From Marinobacterium litorale DSM 23545 (GTDB lineage Bacteria; Pseudomonadota; Gammaproteobacteria; Pseudomonadales; Balneatricaceae): a DNA stretch of 64,000 nucleotides. Under the pieces are notes generated by a model. The model was not told the origin of the DNA and searched no databases. It worked only from the letters and a program-made list of their open reading frames with translations. Within the stretch, counting starts at the first letter, position 1, and every line of letters starts with the position of its first letter. The DNA lies in contig NZ_AUAZ01000005.1 in assembly GCF_000428985.1 (NCBI RefSeq), positions 1-64,000 on the forward strand. Direction: 5' to 3'. This document shows positions 1 through 64,000 of this stretch, in pieces. Made by a program: the position numbers and the translations under genes.

Positions 1-279
1 CAGGTGGAGCTCTTCTTCAAAGCGCTCAAGCAGAACCTGAAGATAAAGGCGTTTTTAGGTCACAGTAAAAATGCAGTGTTGACGCAGATCTGGATCGCCA
101 TGATCTGCTATCTGCTGCTCTCGTTTGCTCGCCATAGTGCGCGGCAAGGCTGGAGTGTACAACGCATTATGCGAACTCTTCAGGTGAGCTTGTTCGAACG
201 CATTCCCCTTTGGGCGCTGCTCAATCCTCCTCCACCCGAGCCACAAAAAAGGGACCCTCAAATGAGGATCCCTTTATGA
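1..279 (+). CDS. IS4-family transposase, C-terminal fragment (cut by window edge)
   Basis: The first codons read QVELFFKALKQNLKIKAFLG, which matches the YREKWxVExxFxxxK end of the DDE domain of IS4-family transposases; the E of VELFFK would be the third catalytic acidic residue and the K seven residues on is the conserved lysine. It continues with a hydrophobic stretch (QIWIAMICYLLLSF) and a proline-rich tail ending at TGA 277-279, which is the usual C-terminus of this subgroup. The reading frame is open from base 1, so the gene begins outside the window. Whether the copy is intact cannot be judged here. It lies downstream of, and convergent with, gcvP. Confidence 0.82.
   Translation, partial: QVELFFKALKQNLKIKAFLGHSKNAVLTQIWIAMICYLLLSFARHSARQGWSVQRIMRTLQVSLFERIPLWALLNPPPPEPQKRDPQMRIPL
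245..273 (-). terminator. Rho-independent terminator downstream of gcvP
   Basis: Read on the minus strand, GGGATCCTC, loop ATTT, GAGGGTCCC (one G-U pair) is followed by six T. It lies about 85 bases past the gcvP stop and overlaps the end of the convergent transposase frame, so it may have been brought in by the insertion sequence. Confidence 0.65.
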
Positions 280-356
280 TCAAAAAAACTATGGGACAGC
301 AGTGGCCGCTGGGCTCCCTTTTACGTTACGTTGAGGCGATCTCCGCTCCCTAACGT

Positions 357-3242
357 TTACTCCCGATAGGCATCGACGCTGGGGCAGGAACAGACGAAGT
401 TACGATCCCCATACACGTTATCGATACGATTGACGGTGGGCCAGAATTTGCTGTCGCGTGTGGCCTGAGTCGGGAATACCGCTTCCTCACGACTATAAGC
501 GCGATCCCAATCACCGAGCAAGTCGGCCTGGCTGTGCGGTGCATGGCGCAACGGCGAGCTTTCAGCGCTCCATTCACCGCTTTCAATACGACCGATCTCC
601 GCGCGGATCGACACCATCGCTTCGATAAACCGATCAAGCTCGGCCTTGGACTCCGACTCGGTGGGTTCGATCATTAACGTCCCCGGTACCGGGAAAGACA
701 TGGTCGGTGCGTGGAAGCCATAATCCATCAACCGCTTGGCGATATCCTCTTCGCTGATACCGGTTGCCTCTTTCAAGGGCCGGATATCGACAATACACTC
801 GTGAGCAACCCAACCTTTTTTACCCTGATAGAGAATCGGGAAATGCTCGGCCAGCTTCGCGCTCAGATAGTTGGCGTTGAGAATCGCCATCTGGGTTGAA
901 CGCTTAAGCCCGGTTTTACCCAGCATGCGAATATACATCCAGCTGATCGGCAGGATTGCACCAGAACCATAGGGCGCGGCGCTCACCGCACCATTGTTCT
1001 GGGACTGACCGGCCACGTGAGTCACGCTGTGCCCCGGCAGGAATGGGGCCAGATGCGCCTTCACACCAATCGGCCCCATACCGGGACCACCACCGCCGTG
1101 AGGAATGGCAAAGGTTTTGTGCAGGTTGAGGTGGGACACATCGGATCCCATAAGCCCCGGTTTACAGATCCCCACCTGAGCATTCATATTGGCCCCATCC
1201 ATGTAGATCTGGCCGCCAAACTTGTGAACGATCTGGCAGATCTCCACGATCTCCTCTTCGTATACACCGTGGGTGCTGGGGTAAGTGACCATCAGTGCCG
1301 AGAGGTTGTCCTTATGCTGCTCGGCCTTGGCCGCCAGATCCGACACATCCACGTTACCCTGCTCATCGCACTCAACGATCACCACCTTCATACCCATCAT
1401 CGCCGCTGAAGCCGGATTGGTACCGTGGGCCGACGACGGGATCAAGCAGATATCGCGGTGACTTTCGCCAATGGAGGCCTGATACTCGCGGATCGCCAAC
1501 AACCCTGCGTACTCACCCTGGGCGCCGGAATTGGGCTGCATCGACACCGCATCATAACCGGTCACTTCCACCAGCATCGCTTCGAGCTGGCGGATCATCT
1601 CCAGGTAGCCTTCTACCTGATCGTGGGGTGCAAAGGGATGCAGGTTGGCAAACCCGGGCCAGGTGACCGGAGCCATTTCAGAGGTCGCGTTGAGCTTCAT
1701 GGTGCAGGAGCCCAGCGGGATCATACCGTGTACCAGAGAGTAGTCCTTGTTCTCCAGTTTCTTCAGGTAACGCAGCATCTCGGTTTCGCTATGGTAGCTG
1801 TTGAAAACCGGATGAGTCAGGATCTCGTCGGTGCGGCGCAGCCGTTCGGGCAGGCCCGTGGTTTCACCTTCGACGATCGCGGCATCCAGTTCGTCGATGG
1901 AGAGACCATGACCGCTGCCCAGCAGAATATCAAACAGATGTGCCACGTCCGCCCGGGTCGTGGTTTCATCCAGGCTGATGCCTACATGGTGGCCACCAAA
2001 CAAACGCAGGTTACAACCGCCGGCAAGCGCACCCTCCACCACTTCACCGGGGTTTTCCAGATCCAGAGAGAGGGTATCGAAGAACGTGGTGTTAAGAGAC
2101 ACGCCCTTCTGACGCAGACCGCTGGCCAGAATAGCGGTTAAGCGGTGAACTCGCTCGGCGATCCGGCGCAGCCCCTGGGGACCGTGATAGACGGCATAAA
2201 ATCCCGCCATGTTCGCCAGCAACGCCTGGGCGGTACAGATATTGGAGGTCGCCTTCTCACGGCGGATATGCTGCTCCCGGGTCTGCATCGCCATGCGCAA
2301 CGCAGGCGCACCCTTGCTGTCCACAGAAACCCCGATAATACGACCGGGCACTGAGCGCTTGAGCTTGTCCGATGTGGCGAAAAATGCGGCATGAGGCCCA
2401 CCAAATCCCATCGGCACACCGAATCGCTGGGCGGAGCCAAACACCACATCGGCGCCCAGGCTGCCGGGCGATTTCAACAGCACCAGCGCCAGCAGGTCGG
2501 AGGCGACGCAAACCATCGACTTCTGTGATTTAGCGGTTTCGATCAGTGTTTCCAGGTCGTGAATATCACCGTGTGTTCCCGGATACTGCAAGAGGACGCC
2601 GAAGCTGTCGTACTCACCCAGCTTATCGGCCGCATCCACAGCGATCTCAAAGCCGAAATATTCGGCACGGGTCCGCACCACATCCAGGGTTTGCGGATGT
2701 ACATCGTCGGCCACAAAAAACAGGTCGGACTTTTTACGATTGGAGCGCTTGCACAGAGTCATCGCTTCCGCGGCGGCAGTGGCCTCATCCAGCAATGACG
2801 CATTGGCCAGATCCATACCGGTCAGATCCATCACCATCTGCTGGTAGTTCAGCAACGCCTCCAGACGGCCCTGGGAGATCTCCGGCTGATACGGCGTATA
2901 GGCCGTGTACCAAGCCGGGTTTTCCAGCACATTGCGCTGAATCACGCCGGGAACATGGGTACCGTAATATCCCATCCCAATGTAGGATTTATTCAGCTTA
3001 TTGCGGGAAGCCAGCTGATGTAGCTCGGCCAGGGCCTCGGCCTCGCTGACGCCTTCGGGCATGGCCAGCGCATCATCCAGTCGGATCGAGGCTGGAACGG
3101 CCTGTTCGATCAGCGCGTCCAGTGAACCGATGCCGAGGCAATCCAGCATCGCCTGCTCCTCACTGGCATCGGGCCCCAGGTGCCGCTCGGTGAATTCATC
3201 ATGCGCTTCCAGTTCGATCAAACCTTGGATTTCTGTTGCCAT
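357..3242 (-). CDS. gcvP: Glycine dehydrogenase (decarboxylating), P protein of the glycine cleavage system
   Basis: P protein decarboxylates glycine with PLP and passes the aminomethyl group to the lipoyl arm of GcvH. The 961-residue product has the usual length of the fused (N and C halves in one chain) enterobacterial/pseudomonad type. The PLP lysine is in [16 protein letters not shown] at about residue 709, and the N-terminal half has FTERHLGP and [13 protein letters not shown] signatures. The gene follows gcvH by about 60 bases and both follow sdaA on the same strand, so the three are probably one transcript. The ATG at 3242 is preceded by a purine-rich AGGAACAGGGCAGG stretch. Family assignment is secure. 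Confidence 0.97.
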
Positions 3243-3301
3243 CTGCCTGCCCTGTTCCTGAGTTTACCTTTTAAAATCAACGCCTAGCCCTGTCAGAGAT
3301 C

Positions 3302-3694
3302 TTACGCCTCTTCGGCCATCCGGGCACCGTACGCTTCTGCGTCAAGCAGCTTTTCCAGCTCTGACACGTCGGCAATCTTGATTTTACAGATCCAGCCATC
3401 GCCAAACGGTGACTCGTTAATAAGTTCGGGGCTGTCTTCCAGCGCTTCATTAGCCTCGATGATCTCACCACTAACGCTAGCATAGATATCCGATGCCGCT
3501 TTGACCGACTCAACCACGGAAATCTCTTCACCGGCATTCACTTCCCGGCCCACTTCCGGCAGTTCCACGAATACCACGTCACCGAGCTGTTCCTGGGCGA
3601 AGTCGGAGATCCCCAGCGTCAAAGTGCCATCACCATTGTCACGAACCCATTCATGTGACGCTGCGTATTTCAGATCGGTCGGTAAGTTACTCAT
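3302..3694 (-). CDS. gcvH: Glycine cleavage system H protein
   Basis: GcvH carries the lipoyl group that shuttles the aminomethyl intermediate between the P, T and L proteins. The 130-residue product contains the lipoylation motif [12 protein letters not shown] with the modified lysine at residue 65, inside a biotinyl/lipoyl-like beta-barrel ending in the expected acidic C-terminal helix. It lies between sdaA (about 40 bases upstream) and gcvP (about 60 bases downstream), all minus strand. The L protein (lpd) is not in the window. Confidence 0.97.
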
Positions 3695-3735
3695 CGTTCC
3701 AGTTCCACTTTGATGTTGATTGGCTTACAACTGCA

Positions 3736-5106
3736 TCAGCAGTTAACCACGTTGACAGCGAGCCCTCCGGTGGAGGTCTCCTTGTACTTGTCCTGCATAT
3801 CGGCCCCGGTCTGGCGCATCGTCTCGATCACCGAATCCAGCGATACAAAATGTTGACCATCGCCTCGCAACGCCAGCCGAGTCGCATTGATCGCCTTTAC
3901 CGCGCCCATGGTATTACGCTCAATACAGGGCACCTGGACCAGACCGCCGATCGGGTCACAGGTCAGGCCCAGATTATGCTCCATACCGATCTCGGCAGCA
4001 TTCTCTATCTGCCGCACACTGCCGCCGAGCACCGCGCAGAGCGCGCCGGCCGCCATGGAACAGGCCACACCGATCTCCCCCTGGCACCCCACTTCCGCCG
4101 CCGAAATCGACGCATTACGTTTATACAGCATGCCGATCGCGGCTGCGGTTGCCAGAAACTGAATTATCCCCGCCTCACTGGAGCCTGGAATAAAACGATC
4201 GTAGTAGGCCAGCACGGCAGGAATCACGCCTGCGGCGCCGTTTGTTGGTGCCGTCACTATACGCCCACCGGCGGCATTCTCTTCATTAACGGCCAGCGCG
4301 TACAGGTTAACCCAGTCCAGTACCGCCAGATTATCTTTAAGTCCCGCCTCTGGCTTACCGGTTAACTCCCGGTGAAGTTCATGGGCGCGCCGTTTTATCC
4401 CCAGCCCACCCGGCAACTCTCCGGTCGCTTCACAGCCACGGCGAATTGAGTCGTCCATCACCCGCCATATGCCCAGCAGCTTTTCTCTGGTTTCAGCATC
4501 CGGGCGATGACAGGCCTCGTTCTCCAGAACAAGATTCGCGATAGACTTTCCACTGGACTCGGCCAGTGTCATCAGCTCTTCCGCGCAACTGAAAACCCAG
4601 GGCTCCCGGGCGACGCTGTCACCGGACGTCTGTTCACCCTCAACAACGACGAAGCCGCCGCCCACCGAGTAAGCCGTCATGGTGAATAGTTGAATACCGG
4701 CAGCGTCGTTGAGCTCAAAGCGCATACCGTTGGGATGGGCCGGCAGCGTCACGCCCGCGTCGAAACACAGATCCTGCGCGGGATTGAACCTGACGTTCAC
4801 TCCGCCGGGGAGGGTTATCGCGCACTTTTGCCGCGTCTGCCGGACGATCGCCGGAACCTGATCGGTATCGACCGAGGCCGGCTCCTCACCGTTCAAACCA
4901 AGCACAACCGCCGTATCCGTCGCATGCCCCTTACCGGTCATTGCCAGAGAGCCAAACAGGTGTACGCGGATACAGGCATCAGCCGGAACCCGGCCCCCGC
5001 TGGCGAGGGTATCGACAAAGCGCTTGGCGGCCACCATCGGCCCCACCGTATGGGAGCTGGATGGCCCGATACCGATTTTGAACAGGTCGAAGAGGCTGAG
5101 CGACAT
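3736..5106 (-). CDS. sdaA: L-serine ammonia-lyase, iron-sulfur type, single chain
   Basis: The enzyme deaminates L-serine to pyruvate and ammonia using a [4Fe-4S] cluster. The 456-residue product is the single-chain type: N-terminal [20 protein letters not shown] (substrate/ACT-like region) and a C-terminal catalytic domain with the conserved cysteines in [16 protein letters not shown] and [14 protein letters not shown]. Placement with gcvH and gcvP fits a glycine-to-serine-to-pyruvate route: glycine cleavage supplies methylene-THF, serine is formed by GlyA (not in the window), and SdaA drains it. ATG at 5106 lies just after a GGAGAAAAGC ribosome binding site. Confidence 0.95.
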
Positions 5107-5266
5107 CGCTTTTCTCCGTCTAGACTCGGAAAGGGAGCGACCGCTCGGCGGCGGTCAAGACGCTTTACACCACACCACCCAATCCGGTGATCATTCACAG
5201 TGTAAACCAGAGTGCGAATTTGAGGCGGCAGCCTAGCAATTGATCGCGGGCTGGGCAAGAGAAATA

Positions 5267-5280
5267 TTTCCTATAAGAAA
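5267..5280. promoter_or_regulatory. Candidate operator, TTTCCTATAAGAAA
   Basis: Imperfect copy (one mismatch in the right arm) of the perfect palindrome at 5336-5349. It lies about 160 bases upstream of sdaA and probably serves the minus-strand promoter. The regulator is not identified. Confidence 0.5.
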
Positions 5281-5335
5281 CACAAAAAGCCAGCTTATAT
5301 CCCTCAAGGTCAAAGCAAGCGGGATGGAATTATTG

Positions 5336-5349
5336 TTTCCTATAGGAAA
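5336..5349. promoter_or_regulatory. Candidate operator, perfect 14-bp palindrome TTTCCTATAGGAAA
   Basis: Perfect inverted repeat 53 bases upstream of gcvT, 69 bases centre-to-centre from a near copy at 5267-5280. The pair sits between divergent glycine/serine genes, as expected for a shared repressor or activator. The 295-base gap (5107-5401) shows no glycine riboswitch that I can recognise. Confidence 0.55.
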
Positions 5350-5401
5350 TTTTGTTTAACTACCTGCATTGATAACCTTCACCGATCAGGGGGCCTGAAC
5401 G

Positions 5402-6523
5402 ATGGACGAACAACTGCTGCACACGCCGCTTTTCAACCTGCATCAGGAGCTGGGCGCGAAGATGGTGCCCTTTGCCGGATATGCCATGCCGGTTCAGTAC
5501 CCTCAGGGCGTTAAGAAAGAACACCTCCATACCCGCGAAGCCGCTGGCCTGTTTGATGTCAGTCACATGGGGCAGGTTTTCGTGAGTGGAGAGAATGCTG
5601 AACAGGACCTGGAAAGCATACTGCCCGTGGACCTCGCGGAGCTGCCGGTGGGGCGACAGCGCTATGCACTGTTTACCGCCGAAAATGGCGGCATTCTCGA
5701 CGATCTGATGATCACCCGCATGCCTGATGGCTTCTACCTGGTGGTCAACGCCGCGTGCAAAGAGCAGGATATCGCTCATTTGCGCAGTCACCTGAGCGAA
5801 AGCACGCAGCTGGAGGTACTGGAACAGCGGGCCCTGATCGCCCTGCAAGGCCCTCAAGCCGCTGCCGTGCTCGCCAAGCTGGAGCCCGCAGTGGCAGATA
5901 TGGTGTTTATGGACAACCGGCCAACACAGCTGGCCGGTATCGACTGCATCGTCAGCCGCTCCGGCTATACCGGTGAAGATGGTTACGAGATCTCCGTACC
6001 GGCTGACCAGGTCGAAGCACTGTGCCGCACTCTGCTGGATTACCCGGAGGTGCAGCCGATCGGCTTGGGCGCCCGTGATTCACTGCGCCTGGAAGCGGGG
6101 CTCTGCCTCTACGGCCACGACATCGACCGCACAACAACACCCGCTGAAGCCAGCCTTATCTGGGCCATATCACCGGCCCGCCGTAACGGCGGAGCGCGTG
6201 CCGGCAGCTTTCCCGGCGCCGATCTGATTCTTGAGCAGATCCGTGACAAATCTGCAACACGCAAGCGTGTCGGGCTTATCGGCGAGGGAAGAGCGCCCAT
6301 CCGCGAAGGAACCTCACTACTGGACAGCGACGGCAACATAGTGGGTCAGGTAACCAGCGGCACTTTCGGCCCCAGCGCCGGCCAGCCGGTGGCCATGGGC
6401 TATGTGGAAACGGCGTTCAGCGCTGTGGATACAGCACTGTTCGCTGAAGTCAGGGGTAAGCAGCTCCCGGTAACCGTCAGTAAAATGCCGTTTGTGCCAC
6501 AGCGCTATTACCGGGGAGAGTAA
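5402..6523 (+). CDS. gcvT: Aminomethyltransferase, T protein of the glycine cleavage system
   Basis: GcvT transfers the methylene group from aminomethyl-GcvH to tetrahydrofolate, releasing ammonia. The 373-residue product shows the family N-terminus (TPLFNLHQELGAKMVPFAGYAMPVQY), the FDVSHMGQ motif, and the folate-site stretch GYTGEDGYEISV followed by GLGARDSLRLEAG. It is transcribed away from sdaA-gcvH-gcvP, so the glycine cleavage genes are split over two divergent units that share the palindromic sites in the gap. ATG at 5402 follows a CAGGGGGCCTGAACG leader. It is convergent with the cyclic-nucleotide-binding gene, the stops being only 7 bases apart. Confidence 0.96.
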   Translation: MDEQLLHTPLFNLHQELGAKMVPFAGYAMPVQYPQGVKKEHLHTREAAGLFDVSHMGQVFVSGENAEQDLESILPVDLAELPVGRQRYALFTAENGGILDDLMITRMPDGFYLVVNAACKEQDIAHLRSHLSESTQLEVLEQRALIALQGPQAAAVLAKLEPAVADMVFMDNRPTQLAGIDCIVSRSGYTGEDGYEISVPADQVEALCRTLLDYPEVQPIGLGARDSLRLEAGLCLYGHDIDRTTTPAEASLIWAISPARRNGGARAGSFPGADLILEQIRDKSATRKRVGLIGEGRAPIREGTSLLDSDGNIVGQVTSGTFGPSAGQPVAMGYVETAFSAVDTALFAEVRGKQLPVTVSKMPFVPQRYYRGE

Positions 6524-6530
6524 GCCTCTC

Positions 6531-7025
6531 TCAATCCGTTTTCGGGTGGAGGGAAACCTCCACCAGTTTATCGTTAATACCGCTGATTGTTCGGGCCAGC
6601 TCACGGGAGAGGTTGAGCATCAAAATACCGAAGTCGGACGGATAATCGATATGGAGCTGGTAGAACAGGTCGGTGCTGATTCTCAATAGGATGCTGGGTT
6701 CCAGGGCGGAAACGGAACCCTGACGACAGAAGAGGCCGATCATCGAGACATAACCCACCTCTTGTCCGAACGTAACCTCGCGAATCAACACCCGGCGCCC
6801 TTCGCTCTCGCGGTAATAACCGACCTTACCCTGCAAGACGACAACAAAGAAGTCGCCACGCTCGCCTTCGGTAAAAACCGGCTCGCCAGACTCGACCGCA
6901 TATACCTGACCGTGGGAGAGCAGATAACGTATCGCTTCATCGCTCAACGCACCGAAAGTCGAAGCTGACTTAAAATAATCCAGACCCGACTCGGCCATGA
7001 GCCCGCGTCCATCCAGATCTTTCAT
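6531..7025 (-). CDS. Cyclic nucleotide-binding domain protein without a DNA-binding domain
   Basis: The product of about 164 residues is essentially one Crp-type cyclic nucleotide-binding domain: a beta-roll with EPVFTEGERGDFFVVVLQGKVGYY (phosphate-binding cassette region) and EVTFGQEVGYVSMI, then a C-terminal helix pair (LMLNLSRELARTISGINDKL). There is no helix-turn-helix after the hinge helix, so it cannot act as a Crp-like DNA-binding factor by itself. I prefer the ATG at 7025 to an upstream TTG at 7052 because GGAGGAAT lies at a suitable distance. It could be a sensory partner protein; ligand and target are unknown. Confidence 0.8.
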   Translation of the reverse strand: MKDLDGRGLMAESGLDYFKSASTFGALSDEAIRYLLSHGQVYAVESGEPVFTEGERGDFFVVVLQGKVGYYRESEGRRVLIREVTFGQEVGYVSMIGLFCRQGSVSALEPSILLRISTDLFYQLHIDYPSDFGILMLNLSRELARTISGINDKLVEVSLHPKTD

Positions 7026-7194
7026 AAACCCATATTCCTCCGCAGCCACCAACTACCAGCGCTCCATAGCGCACAGGAGATAACGGAAGCCGGACATCTA
7101 TTACCCCAAGCTTGGACCTGTCTGCATCCGATGACAAGTTGGACCTTGGTCCATATACCTTTTTCTACGTCTATTGAAGTAACAACGGATCCGT

Positions 7195-7401
7195 TTACTC
7201 TGGCGGTTTCGACTCAACCTCCTCCTGATCTTCGCGTCGACGGCTGGTAATCCGGTGCATTACTTCAAACTGACGGTTACAGCGCCGACAATGACGACAC
7301 ATCATCAGATGCATTCGTAGCGAGCCTTTCTCCGGTAACGTCAACGGCCGGTCCAGACTCAGTGACATCAGCTCGGTCGCACGCTTACAGGCCATGGTCA
7401 T
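7195..7401 (-). CDS. Small zinc-finger anti-sigma factor (ZAS-like)
   Basis: A 68-residue protein beginning MTMACKRATELMSLSLDRPL, with the zinc-binding anti-sigma signature H31-x3-C35-x2-C38 (HLMMCRHC) and a further C41. Small one-domain proteins of this type bind and inhibit, or redox-tune, the ECF sigma factor encoded just upstream. Its ATG overlaps the sigma gene's stop by 17 bases, which indicates translational coupling. No membrane segment follows the zinc finger, so it should be cytoplasmic. The functional role is inferred from motif and position. Confidence 0.8.
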   Translation of the reverse strand: MTMACKRATELMSLSLDRPLTLPEKGSLRMHLMMCRHCRRCNRQFEVMHRITSRRREDQEEVESKPPE

Positions 7402-8002
7402 CGGCCACCTCCCCATCACTGAACCAGCCCGACTCCAAGCAGGCACGCAGTTTCAGACGCGCCCGATGCAGGATCACCCAGCAATTTTTCTCGGTAATCG
7501 CCAGGTTTTCGCAGATTTCACCGGTTTCCAACCCCATTAGCTCACGCATGGTGAAGACCTGAGCCCCACTCTTCGGCAGATGAAATACACAGAGGTCGAA
7601 AACCTCCCAGAAATGATCGCGTTCACAGGACACTTCCGGCTGCACCCACTCCACGGGGCGCGCACCCACTGCCCAGTGAGCACGAGGATTAAACATGGCA
7701 TCAATATCAGGCAACTCCTCCATATCATGCTCAGCCACCACTTCCCGCCCCCGGCGGCGGATCGTATCCACCAGTTTGTGACGGAGAATACCGAACACCC
7801 AGGTCTCGAATTTCGATTGCCCCCTGAACCGCGCCAACGATTCCAGTGCTGCAACCAGCGTTTCCTGCACCAGATCCTCAGCGTAGCTTTGATCGGCCAG
7901 CTGCAGCCGCGCAAACGCCAGTAACCTGGGACGCACTGCGCTAAGCCGCTGACTAAGCTCCAGGCTCTCCGTGTCCTCCCGTGGCGACTTATCGCTTACC
8001 AA
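7385..8002 (-). CDS. ECF-type RNA polymerase sigma factor
   Basis: The 205-residue product has region 2 (YAEDLVQETLVAALESLARF, then SKFETWVFGILRHKLVDTIRRR) and region 4 (FTMRELMGLETGEICENLAI, then TEKNCWVILHRARLKLRACL), the two domains of group 4 sigma factors. A 30-40 residue insert with conserved-looking Trp and Cys residues (HWAVGARPVEWVQPEVSCER) separates them. The gene is followed and overlapped by the zinc anti-sigma gene, a classic ECF arrangement. The apparent start is a TTG at 8002 that sits 5-6 bases after a strong GGGAGG ribosome binding site. Signal and regulon are unknown. Confidence 0.9.
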   Translation of the reverse strand: MVSDKSPREDTESLELSQRLSAVRPRLLAFARLQLADQSYAEDLVQETLVAALESLARFRGQSKFETWVFGILRHKLVDTIRRRGREVVAEHDMEELPDIDAMFNPRAHWAVGARPVEWVQPEVSCERDHFWEVFDLCVFHLPKSGAQVFTMRELMGLETGEICENLAITEKNCWVILHRARLKLRACLESGWFSDGEVADDHGL

Positions 8003-8068
8003 ATCGACCTCCCTTTGAGATCCTGTTTCTCCGTTAATACCGGATGAGTCGTTGCCGATACCAAAAAC

Positions 8069-8086
8069 TTACACTGACCAGTGTAA
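8069..8086. promoter_or_regulatory. Perfect palindrome TTACACTG-AC-CAGTGTAA, candidate operator
   Basis: Eight-base arms with a two-base spacer, 67 bases upstream of the sigma factor and 74 upstream of the divergent DUF3012 gene. The form is typical of a TetR-type or similar dimeric regulator. I cannot name the regulator. Confidence 0.5.
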
Positions 8087-8159
8087 ACGAGATAGGGGGG
8101 ACAGCGCTGGCGGAGTTCGCTACTATCGAGCGCTAAACGGAAAATTGATGGATTAACCC

Positions 8160-8339
8160 ATGGATATAGTGAAAAAAGGAACCGCTCTAATCGCCTTGCT
8201 GGCAACGACGCTGCTGGTCGCCGCATGCTCCCCTGAAGTGGGTAGCGTCGAGTGGTGCAGCGAGCTGAAAGAGAAACCCAAGGGCGAGTGGACCGCCAAC
8301 GAACTGGCGGACTTTACCAAACACTGCCTGCTGCCCTGA
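8160..8339 (+). CDS. DUF3012 family small lipoprotein
   Basis: A 59-residue protein: a positively charged start (MDIVKKG), a hydrophobic segment and the lipobox LVAACSPE, with lipidation expected on the cysteine. The mature part reads VGSVEWCSELKEKPKGEW then TANELADFTKHCLLP, which matches the DUF3012 family (small secreted proteins with two conserved cysteines and a WTANE motif). ATG at 8160, stop TGA at 8337-8339. It sits between the ECF sigma factor (divergent) and the DHH phosphoesterase. Function is unknown; an outer-membrane or inner-membrane lipoprotein is expected. Confidence 0.8.
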   Translation: MDIVKKGTALIALLATTLLVAACSPEVGSVEWCSELKEKPKGEWTANELADFTKHCLLP

Positions 8340-8416
8340 GTCAGACCGTTTCAGGGACCAACCCAACGTGGTACTTTTACCGAAAAGACTTTTCAAACTT
8401 GAAGGAAGCGATACCG

Positions 8417-9346
8417 ATGGCCGGTGAAAAATTTCGACTCGTGACGCGCAGTGACTTTGATGGCCTGGTCTGCGCCGTACTGCTCAAGCACCTCGATATG
8501 ATTGACGACATCAAGTTCGTCCACCCCAAGGATATGCAGGATGGCAAGGTTGATATCACAGACCGTGACATCACCACCAACCTGCCCTACGTGCCCGGTG
8601 TTAATCTTGCCTTTGACCATCACCTGTCGGAAACCCTGCGCAATGAAAAGCAGGACAACCATATTATCGACCCGGATGCGCCCTCCGCGGCCCGCGTCGT
8701 ATGGAGCTACTATGGCGGCCACAAGGCCTTCCCGGCCGAGTGGGATGAGATGATGGAGGCGGTGGATAAAGGGGATGCCGCCCAATTCAACAAGGAAGAG
8801 GTCCTCAATGCGGAGGGCTGGGTACTGCTCAACTTCCTGATGGATGCGCGCACCGGTTTGGGCCGTTTCCGCGAGTTCCGCATCTCCAACTATGCACTGA
8901 TGATGGATCTGATCGATTACTGCCGTAACCACAATATCGACGAGATTCTGGCTCTGCCTGATGTTCAGGAGCGCGTGGAGCTGTACCGTGACCACGAACA
9001 GAAGTTTAAAGATCAGATCCAACGCTGCGCGACAGTTCACGGAAACCTGGTAGTACTGGACCTGCGTGAAGAGGAAACCATCTGGCCGGGCAACCGCTTT
9101 ATGATTTACGCCCTCTTGCCGCAGTGCAATATCTCGATCCACGTACTCTGGGGTTTGAAACAGCAAAACACCGTTTTCGCCACCGGCAAATCGATCTTCG
9201 ATCGCAGCTCTAAAACCAATGTGGGCGAGCTGATGCTGAAATACGGCGGTGGCGGTCATCAGGCAGCAGGCACCTGCCAGGTTGAAAACGATCAGGCTGT
9301 CACTGTTCTCAACGAACTGATCGAGCAGATCAACGCCGACGGCTAA
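8417..9346 (+). CDS. DHH-family phosphoesterase (exopolyphosphatase-like)
   Basis: A 309-residue protein starting MAGEKFRLVTRSDFDGLVCA. The RSDFDGL motif (DxD metal ligands), LAFDHHLSE (the DHH motif proper) and the C-terminal DHHA1 substrate-binding motif KYGGGGHQAAGTC are all present, giving a complete two-domain DHH/DHHA1 hydrolase. Relatives are annotated as exopolyphosphatase-like or nucleotide phosphodiesterases; the sequence does not settle which. I chose ATG 8417 because it starts exactly at the family N-terminus and follows a GAAGGAAG ribosome binding site; an open frame runs further upstream without family similarity. The stop is 3 bases from the convergent rsuA stop. Confidence 0.85.
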   Translation: MAGEKFRLVTRSDFDGLVCAVLLKHLDMIDDIKFVHPKDMQDGKVDITDRDITTNLPYVPGVNLAFDHHLSETLRNEKQDNHIIDPDAPSAARVVWSYYGGHKAFPAEWDEMMEAVDKGDAAQFNKEEVLNAEGWVLLNFLMDARTGLGRFREFRISNYALMMDLIDYCRNHNIDEILALPDVQERVELYRDHEQKFKDQIQRCATVHGNLVVLDLREEETIWPGNRFMIYALLPQCNISIHVLWGLKQQNTVFATGKSIFDRSSKTNVGELMLKYGGGGHQAAGTCQVENDQAVTVLNELIEQINADG

Positions 9347-9349
9347 GCC

Positions 9350-10039
9350 TCAGACCGAGGCAATCTCAGCCTCGTTCAGGGCACGAAACTCCCCGGGGGC
9401 CAGCGAGCGGTCCAGCTCGATCGCCCCCATACTTTCCCGATGCAGCGCCACCACCTGATTGCGCAGGTGTCCGAACATCCGCTTCACCTGGTGATAGCGC
9501 CCTTCATAGATCGTCAGACGCGCCTCACACGCCCCCAGCAACTCCAGATGGGCCGGTGAAGTGGTGATATCCTCGTAAGCGAAGTAGATCCCTTCCGCGA
9601 AACTCTCAACGGTTTCAGGCGCGATGGGCCGAGCTGTCGTTACCCGATATACCTTGGGTACTTTTTTACCCGGCTCTGTGACCCGACGGGACCAGCGCCC
9701 GTCGTTGGTTAATAAAAGCAGACCGGTCGTTGATCGATCCAAACGCCCACCAATATGCAGCTGATCACGCAGTTCAGCGGGAAGCAGCTCCAGCACGGTC
9801 GGATGCACCGGATCACGGGTAGCGCTGAGGTATCCCGCGGGCTTATTAAGCATCAGGTAGTATGCCTGGCACTCTTGCAGGCAGACGCCCTCCAGACAAA
9901 CCCGCGCAAACCGGTCCACCTCGTACCGCGGCTCTCTCTCCACCCTGTCATTCACATGCACATGGCCCAGCACCACCGCCCGTCGGGCAGCGCCCTGGCT
10001 GAGGTTAGAGTGCTTGCAGATAAATCGATCCAGTCGCAT
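9350..10039 (-). CDS. rsuA: 16S rRNA pseudouridine(516) synthase
   Basis: RsuA isomerises U516 of 16S rRNA. The 229-residue product has an N-terminal S4 RNA-binding domain (MRLDRFICKHSNLSQGAARR), the linker motif MLNKPAGYLSA, the catalytic aspartate in GGRLDRSTTGLLLLT (residue 101, as in the E. coli enzyme at 102) and the C-terminal EGRYHQVKRMFGHLRNQV motif. Length and the tightly RsuA-like N-terminus favour RsuA over the related 23S enzymes RluB/RluE/RluF, though these cannot be wholly excluded without a phylogeny. Confidence 0.9.
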   Translation of the reverse strand: MRLDRFICKHSNLSQGAARRAVVLGHVHVNDRVEREPRYEVDRFARVCLEGVCLQECQAYYLMLNKPAGYLSATRDPVHPTVLELLPAELRDQLHIGGRLDRSTTGLLLLTNDGRWSRRVTEPGKKVPKVYRVTTARPIAPETVESFAEGIYFAYEDITTSPAHLELLGACEARLTIYEGRYHQVKRMFGHLRNQVVALHRESMGAIELDRSLAPGEFRALNEAEIASV

Positions 10040-10172
10040 GGCGTTATTAGATCGGTTTCCGGTTTTTATGTCATGCGAAACACGCTGCGGGAGCGCCTTG
10101 GCCTACGATGACTTGCCAACCAATGCGGTTAAACGGATACTCCCGTGCAAATTTCAATGTTCAGGATTCGTC

Positions 10173-10670
10173 ATGACCCAGATCACCGACAACAAAGTGG
10201 TCCAGTTCCACTACACCCTCACCGATGCCGACGGACAGCAGGTGGAAACCAGCCTGGACTCAGAGCCCCTGGCTTACCTGCATGGTCACGACAATATGAT
10301 CACAGCCATTGAGGAAGCGCTGGAAGGCAAACAGCCCGGCGACAAACTCAACCTCACTCTGACACCGGATCAGGCCTACGGCGAGCGTGAAGAGGGGCTG
10401 GAGCGCCGCATTCCGATCAAGCACCTGCAGGGGCTGCCCAAGGGTACCAAGAGCTGGAAGCCGGGGATGATCGCTGCGGTCAAAACCGACCAGGGGATGC
10501 GCCAGGTGACCGTGATCAAACCCGGCCTGAAAATGGTACTGGTTGACGCCAACCATCCACTGGCCGGGAAGACCCTCACCTACGATATTGAGGTGGTGGC
10601 GGTTCGTGATGCCAGCGATGATGAGATTGCCCATGGCCATGCCCACGGTGCCGGCGGCCATCATCACTGA
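10173..10670 (+). CDS. slyD: FKBP-type peptidyl-prolyl isomerase, SlyD-like
   Basis: A 165-residue cytoplasmic prolyl isomerase and chaperone. The FKBP core (VVQFHYTLTDADGQQVETS, then EPLAYLHGHDNMITAIEEAL) is interrupted by the insert-in-flap chaperone domain (YGEREEGLERRIPIKHLQ onward) and closes with NHPLAGKTLTYDIEVVAV. The tail HGHAHGAGGHHH is a short histidine-rich nickel-binding type, reduced compared with E. coli SlyD. ATG 10173 matches the family start; the open frame extends upstream without similarity. It is divergent from rsuA and followed 70 bases later by ppiC, another prolyl isomerase. Confidence 0.92.
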   Translation: MTQITDNKVVQFHYTLTDADGQQVETSLDSEPLAYLHGHDNMITAIEEALEGKQPGDKLNLTLTPDQAYGEREEGLERRIPIKHLQGLPKGTKSWKPGMIAAVKTDQGMRQVTVIKPGLKMVLVDANHPLAGKTLTYDIEVVAVRDASDDEIAHGHAHGAGGHHH

Positions 10671-10742
10671 TCCATTACCGCTGACATTGTCGGGGGTTGA
10701 ACTATGCTGAGTTTTATCAAGAACCTTTTGAGGAGAGAACCG

Positions 10743-11024
10743 ATGGCACGCGCTACTGCACGTCATATTTTGGTTGGCACCGAAGAACAGTGCCAGGAGC
10801 TTAAACAGCAAATCGCCGACGGCGCTGACTTCGGCAAAGTCGCCGAAGAACACTCCCAGTGCCCATCCGGACGTCAGGGCGGTGATCTGGGTAGTTTCGG
10901 TCGCGGCCAGATGGTGCCCGAATTCGACAAGGTCGTCTTCAGCGCCCCGATTAACGAAGTACAGGGCCCGGTGAAAACCCAGTTTGGTTATCACCTGCTG
11001 GAGGTGACCAGCCGCGAAGATTGA
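10743..11024 (+). CDS. ppiC: Parvulin-type peptidyl-prolyl cis-trans isomerase
   Basis: A 93-residue single-domain parvulin: [40 protein letters not shown] and [13 protein letters not shown] are the three family signatures. The ATG at 10743 follows GAGGAGAGAACCG; an in-frame ATG at 10704 would add 13 unrelated residues, and the ribosome binding site lies between the two, so I prefer the downstream start. No signal peptide, so it is cytoplasmic. It follows slyD on the same strand and is ended by a strong bidirectional terminator. Confidence 0.92.
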
Positions 11025-11065
11025 TTCTTTTCGCCTGACTAGGACGGCTCCTTTGGAGCCGACAG

Positions 11066-11095
11066 AAAAATGCCGGGATCAGCCCCGGCATTTTT
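11066..11095. terminator. Bidirectional rho-independent terminator between ppiC and leuA
   Basis: AAAAATGCCGGG, loop ATCAGC, CCCGGCATTTTT. A-tract and T-tract on both sides let it serve ppiC (plus) and leuA (minus). Confidence 0.85.
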
Positions 11096-11144
11096 GTTTG
11101 CAGGTTACCGGATACTGGCAAAACGAGTACCCCAACCGATAAGC

Positions 11145-12812
11145 TCAGGCCGCCTGACTCGAGGCAACGCCGGAACGATTCAACGCAGAGATAATGGCAT
11201 TCAGCGATGCACTGATGGTGTCATTGTCGAAGGCGATTCCGGATACGCGCTGACCCGCCACGTTAAGCTGAACATAGGCCACCGCCTGGGCATCGGACCC
11301 CTCGCCGATCGCATGCTCGGAGTAGTCCACCACGTTCAGCGATTCACCTGTCTCATTACGCCAGCCGTCGGCAAAGGCCGATATTGCCCCTTCACCCTCT
11401 CCGCGAATGGTCCGCGCTTGGCCGTTGATCACCAGATCCGCTTCCACCATCTCATTGTCGGCGCGGGTGATCCGATAGCCCTTAAGCTCGACGGGTTCGC
11501 TGGTACGTACGAAGTTCTCCATCAACAGACGGTGAATCTCGGCGCTGTTGATCTCCGACCCCTTGGTTTCGCTGGCTGTCTGCACGATGGGCGCCAGCTC
11601 TGTCTGCAACCATCGTGGCAACGTCAAGCCATAGTCTCGCTCCAGCACGAAGGACATTCCGCCCTTGCCCGACTGACTGTTGACGCGGATTACCGCCTGG
11701 TAGTCACGACCGATATCTTTCGGATCGATCGGCAGATAGGCCACCTGCCAATGTTCATCCTTCTGCTGGCGATGCAGGCACTTCTGGATCGCATCCTGAT
11801 GACTGCCGGAAAACGCGGTATAGACCAGTTCACCCACCCAGGGGTGACGTGGATGCACCGGCAGTTTGGTGCATTCGGTATAGACCTCGATCATCTCATC
11901 CGGATTGGAGAGATCGAGCTCCGGGTCGATGCCCTGGCTGTAGAGGTTCATCGCCATGGTGACGATATCCATATTACCGGTGCGCTCGCCATTACCCAGC
12001 AAGGTACCCTCGACCCGATCGGCACCGGCCAACACCGCGAGCTCTGCCGCTGCCACGGCACATCCCCTGTCGTTGTGGGTATGCACGGAAACCAGCAGGC
12101 TATTGCGCTTGTTCACGTGGGTGCAGAAATATTCCACCTGGTCGGCGAAGATGTTCGGTGTCGTCATCTCGACGGTGGCTGGCAGATTGATGATGCACGG
12201 GTTTTCCGGCGTCGGCTGCCAGACATCGATCACGGCGTTACAGATCTCTACGGCATAGTCCATCTCGGTGCCGGTAAAGCTCTCAGGTGAGTACTGGAAC
12301 GTCCAGTCCACGTCCGGGTATTCAGCAGCCCCTTCCATCACCCACTTGGCACCCTGAACAGCGATGCGGGTAATACCCTCGCAGCCTTGATTGAACACGC
12401 GTTCACGCTGCACGGTGGAGGTGGAGTTATACACATGCACCACTGCACGTTTGACGCCCTCGAGCGCCTTATAGGTCTTGTCGATCAACTCTTTACGGCA
12501 CTGAACCAGTACCTGCACGGTGACATCATCGGGAATCTGGTCTTCCTCGATCAGCCAGCGCACGAAATCATAGTCGGGCTGGCTGGCGGAGGGGAAACCG
12601 ACCTCGATCTCCTTGAAACCGAGTTTGACCAGCAAGGCCCACAGTCGCCGCTTCTGAGCTACGCTCATCGGGTCCAGTAGTGCCTGGTTACCATCCCGGA
12701 GATCGACACTGGCCCAACGCGGAGCTCGGGTGATAGTGCGGTCCGGCCATTGACGCTGCTGTACTTGAACAGCGGGAGCCGGTTGGTAACGGTGGTGGTC
12801 AAAAACTGTCAT
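11145..12812 (-). CDS. leuA: 2-isopropylmalate synthase (long, LeuA type 2 form)
   Basis: Condenses acetyl-CoA with 2-ketoisovalerate, the first committed step of leucine synthesis. The 555-residue product has the TIM-barrel signatures DLRDGNQALLD (acid/metal) and VSVHTHNDRGCAVA (metal-binding HTH), and a C-terminal LeuA dimer/allosteric domain (from about residue 420) that should confer leucine feedback inhibition. The short lead-in FDHHRYQPAPAVQVQQRQWP and IT-x-APRW place it in the yeast-like second class of LeuA found in many proteobacteria. It is monocistronic and divergent from an Lrp-type regulator gene. Confidence 0.95.
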   Translation of the reverse strand: MTVFDHHRYQPAPAVQVQQRQWPDRTITRAPRWASVDLRDGNQALLDPMSVAQKRRLWALLVKLGFKEIEVGFPSASQPDYDFVRWLIEEDQIPDDVTVQVLVQCRKELIDKTYKALEGVKRAVVHVYNSTSTVQRERVFNQGCEGITRIAVQGAKWVMEGAAEYPDVDWTFQYSPESFTGTEMDYAVEICNAVIDVWQPTPENPCIINLPATVEMTTPNIFADQVEYFCTHVNKRNSLLVSVHTHNDRGCAVAAAELAVLAGADRVEGTLLGNGERTGNMDIVTMAMNLYSQGIDPELDLSNPDEMIEVYTECTKLPVHPRHPWVGELVYTAFSGSHQDAIQKCLHRQQKDEHWQVAYLPIDPKDIGRDYQAVIRVNSQSGKGGMSFVLERDYGLTLPRWLQTELAPIVQTASETKGSEINSAEIHRLLMENFVRTSEPVELKGYRITRADNEMVEADLVINGQARTIRGEGEGAISAFADGWRNETGESLNVVDYSEHAIGEGSDAQAVAYVQLNVAGQRVSGIAFDNDTISASLNAIISALNRSGVASSQAA

Positions 12813-12914
12813 GGGATCGTCCCTTAAAAAGGTTGAGTTCTCGTTTCACTGTCAGCCCTTTTGGAGCTTCTTCTCACCTGAACACCCGGGTAGAGCGAAC
12901 GGTAGAAAGAGCGG

Positions 12915-12934
12915 GAGCGCGGGATGCTGCGCTC
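12915..12934 (-). promoter_or_regulatory. Hairpin in the leuA leader, possible attenuator element
   Basis: GAGCGC, eight-base loop, GCGCTC, about 100 bases upstream of leuA. I see no T-run after it and no leucine-codon-rich leader peptide, so a classical attenuator is not supported. The rest of the 285-base leuA-lrp gap is A+T-rich next to the regulator gene and holds no other element I recognise. Confidence 0.25.
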
Positions 12935-13097
12935 ACGCCAATGTCGTCTGGGTAAGTCGACAAGGCATAGTCTAGGGCAAACCCCTGGGCAGATGATTGC
13001 AAAGTTGCGCCAGAAAGCGATATTTTTGAAATAAAATGCTTATTATTTATTTATAAATTACATATTATTGCTCAATCAAAAAAAACAGGGGCAGACT

Positions 13098-13562
13098 ATG
13101 CGCATAGACCGTCATGACCGCCACATTCTGGAGATTCTGCAAACCGAGGGGCGCATCAGTAATCAGGAGCTGGCCGACCGGGTGGGACTCTCCCCATCCC
13201 CCTGTCTCCGCCGGGTGCGGGCGCTGGAGGAGTCAGGCCTGATCACCGGCTATCGCGCCATTCTTGACGCCAAGGAGCTGGGACTGACGCTGATGGCACT
13301 GCTGCACATTTCCATGGACCGCCACACACCGGAACGTTTCGCTAATTTCGACAAAACGGTTAGCGCCATTCCCGAAGTGCTGGAGTGCCTGTTGATCACC
13401 GGTCAGGATGCCGACTACCAGCTCAAGGTCGTGGTCCGTGACATGGAGGGCTACCAGGATCTGCTCCTCAACAAAATCACGCGTATTGAAGGGGTCACCG
13501 GCGCTCACTCAAGCTTCGTACTGCGCCAGATCATCAACAAAACCGCGATTCCAATCCCGTAA
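13098..13562 (+). CDS. Lrp/AsnC-family transcriptional regulator
   Basis: A 154-residue protein with an N-terminal winged helix-turn-helix ([20 protein letters not shown], then [21 protein letters not shown]) and a C-terminal RAM/AsnC ligand-binding domain ([20 protein letters not shown]). The GxDxD-like GQDADY turn is where effector amino acids bind in this family. It lies divergent to leuA, so an amino-acid-responsive control of leuA is plausible but not shown. ATG 13098 follows CAGGGGC; an open frame extends a few codons further with no family similarity. Confidence 0.9.
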
Positions 13563-13609
13563 CGAGCCGGTACAATTCGCTCCAGATAACAGAACACAAG
13601 GTCAGACCT

Positions 13610-15388
13610 TTGCCCCGCACACCGAGTCCGCCAGCACTGGGTTTCGCACTGCGCCCTTACCAGCAGGAAGCGGTGGATGCGACCCTGCGCCATTTTCGAC
13701 GAAGCGATGACCCCGCCGTCATCGTGCTACCCACGGGTGCAGGCAAGAGCCTGGTGATCGCTGAACTGGCCCGTCTGGCACGCAAACGGATCCTGGTTCT
13801 GGCCCATGTACGCGAGCTGGTCGAACAGAATCACGCCAAGTACGCCGCCTACGGCCTGGAAGCGGGTATCTTTTCGGCCGGCCTGGGCAGCAAGCAGAAC
13901 GAATACCAGGTCACCTTCGCCAGCGTCCAGTCACTAGCCCGCAATCTGGATGCCTTCGACGACCACTTCTCGCTGCTGATCATCGACGAATGCCATCGCG
14001 TCAGTGACGATGAAAACTCTCAGTACCAGCAGATCATCGCCTCGCTTAAGCAGCGCAATCCCGGCCTCAAAGTGTTGGGGCTGACCGCCACCCCCTACCG
14101 TCTGGGGTACGGCTGGATCTATCGTTACCACTACCGTGGCTTCGTGCGCTCAAGCGAGCCGCGCCTGTTTGAACACTGCATCTACGAGTTGCCGCTGAAC
14201 TTCATGATTCGCAACGGCTACCTGACCCAGCCCAAACTGATCGATGCCGCCATCGCTCACTATGACTTCTCATCGTTGACGCCATCCGACAGCGGTAATT
14301 ATCCTGAAAAGGCGCTCAACAGCCTGCTCGCCAAACACCCCCGGGTCACCCGGGCGATCTGCGAGCAGATATGTGAGCTGGCCGACGGACGTGAAGGCGT
14401 AATGATCTTCGCCGCCACCGTGCGTCATGCCCAGGAGATCATCGGCTATCTGCCGAAGGAGGCGTCTGCGCTGATTATCGGCGATACCGATTCCGGCGAG
14501 CGCCAGCAGTTGATCCAGCGTTTCAAGCAGCGGGAGATTCGGTTCCTGGTCAATGTAGCAGTGCTGACCACCGGTTTTGATGCCCCCCATGTGGATATGA
14601 TTGCCATCCTGCGCCCCACTGCCTCGGTAAGTCTGTTCCAGCAGATCGTCGGTCGCGGACTACGTCTGAGCCCAGGCAAAACCGAGTGCTTGATCATCGA
14701 CTATGCAGGTTCAGGTTTCGATCTATTCCACCCGGAAGTGGGCGCACCCAAGCCGGACTCGGAATCTGAACCGGTACAGGTGTTCTGCCCCGGCTGCGGC
14801 TTCGCCAATATATTCTGGGGCAAGACCGACGCCGACGGACAGGTGATCGAACATTACGGTCGGCGCTGCCAGGGGTTGTTGGAGATGGACGGCGAAAAGC
14901 CGCAGCAGTGCGACTATCGCTTTCGTTTCAAGGAGTGCCCCCATTGCGGTGCCGAGAACGATATCGCCGCCCGCGCCTGCCACCAGTGTGGGGAAGCTGT
15001 CGTCGACCCGGACGACATACTGAAGAAAGCCCTGCAGTTGAAAGACGCGCTGGTGATCCGCTGTGCCGGGGTCAGCTTCTCAGAGCAGAATGGGCGGTTA
15101 AGAATCACCTACCATGACGAGCAGGGCGAGGAACTTGTAGAAAGCTTCGACCTGAACCACAAGGGGCAGCGTGGAGTCTTCAACCGACTGTTCGGTCGGC
15201 GTTTCAACGAAGGTGCTACACCGAGACAGTTCACCTCTGTAGACGAGGTCATCTCTCAAACAGCACAGTTTCGGGCTCCGGATTTCGTGATCGCCCGCAA
15301 AGTGGGCCAAGGCCAGAACGGTCACTGGCGGGTCCGCGAGCGGCTGTTCGATTACGACGGCAACTACCGCAAGGCCAACGCACTGTGA
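13610..15388 (+). CDS. radD: DNA repair helicase RadD-like (superfamily 2)
   Basis: A 592-residue superfamily 2 helicase. The start [17 protein letters not shown] is the RadD/YejH signature. Motif I is LPTGAGKS, motif II IIDECHR, motif III LTATPYR, motif [13 protein letters not shown]. The C-terminal third carries two cysteine clusters (CPGCGF...C...C and CPHCGAEN...CHQCGE), expected to bind zinc as in RadD, which interacts with SSB and aids RecA-dependent recombination in E. coli. The start appears to be TTG at 13610, a few residues before the conserved block. Stop is 10 bases from the convergent nnrS stop. Confidence 0.88.
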
Positions 15389-15398
15389 CACTGTACTG

Positions 15399-16637
15399 TT
15401 AAGACCGCACGCCCACTTTACCCTTTTCGCGTTTCAGTGCCTCGGACAGGCTCTCCTCCGGACCGAACAGCACCGGCAGATAGCGCGCGGCAAAGAGCAC
15501 AAATGCGACCACCCAGAGGGTCCCTGCCAACATAAGCAGCATCATCGCCGAGTTCGGTATCAGTGCCGCGAGTATCCGCACCAAAGCGGCCAAATGGATC
15601 GCAAGGAAGCTCATCGACATGATCACACCGGCTTTCAGCTCCCGGTTGGTATGTCCCAAAGCTGCCCGAGCCGCCACAGCCAGAATCATGCCGCCCATGG
15701 CACCGACACCCAGAGCATGGATCCCGGCACTCACAGTCAATGCAGGCACAAAGGCACTCAGACCTAACAACACAAACCCGACACCCACCCATAGATAGCC
15801 CAGGTGCAACGCAAACAGAAGCGGTTCGGACAGGCTTGCAAATCCTCGCCAACGCGCGAGACGAACCCACTGTGAGATGCCCGCCAGAATCAACAGTCCA
15901 CCGCTGAACATACTGGGAGCCTGAGCGACCCACGCCAACGTGGCCAGGACCGACAGTCCAACCGCCACCTTATCCCACAACCCAAACTGAGCCGGCTTAT
16001 GCTCTGACACCGGCTGGCGCCGCATCATCCAGTTGCGGGTAAACGCCGGTGTAATGCGGCCTCCGATCAGCGAAATCATCAATGCGATCACCAGCACTTG
16101 AGATTCAAGCAGGTGAATCCGGTCAACCAGACCCACCTGAAACGCCAGGCTGAAACCGGCCATAATCAGTAGCATAACCAGGACAACGAAATTGCGCCGA
16201 TTCCCCGCTGCGAGAATTTCCCGTCCTACCAGACATGCCAGTAGTATCCAGTAACCGGTATTAGACACTATCAGTGCGGCCAAGTTATCCAGCCCACTCC
16301 AGGTGACCGCCCGTCCGGCCAACCAGAACAGCACCAGAACGACCAAAGGCGCACCACTCACCGGTGGCCGACCGACCCATTTGGACACCGCCGCCAACAA
16401 GAAACCACCAACAGCCGCACCGACAAAGCCGAACAGCAGTTCATGACCGTGCCACTCGATCATGCTCCACCCGGGAGGTGTGACGGCCCCACCGCGCCCC
16501 AGATAGATCAGCCAAAGGATCATCACGACAATCGCCTGGATCGCGCAGGCCGTAAACAGTGGCCTGAACCCATTACTGAAATAGCGCGCAAAACCGGTCT
16601 TGGGATGATCGTCCAGCGGGATAAACACAAACACCAC
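15399..16637 (-). CDS. nnrS: NnrS family membrane protein, nitric-oxide response
   Basis: A haem- and copper-containing multi-spanning inner membrane protein that protects against nitrosative stress. The 412-residue sequence is hydrophobic throughout, about 12 helices, with the family hallmarks WHGHELLFGFVGAAVGGFLL near the N-terminus and HALGVGAMGGMILAVAARAALGHT-type histidines in the C-terminal half. An NsrR operator overlaps the start region, and nsrR itself is encoded about 260 bases away on the other strand. The start is one of several GTG codons; 16637 gives the longest frame, while 16628 fits the AAGGTGG ribosome binding site better. Confidence 0.9.
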   Translation of the reverse strand: MVFVFIPLDDHPKTGFARYFSNGFRPLFTACAIQAIVVMILWLIYLGRGGAVTPPGWSMIEWHGHELLFGFVGAAVGGFLLAAVSKWVGRPPVSGAPLVVLVLFWLAGRAVTWSGLDNLAALIVSNTGYWILLACLVGREILAAGNRRNFVVLVMLLIMAGFSLAFQVGLVDRIHLLESQVLVIALMISLIGGRITPAFTRNWMMRRQPVSEHKPAQFGLWDKVAVGLSVLATLAWVAQAPSMFSGGLLILAGISQWVRLARWRGFASLSEPLLFALHLGYLWVGVGFVLLGLSAFVPALTVSAGIHALGVGAMGGMILAVAARAALGHTNRELKAGVIMSMSFLAIHLAALVRILAALIPNSAMMLLMLAGTLWVVAFVLFAARYLPVLFGPEESLSEALKREKGKVGVRS

Positions 16638-16640
16638 CTT

Positions 16641-16663
16641 AAGATATAATCTATATATATCTT
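16641..16663 (-). promoter_or_regulatory. NsrR operator of nnrS
   Basis: A 23-base inverted repeat with arms AAGATATA and TATATCTT, the exact length and outer sequence of the known NsrR consensus (AAGATG-type half sites, 11-1-11). It lies immediately upstream of the nnrS start codon and just downstream of a promoter-like pair, so bound NsrR would block initiation until nitric oxide destroys its iron-sulfur cluster. Confidence 0.8.
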
Positions 16664-16665
16664 AC

Positions 16666-16693
16666 AATATACACGGAGGGAGGTGTGATTGAA
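16666..16693 (-). promoter_or_regulatory. Candidate nnrS promoter
   Basis: Minus-strand TTCAAT (16693-16688), 16-base spacer, TATATT (16671-16666), directly upstream of the NsrR operator. The remaining gap up to nsrR (to 16902) shows no further element. Confidence 0.45.
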
Positions 16694-16902
16694 CAGCCGT
16701 ATGCATACCACGCCCAAGAGACACTCGACCAGAATAGGGTATAGAAGAGGCGCTCATTCATTTTCCAGGGGGTGGCATCCCTGATGGAATGCGATAAACT
16801 CGCAATAACCTCACTTTAAAAAAGGCCTTTTGTTCCACCCGGGTTTTAGAGTACCCACCTCCTGGAACAGGTCCATGGCTAACTTTCCGGACAGCAACTT
16901 TT

Positions 16903-17355
16903 ATGCAGCTCACCAAGTACACCGACTTTTCATTGCGAACGCTGATTTTCCTGGCCGTTCAAGAGCCGGAAAGCCGGGTCACCATTACCCAGGTATCCGA
17001 ACATTTCCAGATCCCGCGCAATCACTTAATCAAGATTGTCCACCATCTCGGCAAGGCGGGTTTTATCGATACCGTGCGCGGCAAAGGGGGTGGGATACGT
17101 TTAGGCATGCCCGCACAGGAGATAAACCTGCGCGCAGTGGTGGAGACCACGGAAGAGACATTGCAGCCGGTCAACTGTGCAGCGCCCCGCTGTCCGATTA
17201 TGGGAGGCTGTGGCCTTCAGGGTATGCTGTTCAATGCTCAGGAAGCCTTTATGCGGGAACTGGAAAAATACTCGTTGGCGGACATCACCCAGCGCTCGAG
17301 CAACCTGCCTCAGCTGTTAAACTGGTCCAGCGAAAACGCTCGCTTTCAGGCCTGA
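16903..17355 (+). CDS. nsrR: Nitric-oxide-sensing Rrf2 family repressor NsrR
   Basis: A 150-residue Rrf2 protein: [19 protein letters not shown] is the NsrR-type N-terminus, followed by the winged helix ([20 protein letters not shown]) and the iron-sulfur cysteines C92, C97 and C103 ([16 protein letters not shown]), spaced as in E. coli NsrR (91, 96, 102). These ligate the NO-sensitive cluster. Its likely target, nnrS, is divergent and carries a matching operator. The last 10 bases overlap the convergent dauA stop region. Confidence 0.92.
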
Positions 17356-19073
17356 TCATCCAGGCGCGCCAATGCTTCAGCCAGGGTCGGGGTGAACGAC
17401 AAAGCCCCCTCTACGGGTTGTACCCCGGCGCGTGCCAGGGCTCTTAACGGCTGGAACTGGAGGTCGGCAACCACCAGTTCGGCACCGCGGCGCTGACACT
17501 GCTGATAAAAGCGCTCAAACGCGTTCAGCCCACCGGCATCAAGCAGCGGAACACCGTCCATATAGAGAACAATTCCCTGGCGGTCGCCAACCAGCTCCAG
17601 CACCTCATCGAATACGCGCTCAGCCGCCGCGAAAAACAACGGCCCGGTCACCTTCAGAACACACCACTTTGCAGGCAGCTCCTGCGGCACATGCTTACGT
17701 TGACCGGTTATGTCGTTGACCCGGGTCATGCCCGCGATATCGCGCATGAACAGCAACGACGCCAACACGATACCGGTAGAGATCGCGATAACCATATCAA
17801 ACAGCACCGTCAGTGACAGACAGCAGCCCAGAACCAGAATGTCGCCCAGCGGCGCACGGCGTACCAAAGCCACCACCTTGTGCGCTTCGCTCATGTTCCA
17901 GGCAACCATCAGCAACAGCGCGGCCATACTGGCCATCGGCAACCAGGCAAGCGCGGGTGCCAGAAGCAACAAGCCGGCCAAGACAACGAGCGCGTGAATC
18001 ATACCCGACAGCGGAGAGCAGGCCCCGGCCCGGTAATTGGCGGCGGAGCGGGCGATGGCTGCCGTGGCGGTAAAGCCGCCAAAAAAGGGCGCCACAAGGT
18101 TACCCAGCCCCTGCCCCAGCAGTTCACCATTGGCATGATGACGACGGCCGGTCATACCATCGAGCACAACGGCACACAGCAGTGACTCGATGGCACCCAG
18201 CATGGCAATGGAGAACGCTGAAGGTAGAAGCTCACGTACCGTACTGAAGGTCAGCTCGAAGGGTTCACCGTTGGCGCCAGCCTGATCCCAGGGCCACTGA
18301 AAACCGGGCAGAATGGGCGGTATCCCCTGTCCGATGCTGCCATCCGGCAGTTCAAAGGAAAAACGACTGCCGATGGTCTCAATACCGGCACCGTTGTAGT
18401 TCAACCAGGCTGCGATACCGGTGCCGAGCAACAGCGCCGGCAGATGGCCAGGCACTGGAAACCGCAGTCTCGGCCAGAGTATCAGCGTTCCCAGCGTGAT
18501 AGCCGCAACCAGGGTGTCAGGCCAGCGCCAATCCGGTAACCGATGAACCAGTTGAACCGCCTTCTCGGTGAAATGCGTGGCAAGACCCTCGGTGGGGAGC
18601 CCAAAAAAGTCGGGGATTTGCAGTATCGCAATAACGATGGCGATACCTGCTGTAAAGCCCAGGGTTACGGATTCCGGTATATATTCGATCAGGCGTCCCA
18701 GCCGCGCCAGCGCCATGGCCACCAGAATCATACCGGCCATCACGGTCGCAACCAGCAAGCCACCCAGACCGAAGTTTTCCGACACCGGGTAGAGAATGAC
18801 CACAAACGCGGCCGTTGGCCCTGAGATGCTGTAGCGCGAACCACCGGTTAACGCGATCAGGAAACCGGCAATGATGGCGGTATAGAGTCCATGCTCCGGG
18901 CGTACGCCACTGGCTATCGCCAACGCCATTGAAAGCGGGATAGCGATGATACCGACAGTAATACCCGCAATAATGTCGGCAATCAGGTTCCGCGCTCGAT
19001 AACCATCCGCCAGCGACTCTCGTAACGCACTGGCGATCGACAGCGAATGCAATCTGGCGCGGCTTGATGACAT
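17346..19073 (-). CDS. dauA: SulP/SLC26 family transporter, DauA-like (C4-dicarboxylate/anion)
   Basis: A 575-residue SulP permease. The membrane part (about 10-14 helices, residues 25-430) contains [20 protein letters not shown] and [20 protein letters not shown], both nearly identical in wording to E. coli DauA (YchM), as are [20 protein letters not shown] and [16 protein letters not shown]. The C-terminal STAS domain (from about 440) contains the [12 protein letters not shown] switch-like motif. DauA transports succinate and other dicarboxylates at acid pH in E. coli; substrate here is inferred by similarity. It ends inside the last codons of convergent nsrR. Confidence 0.87.
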
Positions 19074-19260
19074 GGGTACAGACTCCTGTACAGCTGCAGA
19101 GTTTAGCGGGAACCCTAAAAGCCATAAACATTACAGGCGAATTGAGTATGAATGCAATGTTAATCGTATTAACATATGGTCGATGGTCGCTCATGCGCTG
19201 CCGAAGATCGAGCAACGACCAATCCAGGAACCAACCCGGACACCAAACCAAGTGGAGACC

Positions 19261-19449
19261 ATGGAAAAACGAACCGCCCGCCTAACGCTGTTGATTGACC
19301 CGACCAAAAAAGCCGCCTTCGAACAGCTCTGTTTCGAGAAGGATGTGACTCCGTCTCAAATGGTGCGCAAGTTCATCCGTGAATACCTCGAACAGGAACT
19401 GGGTCCCGACTGGCGCGACAGAGCGCCGGATGCCGACAAAGACCTTTAA
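19261..19449 (+). CDS. Small ribbon-helix-helix (CopG/Arc-like) protein
   Basis: A 62-residue protein starting MEKRTARLTLLIDPTKKAAF. The beta-strand (TARLTLLID) followed by two helices (TKKAAFEQLCFEKDVTPSQM and VRKFIREYLEQEL) is the ribbon-helix-helix fold of small DNA-binding proteins. ATG 19261 is preceded by GTGGAGACC; a longer open frame upstream lacks similarity. No toxin gene is adjacent, so I would not call it an antitoxin. DNA target unknown. Confidence 0.7.
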   Translation: MEKRTARLTLLIDPTKKAAFEQLCFEKDVTPSQMVRKFIREYLEQELGPDWRDRAPDADKDL

Positions 19450-19520
19450 TAAAAAGGGTTTATCAAAGCCACAAAGCCGATTAAAATTCGCGCAAATTTT
19501 GAGCTATCCGGAGAAAACAG

Positions 19521-19730
19521 ATGCGTCTAGCCGAAGCCGAATCCCTGATGCTAAACATCGGCCTGGTGTTTTTCGCCGGCTTTATCTTCTTCATCATTTA
19601 CGATCTGGCCAAGAAATCCAACGCCGGTCGTTTTGGCACCTTCGTCCTGTTTTTTGCCCTGGGCCTGGGGCTGGCTGCATTTCTGGTCAAAACCGTGGTT
19701 GTTGAGCTTATCGAAGGCGGCACGATTTAA
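19521..19730 (+). CDS. DUF2788 family small membrane protein
   Basis: A 69-residue protein with two hydrophobic helices (GLVFFAGFIFFIIYDLAKKS and FVLFFALGLGLAAFLVKTVV) joined by a short basic turn (KKSNAGRFG). This layout and the YDLAKKS-AGRFGTF stretch match DUF2788, a family of short inner-membrane proteins of unknown function in gammaproteobacteria. ATG 19521 follows CCGGAGAAAACAG. Confidence 0.75.
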   Translation: MRLAEAESLMLNIGLVFFAGFIFFIIYDLAKKSNAGRFGTFVLFFALGLGLAAFLVKTVVVELIEGGTI

Positions 19731-19850
19731 CCGATCAGATCCGAGGGTCCGGCTGTCGTGAAAACTGTCGTCGTCACGGGTCCGCAATTTGTCCACAGGG
19801 CTCGTTGGGGTATAGTGAACCCACTATAACCGCCGTTCAGGGAGCAACCG

Positions 19851-20423
19851 ATGGATCCGGTACTGATCACTATCCTGGTTATTGTGGTGCTTGCCGTAAT
19901 CTACGCAATCACCATCTACAACCATCTTGTACGTCTCAAGCACAACGTTTCCCGCGCCTTCTCCAATATCGATGTCCTGCTCAAGCAGCGCCACGACGAG
20001 CTGCCCAAGCTGGTGGAAACCTGCAAACAGCATATGGGCTACGAGCAGCAAACGCTGCAAAAGGTGATGGAAGCGCGTTCTGCCGTGGCACGCGCGTCTG
20101 ACAACGGCGATATCAAGGCGCTGGGCCAGGCAGAGAGCCAACTTCGAATCGGGCTTGGCAATCTGTTTGCGGTCGCCGAAGACTACCCGGAACTGCGCGC
20201 CAGCGACTCCTTCCAGCACCTTCAGGGCCGAATCAGCGGTCTGGAGTCCTCGATCGCCGACCGGCGCGAGTACTACAACGAGTCGGTAAACGTCTACAAC
20301 ATTCGGATCGAACAGTTTCCTGACCTTATCGTGGCGCGCAAGATGGGCTTCAAGGGGGCTGACCTGCTGGAGTTCGATGAGGCCGAGAAGGCCGATGTGG
20401 ATATGAAATCCCTGTTTGGCTGA
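19851..20423 (+). CDS. lemA: LemA family protein
   Basis: A 190-residue protein with an N-terminal membrane helix (VLITILVIVVLAVIYAIT) and a long helical domain containing the LemA signature (YNHLVRLKHNVSRAFSNIDV, then LLKQRHDELPKLVE) and the C-terminal YNESVNVYNIRIEQFPDLI block. LemA proteins are one-pass membrane proteins with the bulk outside the membrane; their molecular role is poorly defined. It is 8 bases upstream of the GIDE-domain gene, a pairing seen in many bacteria, so the two products probably act together at the envelope. Confidence 0.9.
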   Translation: MDPVLITILVIVVLAVIYAITIYNHLVRLKHNVSRAFSNIDVLLKQRHDELPKLVETCKQHMGYEQQTLQKVMEARSAVARASDNGDIKALGQAESQLRIGLGNLFAVAEDYPELRASDSFQHLQGRISGLESSIADRREYYNESVNVYNIRIEQFPDLIVARKMGFKGADLLEFDEAEKADVDMKSLFG

Positions 20424-20431
20424 GGTAGGCG

Positions 20432-21397
20432 ATGTTTCTTGACCTGAACGTCAGCCCAAACGAGCGCCTGTTTGGCATGATCGGCTGCGCCGTCGGTTTT
20501 TTAATACTGGTCTACCTGGCCTTTCGGATTTATCGCCATATTCGGCTGATTTCCGATACCCCAACCGCTTTGATACGCTCGGCGCCACAGGGCTATGTCG
20601 AGATCATCGGCCACGTGATTGCAGGAGAGAACGGGATGCTGAACTCTCCCCTTTCTCAGCGGCCCTGCGTCTGGTATCGCATCAAGGTGGAGCGACGAGA
20701 GCGCAGCAGTGACAATAAACGCGACAGCTGGCGAACCGTTCGCAATGAAACCTCGGAAAGCTGGTTCCAGATCAACGACAACACCGGCACCTGTCTTGTC
20801 GACCCGGAAGGGGCTATTGTCAAAACACGACACAAACAGGTGTGGTTCGGCAGCAGCGAATACCCGGGATCGGGCTATGCCATGCCTGGCTCGGGAGGCT
20901 TTGCCCAGGTAGGTGTCTTTAGCCGATATAAACAGAACATTCTCGGCAGTAGTGGCCGGTATCGTTATACCGAAGAGCTGATCTTCGAATACGAACCGCT
21001 CTACGCGCTGGCCGAATTTCGCAGTGTCGGAGGCGGCCGCGAAAGGCTCGACCTGAAAACCACCAGTGCGGAGATACTGCGCGACTGGAAAGCCGACCAG
21101 GCGGCATTAATTGACCGCTTTGATGCCGATGGCGACGGCAAAATTGACCTCCAGGAGTGGGAACAGGCCCGTCTTGCCGCCCGTAAAGAGGCAAGAGCCC
21201 GCCAGGGCGAGTTGGATGAGATCCCCACCATGCACGTTCTGATGAACCCGGACCTCCGTGGCCACCCCTATCTACTCTCCACATTCGACGAAGAACAGCT
21301 TCTCACCCGCAATCGATGGTACATGACCGGCCTTATGGCATGTGCCTTGCTTGCATTCTGGTTAGGGCTGGAGTTGATGCTAACCACTGCCGTGTAA
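20432..21397 (+). CDS. GIDE-domain membrane protein with an inserted EF-hand
   Basis: A 321-residue protein with one membrane helix near each end (FGMIGCAVGFLILVYLAFRI and YMTGLMACALLAFWLGLELM). Between them is a GIDE-type domain (IRSAPQGYVEIIGHVIAGEN, SQRPCVWYRIKVERRER, NTGTCLVDPEGA), known from LemA-linked bacterial proteins and from the mitochondrial ligase MUL1; no RING is present here. Residues 231-242 form a textbook EF-hand loop, DADGDGKIDLQE, with acidic residues at positions 1, 3, 5, 9 and 12. It is directly downstream of lemA. A calcium-responsive envelope role is an inference. Confidence 0.78.
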   Translation: MFLDLNVSPNERLFGMIGCAVGFLILVYLAFRIYRHIRLISDTPTALIRSAPQGYVEIIGHVIAGENGMLNSPLSQRPCVWYRIKVERRERSSDNKRDSWRTVRNETSESWFQINDNTGTCLVDPEGAIVKTRHKQVWFGSSEYPGSGYAMPGSGGFAQVGVFSRYKQNILGSSGRYRYTEELIFEYEPLYALAEFRSVGGGRERLDLKTTSAEILRDWKADQAALIDRFDADGDGKIDLQEWEQARLAARKEARARQGELDEIPTMHVLMNPDLRGHPYLLSTFDEEQLLTRNRWYMTGLMACALLAFWLGLELMLTTAV

Positions 21398-21491
21398 AGC
21401 ATCGCACCAGCACGCCGATAAACATCTGAGGAGCAGGAATCCTTGCCGCACGGACCTCCGTTTAGCGGTCGATTCCACGAGGTGAGAGGCA

Positions 21492-21911
21492 ATGAGCGAG
21501 CACCAGAGCCCATCGAGCTATATTCAACATCCGGCGGACATGCCTCTGCGCATCGAGGCACAACCGACGTTTCATCAGCAGGGCCAGACACTCCCCTTAG
21601 GGCTGATCTGTAATACCGAGCAGGCATTCACTGCCGGCACGCCGGTCCGTATCACCAGCCCCCGTATCGGGCCCGAGATACGGAGCTCCGGTATTGTTGT
21701 CTGGTGTCGCCGGCAAGGACAGGACTGGCAGCTCGGCGTCGGCTTTTTCAGCTCCGAGGAGCTCTATCGCATCCGCATGCTGGAGCAGATCTGCCATATC
21801 GATCACTACCGCCAGCTTCAGCGACGTCAGGGCCAGCGTTTGTCGCCGGAAACGGCGGCCCAGGAGTGGATCGAGAAATTCGCCGCTCATTTTCCGACGG
21901 ATGGCCTATAA
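21492..21911 (+). CDS. PilZ-like domain protein lacking the c-di-GMP motif
   Basis: A 139-residue cytoplasmic protein. The middle (LICNTEQAFTAGTPVRITSP, SSGIVVWCRRQGQDWQLGVG, FFSSEELYRIRMLEQICHID) has the beta-barrel pattern and ending of PilZ domains, in particular the GxVVWC and WQLGVGF strands. The RxxxR and DxSxxG residues that bind c-di-GMP are not recognisable, so ligand binding is doubtful. It ends 34 bases before kdsA. Family call is moderate and rests on strand pattern. Confidence 0.6.
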   Translation: MSEHQSPSSYIQHPADMPLRIEAQPTFHQQGQTLPLGLICNTEQAFTAGTPVRITSPRIGPEIRSSGIVVWCRRQGQDWQLGVGFFSSEELYRIRMLEQICHIDHYRQLQRRQGQRLSPETAAQEWIEKFAAHFPTDGL

Positions 21912-21942
21912 TGGCCTCTCATCGGAAACCGGACGAGAGTAG

Positions 21943-22794
<852 letters not shown>

Positions 22795-22839
22795 AGGCAA
22801 CACCGCCCCGAGCCGGCGGCCTCATCGGGACGAAAGCAT

Positions 22840-24846
22840 ATGGACAGCGCGATCCTGACACAACTCGAGAGTCTCAAGCCCGATGCCGTCATCGGGCCGG
22901 ATCACCACCGCTTTCGCCTGAAAGAAGCGCTCGACACCCATCACCCGTTAGGCCGTCTCTGGCTCGCCGAGGATGTCTCCACCCGAACCCCCACACCGGT
23001 AACGCTGCTGTTTCTGGAACCGTTACTCCTCGGCCAGTCCGGGTTTGTGGAGAAACTGCGCGATACACTCAATCGTAACCGCGCGCTAAAGGACCGTCAC
23101 GTCGCACGATGCTATGGCCTGTTCAGCTGGCGTAAGCTGGCCTTCGCTTCCTGGGAAGCATTGGACGGCCTGACCCTGGCCAAGATGTTTGCCGATGGCC
23201 GGGCTGGCAAGCTCAATGACAAGCAGAAACGGGGCCTGATTACACAGGTGGGCAAGGCTCTGGAAGCGCATATCGAAGCAACCGGCCAGCCCCACGCCAC
23301 CCTCTGTGCCGATCTGATCTATATCAATCGCGGTAACGGCGTTCGCCTGATGGGCTATGGCTGGCGTCCTCTGCTCGATCCTTTGCTGGAGATTCTGCCC
23401 GCGCCCCCCGGTTACCGGGCCTGGCAATCGGCCGATGCCTTTCACCCCAATGTTCTTGATGCCACCGAGGACGTGTTCGCCCTGGGTTGCATGATCTATC
23501 AGGTTTACAGCGGCAGACCCGCCTACACCGTGGAGGATGACGAAGCCAGCCGCGTTCAACGTGAGCTCAAAGCGCCGAGTGGTCTAACCAAGAGCCAGTG
23601 GAAAGTGCTACAGAGCGCACTTTCACCGGATCCGGACGAGCGCCCACTGTCGCCGTTGGAACTGTTGCGCCTGATCTACGAAGACCCCGCTGCCCCCGAG
23701 ACACCCGCACCGGAGGTCAATGAGGCCCCTCAGCCGCCAGCGCCCGAAAACGCACTATCTCGTGAGAAAAAGGGTTTCAGCTTTGTACCCGGCCCGCGCA
23801 TGCGTCTCGCTCTGGGGGGCGCCGCCCTGTTTATCGCCGGCGTTTTACTGGGTTATCAGTTCGCATCAAACTCCGCCTCGTCTGATCAATCCCGCCTCTC
23901 CCGTGTACTGGCGCAAAACGCCGAGCTGCAGCGCCAACTGGAAGAGGCCGCACAGCAAACTGAAACAGAACCGGCGACTGAGCCAGGCTCTGCGATAGAC
24001 AAGGCCACAGCGCGCAACGACATGGAGCAACCGCCGGTCGATGCACCGATCGTCAACGACGCGGCTAGCCTGCGGACTGAGCCACGTGTAGCCGACAACC
24101 TGACCGTGTTTCGTGACCAGTGGGCACCAGGCCAGTACGCCCCACAGATGGTAGTCATACCCGAGGGGCGCTTTCGAATGGGTGATCTTCACGGCCGGGG
24201 CGACGACAATGAATATCCGGTGCACGAAGTGATACTGGATACCCGTTTCGCTCTCTCCCGTTTTGAAGTGACCTTCGAGGAGTACGATCTCTTCGCCCAG
24301 GAAACCGGACGTACGCTGCCGAATGATGAGGGCTGGGGCCGGGGTACGCAGCCGGTGGTCAATGTAAGCTGGCATGACGCCCAAGCCTATACCCGCTGGC
24401 TGGCCGCAAAAACCGGCGAGCCCTACCGGCTGCCCACGGAAGGGGAATGGGAGTATGTAGCACGAGCCGGTACCGAAACCATCTACTGGTGGGGTGATGA
24501 AGCCACGGCCGGAATGGCGGTGTGCGATGGCTGCGGTACCGAATGGGATGCGCTGAAGCCCGCGCCGGTGGGGAGCGTTCCCGCCAACCCCTGGGGCGTA
24601 CACGACCTTAACGGCAATGTGGATGAGTGGGTGCAGGATTGCTACGCTCAAAGCTACGACTCGGTACCAACCGATGGGCAAGCGCTGGAGATCAATGGGT
24701 GTCAGCACCGGGTTATGCGTGGCGGCTCCTGGTTCGATATCCCCCGGGTCATTCGCTCCGCCAGTCGCTATCGCCATCCACCGGATACCCGCCGTAATAG
24801 CTGGGGCTTTCGCGTGGCGCTGGACCTGAAAAGTGGCACACCCTGA
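22840..24846 (+). CDS. Membrane protein fusing a degenerate protein kinase to a SUMF1/FGE-like domain
   Basis: A 668-residue protein in four parts. Residues about 20-290 look like a Ser/Thr kinase fold (C-lobe DVFALGCMIYQVYSGRPAY and the PDERPLSPLELLRLI end) but the ATP lysine (TPVTLLFLEP), the HRD loop (ATLCADLIYINRG) and DFG (RLMGYGW) are all lost, so it is a pseudokinase. A proline-rich linker, one membrane helix (about 321-343) and a short coiled coil (LSRVLAQNAELQRQLEEAAQ) follow. Residues 434-665 are a SUMF1 domain (MVVIPEGRFRMGD, PVVNVSWHDAQAYTRWLA, LPTEGEWEYVARAG, GNVDEWVQDCY, RGGSW), expected in the periplasm, without the formylglycine-generating cysteines. Function unknown. Confidence 0.8.
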   Translation: MDSAILTQLESLKPDAVIGPDHHRFRLKEALDTHHPLGRLWLAEDVSTRTPTPVTLLFLEPLLLGQSGFVEKLRDTLNRNRALKDRHVARCYGLFSWRKLAFASWEALDGLTLAKMFADGRAGKLNDKQKRGLITQVGKALEAHIEATGQPHATLCADLIYINRGNGVRLMGYGWRPLLDPLLEILPAPPGYRAWQSADAFHPNVLDATEDVFALGCMIYQVYSGRPAYTVEDDEASRVQRELKAPSGLTKSQWKVLQSALSPDPDERPLSPLELLRLIYEDPAAPETPAPEVNEAPQPPAPENALSREKKGFSFVPGPRMRLALGGAALFIAGVLLGYQFASNSASSDQSRLSRVLAQNAELQRQLEEAAQQTETEPATEPGSAIDKATARNDMEQPPVDAPIVNDAASLRTEPRVADNLTVFRDQWAPGQYAPQMVVIPEGRFRMGDLHGRGDDNEYPVHEVILDTRFALSRFEVTFEEYDLFAQETGRTLPNDEGWGRGTQPVVNVSWHDAQAYTRWLAAKTGEPYRLPTEGEWEYVARAGTETIYWWGDEATAGMAVCDGCGTEWDALKPAPVGSVPANPWGVHDLNGNVDEWVQDCYAQSYDSVPTDGQALEINGCQHRVMRGGSWFDIPRVIRSASRYRHPPDTRRNSWGFRVALDLKSGTP

Positions 24847-24884
24847 GTGCAAGAGCCTATTGACCATCCCCACAGGAGAGAACC

Positions 24885-26246
24885 ATGAATCGATACCTGC
24901 TGACCCTGGCTTCATCCCTGCTGCTGACCGCTTCCGCCCAAGCCAGTAGCGTTCTGGGTGAGCAGGAACGAATCGAACGCAGCCTGACCATTTACCAGCA
25001 GGATCTGGCCCTCTTTACCGAGCGCTACCGGATCGACACCCCCCTTCAACCCCCTGTTCGGATCACGGATGTCAGCCAGCTCATTCAGCCGGAGTCGCTT
25101 CTCACCGGGCCTTCTGGAACACTGTCTTCAATTCGCTTCCGAGGTGAAGTACCCAATTTCAACGCTCTGCTCTCGGAGCGCCTGGGGCAGCCAATCCGAT
25201 TACAGTCGACACAAACCGGGGAAGAGCGCCAGGTCGAACTGGTGGCCGTAGACGGCAATGGGATATTGATATCTGACCAGAGCCACAGTGAGCGAATCGC
25301 CTTTGACTCACCCTGGCGGATTTTGCTGGAGCCCGCCGCTCAATACAGCAACGCCCCCTACCTTGAGCTTAACCTGACCGGGCATAACAGTGATTCGCTG
25401 CAACTGGACTACCTGAGCAGCGGCATGGGCTGGAATGCCTCCTACCACCTGAAAATGCTGCCGGAGACGGAACGCATTCGTCTGGAGGGGCGCGCCACTA
25501 TCCACAATCAAACCGGTACTGATATCCAGAATTCGCGGGTGAAATTACTCGCCGGTGATGTCAACCAGCCCCGTGGCGGCGCGCCCCGAATGTATGCCAT
25601 GGAAGCGCTGTCTGCATCGCGCGCACCCTCACCCGCCCAGCGAGAGGCATTGCAGGATTACCAGCTGTACACGCTGCCGCAGCCGGTGACACTGCCCAAT
25701 GGCGAGGCAGTCACTCTCCCCCTGCAAGCCCCTATCGAGATGGATGTGGCCACCCATTACCGCTTCAGCCAACAGGTCAACAGCGGCACCCAACGGGAAG
25801 CCCTGATTGGCCACCCGCGGAAGGAGATCACCTTTACCCTGCCGGATACCGATGAGCAGAGCGCGCCACTACCCGCCGGTTCCGCACGGGTGTTCAGCGA
25901 AGATTCCGAGTCTGGCCTGCTCTATATCGGTGGACAGCAGCTACCTTCCTCCGCCGCCGGTGAAGAGGTCACGCTAACACTGGGCGAAGCATTCGATCTG
26001 ACCGTGGAGCAGACTCAAACCGCCTACGAGCGGCAGGGTCAGGCACTCAGGATCGGTTATCAGATTGAAGTCAGAAACAGCGGTGAGGAGCCACGTCAGG
26101 TGGAGCTGAGCGCTCTGTTTGGCCAGTCACGCATATTGCTGGAGAGTCAGCCCGCAGCAACGGAGAAAGGTCCTCATCTGGAGTGGGTGCTGGATGTCCC
26201 GGCGAACGGCAAAGTCAGTGTGGAATATTCAGTGCGTTTGCTCTGA
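24885..26246 (+). CDS. DUF4139 domain exported protein
   Basis: A 453-residue protein with a Sec signal peptide (MNRYLLTLASSLLLTASAQA, cleavage near residue 20). The body matches the DUF4139 arrangement: an N-terminal strand-rich part (VLGEQERIERSLTIYQQDLA), the central LQLDYLSSGMGWNASYHLKM block typical of the family, and a C-terminal beta-sandwich (LDVPANGKVSVEYSVRLL). Expected in the periplasm or at the outer membrane; function unknown. ATG 24885 follows ACAGGAGAGAACC. It is co-directional with the pseudokinase gene 38 bases upstream, and its last 18 bases overlap the convergent Sel1 gene. Confidence 0.82.
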   Translation: MNRYLLTLASSLLLTASAQASSVLGEQERIERSLTIYQQDLALFTERYRIDTPLQPPVRITDVSQLIQPESLLTGPSGTLSSIRFRGEVPNFNALLSERLGQPIRLQSTQTGEERQVELVAVDGNGILISDQSHSERIAFDSPWRILLEPAAQYSNAPYLELNLTGHNSDSLQLDYLSSGMGWNASYHLKMLPETERIRLEGRATIHNQTGTDIQNSRVKLLAGDVNQPRGGAPRMYAMEALSASRAPSPAQREALQDYQLYTLPQPVTLPNGEAVTLPLQAPIEMDVATHYRFSQQVNSGTQREALIGHPRKEITFTLPDTDEQSAPLPAGSARVFSEDSESGLLYIGGQQLPSSAAGEEVTLTLGEAFDLTVEQTQTAYERQGQALRIGYQIEVRNSGEEPRQVELSALFGQSRILLESQPAATEKGPHLEWVLDVPANGKVSVEYSVRLL

Positions 26247-26660
26247 ATCGAACTCGCCGGATTCGTCCAGCTGTTCCATGCGCCGAATTGCCAGCGGATG
26301 GCCCAGCTCAGCGGCCTGACGATAAGCCTCTAACGCTTTCGCCGGATCAACCGGAAAGTGGTGCTCATATCCGTTCTCGTGGATGCGTCCCATCTGGTAG
26401 AGCGCCTTGCTATCCCCCATCTCGGCCGCGCGTTGCAGGTAAATGGCCCCCTGGATCCTGTTGGCGACCCCCTCACCGCGAAAGTGCAGCAGATGACCAT
26501 ACACCGACAGTGCACGCCGATGCCCGTTGTCGGCGGCAAAACGCAGCACTTTCATCGCCCAGTTATGGCGGCTACGGGACCTGCGCAGCAATGGACTGCG
26601 GAACAAGCCATAGCCAACCCAGAACACCAGCGGAGAGAGTAGTTTCATCAAGAGGCGCAT
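26229..26660 (-). CDS. Sel1-repeat protein
   Basis: A 143-residue protein with an N-terminal hydrophobic stretch (LLSPLVFWVGYGLFRSPLL), perhaps a membrane anchor, followed by about three Sel1-type TPR-like repeats (AMKVLRFAADNGHRRALSVY, GAIYLQRAAEMGDSKALYQM, ALEAYRQAAELGHPLAIRRM). The A-x(3)-G-x(2)-A-x(2)-L-G pattern is clear. Such proteins are scaffolds; partners are unknown. ATG 26660 follows AAAGGAGTCTGCT. Confidence 0.8.
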   Translation of the reverse strand: MRLLMKLLSPLVFWVGYGLFRSPLLRRSRSRHNWAMKVLRFAADNGHRRALSVYGHLLHFRGEGVANRIQGAIYLQRAAEMGDSKALYQMGRIHENGYEHHFPVDPAKALEAYRQAAELGHPLAIRRMEQLDESGEFDSEQTH

Positions 26661-26872
26661 AGCAGACTCCTTTCAGATTCGGAGCCCCATAGTGCGCAGT
26701 CAGAATGGCCAGCGCAAGCGACGCAGGTGGAATCGAAACATTGATACATTATATGGATTAACTTTTTTATAACCTTATGCAAAGACTGTATGAGCAATTT
26801 GCCACAGGTTGGTTAAACTGTCTGCCAGTCAATACGAACGACCTACATCAGACTTCAAGGATCAGGAGAGCT

Positions 26873-27841
<969 letters not shown>

Positions 27842-27867
27842 GGACCGGTCGGTCATCCCCGCCAACG

Positions 27868-27898
27868 AAAAAGCCGCGGCACAGGCCGCGGCTTTTTT
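27868..27898. terminator. Bidirectional terminator after cysK
   Basis: AAAAAGCCGCGGC, loop ACAG, GCCGCGGCTTTTTT. It can end cysK (plus) and the small minus-strand gene at 27916. Confidence 0.88.
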
Positions 27899-27915
27899 CA
27901 TGCTGATCGTCTGGA

Positions 27916-28113
27916 TCAGTGAGTCATTTCACGAATTTCGGCGTGACTCGGGAAGCTTTCCAACTTCTCAAAATGTACGCTGTCATCGCCGGATTTGGTG
28001 ACTGTATACCAGGCGGGTTTACGCGCCTCTCCGATATACACACCACCCACCTCGAAATTCTCGCCATCCACACCGAGAATCGCAATCGTCTTGGTAATCT
28101 GCTGAATTTCCAT
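27916..28113 (-). CDS. Small conserved-looking protein of unknown function
   Basis: A 65-residue protein, MEIQQITKTIAILGVDGENF then EVGGVYIGEARKPAWYTVTK and an acidic C-terminal half. It looks like a small beta-rich fold; there is no signal, membrane helix or known motif. It is supported as a gene by a strong GGGGGTAG ribosome binding site a few bases before ATG, a terminator directly after the stop, and no competing frame. The 185 bases upstream (28114-28298) are A+T-rich with nothing else visible. Confidence 0.6.
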   Translation of the reverse strand: MEIQQITKTIAILGVDGENFEVGGVYIGEARKPAWYTVTKSGDDSVHFEKLESFPSHAEIREMTH

Positions 28114-28298
28114 ATCTACCCCCAGGTCACTTATTTTTTGTAATTTATTTACACAAGTATAGCCTAACGATGGGAGATGACAATGAAATGACTGATGAAC
28201 GCTGGGGTTATTCGTGAGAAAAATTCGCTATCCCGCGCTACCTTGAGCGGAATACGACGCTTAAACACGTCTTTTATGTAACTTAATAACAAAATAAT

Positions 28299-29132
28299 TC
28301 ATGCGATAGGACGCGCCGGGTCTCGAATCCACTCGCTCCAAGAGCCGGGATAGAGCCTTGCACCACTCAAACCCGCATGCTCCATGGCCAGCAGGTTATG
28401 ACAGGCGGTTACGCCGGAGCCGCACATGTGAACGGCAGCTCTCGGGTCCTGATCTCCCAGCAATTCAAGCCACCGCTTGCGCAATACTGTGCTGGGATGG
28501 AATCGACCGCTTTGATCCAGATTCCCGCTCAGGGGGGCATTGATCGCGCCCGGCACATGGCCAGCGACCGGATCGATAGGCTCCATCTCGCCGTTAAAGC
28601 GCTCCGCGGCACGCGCATCGAAAAGAACGATCTGACCCAGCTTCAGCGACAGCTGAAGTGCGCCCACATCGATAAAACGCTCGGCATCCGGTTCAGCTGT
28701 CAGCGGGATGTCGGCTCCCGGGAGCAAACGCGGATTATGCGTTGCCGGCGAGTGCTGCTCACACCAAGCGGGCCAACCGCCATCAAGCACGGCCACCGCC
28801 TCATGCCCCAGCCAGCGCAGCAACCACCAGGCACGCGCTGCAACAGCCCCACCGGCGTCATCATATACCACGACCTGGCGCGACGGGGTCAACCCGACAG
28901 CCGCCAGGCGCGAAGCCAGTTGAGCGGCATCGGGCAGCGGATGACGTCCGGATTCCGGCGTGATGGGGGATGAAAGGTCATGATCCAGATTCAGGTAGAT
29001 CGCGCCGGGGATATGCCCCTCTCGGTAGGCACGTTCACCTGCTCCTGTATCGGCCAGATTAAAACGGCAGTCGAAAATCAGCGGCTCGGCCAGTGTTTCC
29101 AACTGCTCCACGGTAATCAAGGTCCGATACAT
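28299..29132 (-). CDS. sseA: 3-mercaptopyruvate/thiosulfate sulfurtransferase (tandem rhodanese)
   Basis: A 277-residue protein of two rhodanese domains. The N-terminal one is inactive (structural); the C-terminal one has the active loop HMCGSGVTACHN with catalytic C237. CGSGVTA is the mercaptopyruvate sulfurtransferase (SseA) form, rather than the CRxGxR loop of thiosulfate-preferring enzymes. It is 45 bases downstream of trpS on the same strand and probably shares its transcript. Cytoplasmic. Confidence 0.9.
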   Translation of the reverse strand: MYRTLITVEQLETLAEPLIFDCRFNLADTGAGERAYREGHIPGAIYLNLDHDLSSPITPESGRHPLPDAAQLASRLAAVGLTPSRQVVVYDDAGGAVAARAWWLLRWLGHEAVAVLDGGWPAWCEQHSPATHNPRLLPGADIPLTAEPDAERFIDVGALQLSLKLGQIVLFDARAAERFNGEMEPIDPVAGHVPGAINAPLSGNLDQSGRFHPSTVLRKRWLELLGDQDPRAAVHMCGSGVTACHNLLAMEHAGLSGARLYPGSWSEWIRDPARPIA

Positions 29133-29177
29133 GGGTTCCCTCTCCTGATCAGTTTGGTAAAGCCGGCCTGTCCTGGC

Positions 29178-30461
29178 TCAAGCCAGGAACTCGGCCAGCT
29201 CTTCGCGCAGCAGATCCAGCTCGTTCTGTGCTTTCTGGCGCGCTTTTTTCTTGAGCCCTTCCACTTCCGCACTTTTCTCTTCTACAACGCGCAGTGCTTC
29301 AGCGCCCTTGTCATCCGCACCTGTGACCCGGTCAATCAGATGCTGGACCTGCTTGAGAATAGCACGTCGACGCCCCTCTTCGATGCGCGCCAGTTCCTCG
29401 GCACTCTTTTCCTTTTTCTTAGTATCCCGGGCTGCATTATCGGTTGCCACATAGGTCAGCGGTCGGATACCGGCCGCGATACGCACCTTTTCCAACAGCG
29501 GCGCCGCATACGCACGAGCCCGCTCCGCACCCTTGTGCAGTACCTGCTCCACATGACCCATATCGTTCATCAGCTCATTGTAGCGCTGACGGGGCTCGCT
29601 GAGCCGTGCATCAAGAAACTCGAACAGTTCACGCTTGGCATCCCCCCAGGCGATCCCATCCTCGTAACGACGACGCATCTGCGCCTGCTCATCAGCACTG
29701 GCGAAATAGCTGTAGAGCTGGAACAGGGTGCTGTTATCCGCATCCTTCGGCTCGCCCGGCTCACGCAGGTCGGTCTTGATCTTGTTAATCAGGCTGCGCA
29801 GCTCGTCGCTGGAACAGAACAGCGGTATGGTGTTGTCGTAACTCTTGGACATCTTGCGTCCATCCAGCCCCGGAATCAGCTGGGTCTCTTCATCCACCTG
29901 CGCTTCCGGCAGTGTGAAGAGTGGCTCGTAACTATGATTGAAACGACCGGCGATATCCCGGGCCATTTCGATATGCTGAACCTGATCCTTGCCGACCGGA
30001 ATGATATCGGCATTAAACATCAGGATATCCGCCGCCATCAGGATCGGGTAGCTGAACAAGCCCATGGTTACGCCATCATCCAGATCGTCCTTACCCGCGT
30101 CCCGATTCGCGTCCACCGATGCCTTATAGGCATGGGCGCGGTTCATCAGCCCCTTGGAGGTATGGCAGGTCAGAATCCAGGTCAGCTCCGGAATCTCGGG
30201 AATATCGGTCTGACGGTAAAAAGTCGCCTTGTCGGTATCCAGCCCCAGCGCCAGCCAGGTGGCGGCGATTTCGCGGGTCGACTGGGCCACACGCTCCGGA
30301 TCATGGCATTTGATCAGGGCATGGTAGTCGGCCAGAAAGAAGTAGCTGTTATAGGCCGGGTTTTCACTGGCTTCAATCGCCGGGCGGATCGCACCCAGGT
30401 AGTTACCGATATGGGGAGTGCCGGTGGTGGTAATACCGGTCAGTACCGTCTTCTTACTCAT
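29178..30461 (-). CDS. trpS: Tryptophanyl-tRNA synthetase
   Basis: Charges tRNA-Trp. The class I signatures are [13 protein letters not shown] (HIGH-type) and [10 protein letters not shown] (KMSKS). At 427 residues it is about 90 longer than the E. coli enzyme; the extra C-terminal part, after about residue 340, is charged and helical ([40 protein letters not shown]), likely a coiled coil. Long TrpS forms of this kind occur in pseudomonads and relatives. ATG 30461 follows CAACGAGTGAATC. It heads the trpS-sseA unit; the 239-base gap to the DUF2789 gene holds no recognisable element beyond a weak hairpin. Confidence 0.95.
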
Positions 30462-30700
30462 GATTCACTCGTTGGGTTCCATCACGTCTGAGGCGCCATA
30501 TCATACACGATCCAGCCACAGCTTTGACCCTTCAGTCATGCCCGTCACTTTGACATCTCTCTGAGCCGATCCATACTTAACCACAGTAAGCAAACGGCTC
30601 TGATCCAACCGGGCCGAGTTGCCGTAGGCCTTGAAAGAGTTGACCTGTTACTTGAAGCGTTTCGGCGCTTAAGAATGTTGTAATCAAGGGAGGCGAAAAC

Positions 30701-30940
30701 ATGGATACCAGTACTCACACATTAAGCACCCTGTTCGAACAGCTTGGCCTGCCCAGCGATAACCAGGCAATCGACCGGTTTATCCAGAACCACCAGTTGT
30801 TTTCGGAAGAGGTTCCTCTGCACAAGGCAACCTTCTGGTCCGATGCTCAGGCCGAATTTCTGCGCGAGGCTATCGTCAGCGATTCCGACTGGGCGGAAGT
30901 GGTTGATGACCTGAACGCCCGATTGCGTAATACGCACTAA
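30701..30940 (+). CDS. DUF2789 family protein
   Basis: A 79-residue acidic, helical protein: THTLSTLFEQLGLPSDNQAI, then FIQNHQLFSEEVPLHKATFW and SDAQAEFLREAIVSDSDWAE. This matches DUF2789, a family of about 75 residues found in gammaproteobacteria with no known role. ATG 30701 is preceded by AAGGGAGGCGAAAAC, a strong ribosome binding site. A terminator follows. Confidence 0.82.
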   Translation: MDTSTHTLSTLFEQLGLPSDNQAIDRFIQNHQLFSEEVPLHKATFWSDAQAEFLREAIVSDSDWAEVVDDLNARLRNTH

Positions 30941-30964
30941 CACACTGAAACACCTCAGAGTTTT

Positions 30965-30991
30965 CGCCCGGCCCCGCCGGGCGATCTTTTT
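30965..30991 (+). terminator. Terminator after the DUF2789 gene
   Basis: CGCCCGG, loop CCCCG, CCGGGCG, then ATCTTTTT. Confidence 0.8.
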
Positions 30992-31053
30992 CCTGCCTGT
31001 AGCGTCGGGTATTATCGACGCCATACCATTCCAAATTTTCAGGGCGCACCGAT

Positions 31054-31836
31054 ATGCTGACTGTGATCTCCCCGGCCAAGGCGCTGGACTATGAGTCGCC
31101 TCTGGCGACTCAGACCCACACCGAACCCCGTTTCCTAGAACACTCCGCTGAGCTGATTGAACAGATGCGTACGTTGGCGGTACAGGATGTGGCCGATCTG
31201 ATGAAGCTCAGCGATAAGCTGGCCAGCCTTAATGTAGCCCGTTACGAGAGTTGGGAACCTGAACACACGCTGGATAATGCACGACCTGCCGTACTGGCCT
31301 TTAACGGCGATGTCTATTCCGGTCTGCAGGCGGATCAATTCAGCGAGGCTGATTTCGAGTTCGCCCAGAGCCATCTTCGTATTCTCTCCGGCCTTTATGG
31401 CGTGTTGCGCCCACTCGACCTGCTTGAGCCCTACCGTCTGGAGATGGGCACCAAACTGAAAACCAAGCGCGGCGATAACCTCTACCAGTTCTGGGGCAAC
31501 ATCATTACCGAATCGCTTCAGGCGGAGCTCAATCAGCAGAAAAGCCCGGTACTGGTTAACCTGGCCTCCAACGAGTACTTCAAGTCGGTGAAGGCAAAGT
31601 CCTTGAAAGCCGACATCATCACGCCGGATTTCAAGGATCTGAAAAACGGCCAGTACAAGATCATCAGTTTCTACGCCAAAAAGGCGCGTGGCTTGATGAG
31701 CCGCTACATCATCGAGAACCGTATTGATGAACCCGAAGCTTTAAAGGGCTTTGACCTGGAGGGTTACTATTTCAGCCCGGAACAGTCCGAGGGCAACAAG
31801 TGGATCTTCCTGCGCGACGAGCCACCGGCGAAGTGA
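31054..31836 (+). CDS. yaaA: Peroxide stress protein YaaA (DUF328)
   Basis: YaaA lowers free intracellular iron and limits Fenton damage during peroxide stress in E. coli. The 260-residue product has the family start [17 protein letters not shown], the [20 protein letters not shown] block, [14 protein letters not shown] and [17 protein letters not shown]. The stop overlaps the next gene's GTG (GTGA overlap), suggesting coupled translation with dsdA, an unexpected pairing. Confidence 0.93.
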
Positions 31837-33227
31837 ATCCCCTGACAATCCAAGACTGGTTGGACCAAAACGCTTCCGACCCACTGCTGCATCGTTTGCA
31901 GCAGTGCGAAGAGCTGCTATGGATCAACCCCAAGGCCACCTCTTTCGAATCAGTACGCACACAGCTTCCGCTGAGCTATTCCGATATCGAGGATGCCGCC
32001 GCGCGGCTTGAACGTTTCGCCGCCTACTTTGCAGCCGTATTTCCGGAAACCGCCGAACGGGGCGGTATTATCGAGTCAGACCTGATCCGTACCGACTCAG
32101 CAGCCAAAGCGGTCGCCAGCCTGTTTGATACCGAGACGCCGGCCAACCTGCTGATCAAATGCGACAGCCATCTACCGATCTCCGGGTCCATAAAAGCACG
32201 TGGCGGTATTTACGAAATCTTGCAGTATGCAGAGAGCCTGGCCCAAAAGAATGGCCTGTTGTACGACGGGATCGACTACACCTGCTTTGACAGCGAACCC
32301 TTTAAAGCACTGTTCGGCCAGCACAGTATCGTGGTCGGCTCCACCGGTAATCTGGGGCTAAGCATCGGTATCATGAGCGCTAAGCTCGGATTTAGGGTGA
32401 CCGTCCATATGTCCTCCGATGCCCGGGAGTGGAAAAAGGCGATGTTGCGCTCCAAAGGCGTCAACGTGGTGGAGCACCCATCCGACTACAGCGTAGCGGT
32501 CGCCCAGGGGCGCGAAGAGGCGCTGGCTACACCCCGCTGCCACTTTGTCGATGACGAGGACTCCACCACCCTGTTCCTGGGCTACAGCGTGGCCGCATTG
32601 CGCCTGAAGAAACAGCTGGAGGAACAGCAAATCACTGTCGATACCCAGCACCCCCTGATCGTCTACCTCCCCTGCGGCGTGGGCGGTGGTCCGGGCGGCG
32701 TAGCCTTTGGCCTCAAGCATGTGTTTGGCGATGCGGTTCACTGCTTTTTCGCCGAACCCACCCACTCCCCCTGCATGTTACTGGGTATGCACTCTGGGCT
32801 GCATAACGGTATCAGCGTGCAGGATATAGGTCTGGATAATCGCACCTGTGCGGATGGTCTGGCCGTGGGACGCCCCTCCGCCTTTGTCGGCGAGCTGATG
32901 GACCCACTGCTCGACGGAATCTTTACCGCCAGCGACGATACGCTTTATGCGCTTGTTAAGTTGGTTGCCGATAGCGAAAACCTGTCTATTGAGCCCTCCG
33001 CTACAGCCGGTCTGCCGGGTTTTGCCTGGCTGCAGAAAGCCGACAACAAAACGTTGAAGCAGCTTGGCTTGGAGGCCAGCCTCGCCCAGGCAACCCATAT
33101 CGCCTGGGCAACCGGCGGCAATATGGTGCCGGAGGAGGAGCGCGCAAAATACTACGAGTTGGGTAGGTTAACTATCACTTCTCTATTTTCCGGTAGGCCA
33201 GCGGACTTACGCCGGTCCAGTGTTTGA
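31833..33227 (+). CDS. dsdA: D-serine ammonia-lyase
   Basis: A PLP enzyme that degrades D-serine to pyruvate and ammonia. The PLP lysine is K121 in [13 protein letters not shown] (E. coli K118), with [13 protein letters not shown] and [14 protein letters not shown] as cofactor loops. GTG 31833 overlaps the yaaA stop and gives a family-like N-terminus; GTG 31800 has a better GAGGG ribosome binding site and would add 11 residues. The usual end ([17 protein letters not shown]) is followed by about 18 extra residues that read into the convergent AraC gene, so the original stop seems to have been lost. Confidence 0.9.
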
Positions 33228-34179
33228 ACGCCCGGGAGAAAGCACCGGGCTCAGCAAAACCCAACTGACTGGAAATGTCGCCAATGCTGAGGTTTTGGCG
33301 CGTCAGCATCATGATCGCCTGGTCACGACGCAGGTTGTCTTTGATCGCCTGATAGGAGGTGCCTTCCGCTTTCAGCTTGCGCGACAGGGTGTATGAAGTG
33401 GTATGTAACTGCTCCGATACCCAGTCCAGATTGGGCAAACCACCCTGTTCAAAGCTCTCTAGCAGGTGCCTCACGCGGCTGCTGTGGCTATTATCCTCAT
33501 CGGTCCAGATCAACAGGTCGCGCGGTGCCCGCCGAACAAATTGATCCACCTCCTTCGAGGTCCGCATGACCGGCATACTGAGGTAACGCGTGCTGAAATA
33601 GATACTGTTACCGGACTGCTCAAACTGGCAAGTGCAGGGGTAAATGAACCGATACTCGTCGAAATGAGCCGGCAAAGGATGGGTGAAGGAGGCACGGGCC
33701 AGCACGATCTTGCGCCCGACCAACCAGCCTATCAGCCGGTGCCAAACCATGAGAAGCCATTCGACGAGAAAGTGGTCCGGGTCGAGTCCGGGATGGCGGT
33801 GGGTCAGGCTCAGCTCAACCTCTCCCGCATCAATGCGCAGCCTAAGGTCGATATCGTCCGAGAACAGGCCATAGCACCGAACAGTTTGGCGAATCACCTC
33901 CTCCAGATTTTGACTGTGCACAACCAGAGACGCCATCAAGTGAAAATGTCCGATCCGACAGGGTTTGGATGTCAGCCCCATAAACTCGTCATCCAACCGG
34001 TGCCAGACCCGCCTGAATAAACGAATAAACTGTTCGGTACGTAACCGCGCCTTGGGCTGAACAATCAGGTCGTTGGGGATATCACAACACCTCAGCAGCG
34101 CCTCCACATCCCCTCCCTGAGCCCGATAGCCCTGAAGCACGGCGCGCGCATAATGGGAGGAGAAGGTCAGATTATTCAT
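33175..34179 (-). CDS. AraC-family transcriptional regulator (OruR/ArgR-like N-terminal domain)
   Basis: A 334-residue regulator with an arabinose-binding-like N-terminal domain of the OruR/GbdR-distant class (residues 1-230, with HFHLMASLVVHSQNLEEVIR) and a C-terminal double helix-turn-helix (LPNLDWVSEQLHTTSYTLSR, then LSIGDISSQLGFAEPGAFSR and [15 protein letters not shown]). ATG 34179 is the first ATG; a TTG at 34227 would add 16 residues. It ends inside the run-on tail of dsdA and is divergent from the acyl-CoA synthetase at 34381, its likeliest target. Confidence 0.88.
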   Translation of the reverse strand: MNNLTFSSHYARAVLQGYRAQGGDVEALLRCCDIPNDLIVQPKARLRTEQFIRLFRRVWHRLDDEFMGLTSKPCRIGHFHLMASLVVHSQNLEEVIRQTVRCYGLFSDDIDLRLRIDAGEVELSLTHRHPGLDPDHFLVEWLLMVWHRLIGWLVGRKIVLARASFTHPLPAHFDEYRFIYPCTCQFEQSGNSIYFSTRYLSMPVMRTSKEVDQFVRRAPRDLLIWTDEDNSHSSRVRHLLESFEQGGLPNLDWVSEQLHTTSYTLSRKLKAEGTSYQAIKDNLRRDQAIMMLTRQNLSIGDISSQLGFAEPGAFSRAFKHWTGVSPLAYRKIEK

Positions 34180-34360
34180 GGCAGTCGGAGCCGCTCCGTA
34201 AAGAACTATTCGCCGGTTGGTCTGCAAAAGATGTCAAATTATCTGTCGAAAGTTGTCATTCTCTCGATCCGATGAATTGCATACGCTCACTCTGAAACAG
34301 AATAGGTATTATCCCTTATTCAACCATCCTTTGGCCAGCGTCGACTGGCTCACCCATTAC

Positions 34361-34368
34361 AAAAATAA
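34361..34368 (+). promoter_or_regulatory. A-rich leader motif AAAAATAA (AAnAAnAA)
   Basis: Lies 12 bases before the acyl-CoA synthetase ATG. Fits the Hfq/Crc target pattern; one of about ten such sites in this catabolic region. Confidence 0.4.
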
Positions 34369-34380
34369 ACGGGTTTCAGA

Positions 34381-36033
34381 ATGGACAAGATCAGCTACAG
34401 CAACTTCATCAAGGAGTTCACCCCAGCGTCGATAACAGAGCATTTTGTCGGCGACTTCACCAACGGTATCAACGTCTGCGAGGAGATCTGTGACCGTTGG
34501 GCCGAAGACCCCGAGCGGGTGGCTCTGCGCTATGAATTAATTGATGGCAACAGCGGCGAGATGACCTTCCACGAGCTGCTGCAGCGCTCGGCCCAGTTCG
34601 CCAACTTCTTAAACGCCCAGGGTATTGGTAAGGGAGATCGCGTATCGACCCTGCTGAGTCGCACTCCGGAGCTGATGATCGTCATCCTCGGTACGTTACG
34701 CGCCGGTGCCGTCTACCAACCCATGTTCACCGCCTTCGGCTCCGGTGCCATCGAATACCGGGTACAGAAAGCAGACACCAAACTGATCGTGACCAACCCG
34801 GATCAGTGGCACAAGCTTGCCGATGTGAACGGGCTTCCCAAGACACTTCTGGTCGCCGACGAAGGACACCCGCAGGCCGATGAAGCGGAAGCGCTGTTCT
34901 GGCCGACACTGAAGAGTCAGTCAGACCAGTTCGATCCGGTCCGGATTGGACCTGAAGACCCCTTCCTGCAGATGTTCACATCCGGCACAACCGGCCGGTC
35001 AAAGGGCGTAACAGTGCCCACCAAGGCGTTATCCGCCTTCTACGTCTACATGCGCTATGCCATCGGCCTGCGCGAGAGCGATAACTTCTGGAATGTGGCC
35101 GATCCGGGCTGGGCCTATGGCCTTTACTACGCCGTGGTTGGCCCGCTGCTATTGGGATCCACGACGCATTTTAACGAGGCAGGTTTTACGGCGGAGAACA
35201 CCTTCGAGTTCCTGCGCCGCTACAAGATTACCAATCTGGCTGCAGCCCCCACCGCGTACCGCATGCTGAAAGCCCATGACAAACTACTGGCCGATTACCC
35301 GGAAATTGACCTGCGTGTGGCCAACAGCGCCGGTGAGCCGCTTAACCCGGAGATCGTTAATTGGGTAAAACGTGCTTTCGATTGCCGGGTTTGCGACCAG
35401 TATGGCCAGACGGAAACCGGGATGACCTCCGCCAACTTCCATGAGCTGGAGCACCCAATGCGTGACGGCAGCATGGGTTACCCCCTGCCCGGCCACCGGC
35501 TGGTGGTGCTCGATCCCAACCTTAACGAGATGGAAGCGGGTGAGACCGGCGAGCTGGCCATCGACATGGACAACTCGCCGCTGTTTTTCTTCCAAGGCTA
35601 TACCTGGGGCGAAAAAAGTCCGTTCCAGGGACGCTACTACCTGACCGGTGATGTGGTGATCAGTAACGGCGACGGATCCCACTCATATACCGGCCGTGAC
35701 GACGATATCATCACCTCGGCGGGTTATCGGATCGGCCCCGCGGATGTGGAAAACACTCTGCTCGAACATGAAGCGGTGGTGGAAAGCGCCGTGATCGGCA
35801 AACCCGACCCGGAGCGCGGCTCGATCGTAAAAGCCTATGTGGTCACCCACCCACAGTTCGATGCCGATGAAAGCCTGGCGCAGGCGATGCAGCAGCATGT
35901 TCGCAACCGCCTCTCCACCCACGCTTTCCCCCGCGAAATCGAATTCGTCACCGATCTGCCTAAAACCTCCAGCGGCAAGATCCAGCGTTTCCTGCTGCGC
36001 AAACAGGCGGCAGGAGAAGCACCCTCCCAGTGA
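34381..36033 (+). CDS. AMP-dependent acyl-CoA synthetase
   Basis: A 550-residue ANL-superfamily ligase that activates a carboxylic acid to its CoA thioester via an acyl-AMP. Motifs: MFTSGTTGRSKGVTV (P-loop), YGQTETGM, YYLTGDVVISNGDGSHSYTG (hinge) and the C-terminal lysine in LPKTSSGKIQRFLLRK. It resembles the short/medium-chain acyl-CoA and acetyl-CoA-like synthetases. Given its place between an AraC regulator and etfBA, a short or branched acid is plausible; substrate is not readable from sequence. A terminator follows, separating it from etfBA. Confidence 0.85.
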   Translation: MDKISYSNFIKEFTPASITEHFVGDFTNGINVCEEICDRWAEDPERVALRYELIDGNSGEMTFHELLQRSAQFANFLNAQGIGKGDRVSTLLSRTPELMIVILGTLRAGAVYQPMFTAFGSGAIEYRVQKADTKLIVTNPDQWHKLADVNGLPKTLLVADEGHPQADEAEALFWPTLKSQSDQFDPVRIGPEDPFLQMFTSGTTGRSKGVTVPTKALSAFYVYMRYAIGLRESDNFWNVADPGWAYGLYYAVVGPLLLGSTTHFNEAGFTAENTFEFLRRYKITNLAAAPTAYRMLKAHDKLLADYPEIDLRVANSAGEPLNPEIVNWVKRAFDCRVCDQYGQTETGMTSANFHELEHPMRDGSMGYPLPGHRLVVLDPNLNEMEAGETGELAIDMDNSPLFFFQGYTWGEKSPFQGRYYLTGDVVISNGDGSHSYTGRDDDIITSAGYRIGPADVENTLLEHEAVVESAVIGKPDPERGSIVKAYVVTHPQFDADESLAQAMQQHVRNRLSTHAFPREIEFVTDLPKTSSGKIQRFLLRKQAAGEAPSQ

Positions 36034-36038
36034 GCCTT

Positions 36039-36060
36039 GAGGCCTTCGGGCCTCTTTTTT
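36039..36060 (+). terminator. Terminator with UUCG tetraloop after the acyl-CoA synthetase
   Basis: GAGGCC, TTCG, GGCCTC, then six T. Confidence 0.85.
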
Positions 36061-36096
36061 CTCAATCGAATGCTGTTTAAAGAGTAGAGAGAAGCG

Positions 36097-36849
36097 ATGA
36101 AAATACTCGTAGCCGTCAAACGCGTGATCGACTACAACGTGAAGGTCCGGGTCAAGGCAGACTGCAGCGATGTGGATCTGGCCAACGTCAAAATGGCCCT
36201 GAACCCGTTTTGTGAAATCGCCGTCGAGGAAGCGATTCGCCTCAAGGAAAGCGGCCAGGCCCAGGAGATCGTGGTGGTTTCCATCGGCAGTAAAGCCTGT
36301 CAGGAGCAGCTGCGCACGGCACTGGCTCTGGGCGCCGACCGCGCCATTCAAGTGGAAGCGCCCGACAATCTGGCCCCCCTGTCCATCGCCCGCATCCTGA
36401 AACAGGTTGCACAGGAGGAATCAGCCGACCTGATCCTGTTGGGTAAACAGTCAATCGACGCCGACAACAACCAGACCGGCCAGATGCTGGCAGCGCTGAT
36501 GGACCGCCCCCAGGCCACCTTTGCATCCGAGGTTCAGGTCGAGGGCGGCAGCCTGCGGGTAACACGCGAGATCGACGGGGGCCTGCAGACACTGAGCATG
36601 CAGTTGCCGGCCGTGGTAACCACAGACCTGCGCCTGAACGAGCCACGCTACGCTTCACTGCCCAACATCATGAAAGCCAAGCGCAAACCACTTGAAGTCA
36701 AAACCCCCGAGGAGCTGGGCGCTGAAGTAACCAACGGGGTGGAACTGCTGGGGGTCGAAGCGCCAGCCGAGCGTCAGGCCGGTATTCGGGTCAGCTCGGT
36801 GGAAGAGCTGGTGGATAAACTGCGTAACGAAGCAAAGGTACTGGCATGA
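36097..36849 (+). CDS. etfB: Electron transfer flavoprotein, beta subunit
   Basis: ETF takes electrons from acyl-CoA dehydrogenases and passes them to ETF-ubiquinone oxidoreductase (not in this window). The 250-residue beta subunit starts [20 protein letters not shown] and has the AMP-binding segment [20 protein letters not shown] and the recognition-loop region ([14 protein letters not shown]). Its TGA overlaps the etfA ATG by 4 bases (ATGA). The dehydrogenases of the valine, isoleucine and leucine modules nearby are its natural partners. Confidence 0.95.
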
Positions 36850-37775
36850 GCACTCTTATCTTAAGCGAACACGATAACCAGTCACTGAAACCCGTCACCC
36901 TGAGCCTGATCAGCGCCGCCCAAGCGATCGGTGGTGAGATTGACCTGTTGGTGGCAGGCAACAACTGTGACGCGGTGGCCGAAGCCGCCGCTCAGATCGG
37001 CGGGGTGCGCAAGGTCATCCTGGCCGACCATGCCGCCTATGCCCATCAGCTGGCGGAGAATGTCAGTAAGCTGGTGGCCGAGCTGGCACAGGGGTACAGC
37101 CATGTACTCGCACCGGGAACGACCACCGGTAAGAACATCCTGCCACGGGTCGCAGCCCTGCTGGGGGTCAACCAGCTCTCGGACATCATCTCGGTGGAGT
37201 CTGCCGATACGTTCAAACGACCCATCTACGCCGGCAATGCAATCGCCCGCGTAAAATCCAGCGACCCCATCAAAGTAATGACAGTACGAGGCACCGCCTT
37301 CGACGCAGCCGACGCCACCGGTGGCAACGCTAATATCGAGCGCTGTACCCGCGTACATCAACACACGGATATCGAATTTGTCGGGGAAGCGCTGGCCAGT
37401 TCGGACCGGCCGGAGCTCACAGCCGCATCCACCGTTATTTCGGGTGGCCGGGGCCTGGGCAACGGCGAAAACTTCGAGATGCTCTATCGCCTCGCCGATA
37501 AGCTTGGCGCTGCCGTGGGCGCATCCCGGGCAGCGGTGGACGCGGGCTTCGTTCCCAATGACATGCAGGTGGGACAAACCGGCAAGATGGTCGCACCGGA
37601 GCTCTACATCGCAGTCGGCATTTCCGGCGCAATCCAACACCTGGCCGGCATGAAGGATTCGAAGGTGATCGTTGCCGTCAACAAGGATGAGGAAGCGCCC
37701 ATCTTCCAGATCGCCGATTACAGCCTGGTCGGTGATCTGTTTGACGCGGTTCCCGAGCTTGAGCAACGGGTCTGA
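36846..37775 (+). CDS. etfA: Electron transfer flavoprotein, alpha subunit
   Basis: A 309-residue FAD-binding subunit. The C-terminal FAD domain carries the signatures [77 protein letters not shown] and [15 protein letters not shown]. It is translationally coupled to etfB. The downstream neighbour is convergent. Confidence 0.96.
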
Positions 37776-37800
37776 TCCTAGCCTTTGAAAGGAGATGACG

Positions 37801-37829
37801 AAAAAAGGGGCCATTCAACGAATGGCCCC
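37801..37829 (-). terminator. Terminator of the SDR/acyl-CoA dehydrogenase/thiolase unit
   Basis: Minus strand GGGGCCATT, loop CGTTG, AATGGCCCC, then TTTTTT. It lies 33 bases past the thiolase stop; the plus-strand side has no T-run, so it does not serve etfA well. Confidence 0.82.
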
Positions 37830-37861
37830 AAGGCAGGGTACTTCAACACAACCGAGTGCTT

Positions 37862-39043
37862 TTAAAACAGCTCCACCGCCACAGCGGTCGCCTCTCCCCC
37901 TCCGATACACAAAGATGCTACGCCTTTCTTGAGACCTCGCTGCTGCAGCGCGTTGAGCAATGTCACCAGAATACGGGAACCGGAAGAGCCGATAGGGTGA
38001 CCCAACGCACAGGCGCCACCGTGAACATTGACCTTCTCCTCATCGAGCCCCAGCTCCTTGATCGCCAGCAGAGAGACCACGGCAAAGGCTTCGTTGATCT
38101 CGAACAGATCCACCTCATCCTTGCTCCAGCCCGCTTTATCAAGCACCTTCTGAATGGCTCCGATGGGCGCAATGGTAAACTCAGCCGGCAGCTGGGCGTG
38201 GGTGGAGTGCGCCACTATGCGCGCCACCGGTGTAAGGCCCCGCCGCTGCGCTTCCTCGCTGCTCGCCAATACCAGTGCTGACCCGCCGTCACTGATCGAG
38301 CTGGAGTTAGCCGCGGTGACGCTGCCATCTTTTTTAAAGGCGGGTTTGAGCTGAGGGATCTTATCCGGACGTGCATTGCCCGGCTGTTCGTCCACCTCCA
38401 CTATCTGATCACCTTGACGGCCATTGACGGTGACAGGCGCAATTTCCTGCTTGAACCCACCGTTCTCGATTGCAGAAAGCGCCCGGTTTAGCGAGCTGAT
38501 CGCAAAATCGTCCATCGCTTCGCGACTGATGCCGTACTCATCGGCAGTACGCTGAGCGAAAACGCCCATCAGTCCGCCTTCGTAGGCATCCTCAAGCCCA
38601 TCCAGGAACATGGAATCCAGCACCTGGCCGTGACCCATGCGCATACCGGCACGCGCCTTGGGCAGGAGATAGGGCGCCTGGCTCATGTTTTCCATACCGC
38701 CCGCCACCATGATCGACGCACTTCCCGCCTTGATCTGATCATGCGCTTGCATCACGGCTTTCATACCCGAGCCACACATCTTGTTGACGGTGGTACAGCC
38801 GCTGGCATCGGGAATACCCGCCGCCCGCGAGGCCTGCCGTGCCGGTGCCTGTCCAAGGCCGCCGGGTAAAACGCATCCCATAATCACTTCATCGATATCT
38901 GCGGGAGCCAAACCGGCCCGTTCCACGGCCGCCTTGATGGCAACGGCCCCCAGCTCCGGGGAGCGCACACTGGAGAGTGCGCCCATCATTCCGCCCATCG
39001 GGGTACGGGCCGCGCCTAAAATTACGATATTGCTATCTGACAT
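37862..39043 (-). CDS. Acetyl-CoA acetyltransferase-type thiolase
   Basis: A 393-residue thiolase II. Nucleophilic C90 in NKMCGSGMKAVM, INEAFAVV and the second cysteine region GGACALGHPIGSSGSRIL, then CIGGGEATAVAVE are all present. Being the third gene of a unit with an acyl-CoA dehydrogenase and an HSD10-like dehydrogenase, it probably cleaves 2-methylacetoacetyl-CoA (isoleucine degradation) and/or acetoacetyl-CoA from leucine. ATG 39043 follows ACAGGAGCAACAG; the frame is open further upstream but without similarity. Confidence 0.92.
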   Translation of the reverse strand: MSDSNIVILGAARTPMGGMMGALSSVRSPELGAVAIKAAVERAGLAPADIDEVIMGCVLPGGLGQAPARQASRAAGIPDASGCTTVNKMCGSGMKAVMQAHDQIKAGSASIMVAGGMENMSQAPYLLPKARAGMRMGHGQVLDSMFLDGLEDAYEGGLMGVFAQRTADEYGISREAMDDFAISSLNRALSAIENGGFKQEIAPVTVNGRQGDQIVEVDEQPGNARPDKIPQLKPAFKKDGSVTAANSSSISDGGSALVLASSEEAQRRGLTPVARIVAHSTHAQLPAEFTIAPIGAIQKVLDKAGWSKDEVDLFEINEAFAVVSLLAIKELGLDEEKVNVHGGACALGHPIGSSGSRILVTLLNALQQRGLKKGVASLCIGGGEATAVAVELF

Positions 39044-39093
39044 CTGTTGCTCCTGTTTAAACTTATTGTCATGGAGTTTGTTCTGGCTGTATT

Positions 39094-40251
39094 TCAGTCC
39101 CGGCCCAGCACCGATCGCGCAATGACCTCCTTCATCACCTCGGAGGTGCCACCGTAAATACGCTGTACACGGGCATCGACAAAGGCGCGAGAAATTGGAT
39201 ATTCGCTGGTGTAGCCGTAACCGCCGAACAGTTGCAGGCACCCATCAGCCACCCGGTACTGCATCTCGGTCGCGCTGTATTTCGCCATTGAGGCACTGGC
39301 CGCATCCAGTTCACCGCTTACGTAGGCGCCTATACACTGATCGATGAAAGCGCGGTTAATGCGGTAGTCGGTCTCCATTTCCGCGACCCGAAAACGGGTG
39401 TTCTGCAATGCCTTGAGCTTCTGCCCAAAAAGCCGCCGCTCATCGGCATATCGAATGGTCATATCCAGTGCGCCGCGGGCGGCCTCAACCGCCATGGCAC
39501 CAATCACCAGGCGCTCGCGCGGCAGCTCCTGCATGAGGTAAACAAATCCCTGGCCGGGCTCGCCCAGCAACGCAGACGCCGGAACACGCAGGTTGTCGAA
39601 AAACAGCTCCGAGGTATCGCCGCAGTGTTGGCCAATCTTCTCCAGATTCCGCCCCCGGCTGAATCCAGGCAGTGCCGTATCCACAAGAAACAGGCTGACG
39701 CCTTTCGCCCCGGCAGACGGGTCGGTCTTGGCGGCAACGATCACCAGATCCGCATGCTGACCATTGGTAATAAAGGTTTTGGAGCCGTTAAGGATAAATT
39801 CGTCGCCATCTGCGATGGCGGTCGTTCGCAGCGCCGCCAGATCACTGCCGGCACCGGGCTCTGTCATTGCGATGGCGCCCACGACCTCACCGCTGACCAT
39901 GCCTGGCAGCCAGCGCTCTTTTTGGGCATCGCTACCCAGGTGCGCGATGTAGGGTGCGACAATATCGGAGTGCACCATCAGATTGGTGGCCAGCGCCCCG
40001 TAGCCCAGCCGGGCCATTTCGCTCACCAGCATCACCGAATACTCGAAGGGTACTTCGCAGCCGCCATAGGCCTGGGGCGCATCCACACACAGAAGCCCCC
40101 CTTCACCCAAGGTATTCCAGAGTGCGCGAGGGCAGATTCCGTCACGCTCCCACTGTTCGTAATAAGGCGCTACCTCTCGTTCCAGCGCACGCAACAGCAT
40201 CTGTCGGAACAGTTCGAGTTCTTCGTGCTCAATCTTTAACGCCGTATTCAT
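39094..40251 (-). CDS. Acyl-CoA dehydrogenase (probable 2-methyl-branched substrate)
   Basis: A 385-residue flavoprotein with AMTEPGAGSDLAALRT (FAD/substrate loop), FGGYGYTSEYPISRAF and the C-terminal VQRIYGGTSEVMKEVIAR. It sits between the HSD10-like SDR gene and the thiolase gene in one minus-strand unit, 50 bases from the thiolase. This context fits 2-methylbutyryl-CoA oxidation in isoleucine degradation, but a straight-chain or citronellyl-type substrate is possible. ATG 40251 follows GCAGGGAGGTGGGTGCA. Electrons would go to EtfBA encoded next to the unit. Confidence 0.88.
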   Translation of the reverse strand: MNTALKIEHEELELFRQMLLRALEREVAPYYEQWERDGICPRALWNTLGEGGLLCVDAPQAYGGCEVPFEYSVMLVSEMARLGYGALATNLMVHSDIVAPYIAHLGSDAQKERWLPGMVSGEVVGAIAMTEPGAGSDLAALRTTAIADGDEFILNGSKTFITNGQHADLVIVAAKTDPSAGAKGVSLFLVDTALPGFSRGRNLEKIGQHCGDTSELFFDNLRVPASALLGEPGQGFVYLMQELPRERLVIGAMAVEAARGALDMTIRYADERRLFGQKLKALQNTRFRVAEMETDYRINRAFIDQCIGAYVSGELDAASASMAKYSATEMQYRVADGCLQLFGGYGYTSEYPISRAFVDARVQRIYGGTSEVMKEVIARSVLGRD

Positions 40252-40270
40252 TGCACCCACCTCCCTGCAT

Positions 40271-41032
40271 TCACTTGGGTGCCATGCGCAGCGCGCAATC
40301 GAGCCGGATTGTTTCACCGTTCAAGAGCGGATTTCTAACGATCTGATCAACCAGCAGGCCAAACTCCTCGGGCTGACCCAGGCGCTTCGGAAAGGGCAGC
40401 GTTGCCGCCAGACTGTCCTGCACCTCCTGAGAGAAGCCGGCCATCATTGGCGTCATAAATATGCCGGGGGCGATGGTATTCACCCGTATACCACTGCGCG
40501 CCAGCTCACGGGCAGCCTGCAGCGTCATCGACACAACCCCCCCCTTGGAGGCGCTGTAGGCCACCTGGCCAACCTGACCTTCGTAGGCTGCGATGGAAGC
40601 GGTGGAGATGATCACCCCCCGCTCGCCGTCCCCATTGGCTTCCCGGTTCGCCATCTCGGCGGCAGCCAGGCGCATGATGTTGAAGCTACCGACCAGGTTG
40701 ACCTGAATCACCCGGCTGAAATCATCCAGCGGCATCGGCCCCTCTTTGCCGACGATTTTGCCGGCCGGGGCGATACCGGCACAGTTCACGGCAATACCGC
40801 AGGGGCCATGCACCTCACGGGCTGCGGCGAATGCCGCTTCTGCACTGTAGGCATCAGCCACATCACAGCGCACAAACAAACCACCCAGCTCCTCGGCGAC
40901 CTTTCGACCGCGCTCCTCCTGAAGGTCGAAGATCGCCACCTTCGCGCCAGCCGCTGCCAGCGCTCGGGCTGATCCTTCACCAAGCCCGGAGGCACCACCT
41001 GTGACTATTGCCGGTACGTCTTTGAACTCCAT
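40271..41032 (-). CDS. Short-chain dehydrogenase, 3-hydroxyacyl-CoA dehydrogenase type II (HSD10-like)
   Basis: A 253-residue SDR. NAD-binding TGGASGLGEG, the NCAGIAPA turn, catalytic Ser in ISTASIAAYEGQ and YSASKGG (Tyr/Lys) are complete. The sequence with AIFDLQEERGRKVAEELGG and the long insert MANREANGDGERGVIIST follows the HSD17B10 family, which oxidises 2-methyl-3-hydroxybutyryl-CoA in isoleucine degradation. It is the first gene of the SDR-ACAD-thiolase unit; a terminator lies between it and prpE upstream, so it has its own promoter in 41033-41200. Confidence 0.88.
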   Translation of the reverse strand: MEFKDVPAIVTGGASGLGEGSARALAAAGAKVAIFDLQEERGRKVAEELGGLFVRCDVADAYSAEAAFAAAREVHGPCGIAVNCAGIAPAGKIVGKEGPMPLDDFSRVIQVNLVGSFNIMRLAAAEMANREANGDGERGVIISTASIAAYEGQVGQVAYSASKGGVVSMTLQAARELARSGIRVNTIAPGIFMTPMMAGFSQEVQDSLAATLPFPKRLGQPEEFGLLVDQIVRNPLLNGETIRLDCALRMAPK

Positions 41033-41048
41033 AACCCACTCACCTTGA

Positions 41049-41059
41049 TTGTTGTTTTT
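41049..41059 (-). promoter_or_regulatory. A-rich leader motif AAAAACAACAA
   Basis: On the minus strand, 16 bases before the SDR start and just ahead of its ribosome binding site. The same 11-mer precedes livG. Fits the Hfq/Crc AAnAAnAA pattern. Confidence 0.55.
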
Positions 41060-41207
41060 GCCGCCTTTTGTGCCACGGCGTTGAATAAGTGATATCCCTA
41101 AGTTTGGAACAGCACCGGAGCCGGTGCCATGACAATATTCGGCAGCAAAATTGGCAAAAAACGACAGCAGAGGACAACAAGGCGAAAAGGAGCTGGGGAG
41201 CGATTTG

Positions 41208-41237
41208 CTTAAGAAAGAAGGGCCTCCGTAGAGGCCC
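41208..41237 (-). terminator. Terminator of the mmsA-prpE operon
   Basis: Minus strand GGGCCTC, TACG tetraloop, GAGGCCC, then TTCTTTCTT, 11 bases past the prpE stop. Confidence 0.75.
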
Positions 41238-41247
41238 TGATCAGGGT

Positions 41248-43137
41248 TCAAGCCACGCCGACCGCCCGTATCCTGTCTTCGATCTCCGGCAGGATGGTTT
41301 CATCGTCAATGGTTGAGGGCATCTTGTACTCCTCCGCGGCAGCGATTTTGCGCAGAATCGCGCGCAGTATCTTGCCGGAGCGCGTCTTGGGCAGGCGCTG
41401 CACGATAATCGCCCGGCGGAAGCAGGCCACGGCACCCACCTGGTCGCGGACCCGTGCTACGAGTTCCTGCTCCAGCTGCGCTTCCTCGATCTCGACGCCC
41501 GCCTTGAGCACGATTAAACCCACCGGCACCTGCCCCTTGAGTTCATCGGCCACGCCGATGACGGCACACTCGGCCACGGCTTCATGGGCCGACACGACCT
41601 CTTCCATTTCACCGGTGGAAAGCCGGTGTCCGGAGACATTAATCACATCATCGGTACGACCGGTGATGTAGACATAGTTGTCTTCATCCTTATAGCCGCC
41701 ATCGCCGGTATGGTAATAGCCGGGAAACAGCGTCAGATAGGAGCTGACAAAACGGTCGTTGTTGTTCCAGATACTCCAGGCCACTCCCGGTGGCAATGGC
41801 AGGCGGATGCAGATATTGCCCGCTTCCATCGGTCCGACGGGCTCACCTTCGCCATCAAGCACCTGGATATCGTATCCGGGTATGGGTTTATTGGTAGAAC
41901 CCAGGCGTGCAGCGGACGGATTGTCCCAGCCCATCATCGGCGCTGTCACGGGCCAGCCGGTTTCGGTCTGCCACCAGTGGTCGATCACCGGCACCTGCAG
42001 CAGCTCATCTAGCCAATAGTAGGTGGCTGAATCGAGTTTCTCGCCCGCCACAAAGATCCAGCGCAGGCTGCTCAGATCATGCCGGTTAGCCAACGCACCC
42101 TCGGCATCCTCCTTGCGAACGGCGCGAAACGCCGTGGGCGCACAGAACATGGAGTTGACCTTGTACTCCTCGATGATGCGCCAGAAGGCACCGGCATCGG
42201 GTGTCCGAATCGGTTTACCCTCGTAGAAGATCGCACTACAACCGCCCATCAGCGGGCCATAAACGATGAATGAGTGACCCACCACCCAGCCGATATCCGA
42301 CGCGCCCCACCAGACATCCCCGGGCTGCATGCCGTAGACGTTATTCAGCGCGAAGCTCAACGCCACGGCGTAACCACCGTTGTCACGCACGATACCCTTG
42401 GGCTGGCCCGTGGTGCCCGATGTATAGAGAATATACAGCGGATCGCTACCGCGAACCGGAACACACTCGGCCGGAAGGACACCTTCCTGCGCCTGATACC
42501 AGTCCAGGTCACGCGCCGGATCCATCTCGGCCTTGAGCATCGGACGCTGGCACACCAGAGTGTAAGGCGGTGTATGCCGGGCCAGCTCAAGGGCACGATC
42601 CACCAGTGGTTTGTAAGCGATCTGTTTATCGAATTCGATGCCGCAGGAGGCGGTCAGAATAACCTTTGGCTTGGCATCGTCGATTCGGATCGCCAGTTCG
42701 TTGGGCGCAAAGCCACCGAACACGACAGAGTGCACAGCGCCAAGCCGGGCGCAGGCCAGCATGGCGACGGCCGCTTCCGGGATCATCGGCATGTAGATAA
42801 CGACCGTATCGCCCTTCTCTACCCCGAATTTACGCAGGGTACCGGCAAACCGGCTGACCCGCGTGCGCAGTTCATTGAAAGTGATCGCCTCTTTGGTATC
42901 GGTCACCGGGGAGTCGTAGTAGAGCGCAACCTGTTCACCACGTCCCTGTTCGATCTGGTGATCGAGCGCGAGATAACAGGTATTAAGCTCGCCATCGGCA
43001 TACCAGCTGTGGGTACCCCAGTCCGTGGCCGTCAGAATCTGTTCCGGCTTTTTGAACCAGGCGATCCGGTCGGCCTGGGCCGCCCAGAAGCCCTCCGGGT
43101 CGTCGATCGACGCCTGATAGTGCGCGTTGTAATCCAT
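41248..43137 (-). CDS. prpE: Propionyl-CoA synthetase
   Basis: A 629-residue AMP-forming ligase activating propionate. The YILYTSGTTGQPKGIVRDNG P-loop, DIGWVVGHSFIVYGPL, WWQTETGWPV and KTRSGKILRAILRKIA (catalytic Lys) follow the PrpE/AcsA pattern; the GHSFIVYGPL stretch and overall length favour PrpE. It is the last gene of the valine operon, 61 bases after mmsB. As MmsA releases propionyl-CoA, PrpE would recapture propionate rather than supply the pathway. ATG 43137 lies 5 bases after GAGG; a GTG two codons upstream is less well placed. Confidence 0.9.
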   Translation of the reverse strand: MDYNAHYQASIDDPEGFWAAQADRIAWFKKPEQILTATDWGTHSWYADGELNTCYLALDHQIEQGRGEQVALYYDSPVTDTKEAITFNELRTRVSRFAGTLRKFGVEKGDTVVIYMPMIPEAAVAMLACARLGAVHSVVFGGFAPNELAIRIDDAKPKVILTASCGIEFDKQIAYKPLVDRALELARHTPPYTLVCQRPMLKAEMDPARDLDWYQAQEGVLPAECVPVRGSDPLYILYTSGTTGQPKGIVRDNGGYAVALSFALNNVYGMQPGDVWWGASDIGWVVGHSFIVYGPLMGGCSAIFYEGKPIRTPDAGAFWRIIEEYKVNSMFCAPTAFRAVRKEDAEGALANRHDLSSLRWIFVAGEKLDSATYYWLDELLQVPVIDHWWQTETGWPVTAPMMGWDNPSAARLGSTNKPIPGYDIQVLDGEGEPVGPMEAGNICIRLPLPPGVAWSIWNNNDRFVSSYLTLFPGYYHTGDGGYKDEDNYVYITGRTDDVINVSGHRLSTGEMEEVVSAHEAVAECAVIGVADELKGQVPVGLIVLKAGVEIEEAQLEQELVARVRDQVGAVACFRRAIIVQRLPKTRSGKILRAILRKIAAAEEYKMPSTIDDETILPEIEDRIRAVGVA

Positions 43138-43149
43138 ACTCACCTCATC

Positions 43150-43160
43150 TTGTTATTTTT
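43150..43160 (-). promoter_or_regulatory. A-rich leader motif AAAAATAACAA
   Basis: Minus strand, 12 bases before the prpE start, abutting the ribosome binding site. Identical to the copy before the liv substrate-binding protein gene. Confidence 0.55.
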
Positions 43161-43198
43161 ATGTGGGGGGCGGTGCCACTCGGGCACCCTATATGACC

Positions 43199-44092
43199 CT
43201 ATTCGGCGCTTTGGTACAGCCTGATCAGACTGGAGAAATCCAGGCCACCATTACCGTTGCTCTTGTGCAGGTTAAACAGTGCCCGCGCCGCCGAGCCCAT
43301 CGGTGTGGCTGATGCGCTCTGCTGGCTCACTTCCATGGCCAGCCCCAGATCCTTGAACATCAGATCCACCATAAAGCCGCCCTCATAATCACGGGAAGCC
43401 GGCACGCCGTCCATAACCCCCGGCACCGGGTTGTAAACCTGCAGCGCCCAGTTATTGCCGGAGCTCTGCTTCATGATGTCGGACAGCACCTTGGGATCGA
43501 GGCCGTTCTTCATCCCCATACTGAGCGCCTCACAGGTGCCCGCCATGAGGATGCCCAGCAGCATGTTGTTACACACTTTGGCGATCTGACCGGCTCCGGT
43601 CTCACCGGCATGGAAGATATTCTTGCCCATGCAGGCCAATATCGGCTGAGCCCGCTCAAACTGGGCGGCCTCACCACCCACAATAAAAGTCAGGGTACCG
43701 GCCTTGGCACCGCCGACTCCGCCGGAGACCGGCGCATCGATAAAACCAATGCCCTTCTCGGCACCGGCCGCAGCCACACGACGGGCGGTATCGGCGTCGA
43801 TGGTAGAGCTGTCGATCACCAGCGCGCTGGAATCGATCAGGTCGAACAGCGGCTGCTCGCCACTGACAAACAGTGCTTCCACATGCTTGCCCGCAGGCAG
43901 CATGGAGATAACGAAATCCGCGCCACGCACCGCATGCTGCGCACTATCCGCCGCATTGCAGCCCGCCTCGACGGCCTGATTCAGTGCGGCGCCAGAGAGA
44001 TCGAAAGCGTTAACGTTGTGCCCTGCCTGGGCGAGATTGGCGGCCATGGGACCACCCATGTTGCCAAGACCGATAAATGCGATTGTTGCCAT
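43199..44092 (-). CDS. mmsB: 3-hydroxyisobutyrate dehydrogenase
   Basis: Oxidises 3-hydroxyisobutyrate to methylmalonate semialdehyde with NAD. The 297-residue product has the N-terminal dinucleotide motif FIGLGNMGGPMAANLAQAGH, the substrate motif DAPVSGGVGGAKAGTL and the catalytic lysine K171 in GQIAKVCNNMLLG. Next in the valine pathway after the hydrolase encoded 66 bases upstream. Length and motifs are typical. Confidence 0.95.
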   Translation of the reverse strand: MATIAFIGLGNMGGPMAANLAQAGHNVNAFDLSGAALNQAVEAGCNAADSAQHAVRGADFVISMLPAGKHVEALFVSGEQPLFDLIDSSALVIDSSTIDADTARRVAAAGAEKGIGFIDAPVSGGVGGAKAGTLTFIVGGEAAQFERAQPILACMGKNIFHAGETGAGQIAKVCNNMLLGILMAGTCEALSMGMKNGLDPKVLSDIMKQSSGNNWALQVYNPVPGVMDGVPASRDYEGGFMVDLMFKDLGLAMEVSQQSASATPMGSAARALFNLHKSNGNGGLDFSSLIRLYQSAE

Positions 44093-44104
44093 GGGTTCTG
44101 TTCC

Positions 44105-44115
44105 TTATTTTTATT
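44105..44115 (-). promoter_or_regulatory. A-rich leader motif AATAAAAATAA
   Basis: Minus strand, 12 bases before the mmsB start; four AA units in register (AAnAAnAAnAA), overlapping the AAGGAACAG ribosome binding site. Confidence 0.5.
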
Positions 44116-44158
44116 CTCGATCATTGAAAGGCTGCCGAGCCCGACAGCCGTCATGCGC

Positions 44159-45256
44159 TTAAAGGTCTGCCAGCGGGTTAGTCGACCAGGGCGACTCGAA
44201 CAGGCCGTCCATAAACGACGGTTCGACCGCCTCAACCGTCGGGAAGGTCCAGTTAGGCTGGCCATCCTTGTCGATCAGCAGGGCGCGAACACCCTCCTGA
44301 AGCTCTCGGTGACGGCAGCACTGAATCGACAGCTCCAGCTCATGCTGGAACACCTCCCGCAACGACATATGACGGCAGCGCTGCAGTTGGCGGTGGATCA
44401 TTTTGATCGATAACGGACTACCGTGGCTGATCGCCTTCTGGGCACGCTTGACCCACTTATCATCGGACTCCACCGCCAATAGCGCAGCGACGACCTCCTC
44501 GACCCTGTCGTGACTGGTCACCTCACGAATCAGGGCCTCGTGGGCACGGATCGGGGCCGGCATGGCCTGGAATGTGTCGCGACACTCCGCCTCCAGCTCC
44601 CGCAACACACGGCTGACCACGCCACCGGCGTCCCCCGTCCAGGCTTCGCTCTGCAACCGTTGCATGAGGCCTTCACGCATATCGGAGGTGAGGACCCGGT
44701 CCGCCAGGCCCAGGAAGAGCGCATCGGCCGCGTTGATCGGGTTTCCGGTCAGTCCCAGAAACAGTCCGGTGCCTCCCGGCATCCGGTTCAGGAACCAACT
44801 CCCGCCCACATCGGGATAAAGTCCGATGGTCACCTCCGGCATGGCCAGGTGGGATGTCTCAGTGACCACGCGGTGGCTACAGCCATTCATCAGGCCCATG
44901 CCACCACCCATGACGATCCCGCTGCCCCAACAGATAATCGGTTTCGGGTAGGTATGCAGGGTGTAATCAAGACGGTATTCACGGGTGAAAAACTGCTCCG
45001 GAAAGTCGCCTTCGTTGGAACTCATCGCCTTGTAGAGGTTGACGATATCGCCCCCTGCACAAAACGCCTTGTCACCGGCACTATCCATAAAAAGAGCGAC
45101 GATACGATCATCATCGCGCCAGCGATCCAGCTGGGGCTGAATCAGGTCGACCATCTCCAGCGTCAGCGCGTTCAGTGATTTTTCCGCATTGATACGAATC
45201 TCACCGATCGCGTGACCATCACCGGTTGCATGTTCGATAAAGAGCACAGCGCTCAT
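44159..45256 (-). CDS. 3-hydroxyisobutyryl-CoA hydrolase
   Basis: A 365-residue crotonase-superfamily protein. The oxyanion motif DKAFCAGGDIVNLYK, the IICWGSGIVMGGGMGLM loop and LAMPEVTIGLYPDVGGSWFL (catalytic acids) are those of the HIBCH hydrolases rather than hydratases, and the length is about 100 residues longer than enoyl-CoA hydratases. It frees 3-hydroxyisobutyrate from CoA, avoiding build-up of toxic methacrylyl-CoA. ATG 45256 follows GGAGAACCGT and is 14 bases after the preceding hydratase stop, so translation may be coupled. Confidence 0.9.
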   Translation of the reverse strand: MSAVLFIEHATGDGHAIGEIRINAEKSLNALTLEMVDLIQPQLDRWRDDDRIVALFMDSAGDKAFCAGGDIVNLYKAMSSNEGDFPEQFFTREYRLDYTLHTYPKPIICWGSGIVMGGGMGLMNGCSHRVVTETSHLAMPEVTIGLYPDVGGSWFLNRMPGGTGLFLGLTGNPINAADALFLGLADRVLTSDMREGLMQRLQSEAWTGDAGGVVSRVLRELEAECRDTFQAMPAPIRAHEALIREVTSHDRVEEVVAALLAVESDDKWVKRAQKAISHGSPLSIKMIHRQLQRCRHMSLREVFQHELELSIQCCRHRELQEGVRALLIDKDGQPNWTFPTVEAVEPSFMDGLFESPWSTNPLADL

Positions 45257-45270
45257 ACGGTTCTCCCCAT

Positions 45271-46047
45271 TCAGCGGTTGATCCACTCGGCCTTGCGCTT
45301 CTCAAGGAAGGCGTTAACCCCCTCACGCTGATCTTCGGTATGGAAAAGATCCACAAACAGCTCGCGCTCCAGTATGTATCCCTGATCCAGCGGGCGACTG
45401 CGACCGGACTGAATCAGCGTTTTGCAGGCAGCCACCGCCGAGGGGCTCTGCTCCGCAACCTGTTCAGCCAGCTCCAACGCGCGGGACAGCGCCTGCCCCT
45501 GTTCGACCACCTCTTCGACCAGACCGATCTCACGCGCCTGCTGCGCTTTAACCCGTTCGCCGCAGAGGATCATCCGCTTGGCCCAGCCCTCACCGACAAG
45601 CCAGGTCAGATTCTGAGTCCCCCCGGCGCAGGGCAACAGGCCGACTTTTGCTTCGGGCAGCGCCATCTGGGCCTGGGTTTCAGCTACGCGCAGATCACAG
45701 GCCAGTGCCACTTCCAGTCCGCCCCCCATGGCGAAGCCGTTGATGGCGGCGATGGATACGCCGCGAAAACGGCTCAGGGTTTCGAAGGCTTCACCGAACA
45801 GGCGAGCCATATCACGGGCTACACTGCGATCCCCGTCCGCAAACAACTTGAGATCTGCACCGGCGGAAAAGAACTTGTCCCCCTCGCCGGTCAATACCAG
45901 GCTCCAGATCTCCCGGTCCTGATTCAGCTCCTCTACACTGCGCGTGAGTGCCTGCAGGCTGTCCGCCGTCCAGGTATTGGCCGGTGGGTTATTCATGGTC
46001 ACTAGCGCCACATGGCCGCGCTTTTCAATTCGAATCGGTTCAGACAT
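45271..46047 (-). CDS. Enoyl-CoA hydratase (methacrylyl-CoA hydratase role)
   Basis: A 258-residue crotonase. Oxyanion hole segments FSAGADLKLFADG and INGFAMGGGLEVALACDLRV, followed by ALPEAKVGLLPCAGGTQNLT with the catalytic Glu pair region (the usual second Glu after GGTQ is less clear). In this operon it would hydrate methacrylyl-CoA to 3-hydroxyisobutyryl-CoA. ATG 46047 is preceded by AGGAGAGCAGGAAT. Confidence 0.88.
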   Translation of the reverse strand: MSEPIRIEKRGHVALVTMNNPPANTWTADSLQALTRSVEELNQDREIWSLVLTGEGDKFFSAGADLKLFADGDRSVARDMARLFGEAFETLSRFRGVSIAAINGFAMGGGLEVALACDLRVAETQAQMALPEAKVGLLPCAGGTQNLTWLVGEGWAKRMILCGERVKAQQAREIGLVEEVVEQGQALSRALELAEQVAEQSPSAVAACKTLIQSGRSRPLDQGYILERELFVDLFHTEDQREGVNAFLEKRKAEWINR

Positions 46048-46096
46048 ATTCCTGCTCTCCTTGAAGCCGGTTTGTCGTGTGCCTCTCAAGCCGGTG

Positions 46097-47251
46097 TTAA
46101 AGCTCGCCGGCTCCTTCAGCCAGCACTCGGCGGGAGATAATGAGGCGCATCACTTCGTTGGTACCTTCCAGAATTCGATGAACCCGGGTGTCACGCAGAT
46201 AACGCTCCAGCGGGTACTCCTTGATATAGCCGTTACCGCCATACAGCTGAAGCGCTTCGTCACAGATGCCGTAGCAGACATCGGTGGCAAACCGCTTGGC
46301 CATGGCACAATAACTGGTGGCATCGGGGTGACCGTTATCCAGCTTGCTGGCGGCCAGACGCACCATCTGCCGGGCGGCTACCAGTTCCGTCTGCATATCG
46401 GCAATCCGGAACTGCAACGCCTGAAAATCGGCCAGGCGCTGACCGAACTGCCGTCGTTCAAGCAGATACTCCCGCGCTTTATTGAGCGCCTGCTGGGCGG
46501 TTCCCACCGAACAGGTAGCGATATTGATCCGACCGCCATCCAGGCCCTTCATGGCGATCCTGAAGCCCTGGCCCTCTTCACCCAATAAATTCAACGCCGG
46601 TACACGTACGTCTTCAAAGGTGATCATCCGTGTGGGCTGGCAGTTCCACCCCAGTTTGTCCTCCTTGCGGCCGTAGCTGATACCCTCGCTGCGAGCATCG
46701 ACCGCGAAAGCAGATATCCCGGCCGCACCCTCACCACCGGTGCGGGCCATCACCACCAGAAGGTCGGTACTGCCGGCGCCCGAGATAAAGATTTTGCTGC
46801 CATTGAGCACATAGTGATCTCCATCGCGACGGGCCGTGGTTTTCAGCGAAGCCGCATCGGAACCAGCATTGGGCTCGGTCAGGCAGTAGGAGCCAAGCTG
46901 CTGGCCACTGGCCAACCCCTCGCTCCACTGCTCGATAACCGCCGGGCCACCAAAACTGGCCACCATCCAGCTCACCATGTTGTGGATGGTGAGGTAGGCC
47001 GTGGTGGAGGTACAGCCCATCGCCAGTTGCTCAAAGATAATGCTGGCGTCCAGACGGCTCAGCCCCAAGCCGCCCGCCGCTTCCGGTGTATACAACGAGC
47101 AGAATCCAAGCTCGCCGGCTTTCTGTAACACCTCGACCGGAAAGATCGCTTCTTGATCCCACTCACCCGCGTTGGGCTCAAGCTCATTGAGGGCAAACCC
47201 TCGCGCCATATCGGCAAAGGCGATCTGGTCTTCGTTCAGTTCAAAATCCAT
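46097..47251 (-). CDS. Isobutyryl-CoA dehydrogenase (acyl-CoA dehydrogenase)
   Basis: A 384-residue acyl-CoA dehydrogenase: CLTEPNAGSDAASLKTTA, FISGAGSTDLLVVMARTGG, LYGGNGYIKEYPLERYLRDT and the C-terminal VHRILEGTNEVMRLIISR. The wording HNMVSWMVASFG and SGAGSTDLYVV-type loop resemble ACAD8 (isobutyryl-CoA dehydrogenase), which fits its place between mmsA and the hydratase. ATG 47251 is preceded by GAGGTGTGTG; the GTG codon just before it is less likely. Electron acceptor should be EtfBA. Confidence 0.9.
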   Translation of the reverse strand: MDFELNEDQIAFADMARGFALNELEPNAGEWDQEAIFPVEVLQKAGELGFCSLYTPEAAGGLGLSRLDASIIFEQLAMGCTSTTAYLTIHNMVSWMVASFGGPAVIEQWSEGLASGQQLGSYCLTEPNAGSDAASLKTTARRDGDHYVLNGSKIFISGAGSTDLLVVMARTGGEGAAGISAFAVDARSEGISYGRKEDKLGWNCQPTRMITFEDVRVPALNLLGEEGQGFRIAMKGLDGGRINIATCSVGTAQQALNKAREYLLERRQFGQRLADFQALQFRIADMQTELVAARQMVRLAASKLDNGHPDATSYCAMAKRFATDVCYGICDEALQLYGGNGYIKEYPLERYLRDTRVHRILEGTNEVMRLIISRRVLAEGAGEL

Positions 47252-47278
47252 CACACACCTCGAACTCGCCTGCGGTTA

Positions 47279-48772
47279 TCACTTGAGCTGGATGGTCATG
47301 TTGGGACCGGAAACGATATCGTCCTCAAACCAGCGTGCAGTCACGGTCTTGGTCTCGGTGTAGAACTTCACCGCCTGCTTGCCATAGGCGTGCTGATCGC
47401 CGTAGAAGGACTTGCGCCAGCCCGTGAAGGAGAACATGGGCAGCGGCACCGGTACCGGCACATTGATACCAACCTGACCCACTTTGATCTCGTGCTGATA
47501 CTTGCGCGCCGCGGCGCCGGAGGACGTGAAGATCGAGGTACCGTTGCCATAGGGGTTTTCGTTGATCAGGGCAATCGCCTCATCGAGCGTATCCACCTCG
47601 AGTGCGATCAGCACCGGACCGAAAATCTCCTCCTGGTAGATCGACATATCACGGGTCACATTGCGGAACATGGTGGGGCCCACCCAGTTACCATCCGGAT
47701 AGCCCTCGACAGCACATTCGCTGCCATCGAGGATACAGTCCGCTCCGGCGTCTTTACCCTCCTGAATCAATCGCAGAACACGCTCCCGCGCCTGAGGGTT
47801 AATCAACGGTCCGTAGCCGGCCTGGGGGTCGTTCCAGGCACCCGGACGGACCTTGGCCAGGGCATCGCGCACCTCTTCTATCCACTGACGAGACTCACCC
47901 ACAAACACCGCCACGGAAATCGCCATACAGCGCTGTCCCCCAGCGCCCACGGAAGCACCCGCGATATTGCTGATCACCTGATTCTTGGACGCATCCGGCA
48001 TCACCACCATGTGGTTCTTCGCGCCGGCAAACGCCTGCACCCGCTTCATATGGTCGGTGCCGGTACGGTAAATGTGCTCACCCACAGCCACCGACCCGAC
48101 GAACGAGATCGCCGGTGTATCCTTGTGAGTCAGCAGCTGGTTCACAACATCCTTGGTGCCGTGAACAATCTGCAGCAGCCCATCCGGCGCACCGGCTTCC
48201 TTAAACAGCTCAGCCAGGCGCATCGGTGTCAGTGGATCCTGCTCGGAGGGTTTCAGCACGAAGGTATTGCCACAGGCGATCGCCATCGGGAACATCCACA
48301 GCGGAATCATGGCCGGAAAGTTAAATGGCGTGATACCCACGCAAACACCCAGTGGCTGAGTGACGCTGTAGCAGTCGATTTTACGGGCCACGTTTTCCAC
48401 CGTTTCGCCCATGCTCAACGAAGCGATATTGCAGGCATGCTCCACCACCTCAATACCACGCCACACATCCCCTTTGGCATCTTCGAAGGTTTTACCGGTT
48501 TCCTGAGCCAGCAGCTCGGCCAGTTCATCATGGTGCTCTTTCAACAGCGCCTGATAGCGCAGCATCAACCGCGCACGATCACCCACGGCGGTCTCTTTCC
48601 AGCTATCAAACGCCTGCTGCGCTACAGACACGGCGCGATCAACCTCAGCCGACGTGGCACAGGGCACCTGCGCCAGGACCTCCTGCGTAGCGGGATTGGT
48701 CACCGGCAGCCACTGGCTGGTTTCGCTCTGTACGAATTCACCACCGATCAGAAGCGGTACATGCTGAGTCAT
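47279..48772 (-). CDS. mmsA: Methylmalonate-semialdehyde dehydrogenase (CoA-acylating)
   Basis: Converts methylmalonate semialdehyde to propionyl-CoA and CO2 with NAD and CoA. The 497-residue aldehyde dehydrogenase has catalytic C282 in [11 protein letters not shown], the [20 protein letters not shown] cofactor stretch and [20 protein letters not shown], all typical of MmsA. First gene of the minus-strand valine operon (mmsA, dehydrogenase, hydratase, hydrolase, mmsB, prpE), divergent from the AraC regulator at 48985. Confidence 0.96.
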
Positions 48773-48794
48773 TCAAGTCACCTTCACAGTCAGA

Positions 48795-48805
48795 TTTTTG
48801 TTGTT
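48795..48805 (-). promoter_or_regulatory. A-rich leader motif AACAACAAAAA
   Basis: Minus strand, 22 bases before the mmsA start. Fits AAnAAnAA in two registers. The rest of the mmsA-mmsR gap (48773-48984) shows no clear operator. Confidence 0.5.
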
Positions 48806-48984
48806 ATGCGATCGCAGCCAACCTGCTATCGGTTTCCGAGACGCTAGAGCTGCGTCTGAACACTGACTGATTTTGTAACACAGGGAGCCCCACGCAGAGA
48901 TTGATAATGTTGCTCAGTTGATGGACTATATTGCTATTAAATAAGGGATAATACTAATTAACGAAATACAACAGTACCTGAATC

Positions 48985-49890
48985 ATGAGCACACCCTCCA
49001 GCTGGCCTCTTTCCCCCGAAAGCATCCGTTTTGTTCTGCCCCGAAAAGTGGTTTCCGAACTGGCACAACACCCGCTCAGCGAGCAACTGTATCCGTTAGG
49101 CCTGGGATATTATCGACGGGCACAGGGCCATGAAATGCGTCGCGCTCAACATGACGACTTTCTGCTGATTTACTGTCTGGAAGGCAGTGGCAGAGTCACC
49201 TATGGAGACGAGAATAAGCGCCGTATCGTGAGGCCAGGCGATCTCCTGGTGCTACCGCGCGGAACTGCCCACCATTACCGGACCGACGCCCGGGACCCCT
49301 GGAGTATCTACTGGATTCACTTCGGCGGGCAGTTGTCACAGACATTTATCGACCAGCTGGCACTGGATGTCGGTTCGCCCTTACTGCATCTGGGAATCCA
49401 CTCTCGACTGGTGTCTGACTTTGAGACCTTGCTGGACACCCGCCAGGCACGCCACCGACTCACATCCTACCTGCATGCCAGCAGTCAGTTACGTCAGCTC
49501 CTGACACATATTGCGCTATTGCGCCCACTGGCCAGATTACAGCAGGAGGAATCATTTGATATCGAAAAGGTGCACAGCCTGATGCAGGCCCGACTGCATG
49601 AACAACTGGATGTGAACACGCTGGCCAGCGCCGTAAGCCTGTCCAAATACCACTTTATCAAGAAGTACAAAACACTGACCGGTACGACGCCGATCAACCA
49701 TTTCATCCAGCTCAAGATCGAGCGCGCCTGCCACCTGCTGGATGTGACCGACAAGGAGATAAAGGAGATAGCCTGGGCTGTAGGATATGAAGATGCTTAC
49801 TATTTTTCTCGCATCTTTAAAAAGACGATGGGCATTTCGCCCAGCCACTACCGGGCAATCCGAACCGGCCACTCCTCTTACGTCAGCTGA
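48985..49890 (+). CDS. mmsR: AraC-family regulator, MmsR-like
   Basis: A 301-residue regulator with an N-terminal cupin sensor (RRAQHDDFLLIYCLEGSGRV, RPGDLLVLPRGTAHHYR, WSIYWIHFGG) and a C-terminal AraC double helix-turn-helix (QLDVNTLASAVSLSKYHFIK, then KEIKEIAWAVGYEDAYYFSR and IFKKTMGISPSHYR). Its position, divergent from mmsA, is that of MmsR, the activator of valine/3-hydroxyisobutyrate catabolism in Pseudomonas. The gene symbol rests on that position and architecture. Confidence 0.85.
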   Translation: MSTPSSWPLSPESIRFVLPRKVVSELAQHPLSEQLYPLGLGYYRRAQGHEMRRAQHDDFLLIYCLEGSGRVTYGDENKRRIVRPGDLLVLPRGTAHHYRTDARDPWSIYWIHFGGQLSQTFIDQLALDVGSPLLHLGIHSRLVSDFETLLDTRQARHRLTSYLHASSQLRQLLTHIALLRPLARLQQEESFDIEKVHSLMQARLHEQLDVNTLASAVSLSKYHFIKKYKTLTGTTPINHFIQLKIERACHLLDVTDKEIKEIAWAVGYEDAYYFSRIFKKTMGISPSHYRAIRTGHSSYVS

Positions 49891-49934
49891 TATTTCAACC
49901 GGCGCCGAACGACCATGGCCAGCTAGATCGTTAA

Positions 49935-49969
49935 CGAAAAAACGCCCACCGGGGAATCAATGGTGGGCG
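49935..49969 (-). terminator. Terminator of the branched-chain amino acid transporter operon
   Basis: Minus strand CGCCCACC, 11-base loop, GGTGGGCG, then TTTTTT, 20 bases past the livM stop. Confidence 0.82.
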
Positions 49970-49989
49970 AATCGCTCGACCGGGTCGAG

Positions 49990-50919
49990 TTAGCCGAAAT
50001 TTCGCTTCCACACTTTTTGAAGCTCGCCGACGATACCGCTGCGGAACGCCAGTACACAGATCACGAAGATAAAACCCATGATGATATGGACATAGTTGCC
50101 CAGCTCACCGCCGGAGAGATAGTTCTGCATGGTCACGATAACGCCGGCACCAACCACCGGCCCCAGGATCGTGCCAACCCCGCCGACCAAGGTCATCAGC
50201 ACCACCTCGCCCGACATATGCCAGTGCACATCGGTCAGTGACGCCAGCTGGAACACCAGCGTTTTGGTGGAGCCCGCCAGCCCCGCCAGCGCAGCAGAGA
50301 TGGTGAAAGCGACCCATTTGTAGTTGTTGACCTCGTAGCCCAGTGAAACGGCACGCGGCTCATTTTCACGAATCGCTTTGAGTATCTGCCCAAACGGCGA
50401 ATGAATCGTGCGATGAACCAGCCAGAAACCAAACAGGAACACGGCCAGCACGAAATAGTACATGTTCAGGTTATCGGTCAGATCGATAAAGCCGAACAGT
50501 TCGCCGCGCGATACACCCTGCATGCCGTCCTCACCACCGGTAAACGGTGCCTGAAGATAGAGAAAGAACACCAGCTGAGCCAGTGCCAGCGTCACCATGG
50601 CGAAGTAGATCCCTTCCCGCTTGACCGAGAGCTTGCCAAACACCGCCCCCAGAGCACCGGCAGCGACTGTCCCCAGGATGACCGCAAGCTCGGGCGTGAG
50701 GCCTGAATTCATCATCAGCCAGCCGGTGATATATCCCCCCGTACCGAGAAAGGCAGCGTGACCAAAGGAGAGCAGCCCCACATAGCCGAGCATCAGGTTG
50801 AACGCACAGGCAAACAGCGCGAAGCAGAGAAGTTTGGCCAGAAAGACTGGATAGAGAAAGAACGGCGCTACAACAGCCAGCAGCACGAGCACCACGTAGA
50901 GTTTATTCAGTTTCATCAT
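49990..50919 (-). CDS. livM: Branched-chain amino acid ABC transporter, permease LivM
   Basis: A 309-residue inner-membrane permease with 8-9 helices. The EAA-like coupling motif IRENEPRAVSLGYEVNNYKW, the GYVGLLSFGHAAFLGTGGYI signature and LVGGVGTILGPVVGAGVIV are those of the LivM subfamily. Last gene of the liv operon, 7 bases after livH, followed by a terminator. It should pair with LivH in the translocation pore. Confidence 0.94.
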   Translation of the reverse strand: MMKLNKLYVVLVLLAVVAPFFLYPVFLAKLLCFALFACAFNLMLGYVGLLSFGHAAFLGTGGYITGWLMMNSGLTPELAVILGTVAAGALGAVFGKLSVKREGIYFAMVTLALAQLVFFLYLQAPFTGGEDGMQGVSRGELFGFIDLTDNLNMYYFVLAVFLFGFWLVHRTIHSPFGQILKAIRENEPRAVSLGYEVNNYKWVAFTISAALAGLAGSTKTLVFQLASLTDVHWHMSGEVVLMTLVGGVGTILGPVVGAGVIVTMQNYLSGGELGNYVHIIMGFIFVICVLAFRSGIVGELQKVWKRNFG

Positions 50920-50926
50920 AACCCTC

Positions 50927-51814
50927 TCAGGCCTCCTTACCGAACAGACCGGCCGGCTTGACCAGCAGCACGATCACCATCACCAGAAAGATCACGGTAT
51001 TGGACGCTTCCGGGTAGAAATACTTGGTCAGACCCTCAATCACGCCCATGCCCAGCCCCGTCAGAATAGCGCCACCAATGGAGCCCATACCGCCGATAAC
51101 GACAATGGCGAACACCACAATAAGCAGATTGGAGCCCATATCCGGCGACACCGAGTAGATCGGCGCGGCCATCACACCGGCGAGACCCGCCAGGGCTACA
51201 CCAAAGCCAAAGGTCAGGGTCACGATCAATGGCACATTGATACCAAACGCCTGCATCAGGTGCGGATTTTCAGTACCGGCGCGCAGATAAGCGCCCAGCT
51301 TGGTTTTTTCGATCATCCACCAGGTCAGTCCACAGACCACGACGGATGCGCAGATAATCCAGAGACGGTAATCCGGCAGATACATGAACGGGAGCTTGGT
51401 CCCGCCACTGAGCGCTTCGGGAATGCTGTAGGGCAGACCGGAAGAGCCGTAAAGATGGGTGAAAAGCCCCTGCAGTATCAGTGCTACACCAAACGTCAGG
51501 AGCAGGCTGTAAAGGTGGTCCTCATTAGCGATGGGACGGACCAGGAATCGCTCCATCAGAATGCCGACGAAACCGACAGCCAGCGGCACCACCACCAGCG
51601 CGGCCCAATAGTTTATGCCGAAATAGCTCAGCGCCAGCCAGGCGGCGAAGGCTCCCAGCATGTACATGGCACCCTGGGCGAAATTGATGATCTTGAGCAG
51701 ACCGAAAATGATCGCCAGCCCAAGGCTCAACAGAGCATAGAAAGATCCGTTGATCAGGCCGACAAGCAGCTGACCGAACAGACCGAAAAGATTGATTCCG
51801 AGAAATGTCACCAT
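50927..51814 (-). CDS. livH: Branched-chain amino acid ABC transporter, permease LivH
   Basis: A 295-residue permease with the LivH signatures LLVGLINGSFYALLSLGLAI, FGLLKIINFAQGAMYMLGAF, AGTENPHLMQAFGINVPLIV (coupling helix) and VVIGGMGSIGGAILTGLGMG. It follows the substrate-binding protein gene after a 118-base gap, which may contain an internal processing or attenuation site although no strong hairpin is apparent. Confidence 0.94.
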   Translation of the reverse strand: MVTFLGINLFGLFGQLLVGLINGSFYALLSLGLAIIFGLLKIINFAQGAMYMLGAFAAWLALSYFGINYWAALVVVPLAVGFVGILMERFLVRPIANEDHLYSLLLTFGVALILQGLFTHLYGSSGLPYSIPEALSGGTKLPFMYLPDYRLWIICASVVVCGLTWWMIEKTKLGAYLRAGTENPHLMQAFGINVPLIVTLTFGFGVALAGLAGVMAAPIYSVSPDMGSNLLIVVFAIVVIGGMGSIGGAILTGLGMGVIEGLTKYFYPEASNTVIFLVMVIVLLVKPAGLFGKEA

Positions 51815-51932
51815 AGCCTTGTCCCGTTCACACCCATTTACAGCGACCGCGAACAGCAGTGTTCAATCTGCTCTACCACCCCGGAAAGAGGCGGCAGAGC
51901 AGCACTGCCGTAGCAGGATTCAACTATTGTTC

Positions 51933-53132
51933 TTATTTAAAATCGCATTCGGGCAGCACGGGTGCGAAGGCCTGATCACCCGGGATCACGCTGACGACCT
52001 TGAAGATGTCATCACTGCTGCTGCGTTCTTCGGGCTTGGTGATCTCCACATAGTACATGTCGTGAACCATGCGTCCGTCACTGCGCAGCGTCGCGTTGCG
52101 TGCGAAGAAATCATCCGGCTTCATCTCTTTCATCTTCTTGATAACGGCATCGGAGTCATCGGTACCGGCCGCCTCAATCGCCTTCAGATAATGCATGGTC
52201 ATGGAGTAAGCACCGGCATGACCCATCGCCGGGATCGCACCATGGCGCTCTTTGAAACGCTTGCTCCACTCACGGGTCTGATCGTCATAATCCCAGTAGA
52301 AACCGGTTGTGGTACGCATACCGCCCGCGGTATTGGGATCCATCGCCTGAGCGTTGGGCGTGAATACCAGCAGACCGGCCACATCAACCATCTGCGTCAG
52401 ACCAAATTCGGACGCAGCCTTAAGCGCGTTGACCGTATCGGTTCCGGCATTGGCCAGCGCCACCACATCGGCACCGGAGGACTGAGCCTGAAGAATGTAC
52501 GAGGAGAAGTCAGTGGTACCCAGCGGCGCACGGGCGGCGCCCATAACTTCACCGCCATTTTCCTTGATCACCTTGGTGGCAACGCCTTCAAGGGCATGAC
52601 CAAAGGCATAGTCAGCCGTAATGAAGAACCACTTTTTCTTGCCCGCCTCGACCATCGGCTTTACGGTACCGTTGGCCAGCGCCACCACGTTATAGGTCCA
52701 ATGCACGTTATAGGGTGAGCACTGCTTGGTGGTGAAAGCGTTAGAAGCCGCAGTGGAGATCAATGCAATCTTCTTGGCTTCGGTGGTTACCTTGGTCGCT
52801 GCACCGACCACCGCAGAGGAGACCAGCCCGCCGACCGCATCCACCTGCTCGTTTTCAATCCACTTGCGAACAATGGCCGAGCCCACGTCAGGCTTAAGCT
52901 GATCATCGGCACTGATGACCTCGATCGGCGCGCCCAGCACACTGCCGCCAAAGTCTTCCACCGCCATGTTGATCGCGGTAACACAACCTTCGCCGCAGAT
53001 ATCCGCGTACACGCCGCCCATATCCGCCAACACACCGATCTTGACTTTGCCATCCGATACGTTGGCCAGGGCCGCGGAAGATGCAAATGCGGCAACCGAA
53101 GCTGCCAGTAGGGTCTTCTTAATCATTCTCAT
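51933..53132 (-). CDS. livK: Branched-chain amino acid ABC transporter, periplasmic substrate-binding protein
   Basis: A 399-residue type I binding protein. Signal peptide MRMIKKTLLAASVAAFASSA is cleaved before NVSDGKVKIGVL. VLADMGGVYADICGEGCVTA, GVVSAVVG-type VGGLVSSAVVGAATKVT and FITADYAFGHALEGVATKVI are the Leu/Ile/Val-binding pattern (peripla_BP_6). It is larger than E. coli LivJ/LivK, resembling binding proteins for other hydrophobic or aromatic acids, so substrate is inferred from the operon and liu/mms neighbours. ATG 53132 follows AGGAGAGTGTCG. Confidence 0.9.
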   Translation of the reverse strand: MRMIKKTLLAASVAAFASSAALANVSDGKVKIGVLADMGGVYADICGEGCVTAINMAVEDFGGSVLGAPIEVISADDQLKPDVGSAIVRKWIENEQVDAVGGLVSSAVVGAATKVTTEAKKIALISTAASNAFTTKQCSPYNVHWTYNVVALANGTVKPMVEAGKKKWFFITADYAFGHALEGVATKVIKENGGEVMGAARAPLGTTDFSSYILQAQSSGADVVALANAGTDTVNALKAASEFGLTQMVDVAGLLVFTPNAQAMDPNTAGGMRTTTGFYWDYDDQTREWSKRFKERHGAIPAMGHAGAYSMTMHYLKAIEAAGTDDSDAVIKKMKEMKPDDFFARNATLRSDGRMVHDMYYVEITKPEERSSSDDIFKVVSVIPGDQAFAPVLPECDFK

Positions 53133-53152
53133 CGACACTCTCCTATCGAGCA

Positions 53153-53163
53153 TTGTTATTTTT
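53153..53163 (-). promoter_or_regulatory. A-rich leader motif AAAAATAACAA
   Basis: Minus strand, 20 bases before the substrate-binding protein start, just ahead of its ribosome binding site; identical to the copy before prpE. Confidence 0.55.
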
Positions 53164-53180
53164 ATTTCTCATTTAAGGGA

Positions 53181-53891
53181 TCAAACCCCAAGGTAGGTAT
53201 TCAGGAGCTCTGTCTTGGCTTCAAGCTCACGGGCCTGAATCTCCTCAACGATGTGACCGTGTTCCATGACGTAGTGACGGTCGGCAATGGGGGCTGCAAA
53301 ACGGAAGTTCTGCTCCACCAGCAATATGGTCAAACCCCGCTCCTTGAGCTTGACCAGCACTTCACCCAGCTTCTGTACGATCACCGGCGCCAAACCCTCG
53401 GTGATCTCATCAAGCAGCAGAATATTGGCGCCCGAGCGCAGAATTCTCGCCAGAGCCAGCATCTGCTGCTCACCGCCGGATAGACGGGTGCCCTGGCTCG
53501 TACGGCGTTCATAAAGGTTGGGAAACATTTCGTAGAGCTCATCGACGCTCATGCCGTCGGATCGCACCGCCGGCGGTAACAGCAGGTTTTCCTCGACACT
53601 CAGGCTGGAGAAAATACCCCGCTCTTCCGGGCAGTAACCCAGCCCCAGATGCGCGATCTTGTGAGCCGGTAAACTGATGGTCTCGGTCCCGTTGATATTG
53701 ATCGAACCGCTGCGCCGCCCGACCATATTCATGATCGCCCGCAGCGTTGTGCTGCGCCCGGCACCGTTGCGCCCGAGCAGCGTAACTAGCTCGCCCTGCA
53801 TGATGTTCATATCGATGCCGTGCAGGATATGGGACTCACCATAGAAGGCGTGCAGATCATCAATACGTAGCTTCTCGCGATGGGTACTCAT
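53181..53891 (-). CDS. livF: Branched-chain amino acid ABC transporter, ATPase LivF
   Basis: A 236-residue ABC ATPase. The signature LSGGEQQMLALARIL and Walker B ILLLDEITEGLAP are clear, but Walker A reads LLGRNGAGRSTTLRAIMN: the catalytic Lys is Arg (R46). The DEIT in place of DEPT is a second departure from the LivF norm. Some proteobacterial LivF-like proteins share this form, so the chain is probably functional, perhaps leaning on LivG for hydrolysis. Its ATG overlaps the livG stop by 4 bases. Confidence 0.9.
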   Translation of the reverse strand: MSTHREKLRIDDLHAFYGESHILHGIDMNIMQGELVTLLGRNGAGRSTTLRAIMNMVGRRSGSININGTETISLPAHKIAHLGLGYCPEERGIFSSLSVEENLLLPPAVRSDGMSVDELYEMFPNLYERRTSQGTRLSGGEQQMLALARILRSGANILLLDEITEGLAPVIVQKLGEVLVKLKERGLTILLVEQNFRFAAPIADRHYVMEHGHIVEEIQARELEAKTELLNTYLGV

Positions 53892-54703
53892 CCCCGAGCC
53901 TCCTCAACCACTTCCATAGCAGCCTGCTCATCAGCCCGGTCCTGCTCCTCGCTGGCCGCAGTGCCCATATAGGCCTCACGTACACGAGGGTCGGCTGACA
54001 CAGTGGAGTAATCACCTTCGGTCAGAATGGAGCCGCGCTGCAACACCGTAATCCGGTCCGCCAGCTTGGAAACCACATGCAGGTTGTGCTCGACCATCAG
54101 AATCGTGCGCCCCTTGGACACCTTTTTGATCAGGTCGGCCACCAGACCCACATCCTCATGCCCCATGCCCTGCGTCGGCTCATCCAGCAGCATCAGCTCA
54201 GGCTCCAGGGCAAGCGTCGTTGCGATCTCCAGCGCGCGTTTACGACCGTACGAGAGATCCACAGTCTGTGCCTCGGCAAAATCGGCCAGACCGACTGAAG
54301 CCAGCAGTTCGTAGGCGCGCTCGTTCAGCCGATCAAGCACCTTTTGCGAACGCCAGAAATGAAAGCTATGGCCCTCCTTGCGTTGGAGAGCCACGCGAAC
54401 GTTCTCCAGAACAGAAAGATGAGGAAAGACCGCCGAAATCTGGAATGAACGTACAACCCCTTTGCGGGCGATCGCGGCGGGCTTCATCGCGGTGATGTCA
54501 TCACCGTTAAACAGGATCTGGCCGCTGGTCGGGATCAGAAACTTGGTCAGTAAGTTGAATACGGTTGTCTTGCCGGCCCCGTTAGGGCCGATAAGGGCGT
54601 GAATATGGCCGCGTGCCACCTGAAGATTGACATCATCGACCGCGGTGAAGCCCTTGAACTCTTTAATGAGATTCCGGGTTTCAAGAACGTAGTCTGCACT
54701 CAT
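53888..54703 (-). CDS. livG: Branched-chain amino acid ABC transporter, ATPase LivG
   Basis: A 271-residue ABC ATPase with normal Walker A (IGPNGAGKTTVFNLLT), signature (DLSYGRKRALEIATTLALEP) and Walker B (LMLLDEPTQGMGHEDV). LSYGRKR in place of LSGGQ is usual in LivG. First gene of the transporter operon in the order livG-livF-livK-livH-livM, divergent from liuR. The short tail ASEEQDRADEQAAMEVVEEA is extra and acidic. Confidence 0.94.
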   Translation of the reverse strand: MSADYVLETRNLIKEFKGFTAVDDVNLQVARGHIHALIGPNGAGKTTVFNLLTKFLIPTSGQILFNGDDITAMKPAAIARKGVVRSFQISAVFPHLSVLENVRVALQRKEGHSFHFWRSQKVLDRLNERAYELLASVGLADFAEAQTVDLSYGRKRALEIATTLALEPELMLLDEPTQGMGHEDVGLVADLIKKVSKGRTILMVEHNLHVVSKLADRITVLQRGSILTEGDYSTVSADPRVREAYMGTAASEEQDRADEQAAMEVVEEARG

Positions 54704-54719
54704 GTGTAAACCAAGCCCC

Positions 54720-54730
54720 TTGTTGTTTTT
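54720..54730 (-). promoter_or_regulatory. A-rich leader motif AAAAACAACAA
   Basis: Minus strand, 16 bases before the livG start; identical to the copy before the SDR gene at 41049-41059. Confidence 0.55.
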
Positions 54731-54758
54731 ATGCTGGCTTTCGCACTTGGCGTCGAAT

Positions 54759-54776
54759 CCTTACGTCCACGTAAGG
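54759..54776. promoter_or_regulatory. LiuR-like operator CCTTACGT-CC-ACGTAAGG near livG
   Basis: Perfect eight-base arms, two-base spacer, 56 bases upstream of livG. Shares the TTACGTnnACGTAA core with the site at 54933, so the same regulator should bind both. Confidence 0.65.
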
Positions 54777-54932
54777 CACGGACCAAACCTAGCAATCATC
54801 ACTAGGGGAATACAATTACTACTTTAGTCTAATAAAGACATGTATAGACCGATCTAAAAATACATTTAACTTTTAGAATCAGTATCTTATAAAAAAAATA
54901 ACCCTATTTTTAACCAAGTTAATTATCGGCAC

Positions 54933-54948
54933 TTTACGTTAACGTAAA
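54933..54948. promoter_or_regulatory. LiuR operator TTTACGTTAACGTAAA upstream of liuR
   Basis: A perfect 16-base palindrome 52 bases before liuR, agreeing with the TTTACGTnnACGTAAA type of site known for MerR-family LiuR proteins. It touches the possible -35 box. The rest of this 297-base gap is A+T-rich and holds no gene. Confidence 0.75.
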
Positions 54949-54949
54949 C

Positions 54950-54979
54950 TTGTATTAGCCTTGCCATCACTCCTATTAA
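54950..54979 (+). promoter_or_regulatory. Candidate liuR promoter
   Basis: TTGTAT (54950-54955), 18-base spacer, TATTAA (54974-54979), directly after the LiuR palindrome and ending 21 bases before the liuR ATG. Confidence 0.35.
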
Positions 54980-55000
54980 ATACAGGATTACCCTTACACG

Positions 55001-55423
55001 ATGAGCAAGACCTACTCCATCAGCGAATTAGCCGGCGAGTTTGATGTAACCACTCGCAGCATTCGCTTCTATGAAGATCAGGGCCTTCTGCACCCCTCCA
55101 GGAGCGGGCAGACCCGCATCTACAGCAGCAAGGACCGGGTGCGACTGAAGCTGATACTGCGTGGCAAGCGACTGGGTTTTTCCCTGGCGGAGACACGGGA
55201 GCTGTTCGACTTATGGGACGAAACCCCCGGCGGCAGCGAAAAGCAGCTTCACCTGATGCTCACAACAATCCAAAGCAAGCGCGCCAATCTCGAGCAGCAG
55301 TTAAAAGACATCGCGATGGCGCAACTGGAACTCGACAATGCCGAGACTCGCTGCAAGGCAGCCCTCAAGGAGCTTGAGGACAAGAAGCAAGGGTTGCTTC
55401 AGGACGAAATCAAGTCGGCATAA
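55001..55423 (+). CDS. liuR: MerR-family regulator of leucine/isovalerate catabolism
   Basis: A 140-residue MerR protein: winged helix SISELAGEFDVTTRSIRFYE, DQGLLHPSRSGQTRIYSS, then a long dimerisation coiled coil and no metal-type cysteine cluster; the only cysteine near the end is in ETRCKAAL. As first gene before liuABCDE it is LiuR. Two matching palindromes in the upstream gap suggest autoregulation and control of the divergent liv transporter. Confidence 0.92.
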   Translation: MSKTYSISELAGEFDVTTRSIRFYEDQGLLHPSRSGQTRIYSSKDRVRLKLILRGKRLGFSLAETRELFDLWDETPGGSEKQLHLMLTTIQSKRANLEQQLKDIAMAQLELDNAETRCKAALKELEDKKQGLLQDEIKSA

Positions 55424-55424
55424 C

Positions 55425-55432
55425 TACAACAA
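55425..55432 (+). promoter_or_regulatory. A-rich leader motif TACAACAA before liuA (one mismatch)
   Basis: Eleven bases before the liuA ATG; departs from AAnAAnAA only at its first base. Confidence 0.3.
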
Positions 55433-55443
55433 GGTAGAAAAAG

Positions 55444-56610
55444 ATGATCTCTGCATACTCTGAACTTAATTTTGGGCTGGGCGAAACCATCGATATGCTG
55501 CGCGAACAGATCAACAGTTTCGCCGCTCAGGAGATCGCACCGCGCGCGGAAGCGATCGATCAGGAAAACGCCTTCCCCAACGACCTCTGGCGTAAATTCG
55601 GTGACATGGGCCTGCTCGGCATTACCGTAAAGGAAGCATGGGGCGGGGTCGATATGGGCTACCTGGCTCACGTCATCGCCATGGAAGAGATCAGTCGCGC
55701 GTCGGCCTCCGTGGGCCTCTCCTACGGTGCCCACTCCAACCTCTGCGTTAACCAGATTCACCGTAACGGCAGTGACGCTCAGCGCGAAAAGTATCTGCCC
55801 CGGCTACTGAGCGGCGAGCATATCGGCGCTCTGGCCATGTCCGAGCCCAACGCCGGGTCCGACGTGGTATCGATGAAACTGACCGCTCGCGATGCCGGCG
55901 ACCACTACGTCCTCAACGGCAACAAGATGTGGATCACCAACGGTCCGGACGCCAATGTTTACGTGATCTACGCCAAAACCGACCCCAGTGCCGGCCCCAA
56001 AGGTATTACGGCATTTATTGTCGAGCGTGATACCGAAGGCTTCAGCCAGGCTCAGAAACTCGACAAGCTGGGTATGCGCGGCTCCAACACCTGTGAGCTG
56101 GTATTCCAGGACGCCAAAGTGCCCAAGGAAAACATCCTCGGCGAACTCAACGGCGGCGTAAAAGTACTGATGAGCGGGCTGGACTACGAGCGTCTGGTAC
56201 TTTCCGGTGGTCCACTGGGGATCATGCAGGCGGCCATGGACCTGGTTGTGCCCTATATCCGCGACCGCAAGCAGTTCGGTCAGGCAATTGGCGAATTTGA
56301 ACTGGTTCAGGGCAAGGTCGCGGACATGTACACGCAGATGAATGCTGCACGCTCTTACGTCTATATGGTGGCCATGGCCGCTGACCGCGGCGAAACCACA
56401 CGCAAGGATGCCGCGGGCGCCATCCTCTACTCCGCCGAAATGGCCACCAAAGTCGCGCTGGATGCGATTCAGCTGCTCGGCGGCAACGGCTACATCAACG
56501 AGTTCCCCACCGGCCGCCTGCTGCGCGACGCCAAGCTCTACGAGATCGGTGCCGGCACCTCAGAGATCCGCCGCATGCTGATCGGGCGCGAGCTGTTCCT
56601 GAATAAATAA
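55444..56610 (+). CDS. liuA: Isovaleryl-CoA dehydrogenase
   Basis: Oxidises isovaleryl-CoA to 3-methylcrotonyl-CoA, first dedicated step of leucine degradation after the branched-chain keto acid dehydrogenase. The 388-residue product has [58 protein letters not shown] and [20 protein letters not shown] with the C-terminal [17 protein letters not shown], all standard for IVD. 20 bases after liuR. Confidence 0.95.
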
Positions 56611-56621
56611 GCATCACCACG

Positions 56622-56632
56622 AACAAGAATAA
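56622..56632 (+). promoter_or_regulatory. A-rich leader motif AACAAGAATAA before liuB
   Basis: Four AA units in register, in the 69-base liuA-liuB gap, 47 bases before the liuB start. Confidence 0.4.
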
Positions 56633-56679
56633 CCAAAGATGCCCGGGCAGCCCCCTGCCCGGCAGAACGGGAGTGTGCG

Positions 56680-58287
56680 ATGACAACACTGCACAGCAAG
56701 ATCAACCCGCGCGCCGACGAGTTCCGCGCCAATCACGATGCCATGGCCACCGCCGTGGCCGACCTGCGCGACAAGGTCGCCCAAGTGGAGCAAGGGGGCG
56801 GCCCCAAGTACCAGGAGCGTCACCTGGCGCGCGGAAAACTCCTTCCACGGGACCGAATCAACGCCCTGATCGACGAGGGTTCCCCCTTCCTGGAACTGTC
56901 CCAGCTTGCCGCCCACGACGTCTATGACGAGTCGGTACCGGCCGCCGGTATCATCACGGGTATCGGCCGCGTCAGCGGCGTCGAGTGTATGATTGTGGCA
57001 AACGATGCCACTGTGAAAGGCGGCACCTACTACCCACTGACCGCCAAGAAGCATCTGCGCGCCCAGGAGATCGCCGAGCAGAACCGCCTGCCCTGCATCT
57101 ATCTGGTCGACTCCGGCGGTGCCAACCTGCCTCGCCAGGACGAAGTGTTTCCGGATCGTGATCACTTCGGTCGAATCTTCTTCAACCAGGCGCGCATGTC
57201 CGCGGCCGGCATCGCCCAGATCGCCGTTGTCCTTGGATTGTGTACCGCCGGGGGTGCCTACGTACCGGCCATGGCCGACGAGTCGATCATCGTGCGTAAT
57301 CAGGGCACCATCTTTCTGGCCGGCCCGCCCCTGGTTAAGGCAGCAACCGGCGAAGTGGTCAGTGCCGAAGATCTGGGCGGTGCCGACGTGCACTGCAAGA
57401 CCTCCGGTGTAGCCGACCACTACGCCGAAAATGATCAGCACGCGCTACAGATCGCCCGGGACTGTGTGCGGAACCTGAACCACAGCAAGCCGATCACTCT
57501 GAACTTGCGCAAACCCGCTGCCCCTCTTTATAGCCCCGAGGAGCTGTATGGCATCGTCGGCACCGACCTGCGCAAACCCTACGACGTACGCGAAGTCATT
57601 GCACGTATTGTGGACGGCTCCGAATTTGACGAATTCAAGAAATATTACGGCACCTCACTGGTAACCGGCTTTGCCCATGTTCACGGCTACCCGGTGGGCA
57701 TTGTGGCCAACAACGGCATTCTGTTCGGCGAGTCGGCGCAGAAAGGCGCTCACTTCATCGAGCTTTGCTGCCAGCGCCGGATACCGCTGCTGTTCCTGCA
57801 AAACATCACCGGATTCATGGTCGGGCGCAAGTACGAAGCCGAGGGCATCGCTAAACATGGTGCCAAGATGGTCACCGCCGTTGCCTGTGCCAACGTCCCT
57901 AAACTGACCGTACTGATCGGCGGTAGCTTCGGCGCTGGCAACTACGGCATGTGTGGGCGCGCCTACAGCCCCAACTTCCTGTGGATGTGGCCCAACGCCC
58001 GTATTTCGGTCATGGGTGGAGAGCAGGCCGCCGGCGTCCTGGCCACCGTCAAACGAGACGGCCTTGAGCGTGCCGGGGAGGAGTGGTCGGCAGAAGAGGA
58101 GCTGGCGTTCAAGAAGCCGATCATCGAAACCTACGAGCAACAGGGCCACCCCTATTACGCCAGCGCCCGACTCTGGGATGACGGCGTCATTGATCCGGCC
58201 CAGACCCGCGATGTGATCGGTATGGGTCTTTCAGCAGCACTGAATAAGCCGATCGGCGAGACCCGCTTCGGCGTGTTCCGCATGTAA
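56680..58287 (+). CDS. liuB: 3-methylcrotonyl-CoA carboxylase, carboxyltransferase (beta) subunit
   Basis: A 535-residue carboxyltransferase of the crotonase-like fold. It receives CO2 from the biotin of LiuD and carboxylates 3-methylcrotonyl-CoA to 3-methylglutaconyl-CoA. Signatures: [80 protein letters not shown] and [20 protein letters not shown]. Length is typical. ATG 56680 follows ACGGGAGTGTGCG. Confidence 0.95.
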
Positions 58288-58310
58288 GGCGAAATCGGGA
58301 GAGACGCACT

Positions 58311-59111
58311 ATGGACAATAACAACAACGCGGTGCTGCTGGAGATCTCCGACCGGGGCGTCGCCCAGCTGACACTGAACCGGCCCGAGGTGCATAACGCC
58401 TTCGATGACAGCATCATCGCCGCATTGATCGAAGCGCTGGAGGCCACCGACCGCGATCCGGCTGTCCGTGTTCTGGTACTGCGCTCAAACGGTCGCAACT
58501 TTTCTGCCGGTGCCGACCTGGCCTGGATGAAGCGGATGGCGAACAACAGCCATCAGGAAAATCTGGACGATGCAGGACGCCTGGCTCGCCTGATGGAAGC
58601 GCTGAACAACCACAGCAAACCCACCATCGCTCTGGTGCAGGGCGCCGCCTATGGGGGGGCCGTGGGACTGGCCGCCTGCTGCGACATCGTTATCGCCACC
58701 GAGCAGAGCCAGTTCTGCCTCAGCGAAGTGAAGATCGGCCTGATACCGGCTGTCATCAGCCCCTATGTGGTGCGGGCCATCGGCGAACGGCTGGCTCGGC
58801 GTTACTTTTTAAGCGCCGAGTCATTTAGTGCCCAGGTGGCCGCCGAAACGGGCCTGGTCCATGAAATCGTTGCGGATGCCGCGCTGCTGGACGATGCCTG
58901 TCATCGCATCATCCGCCAGCTGCGCCGTAACAGCCCCCAGGCTATGAGCGCCGCCAAGCAACTGATCTTTGCCGTCAGTGACAAGCCCATCGATAGCGAC
59001 GTCATCGCCGATACCGCCCGCCGTATCGCCGATATCCGCATCAGCGCTGAGGGGCAGGAGGGACTTGGCGCCTTCCTCGGCAAGCGCCCACCGAACTGGA
59101 TCGAGGATTAA
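58311..59111 (+). CDS. liuC: 3-methylglutaconyl-CoA hydratase
   Basis: A 266-residue enoyl-CoA hydratase that turns 3-methylglutaconyl-CoA into HMG-CoA. Oxyanion hole parts FSAGADLAWMKRMANNS and VQGAAYGGAVGLAACCDIVI, then CLSEVKIGLIPAVISPYVV. The ADLAWMKRM stretch is characteristic of LiuC/methylglutaconyl-CoA hydratases. The N-terminal codons (MDNNNNA) hold an A-rich CA motif. Followed 6 bases later by liuD. Confidence 0.93.
   Translation: MDNNNNAVLLEISDRGVAQLTLNRPEVHNAFDDSIIAALIEALEATDRDPAVRVLVLRSNGRNFSAGADLAWMKRMANNSHQENLDDAGRLARLMEALNNHSKPTIALVQGAAYGGAVGLAACCDIVIATEQSQFCLSEVKIGLIPAVISPYVVRAIGERLARRYFLSAESFSAQVAAETGLVHEIVADAALLDDACHRIIRQLRRNSPQAMSAAKQLIFAVSDKPIDSDVIADTARRIADIRISAEGQEGLGAFLGKRPPNWIED
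58317..58327 (+). promoter_or_regulatory. A-rich motif AATAACAACAA inside the start of liuC
   Basis: Four AA units in register within codons 3-6; the run of Asn codons AAT AAC AAC AAC makes it part of the coding sequence. Fits the Hfq/Crc pattern at a ribosome-binding region. Confidence 0.5.
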
Positions 59112-59117
59112 TTCGTC

Positions 59118-61112
59118 ATGTTTAACAAAATTTTGATCGCGAACCGGGGTGAGATTGCCTGTCGGGTGATTCAGACCGCCCACCGCCTCGGTATCCGCTG
59201 CGTCGCCGTCTATTCAGAAGCCGACCGCCACGCCCGCCATGTGGCGATGGCTGATGAAGCCTTCCTGCTCGGCCCGGCACCGAGCAGCGAGAGTTATCTG
59301 CGCGCCGACCGGGTCATTGAGGTTGCCAAATCCAGCGGCGCCCAGGCCATCCACCCGGGCTACGGCTTCCTGTCGGAGAACACCGAGTTCGCCCGCGCCT
59401 GCGAGACTAATGACATCGTGTTTATCGGCCCGCCCGCCTCCGCTATTGCCTCCATGGGCTCCAAATCCGCTGCCAAGGCGATCATGCAGGACGCCGGCGT
59501 GCCTCTGGTACCCGGCTACCACGGCGAGGATCAATCCCCGGACCTGCTTCGCGCCGAAGCCGAGAAATGCGGCTTCCCTCTGCTGCTCAAGGCCGTTGCC
59601 GGTGGCGGGGGTAAAGGGATGCGTGTGGTCGAGTCGATGCGCGAATTCGATGAGGCCCTGGCCGCCGCGCAGCGGGAAGCGAAAAACGCCTTCGGCAACC
59701 CCGATATGCTGATCGAAAAATACCTGACTCAGCCGCGTCACGTGGAGATCCAGGTGTTCTGCGACGCCCATGGCAACGGTGTTTATCTGGCCGAGCGCGA
59801 CTGCTCGGTTCAGCGCCGCCATCAAAAAGTGCTGGAAGAAGCCCCGGCACCCGGCCTGAGCCAGGAAACGCGCCGGGCGATGGGCGAAGCGGCGGTACGC
59901 GCAGCTCAGGCGATCGACTATGTCGGCGCGGGCACCGTTGAGTTCCTGTACGACGTGGATGGCTCCTTCTATTTCATGGAGATGAACACCCGGTTACAGG
60001 TCGAACACCCGGTCACCGAAATGATCACCGGACAAGATCTCGTGGAGTGGCAGCTACGGGTAGCCAATGGCGAGCCGCTGCCTCTGCAACAAGACCAGAT
60101 CCAGCTCCGTGGCCATGCCCTGGAGGCCCGCATCTACGCCGAGGACCCCGACCATGACTTTTTACCGGCTACCGGCACCCTGCGCTATCTGCGTACGCCG
60201 GATGAAAACAGCCACGTCCGTGTGGACACCGGTGTCACCGAAGGCGATGAGGTCAGCATCCATTACGACCCGATGATCGCCAAACTGATCGTGTGGGACG
60301 ACACCCGCGAGCGCGCCATAAACCGCATGGTACAGGCGCTCGAGGAGTATCGGATCAACGGTGTGAAAACCAATATCCGTTTCCTCCATGCACTGGCCGA
60401 CTCCGCCCCGTTTCGCAACGAAGCACTGGATACCGGCTTTATTGGTAAACATGAGGACCTGCTGTTTCCACCTGCACAACTGGATGAAAACCTGGGACTG
60501 GTACTCAGTGCCTGCTTCTTCCTGCTGCGCAGCAAGGCGGAGCAGACACTGACCGCAGACCCGTTCTCGCCGTTTGCACGCCAGAACAGTTGGCGTCTCA
60601 ACTCGCACTATGCCCGCCCCATGCAGCTGCTGGCCGATGATGTCGAGCACTCCCTGCGTATTCTGGAGCAGGACAACCACTTTCAGATCGATATCGGCGA
60701 GTGCAGTTACGAGGTGCGTGCGGCGCTCGATGGTGACCGGCTTCAAGCCACCGTCAACGGGCATCGCTTTACCGTTTGCGGCGATCTGCACGAGGATCAG
60801 CTGGTACTTTTCCATCGCGGCGAAACCTTCCATTGCGCCCTGCACCGGGAACAGTTCGGCCTGGAGGAGCAATCTGGCGAGGGCGGCCTGCAGGCACCGA
60901 TGAACGGCTCGGTGGTTGCTGTGCTTGTCAGCCCCGGCGATCGCGTCGAGGCAGGCCAGACGCTGGTGATCATGGAGGCGATGAAGATGGAGCATGCCAT
61001 CAAGGCATCCGGCAACGGCAGCGTCAGTGAAGTGTTCTTCGGCGAAGGCGATCTGGTTTCGGAGGGCGCCGAGCTGATCTCCCTCGAACTCGATTCCGAG
61101 GAGGCAGCCTGA
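59118..61112 (+). CDS. liuD: 3-methylcrotonyl-CoA carboxylase, biotin (alpha) subunit
   Basis: A 664-residue protein: biotin carboxylase (ANRGEIACRVIQTAHRLGIR, AVAGGGGKGMRVVESMREFD, DCSVQRRHQKVLEEAPAP, FMEMNTRLQVEHPVTEMITG), a linker and a C-terminal biotinyl domain with the biotinylated lysine K623 in IMEAMKMEHAIKASG. It carboxylates its biotin with ATP and bicarbonate for LiuB. Stop TGA overlaps the liuE ATG by one base. Length is typical of MCC alpha. Confidence 0.95.
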   Translation: MFNKILIANRGEIACRVIQTAHRLGIRCVAVYSEADRHARHVAMADEAFLLGPAPSSESYLRADRVIEVAKSSGAQAIHPGYGFLSENTEFARACETNDIVFIGPPASAIASMGSKSAAKAIMQDAGVPLVPGYHGEDQSPDLLRAEAEKCGFPLLLKAVAGGGGKGMRVVESMREFDEALAAAQREAKNAFGNPDMLIEKYLTQPRHVEIQVFCDAHGNGVYLAERDCSVQRRHQKVLEEAPAPGLSQETRRAMGEAAVRAAQAIDYVGAGTVEFLYDVDGSFYFMEMNTRLQVEHPVTEMITGQDLVEWQLRVANGEPLPLQQDQIQLRGHALEARIYAEDPDHDFLPATGTLRYLRTPDENSHVRVDTGVTEGDEVSIHYDPMIAKLIVWDDTRERAINRMVQALEEYRINGVKTNIRFLHALADSAPFRNEALDTGFIGKHEDLLFPPAQLDENLGLVLSACFFLLRSKAEQTLTADPFSPFARQNSWRLNSHYARPMQLLADDVEHSLRILEQDNHFQIDIGECSYEVRAALDGDRLQATVNGHRFTVCGDLHEDQLVLFHRGETFHCALHREQFGLEEQSGEGGLQAPMNGSVVAVLVSPGDRVEAGQTLVIMEAMKMEHAIKASGNGSVSEVFFGEGDLVSEGAELISLELDSEEAA

Positions 61113-62029
61113 TGGCCTTTCCAGAACAGGTCCGCATCGTCGAAATGGCGCCCCGTGACGGCCTGCAAAATGAACCGGGCCCCATCGTACCGACGGCCAC
61201 CAAAGTGGAACTGATCGACCGTCTCGCGGCCACGGGCCTGAGGCACATTGAGGCGGCCAGTTTCGTCTCGCCCAAATGGGTGCCCCAGATGGGGGATGCC
61301 ACCGATGTGATGGCCGGCCTCACTCGCAAACCGGGCGTGGTCTATTCCGCGCTGACTCCCAACTTGCAGGGGCTCGAAGGCGCCATCATCGCAGGTGCGG
61401 ATGAGGTCGCGGTATTCAGTGCCGCCTCCGAAGCGTTTACCCAGAAGAACATCAACTGCTCGATCGGTGAAAGCCTTGAGCGCTTCGCCCCCCTGATTGA
61501 GCGTGCCCGAAAAGAGGGTATTCGGGTGCGGGGATACGTCTCCACCGTACTGGGCTGTCCCTATCAGGGCGAGATCGCCCCGGCTGAGGTGGCTCGCGTG
61601 AGCCGTGCGCTGATCGAAATGGGCTGCTACGAGATCTCGCTGGGCGACACCATCGGTGTGGGCACCCCGTTGAAGGCAAAACGTATGCTGGAAGCGGTCG
61701 CCGCCGAGGTCCCCATGGGCCAACTGGCTGCCCATTTCCACGACACCTACGGCCAGGCACTGGCGAACCTTTATGCCGTCCTTGAGGAGGGCATAAAGGT
61801 GATCGACAGCTCCACCGCCGGACTGGGCGGCTGCCCCTATGCGCGCGGCGCATCAGGCAACGTGGCCACTGAGGACGTGCTCTACCTGCTTCAGGGGCTC
61901 GGCATCGAAACCGGTGTCGACCTCGAGTCAGTTGTTGCAACCGGGCACTGGATTACCCAGCAGCTGGGACGGCACAACGGCTCCAAAGTCGCCCTCGCCA
62001 TGGGCGACAACCGTTCGTGCGATTCATAG
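61112..62029 (+). CDS. liuE: Hydroxymethylglutaryl-CoA lyase
   Basis: Cleaves HMG-CoA to acetyl-CoA and acetoacetate, the last step of the liu pathway. The 305-residue TIM barrel has EMAPRDGLQNEPGPI, YVSTVLGCPYQGEIAP, LGDTIGVGTPLKAKRML, AAHFHDTYGQALANL and catalytic C241 in AGLGGCPYARGASGNVATED. Acetoacetate must then be activated elsewhere; a candidate ligase is at 62695. The thiolase at 37862 could cleave the resulting acetoacetyl-CoA. Confidence 0.95.
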   Translation: MAFPEQVRIVEMAPRDGLQNEPGPIVPTATKVELIDRLAATGLRHIEAASFVSPKWVPQMGDATDVMAGLTRKPGVVYSALTPNLQGLEGAIIAGADEVAVFSAASEAFTQKNINCSIGESLERFAPLIERARKEGIRVRGYVSTVLGCPYQGEIAPAEVARVSRALIEMGCYEISLGDTIGVGTPLKAKRMLEAVAAEVPMGQLAAHFHDTYGQALANLYAVLEEGIKVIDSSTAGLGGCPYARGASGNVATEDVLYLLQGLGIETGVDLESVVATGHWITQQLGRHNGSKVALAMGDNRSCDS

Positions 62030-62062
62030 CGCAAAGCAACCGATAACAAGAGGACTCTAAGG

Positions 62063-62641
62063 ATGTCACAGCCCGACCACATCACGGCCCTGGAACTGCC
62101 AATCCCTGAGCGCGATCAGCTGCCGGAGGATGTACGTAAATACTTCGGCAAGTGCGATGAGAAACTGGGCATGGTGCCCAACGTACTCAAGGCCTACAGC
62201 CAGAACCTGGCGCAGCTCGACGTGTTCTCCCGCTTTTATAACGAGCTGATGTTTGGCGAAAGTGAGCTGACGCCACTGGAACGCGAGATGATCGCCGTTG
62301 TCGTCTCGTCCGCCAACAACTGCTTCTACTGCCTGACAGCCCACGGCGCGGCCGTGCGCGATTACTCGGGCGATCCCGCCCTGGGTGAACTTCTGGTCAT
62401 GAACTACCGCGCCGCCCAACTCGATCCGCGCCAGCGCGCCATGCTCGATTTCTCCCACAAGCTGACCGTCACCCCGGCCGAGGTCGGTGAAACCGACCGG
62501 CAGGCACTGCGCGATGTGGGTTTCAGTGAGCGCGGCATCTGGGATATCGCCAACGTGGCCGGTTTTTACAACATGACCAACCGGGTCGCGGGTGCCGTCG
62601 ATATGCAACCCAATCCTGAATACCACGGACGCTTCCGCTAA
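62063..62641 (+). CDS. AhpD-like/carboxymuconolactone decarboxylase family protein
   Basis: A 192-residue peroxidase-related alpha-helical protein. The AhpD-type centre reads [20 protein letters not shown] (CxxC plus His), preceded by [16 protein letters not shown]. Long peroxidase-related AhpD-like proteins of about 190 residues have this form. It lies 33 bases after liuE and is probably co-transcribed; its role in the pathway, if any, is not known, perhaps thiol-based peroxide protection. Confidence 0.85.
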
Positions 62642-62670
62642 GCGGTCTTCCAAATTTCATCAGTCCGGAT

Positions 62671-62681
62671 AACAAAAAAAA
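62671..62681 (+). promoter_or_regulatory. A-rich leader motif AACAAAAAAAA
   Basis: 13 bases before the acyl-CoA ligase start, ahead of its ribosome binding site (CGGAGCC). Largely an A-run, so weaker evidence than other copies. Confidence 0.35.
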
Positions 62682-62694
62682 TCGGAGCCAAACG

Positions 62695-64000
62695 ATGAGC
62701 AACACACTGCCAAGCTACACCAGCAGCACCGCCGACAAACCACTGATCGGCATGACCATCGGCGATAAGTTTGACGAGATCGCAGCGCGTTACCCTGACA
62801 ACGACGCGCTGATCGTCCTGCAGCAGAATGTGCACTGGACCTACCGTGAGCTGCAGCAACAGGCCAATCGCTGCGCTCGTGCCCTGCTCGCACTGGGCGT
62901 AAACCGGGGCGACCGGGTCGGGGTCTGGTCGCCGAACCGAAGCGAATGGACCCTGGCTCAGATAGCCACGGCAAAAATCGGCGCCATTCTGGTCAATATC
63001 AATCCCGCCTACCGGACCCATGAGCTGGAGTATGCGCTGAACCAGTCAGGCACCCGTTTTCTGATCACCGCCGACAGCTTCAAGACCTCCGACTATCGCG
63101 GCATGCTCTATGAGCTGGCCCCGGAGCTTAAAGCCTGCGCCGATGGCAAGCTGAAATCGCAGAAGCTGCCCGAGCTGGAGTGCGTCATTAACCTGTCGGA
63201 CGAGAAGCACCCAGGCATGTGGCGCTGGGGCGATATGCTGGAGATGGCGGACCAGATCAGTGAGCAGGAGCTGGCCGACCTTCAGGCCACACTGCAGTTC
63301 GACGATCCGATCAACATCCAGTACACCTCCGGCACCACCGGCTTTCCCAAGGGTGCCACCCTGTCGCACCACAACATTCTCAACAATGGGTTCTTCGTTG
63401 CGGAAAGCATGGGCTTTACCAGTGAAGACCGCCTGGTGATCCCGGTTCCGCTGTACCACTGTTTCGGTATGGTGATGGGCAACCTGGGCTGCATCACCCA
63501 CGGCGCAACAATGATCTACCCGGATGAGGGTTTCGAGCCAACGTCCGTGTTGAAAGCGGTCCACTCACAGAGGGCAACGGCCCTGTACGGGGTGCCAACC
63601 ATGTTCATTGCCGAACTGGATCATCCTGAGTTCGAGAGCTTTGACCTGTCCACGCTGCGCACCGGTATCATGGCGGGCTCCATCTGCCCCACCGAGGTGA
63701 TGAAGCAGGTGATCAGCAAGATGCACATGAAAGAGGTGCAGATCGCCTACGGCATGACCGAAACCAGCCCGGTTTCCACCCAGACCGGTGCCGACGACAG
63801 CATCGAAAAGCGGGTCTCCACCGTCGGTCGCACCCAGCCTCACCTGGAGAGCAAAATCGTCGATCCCGGCAGCGGTCAGATCCTGCCCCGGGGTGAGATC
63901 GGCGAGCTTTGCACACGCGGCTACAGCGTGATGCTCAAGTACTGGAACAACGACAAGGCCACCCATGAAGCCATTGATGAAGCGGGATGGATGCACACGG
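62695..64000 (+). CDS. AMP-dependent acyl-CoA ligase, cut by right edge
   Basis: The frame is open from ATG 62695 to the end of the window (435 codons). It is an ANL-superfamily ligase: [20 protein letters not shown] (P-loop), [20 protein letters not shown] and [20 protein letters not shown] (A5 motif). The wording resembles the ACSF2-type medium-chain acyl-CoA synthetases commonly found at the end of liu clusters. It may activate acetoacetate, isovalerate or a related acid; the C-terminal domain with the catalytic lysine lies outside the window. Confidence 0.88.

Follow-up and report, generated by a model that had tools for sequence, protein, structure and literature searches.

AAnAAnAA leader motifs and a candidate CrcZ-like RNA gene point to a probable Hfq/Crc carbon-preference circuit in Marinobacterium

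In Pseudomonas, Hfq and Crc repress targets of the amiE type, which carry AAnAAnAA motifs at the ribosome-binding site. According to the available text of PMC6422490, Hfq is the RNA binder of the two, and Crc by itself is without RNA-binding activity. The small RNAs CrcZ, CrcY and CrcX (Rfam RF01675) combine CbrB subsites and a sigma-54 box with several A-rich motifs, and are known from the position after cbrB and before pcnB. The available parts of PMC8871633 and PMC6296734 describe CbrA-CbrB as exclusive to the Pseudomonadaceae, and the former, a 2022 review, calls the system unique to this family. The literature that we found ascribes the circuit to Pseudomonas and Azotobacter only, and we found no report of wider breadth.

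The locus compared here belongs to the marine Marinobacterium and was analysed as a window of 64,000 nucleotides, in which the candidate targets form a valine/leucine catabolic and liv-type transport cluster, unlike those of Pseudomonas. The window contains 38 copies of AAnAAnAA, compared to 14.25 expected from 100 dinucleotide shuffles (sd 4.17, largest 26). All motif positions named in the original prediction, which had proposed a translational catabolite-repression regulon, were found in the sequence (Table 1). This includes the six minus-strand copies 12-22 nt ahead of start codons and the exact sharing of AAAAACAACAA by the SDR and livG leaders and of AAAAATAACAA by the prpE and livK leaders. 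The A-run noted before the Lrp gene turned out to be a true AAnAAnAA match, placing a regulator among the tagged genes. Two details stood in part: the plus-strand copy at 56622 is present but does not lie at the liuB ribosome site, and the near copy before liuA is an exact motif in only 9 of 32 loci, which counts against a role of Hfq/Crc. Housekeeping and biosynthetic genes had been said to be mostly free of the motif; indeed, none of the eight tested in the window (gcvP, sdaA, gcvT, leuA, radD, kdsA, cysK and trpS, identities confirmed by NCBIfam) carries a copy at -45..+6, as judged from script-called starts that fall inside the longest ORF for leuA, radD and cysK.

Table 1. A-rich motif copies in the window. 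For SDR, prpE, mmsB, mmsA, livK and livG, gaps run from the end of the A-rich run to the start codon.
Motif	Position	Strand	Placement	Gene
AAAAACAACAA (AAnAAnAA-type)	41049..41059	-	16 nt 5' of ATG	SDR gene (40271-41032)
AAAAATAACAA	43150..43160	-	12 nt 5' of ATG	prpE-like propionate/acyl-CoA ligase (41248-43137)
AATAAAAATAA	44105..44115	-	12 nt 5' of ATG	mmsB, 3-hydroxyisobutyrate dehydrogenase (43199-44092)
AACAACAAAAA	48795..48805	-	22 nt 5' of ATG	mmsA, methylmalonate-semialdehyde dehydrogenase (47279-48772)
AATAAAAATAACAA	53153..53166	-	20 nt 5' of ATG (53132)	livK-like binding protein
AAAAACAACAA	54720..54730	-	16 nt 5' of ATG	livG (53888-54703)
AAAAATAA	34361..34368	+	12 nt 5' of ATG	acyl-CoA ligase (34381-36033)
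AATAACAACAA	58317..58327	+	within codons 3-6	liuC (58311-59111)
AACAAAAAAAA	62671..62681	+	5' of ATG (62695)	AMP-binding acyl-CoA ligase
A8 run (AAnAAnAA match)	13078..13085	+	5' of gene	Lrp/AsnC gene (13098-13562)
AACAAGAATAA	56622..56632	+	end 47 nt 5' of gene	liuB

The tags are retained in relatives although the flanking sequence diverges. As strict start-codon picking dropped many livK loci (32 of 49 tagged under this rule, against 8.4 expected from own-composition shuffles), loci were recounted with a wider search range of 90 nt for livK and 56 nt for the other genes of this recount. The livK leader then showed the motif in 62 of 66 gammaproteobacterial loci, the window being one of them, and the livG leader in 43 of 60 gammaproteobacterial loci. 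In separate counts the mmsA leader is tagged at 12/12 loci, again with the window included, and 18 of 23 relatives match the motif exactly before mmsB. All 23 close prpE homologues (72-89% identity) carry it, as do 2 of 6 at 59-64% identity. Counts were lower for the early-coding motif of liuC (11/31 loci), for the liuB leader (3/31, the window not being among the three) and for the acyl-CoA ligase at 34381 (1 of 2 comparable loci), and no orthologue leaders of the SDR gene were found in relatives for this count. Low counts were also obtained for other liv genes (livM 1/63, livH 6/63, livF 2/61) and elsewhere (liuD 0/30, liuE 0/30, AraC regulator 0/13, liuR 2/34, crc 3/27).

Across the same genome, we scanned a sample of 861,800 of the 4,380,400 bases of the genome (19.7%) with 699 genes called by our own script. 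The motif lies at -40..-6 of 44 genes, compared to 13.0 (sd 3.0, maximum 26) in leader shuffles of the same composition. It peaks 16-30 nt ahead of starts, with 14, 25 and 17 motif starts in the 5-nt bins at -30, -25 and -20 and 0-4 in each of the remaining upstream bins, and the TTnTTnTT control gave no comparable peak ahead of starts in this sample. Plain A-richness was considered as an explanation of the tags and rejected. The triplet spacing is only narrowly ahead of other A-rich arrangements (45 vs 38, or 25 vs 23 with non-A gaps), and both comparisons count against Hfq/Crc. With functional classes that we assigned ourselves from Pfam and NCBIfam names, the test for a bias of the tags towards uptake and catabolic genes gave 28/45 versus 4/20 overall (p = 0.003), and 20/37 versus 4/20 (p = 0.02) when the window's eight were left out. 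On contigs C1 and C2 only, the comparison was 10/20 versus 4/17 (p = 0.17), which again counts against this reading, as do tags at the non-catabolic panB, a RimK-like gene, an MCP and a response regulator. The motif is enriched in leaders of the genome sample, but the bias towards catabolic genes within the genome is only moderate.

The presence of crc and of crcZ/crcY-like RNAs had been put forward as a check. The same genome encodes a 257-aa Crc, from a gene that points away from a pyrE-like gene in divergent orientation; the protein is about 47% identical to Pseudomonas-type Crc, and its best PDB matches are Pseudomonas Crc. As in the Pseudomonas protein, its nuclease positions are altered, whereas a separate ExoIII in the genome retains them; the altered Crc presumably is without nuclease activity. 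K139, R140, R141, E193 and R229 are identical, and E142 and R230 are conservatively changed to D and K, respectively; the roles of these residues in RNA and Crc-Crc contacts are those given in the available text of PMC6422490. Hfq is likewise present and matches P. aeruginosa Hfq (1u1s) at 69 of 77 residues (90%, residues 1-77). Position 25 is F here and Y in 1u1s, which counts against Hfq/Crc and lowered our confidence very slightly. We take Y25 to be part of the distal A-rich site.

A candidate for the RNA is present as well. The genome shows the gene order gluQ-cbrA-cbrB-X-pcnB-folK-panB-panC, in which X, the candidate RNA gene, probably encodes a CrcZ-like RNA. The known CbrA-CbrB pair consists of a membrane sensor kinase that bears a transporter-like domain at its N-terminus and a regulator of the NtrC type. 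The neighbours of X resemble CbrA-CbrB of the Pseudomonadaceae in gene order and over their full length: CbrA, a protein of 972 aa in which 12 TM-like segments and the domains HisKA and HATPase_c were recognised, is 49% identical over 978 columns, and the NtrC-type CbrB 63% identical, to the proteins of a Pseudomonas-type genome (G144, family f19), and CbrA gave no Pfam match to the solute-symporter domain at E 0.01. The RNA locus holds five CbrB-like sites (TGTTAC/GTAACA, site sequences as given in the available part of PMC6296734) where 0.09 are expected, and, at the sequence level, a sigma-54 box GG-N10-GC. No sigma-70 promoter was found in the gap, and no factor-independent (intrinsic) terminator either, the latter counting against the Hfq/Crc reading. 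X contains four A-rich motifs, three of them drawn in hairpin loops, and such clusters recur at near-fixed spacing in the RNA loci of relatives. Alignment A1 excludes the five most divergent of 35 RNA copies (L188-L192). The stems covary with a score of 0.411 compared to 0.235 for shuffles, and 0 of 500 shuffles reached the observed score. Further pair types were not above shuffles (40 vs 37.2, reached by 94/500), which counts against this reading. The RNA model R1 matches the genome once, at the cbrB-pcnB gap, and gave no match in the six Pseudomonas-type genomes sampled from f19. From CrcZ/CrcY/CrcX the RNA differs in having four motifs and a closing stem that covaries, in the two tandem copies that 5 of 31 regions carry within the same gap, and in its Rfam score (10.9 bits for RF01675, below the cut-off of 95). 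The Rfam CrcZ model gave no match over cut-off in the own genome or in 14 controls, a result that was uninformative by itself and became informative once the model was searched over the whole order.

In the order, the box and A-rich clusters occupy the cbrB-pcnB place in 31 of 40 genomes (39 families). A CbrB-like protein is encoded upstream of pcnB in 32 of the 40 (the match being partial in f36 and weak in f16), unlike the exclusivity published for this pair. Of the 38 genomes scored, 27 have both altered Crc and RNA and 5 have neither (p = 0.0026, kinship uncorrected), in a table that leaves out f15, f16, f38 (unclear) and f40. Here, a genome was scored as having the RNA if A-rich clusters lie upstream of pcnB, whether or not the stretch also shows cbrB or a perfect box, and a Crc was scored as changed if no more than 3 of the 5 nuclease positions are kept; f17, f22 and f25/G098, with ExoIII-level matches only, were scored as without changed Crc, and f23 and f39 each have two Crc-like genes, of which only one was classified. 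Five of 32 RNA-positive genomes have no nuclease-changed Crc among the classified genes, which counts against the Hfq/Crc reading.

Together, the A-rich leaders, Hfq, Crc, CbrAB and the candidate decoy-RNA gene very probably constitute an Hfq/Crc carbon-preference circuit. The tags would be Hfq distal-face sites, also called 'catabolite activity' motifs, and would lie in ribosome-binding leaders of genes for uptake and breakdown of branched-chain amino acids and acyl-CoA. When preferred carbon is present, Hfq and its co-repressor Crc, an ExoIII relative that lost its nuclease residues, would occupy the leader and prevent its translation. Under carbon shortage, CbrA-CbrB would activate the CrcZ-like RNA from the sigma-54 promoter between cbrB and pcnB, and its four A-rich motifs may soak up Hfq-Crc, by which the leaders would be freed. 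The binding, the repression, the titration and the inducing signal are what we infer from sequence. The original prediction was to fall if crc or target enrichment were lacking, or if housekeeping genes had the motif equally often; instead, crc, hfq and the candidate RNA are present and the motif is enriched and conserved, in support of the proposed regulon.

Leaders are A-rich overall and many other six-A arrangements are enriched ahead of starts too, so that the tags might enhance translation in general, or serve as unstructured standby sites ahead of the ribosome-binding site, without Hfq-Crc. This appears very unlikely given the excess over own-composition shuffles, the gene-by-gene retention in prpE and livK and the lack of tags before the eight housekeeping genes. 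Moreover, 0 of 3 Thiothrix/Thiolinea livK leaders are tagged and their Crc homologue retains the nuclease residues, and the same tag is found again in the RNA gene behind CbrB-like sites. A DNA-level regulator site was rejected because the tag adjoins the start codon and recurs in the RNA gene, and CsrA/RsmA because it binds GGA.

That Hfq alone, possibly with base-pairing small RNAs, uses the tags while Crc has a different role here would fit the five RNA-positive genomes without a classified changed Crc and the RNA binding by Hfq but not by Crc itself (available text of PMC6422490). We consider it unlikely, as changed Crc and RNA co-occur across the scored genomes and the interface residues of Crc in this genome are either unchanged or replaced conservatively. 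The cbrB-pcnB RNA lies on the same strand as pcnB, which together with the missing intrinsic terminator would suit a pcnB leader in place of a free decoy RNA; its place after cbrB matches Pseudomonas CrcZ (available text of PMC8871633), the covarying long stem closes the structure well ahead of pcnB and tandem copies occur, and a mere leader is thus quite unlikely.

The circuit of CbrAB, CrcZ-like decoy RNA, Hfq and Crc is likely ancestral to the order of Pseudomonas, Marinobacterium and Marinobacter. It would have arisen when an ExoIII-type gene lost its nuclease residues. Most families would have kept it, their RNAs having diverged too far to be matched by Rfam, and its loss would accompany that of changed Crc. 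The mechanism is already known; its breadth beyond Pseudomonas is the part for which we found no report. If true, the food ranking of Pseudomonas would be no speciality of that genus, but a layer of regulation that spans the order and operates in common marine bacteria, and would yield target lists as well as a diverged decoy-RNA family for Rfam. Genomes with and without nuclease-changed Crc would then be natural comparisons, through which the transition from a DNA-repair nuclease to an RNA co-repressor could be directly approached.

The AAnAAnAA copies (hereafter tags) listed in the original prediction, which took these leaders of branched-chain catabolic and transport genes for a translation-level catabolite repression regulon, are all present in the window, where the motif occurs 38 times against 14.25 (sd 4.17) expected from 100 shuffles. 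The housekeeping gene names were also correct according to NCBIfam, and 0/8 of those tested carried a tag. NCBIfam and Pfam identified the neighbouring genes as an acyl-CoA ligase, an ETF pair, a thiolase, an SDR, a prpE-like ligase, mmsB, a hydratase, mmsA, AraC and MerR regulators, liv-type ABC transporter parts, a liu-type carboxylase cluster and an HMGL-like enzyme; for the liu, liv and prp genes, single-letter suffixes were taken from the prediction and from gene order. Among named relatives, the livK protein is closest to those of Marinobacterium (M. iners, 93%).

The strongest evidence for the putative leader sites is sequence conservation of the tags among relatives. For livK, a tag lies by the start in 62 of 66 gammaproteobacterial loci (window included; certain genomes contribute two), in 0/3 Thiothrix/Thiolinea loci and in 1/11 loci from alphaproteobacteria, myxobacteria and one unclassified proteobacterium. 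Under strict start picking, 32/49 livK loci are tagged versus 8.4 expected from shuffling. The other gammaproteobacterial liv genes, searched over 56 nt compared to 90 nt for livK, carry tags at livG (43/60), livH (6/63), livF (2/61) and livM (1/63). Tags further occur in 23/23 prpE homologues at 72-89% identity and 2/6 at 59-64%, in 18/23 mmsB relatives, in 12/12 mmsA loci and in 9/32 liuA loci; own-composition shuffles predict 1.0/29 for prpE and 2.9/23 for mmsB. Rarely or never tagged were liuD (0/30), liuE (0/30), liuR (2/34), the AraC regulator (0/13) and crc (3/27). The genes livM, livH, livF, liuD and liuE lie inside short-gap runs and therefore serve less well as controls than do liuR, crc and the AraC gene.

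Coordinates of individual features in the window and in own-genome stretches (L numbers)
Feature	Stretch	Position	Observation
Gene at 62063	window	62063	tag in 25/32 loci; window's own copy without tag
hfq	L083	1489-1728	F at position 25, where 1u1s has Y
panB	L123	2621-3415	biosynthetic, near the cbrB-pcnB RNA locus, leader-tagged too
Rfam narK RNA (RF03032)	L123	5784-5831	weak match below cut-off, beginning at the sigma-54 box

Within the own-genome assembly (4,380,400 bases, 64 contigs), we sampled 861,800 bases, in which a simple purpose-written gene caller identified 699 genes. AAnAAnAA starts concentrated at -30 to -16 (14, 25 and 17 per 5-nt bin versus 0-4 in the remaining upstream bins), and TTnTTnTT did not pile up there in the same sample. 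Tags at -40 to -6 occurred in 44/699 genes compared to 13.0 (sd 3.0, maximum 26) in own-composition shuffles. Among all 28 six-A-in-eight arrangements AAnAAnAA ranked first by a narrow margin (45 versus 38), and its lead was also narrow with non-A gaps required (25 versus 23 for the next). A second, smaller peak of 13 starts appeared at +5 to +9 (codons 3-5), liuC among them; this early-coding motif occurs in 11/31 liuC loci.

Tagged leaders were unevenly spread by contig (C1 15/257 genes, C2 5/232, C5 12/100, C14 12/81). Uptake and catabolic genes, a class resting on our own reading of family names, made up 28/45 leader-tagged genes versus at most 4/20 random untagged genes (Fisher p = 0.003), and included ABC and TRAP transporters, acyl-CoA ligases and dehydrogenases, a ring-hydroxylating oxygenase, a hydantoinase and a thiolase. 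The predicted catabolic enrichment held over all genes and with the eight window genes excluded (20/37 versus 4/20, p = 0.02), and was weaker in C1 and C2 alone (10/20 versus 4/17, p = 0.17); these comparisons support a regulon and do not prove it. Some tagged genes fall outside this class, among them panB, an MCP, a response regulator and a RimK-like gene.

A PF03372 profile search returned two own-genome proteins, an ordinary ExoIII and a Crc-like protein. The latter matches the Pseudomonas Crc structures 2myi (E 2.5e-78; printed alignment gap-free across residues 1-254) and 4jg3 (8e-77), and its gene is divergent from what we take to be pyrE. Positions equivalent to the ExoIII nuclease residues, presumably E34, D151 and D258 in E. 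coli numbering, are replaced here and in relatives at 68-89% identity; two Thiothrix genomes and one Thiolinea genome have a homologue that keeps them. Among residues whose importance is shown in passages of PMC6422490, K139, R140, R141, E193 and R229 are kept and E142 and R230 are substituted by D and K, respectively. In Thalassolituus marinus (L122) the Crc-like gene lies in two overlapping frames, a real loss or a sequencing error. Over residues 1-77, own Hfq shares 69 with P. aeruginosa 1u1s. At position 25, which we take to belong to the putative distal A-rich site, the substitution of F for Y retains an aromatic ring.

In Pseudomonas, pcnB presumably comes after crcZ. The own-genome order is gluQ-like synthetase, cbrA, cbrB, a 604-nt gap, pcnB, folK, panB and panC; for Pseudomonas, passages of PMC8871633 give cbrB followed by crcZ. 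The sense strand of the gap contains five TGTTAC/GTAACA sites, CbrB subsites according to passages of PMC6296734, versus 0.09 expected. Downstream of them lies the sigma-54 box TGGCACAGCATCTGC (GG-N10-GC), with A-rich clusters 29, 64, 107 and 168 nt past the box start and a fifth upstream of the box. Of 31 regions (30 relatives plus own; 35 copies in total), 30 have a box with two or more motif starts after it, the sole region without this arrangement being L177, and CbrB-like sites upstream of the box numbered 122 versus 3.4 expected. Five regions (L166, L168, L172, L174, L175) hold two tandem copies, each with its own box.

Thirty aligned RNA copies had a mean identity of 51%, yet motifs 2 and 3 were nearly invariant in their A-rich cores. 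RNAalifold unaided gave a long closing stem of 12 pairs, 7 changed on both sides, to which we added hand-drawn hairpins around motifs 2, 3 and 4. In this structure 86.4% of cells pair (75.8 shuffled), and 17/23 pairs change on both sides (13.7 shuffled; 5/500 shuffles reach this). Covariation was 0.411 versus 0.235 shuffled (0/500) and 0.12 or less for slid versions, over which the drawn structure has an advantage because it derives from the same sequences; further pair types showed no excess (40 versus 37.2 shuffled). Pairing was 99.6% in the closing stem and 88.0%, 76.5-78.4% and 64.7% in the hairpins of motifs 3, 4 and 2, respectively. The Rfam CrcZ model scored 10.9 bits (cut-off 95). R1, a purpose-built model covering motifs 2 and 3, had a single own-genome match, at the cbrB-pcnB gap, and under strict filters matched 10/145 genomes of the order and none of six genomes of family f19. 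The narK RNA family RF03032 may partially capture promoter sequence.

RF01675 matched 29/145 genomes at E 0.001, seven above its cut-off: five of six f19 genomes, of which G144 is Pseudomonas-type judged from its Crc, and two f2 genomes. Own CbrA is 49% identical over 978 columns to the CbrA of the f19 genome G144. In DNA upstream of the anchor gene pcnB from 40 genomes of 39 families, a CbrB-like protein was encoded on the same strand in 32 and a sigma-54 box was present in 31, all with at least two A-rich clusters and 25 with at least two CbrB-like sites (77 in total versus 3.4 expected). Changed Crc (at most three of five nuclease positions kept) and RNA occurred together in 27 of 38 genomes, RNA only in five (f20, f23, f25/G098, f31, f39), Crc only in one (f37) and neither in five (p = 0.0026, uncorrected for kinship). 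In f25, G098 (L293) has cbrB and RNA with a Crc match at ExoIII level only; G066 (L292) lacks both, and its Crc homologue keeps all five nuclease positions. The f32 genome G151 (L300, L354) has an A-rich array and sigma-54-like box upstream of pcnB, with no CbrB in 2.7 kb, no CbrA in 9.3 kb and no CbrB-like sites, perhaps reflecting rewired control. At the level of sequence, the circuit components and their conservation are demonstrated.

The best reading is that Hfq-Crc would repress translation of uptake and breakdown genes and that the decoy RNA, driven by CbrB/sigma-54, would lift this repression; Hfq-Crc binding, repression and decoy titration are what we infer. According to passages of PMC8871633, the cbrA-cbrB-crcZ organisation is known only from Pseudomonas and Azotobacter and unique to Pseudomonadaceae, and passages of PMC6296734 likewise state CbrAB exclusivity to this group. 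Among the open-access papers listed by our searches, we found no report of CrcZ-like RNAs outside Pseudomonas/Azotobacter; cbrAB transcripts were counted in seawater (PMC5073097, whose relevant passages do not give source organisms). The mechanism itself is already known; the novelty lies in its host range, in the divergence of the RNA and in the spread over the order.
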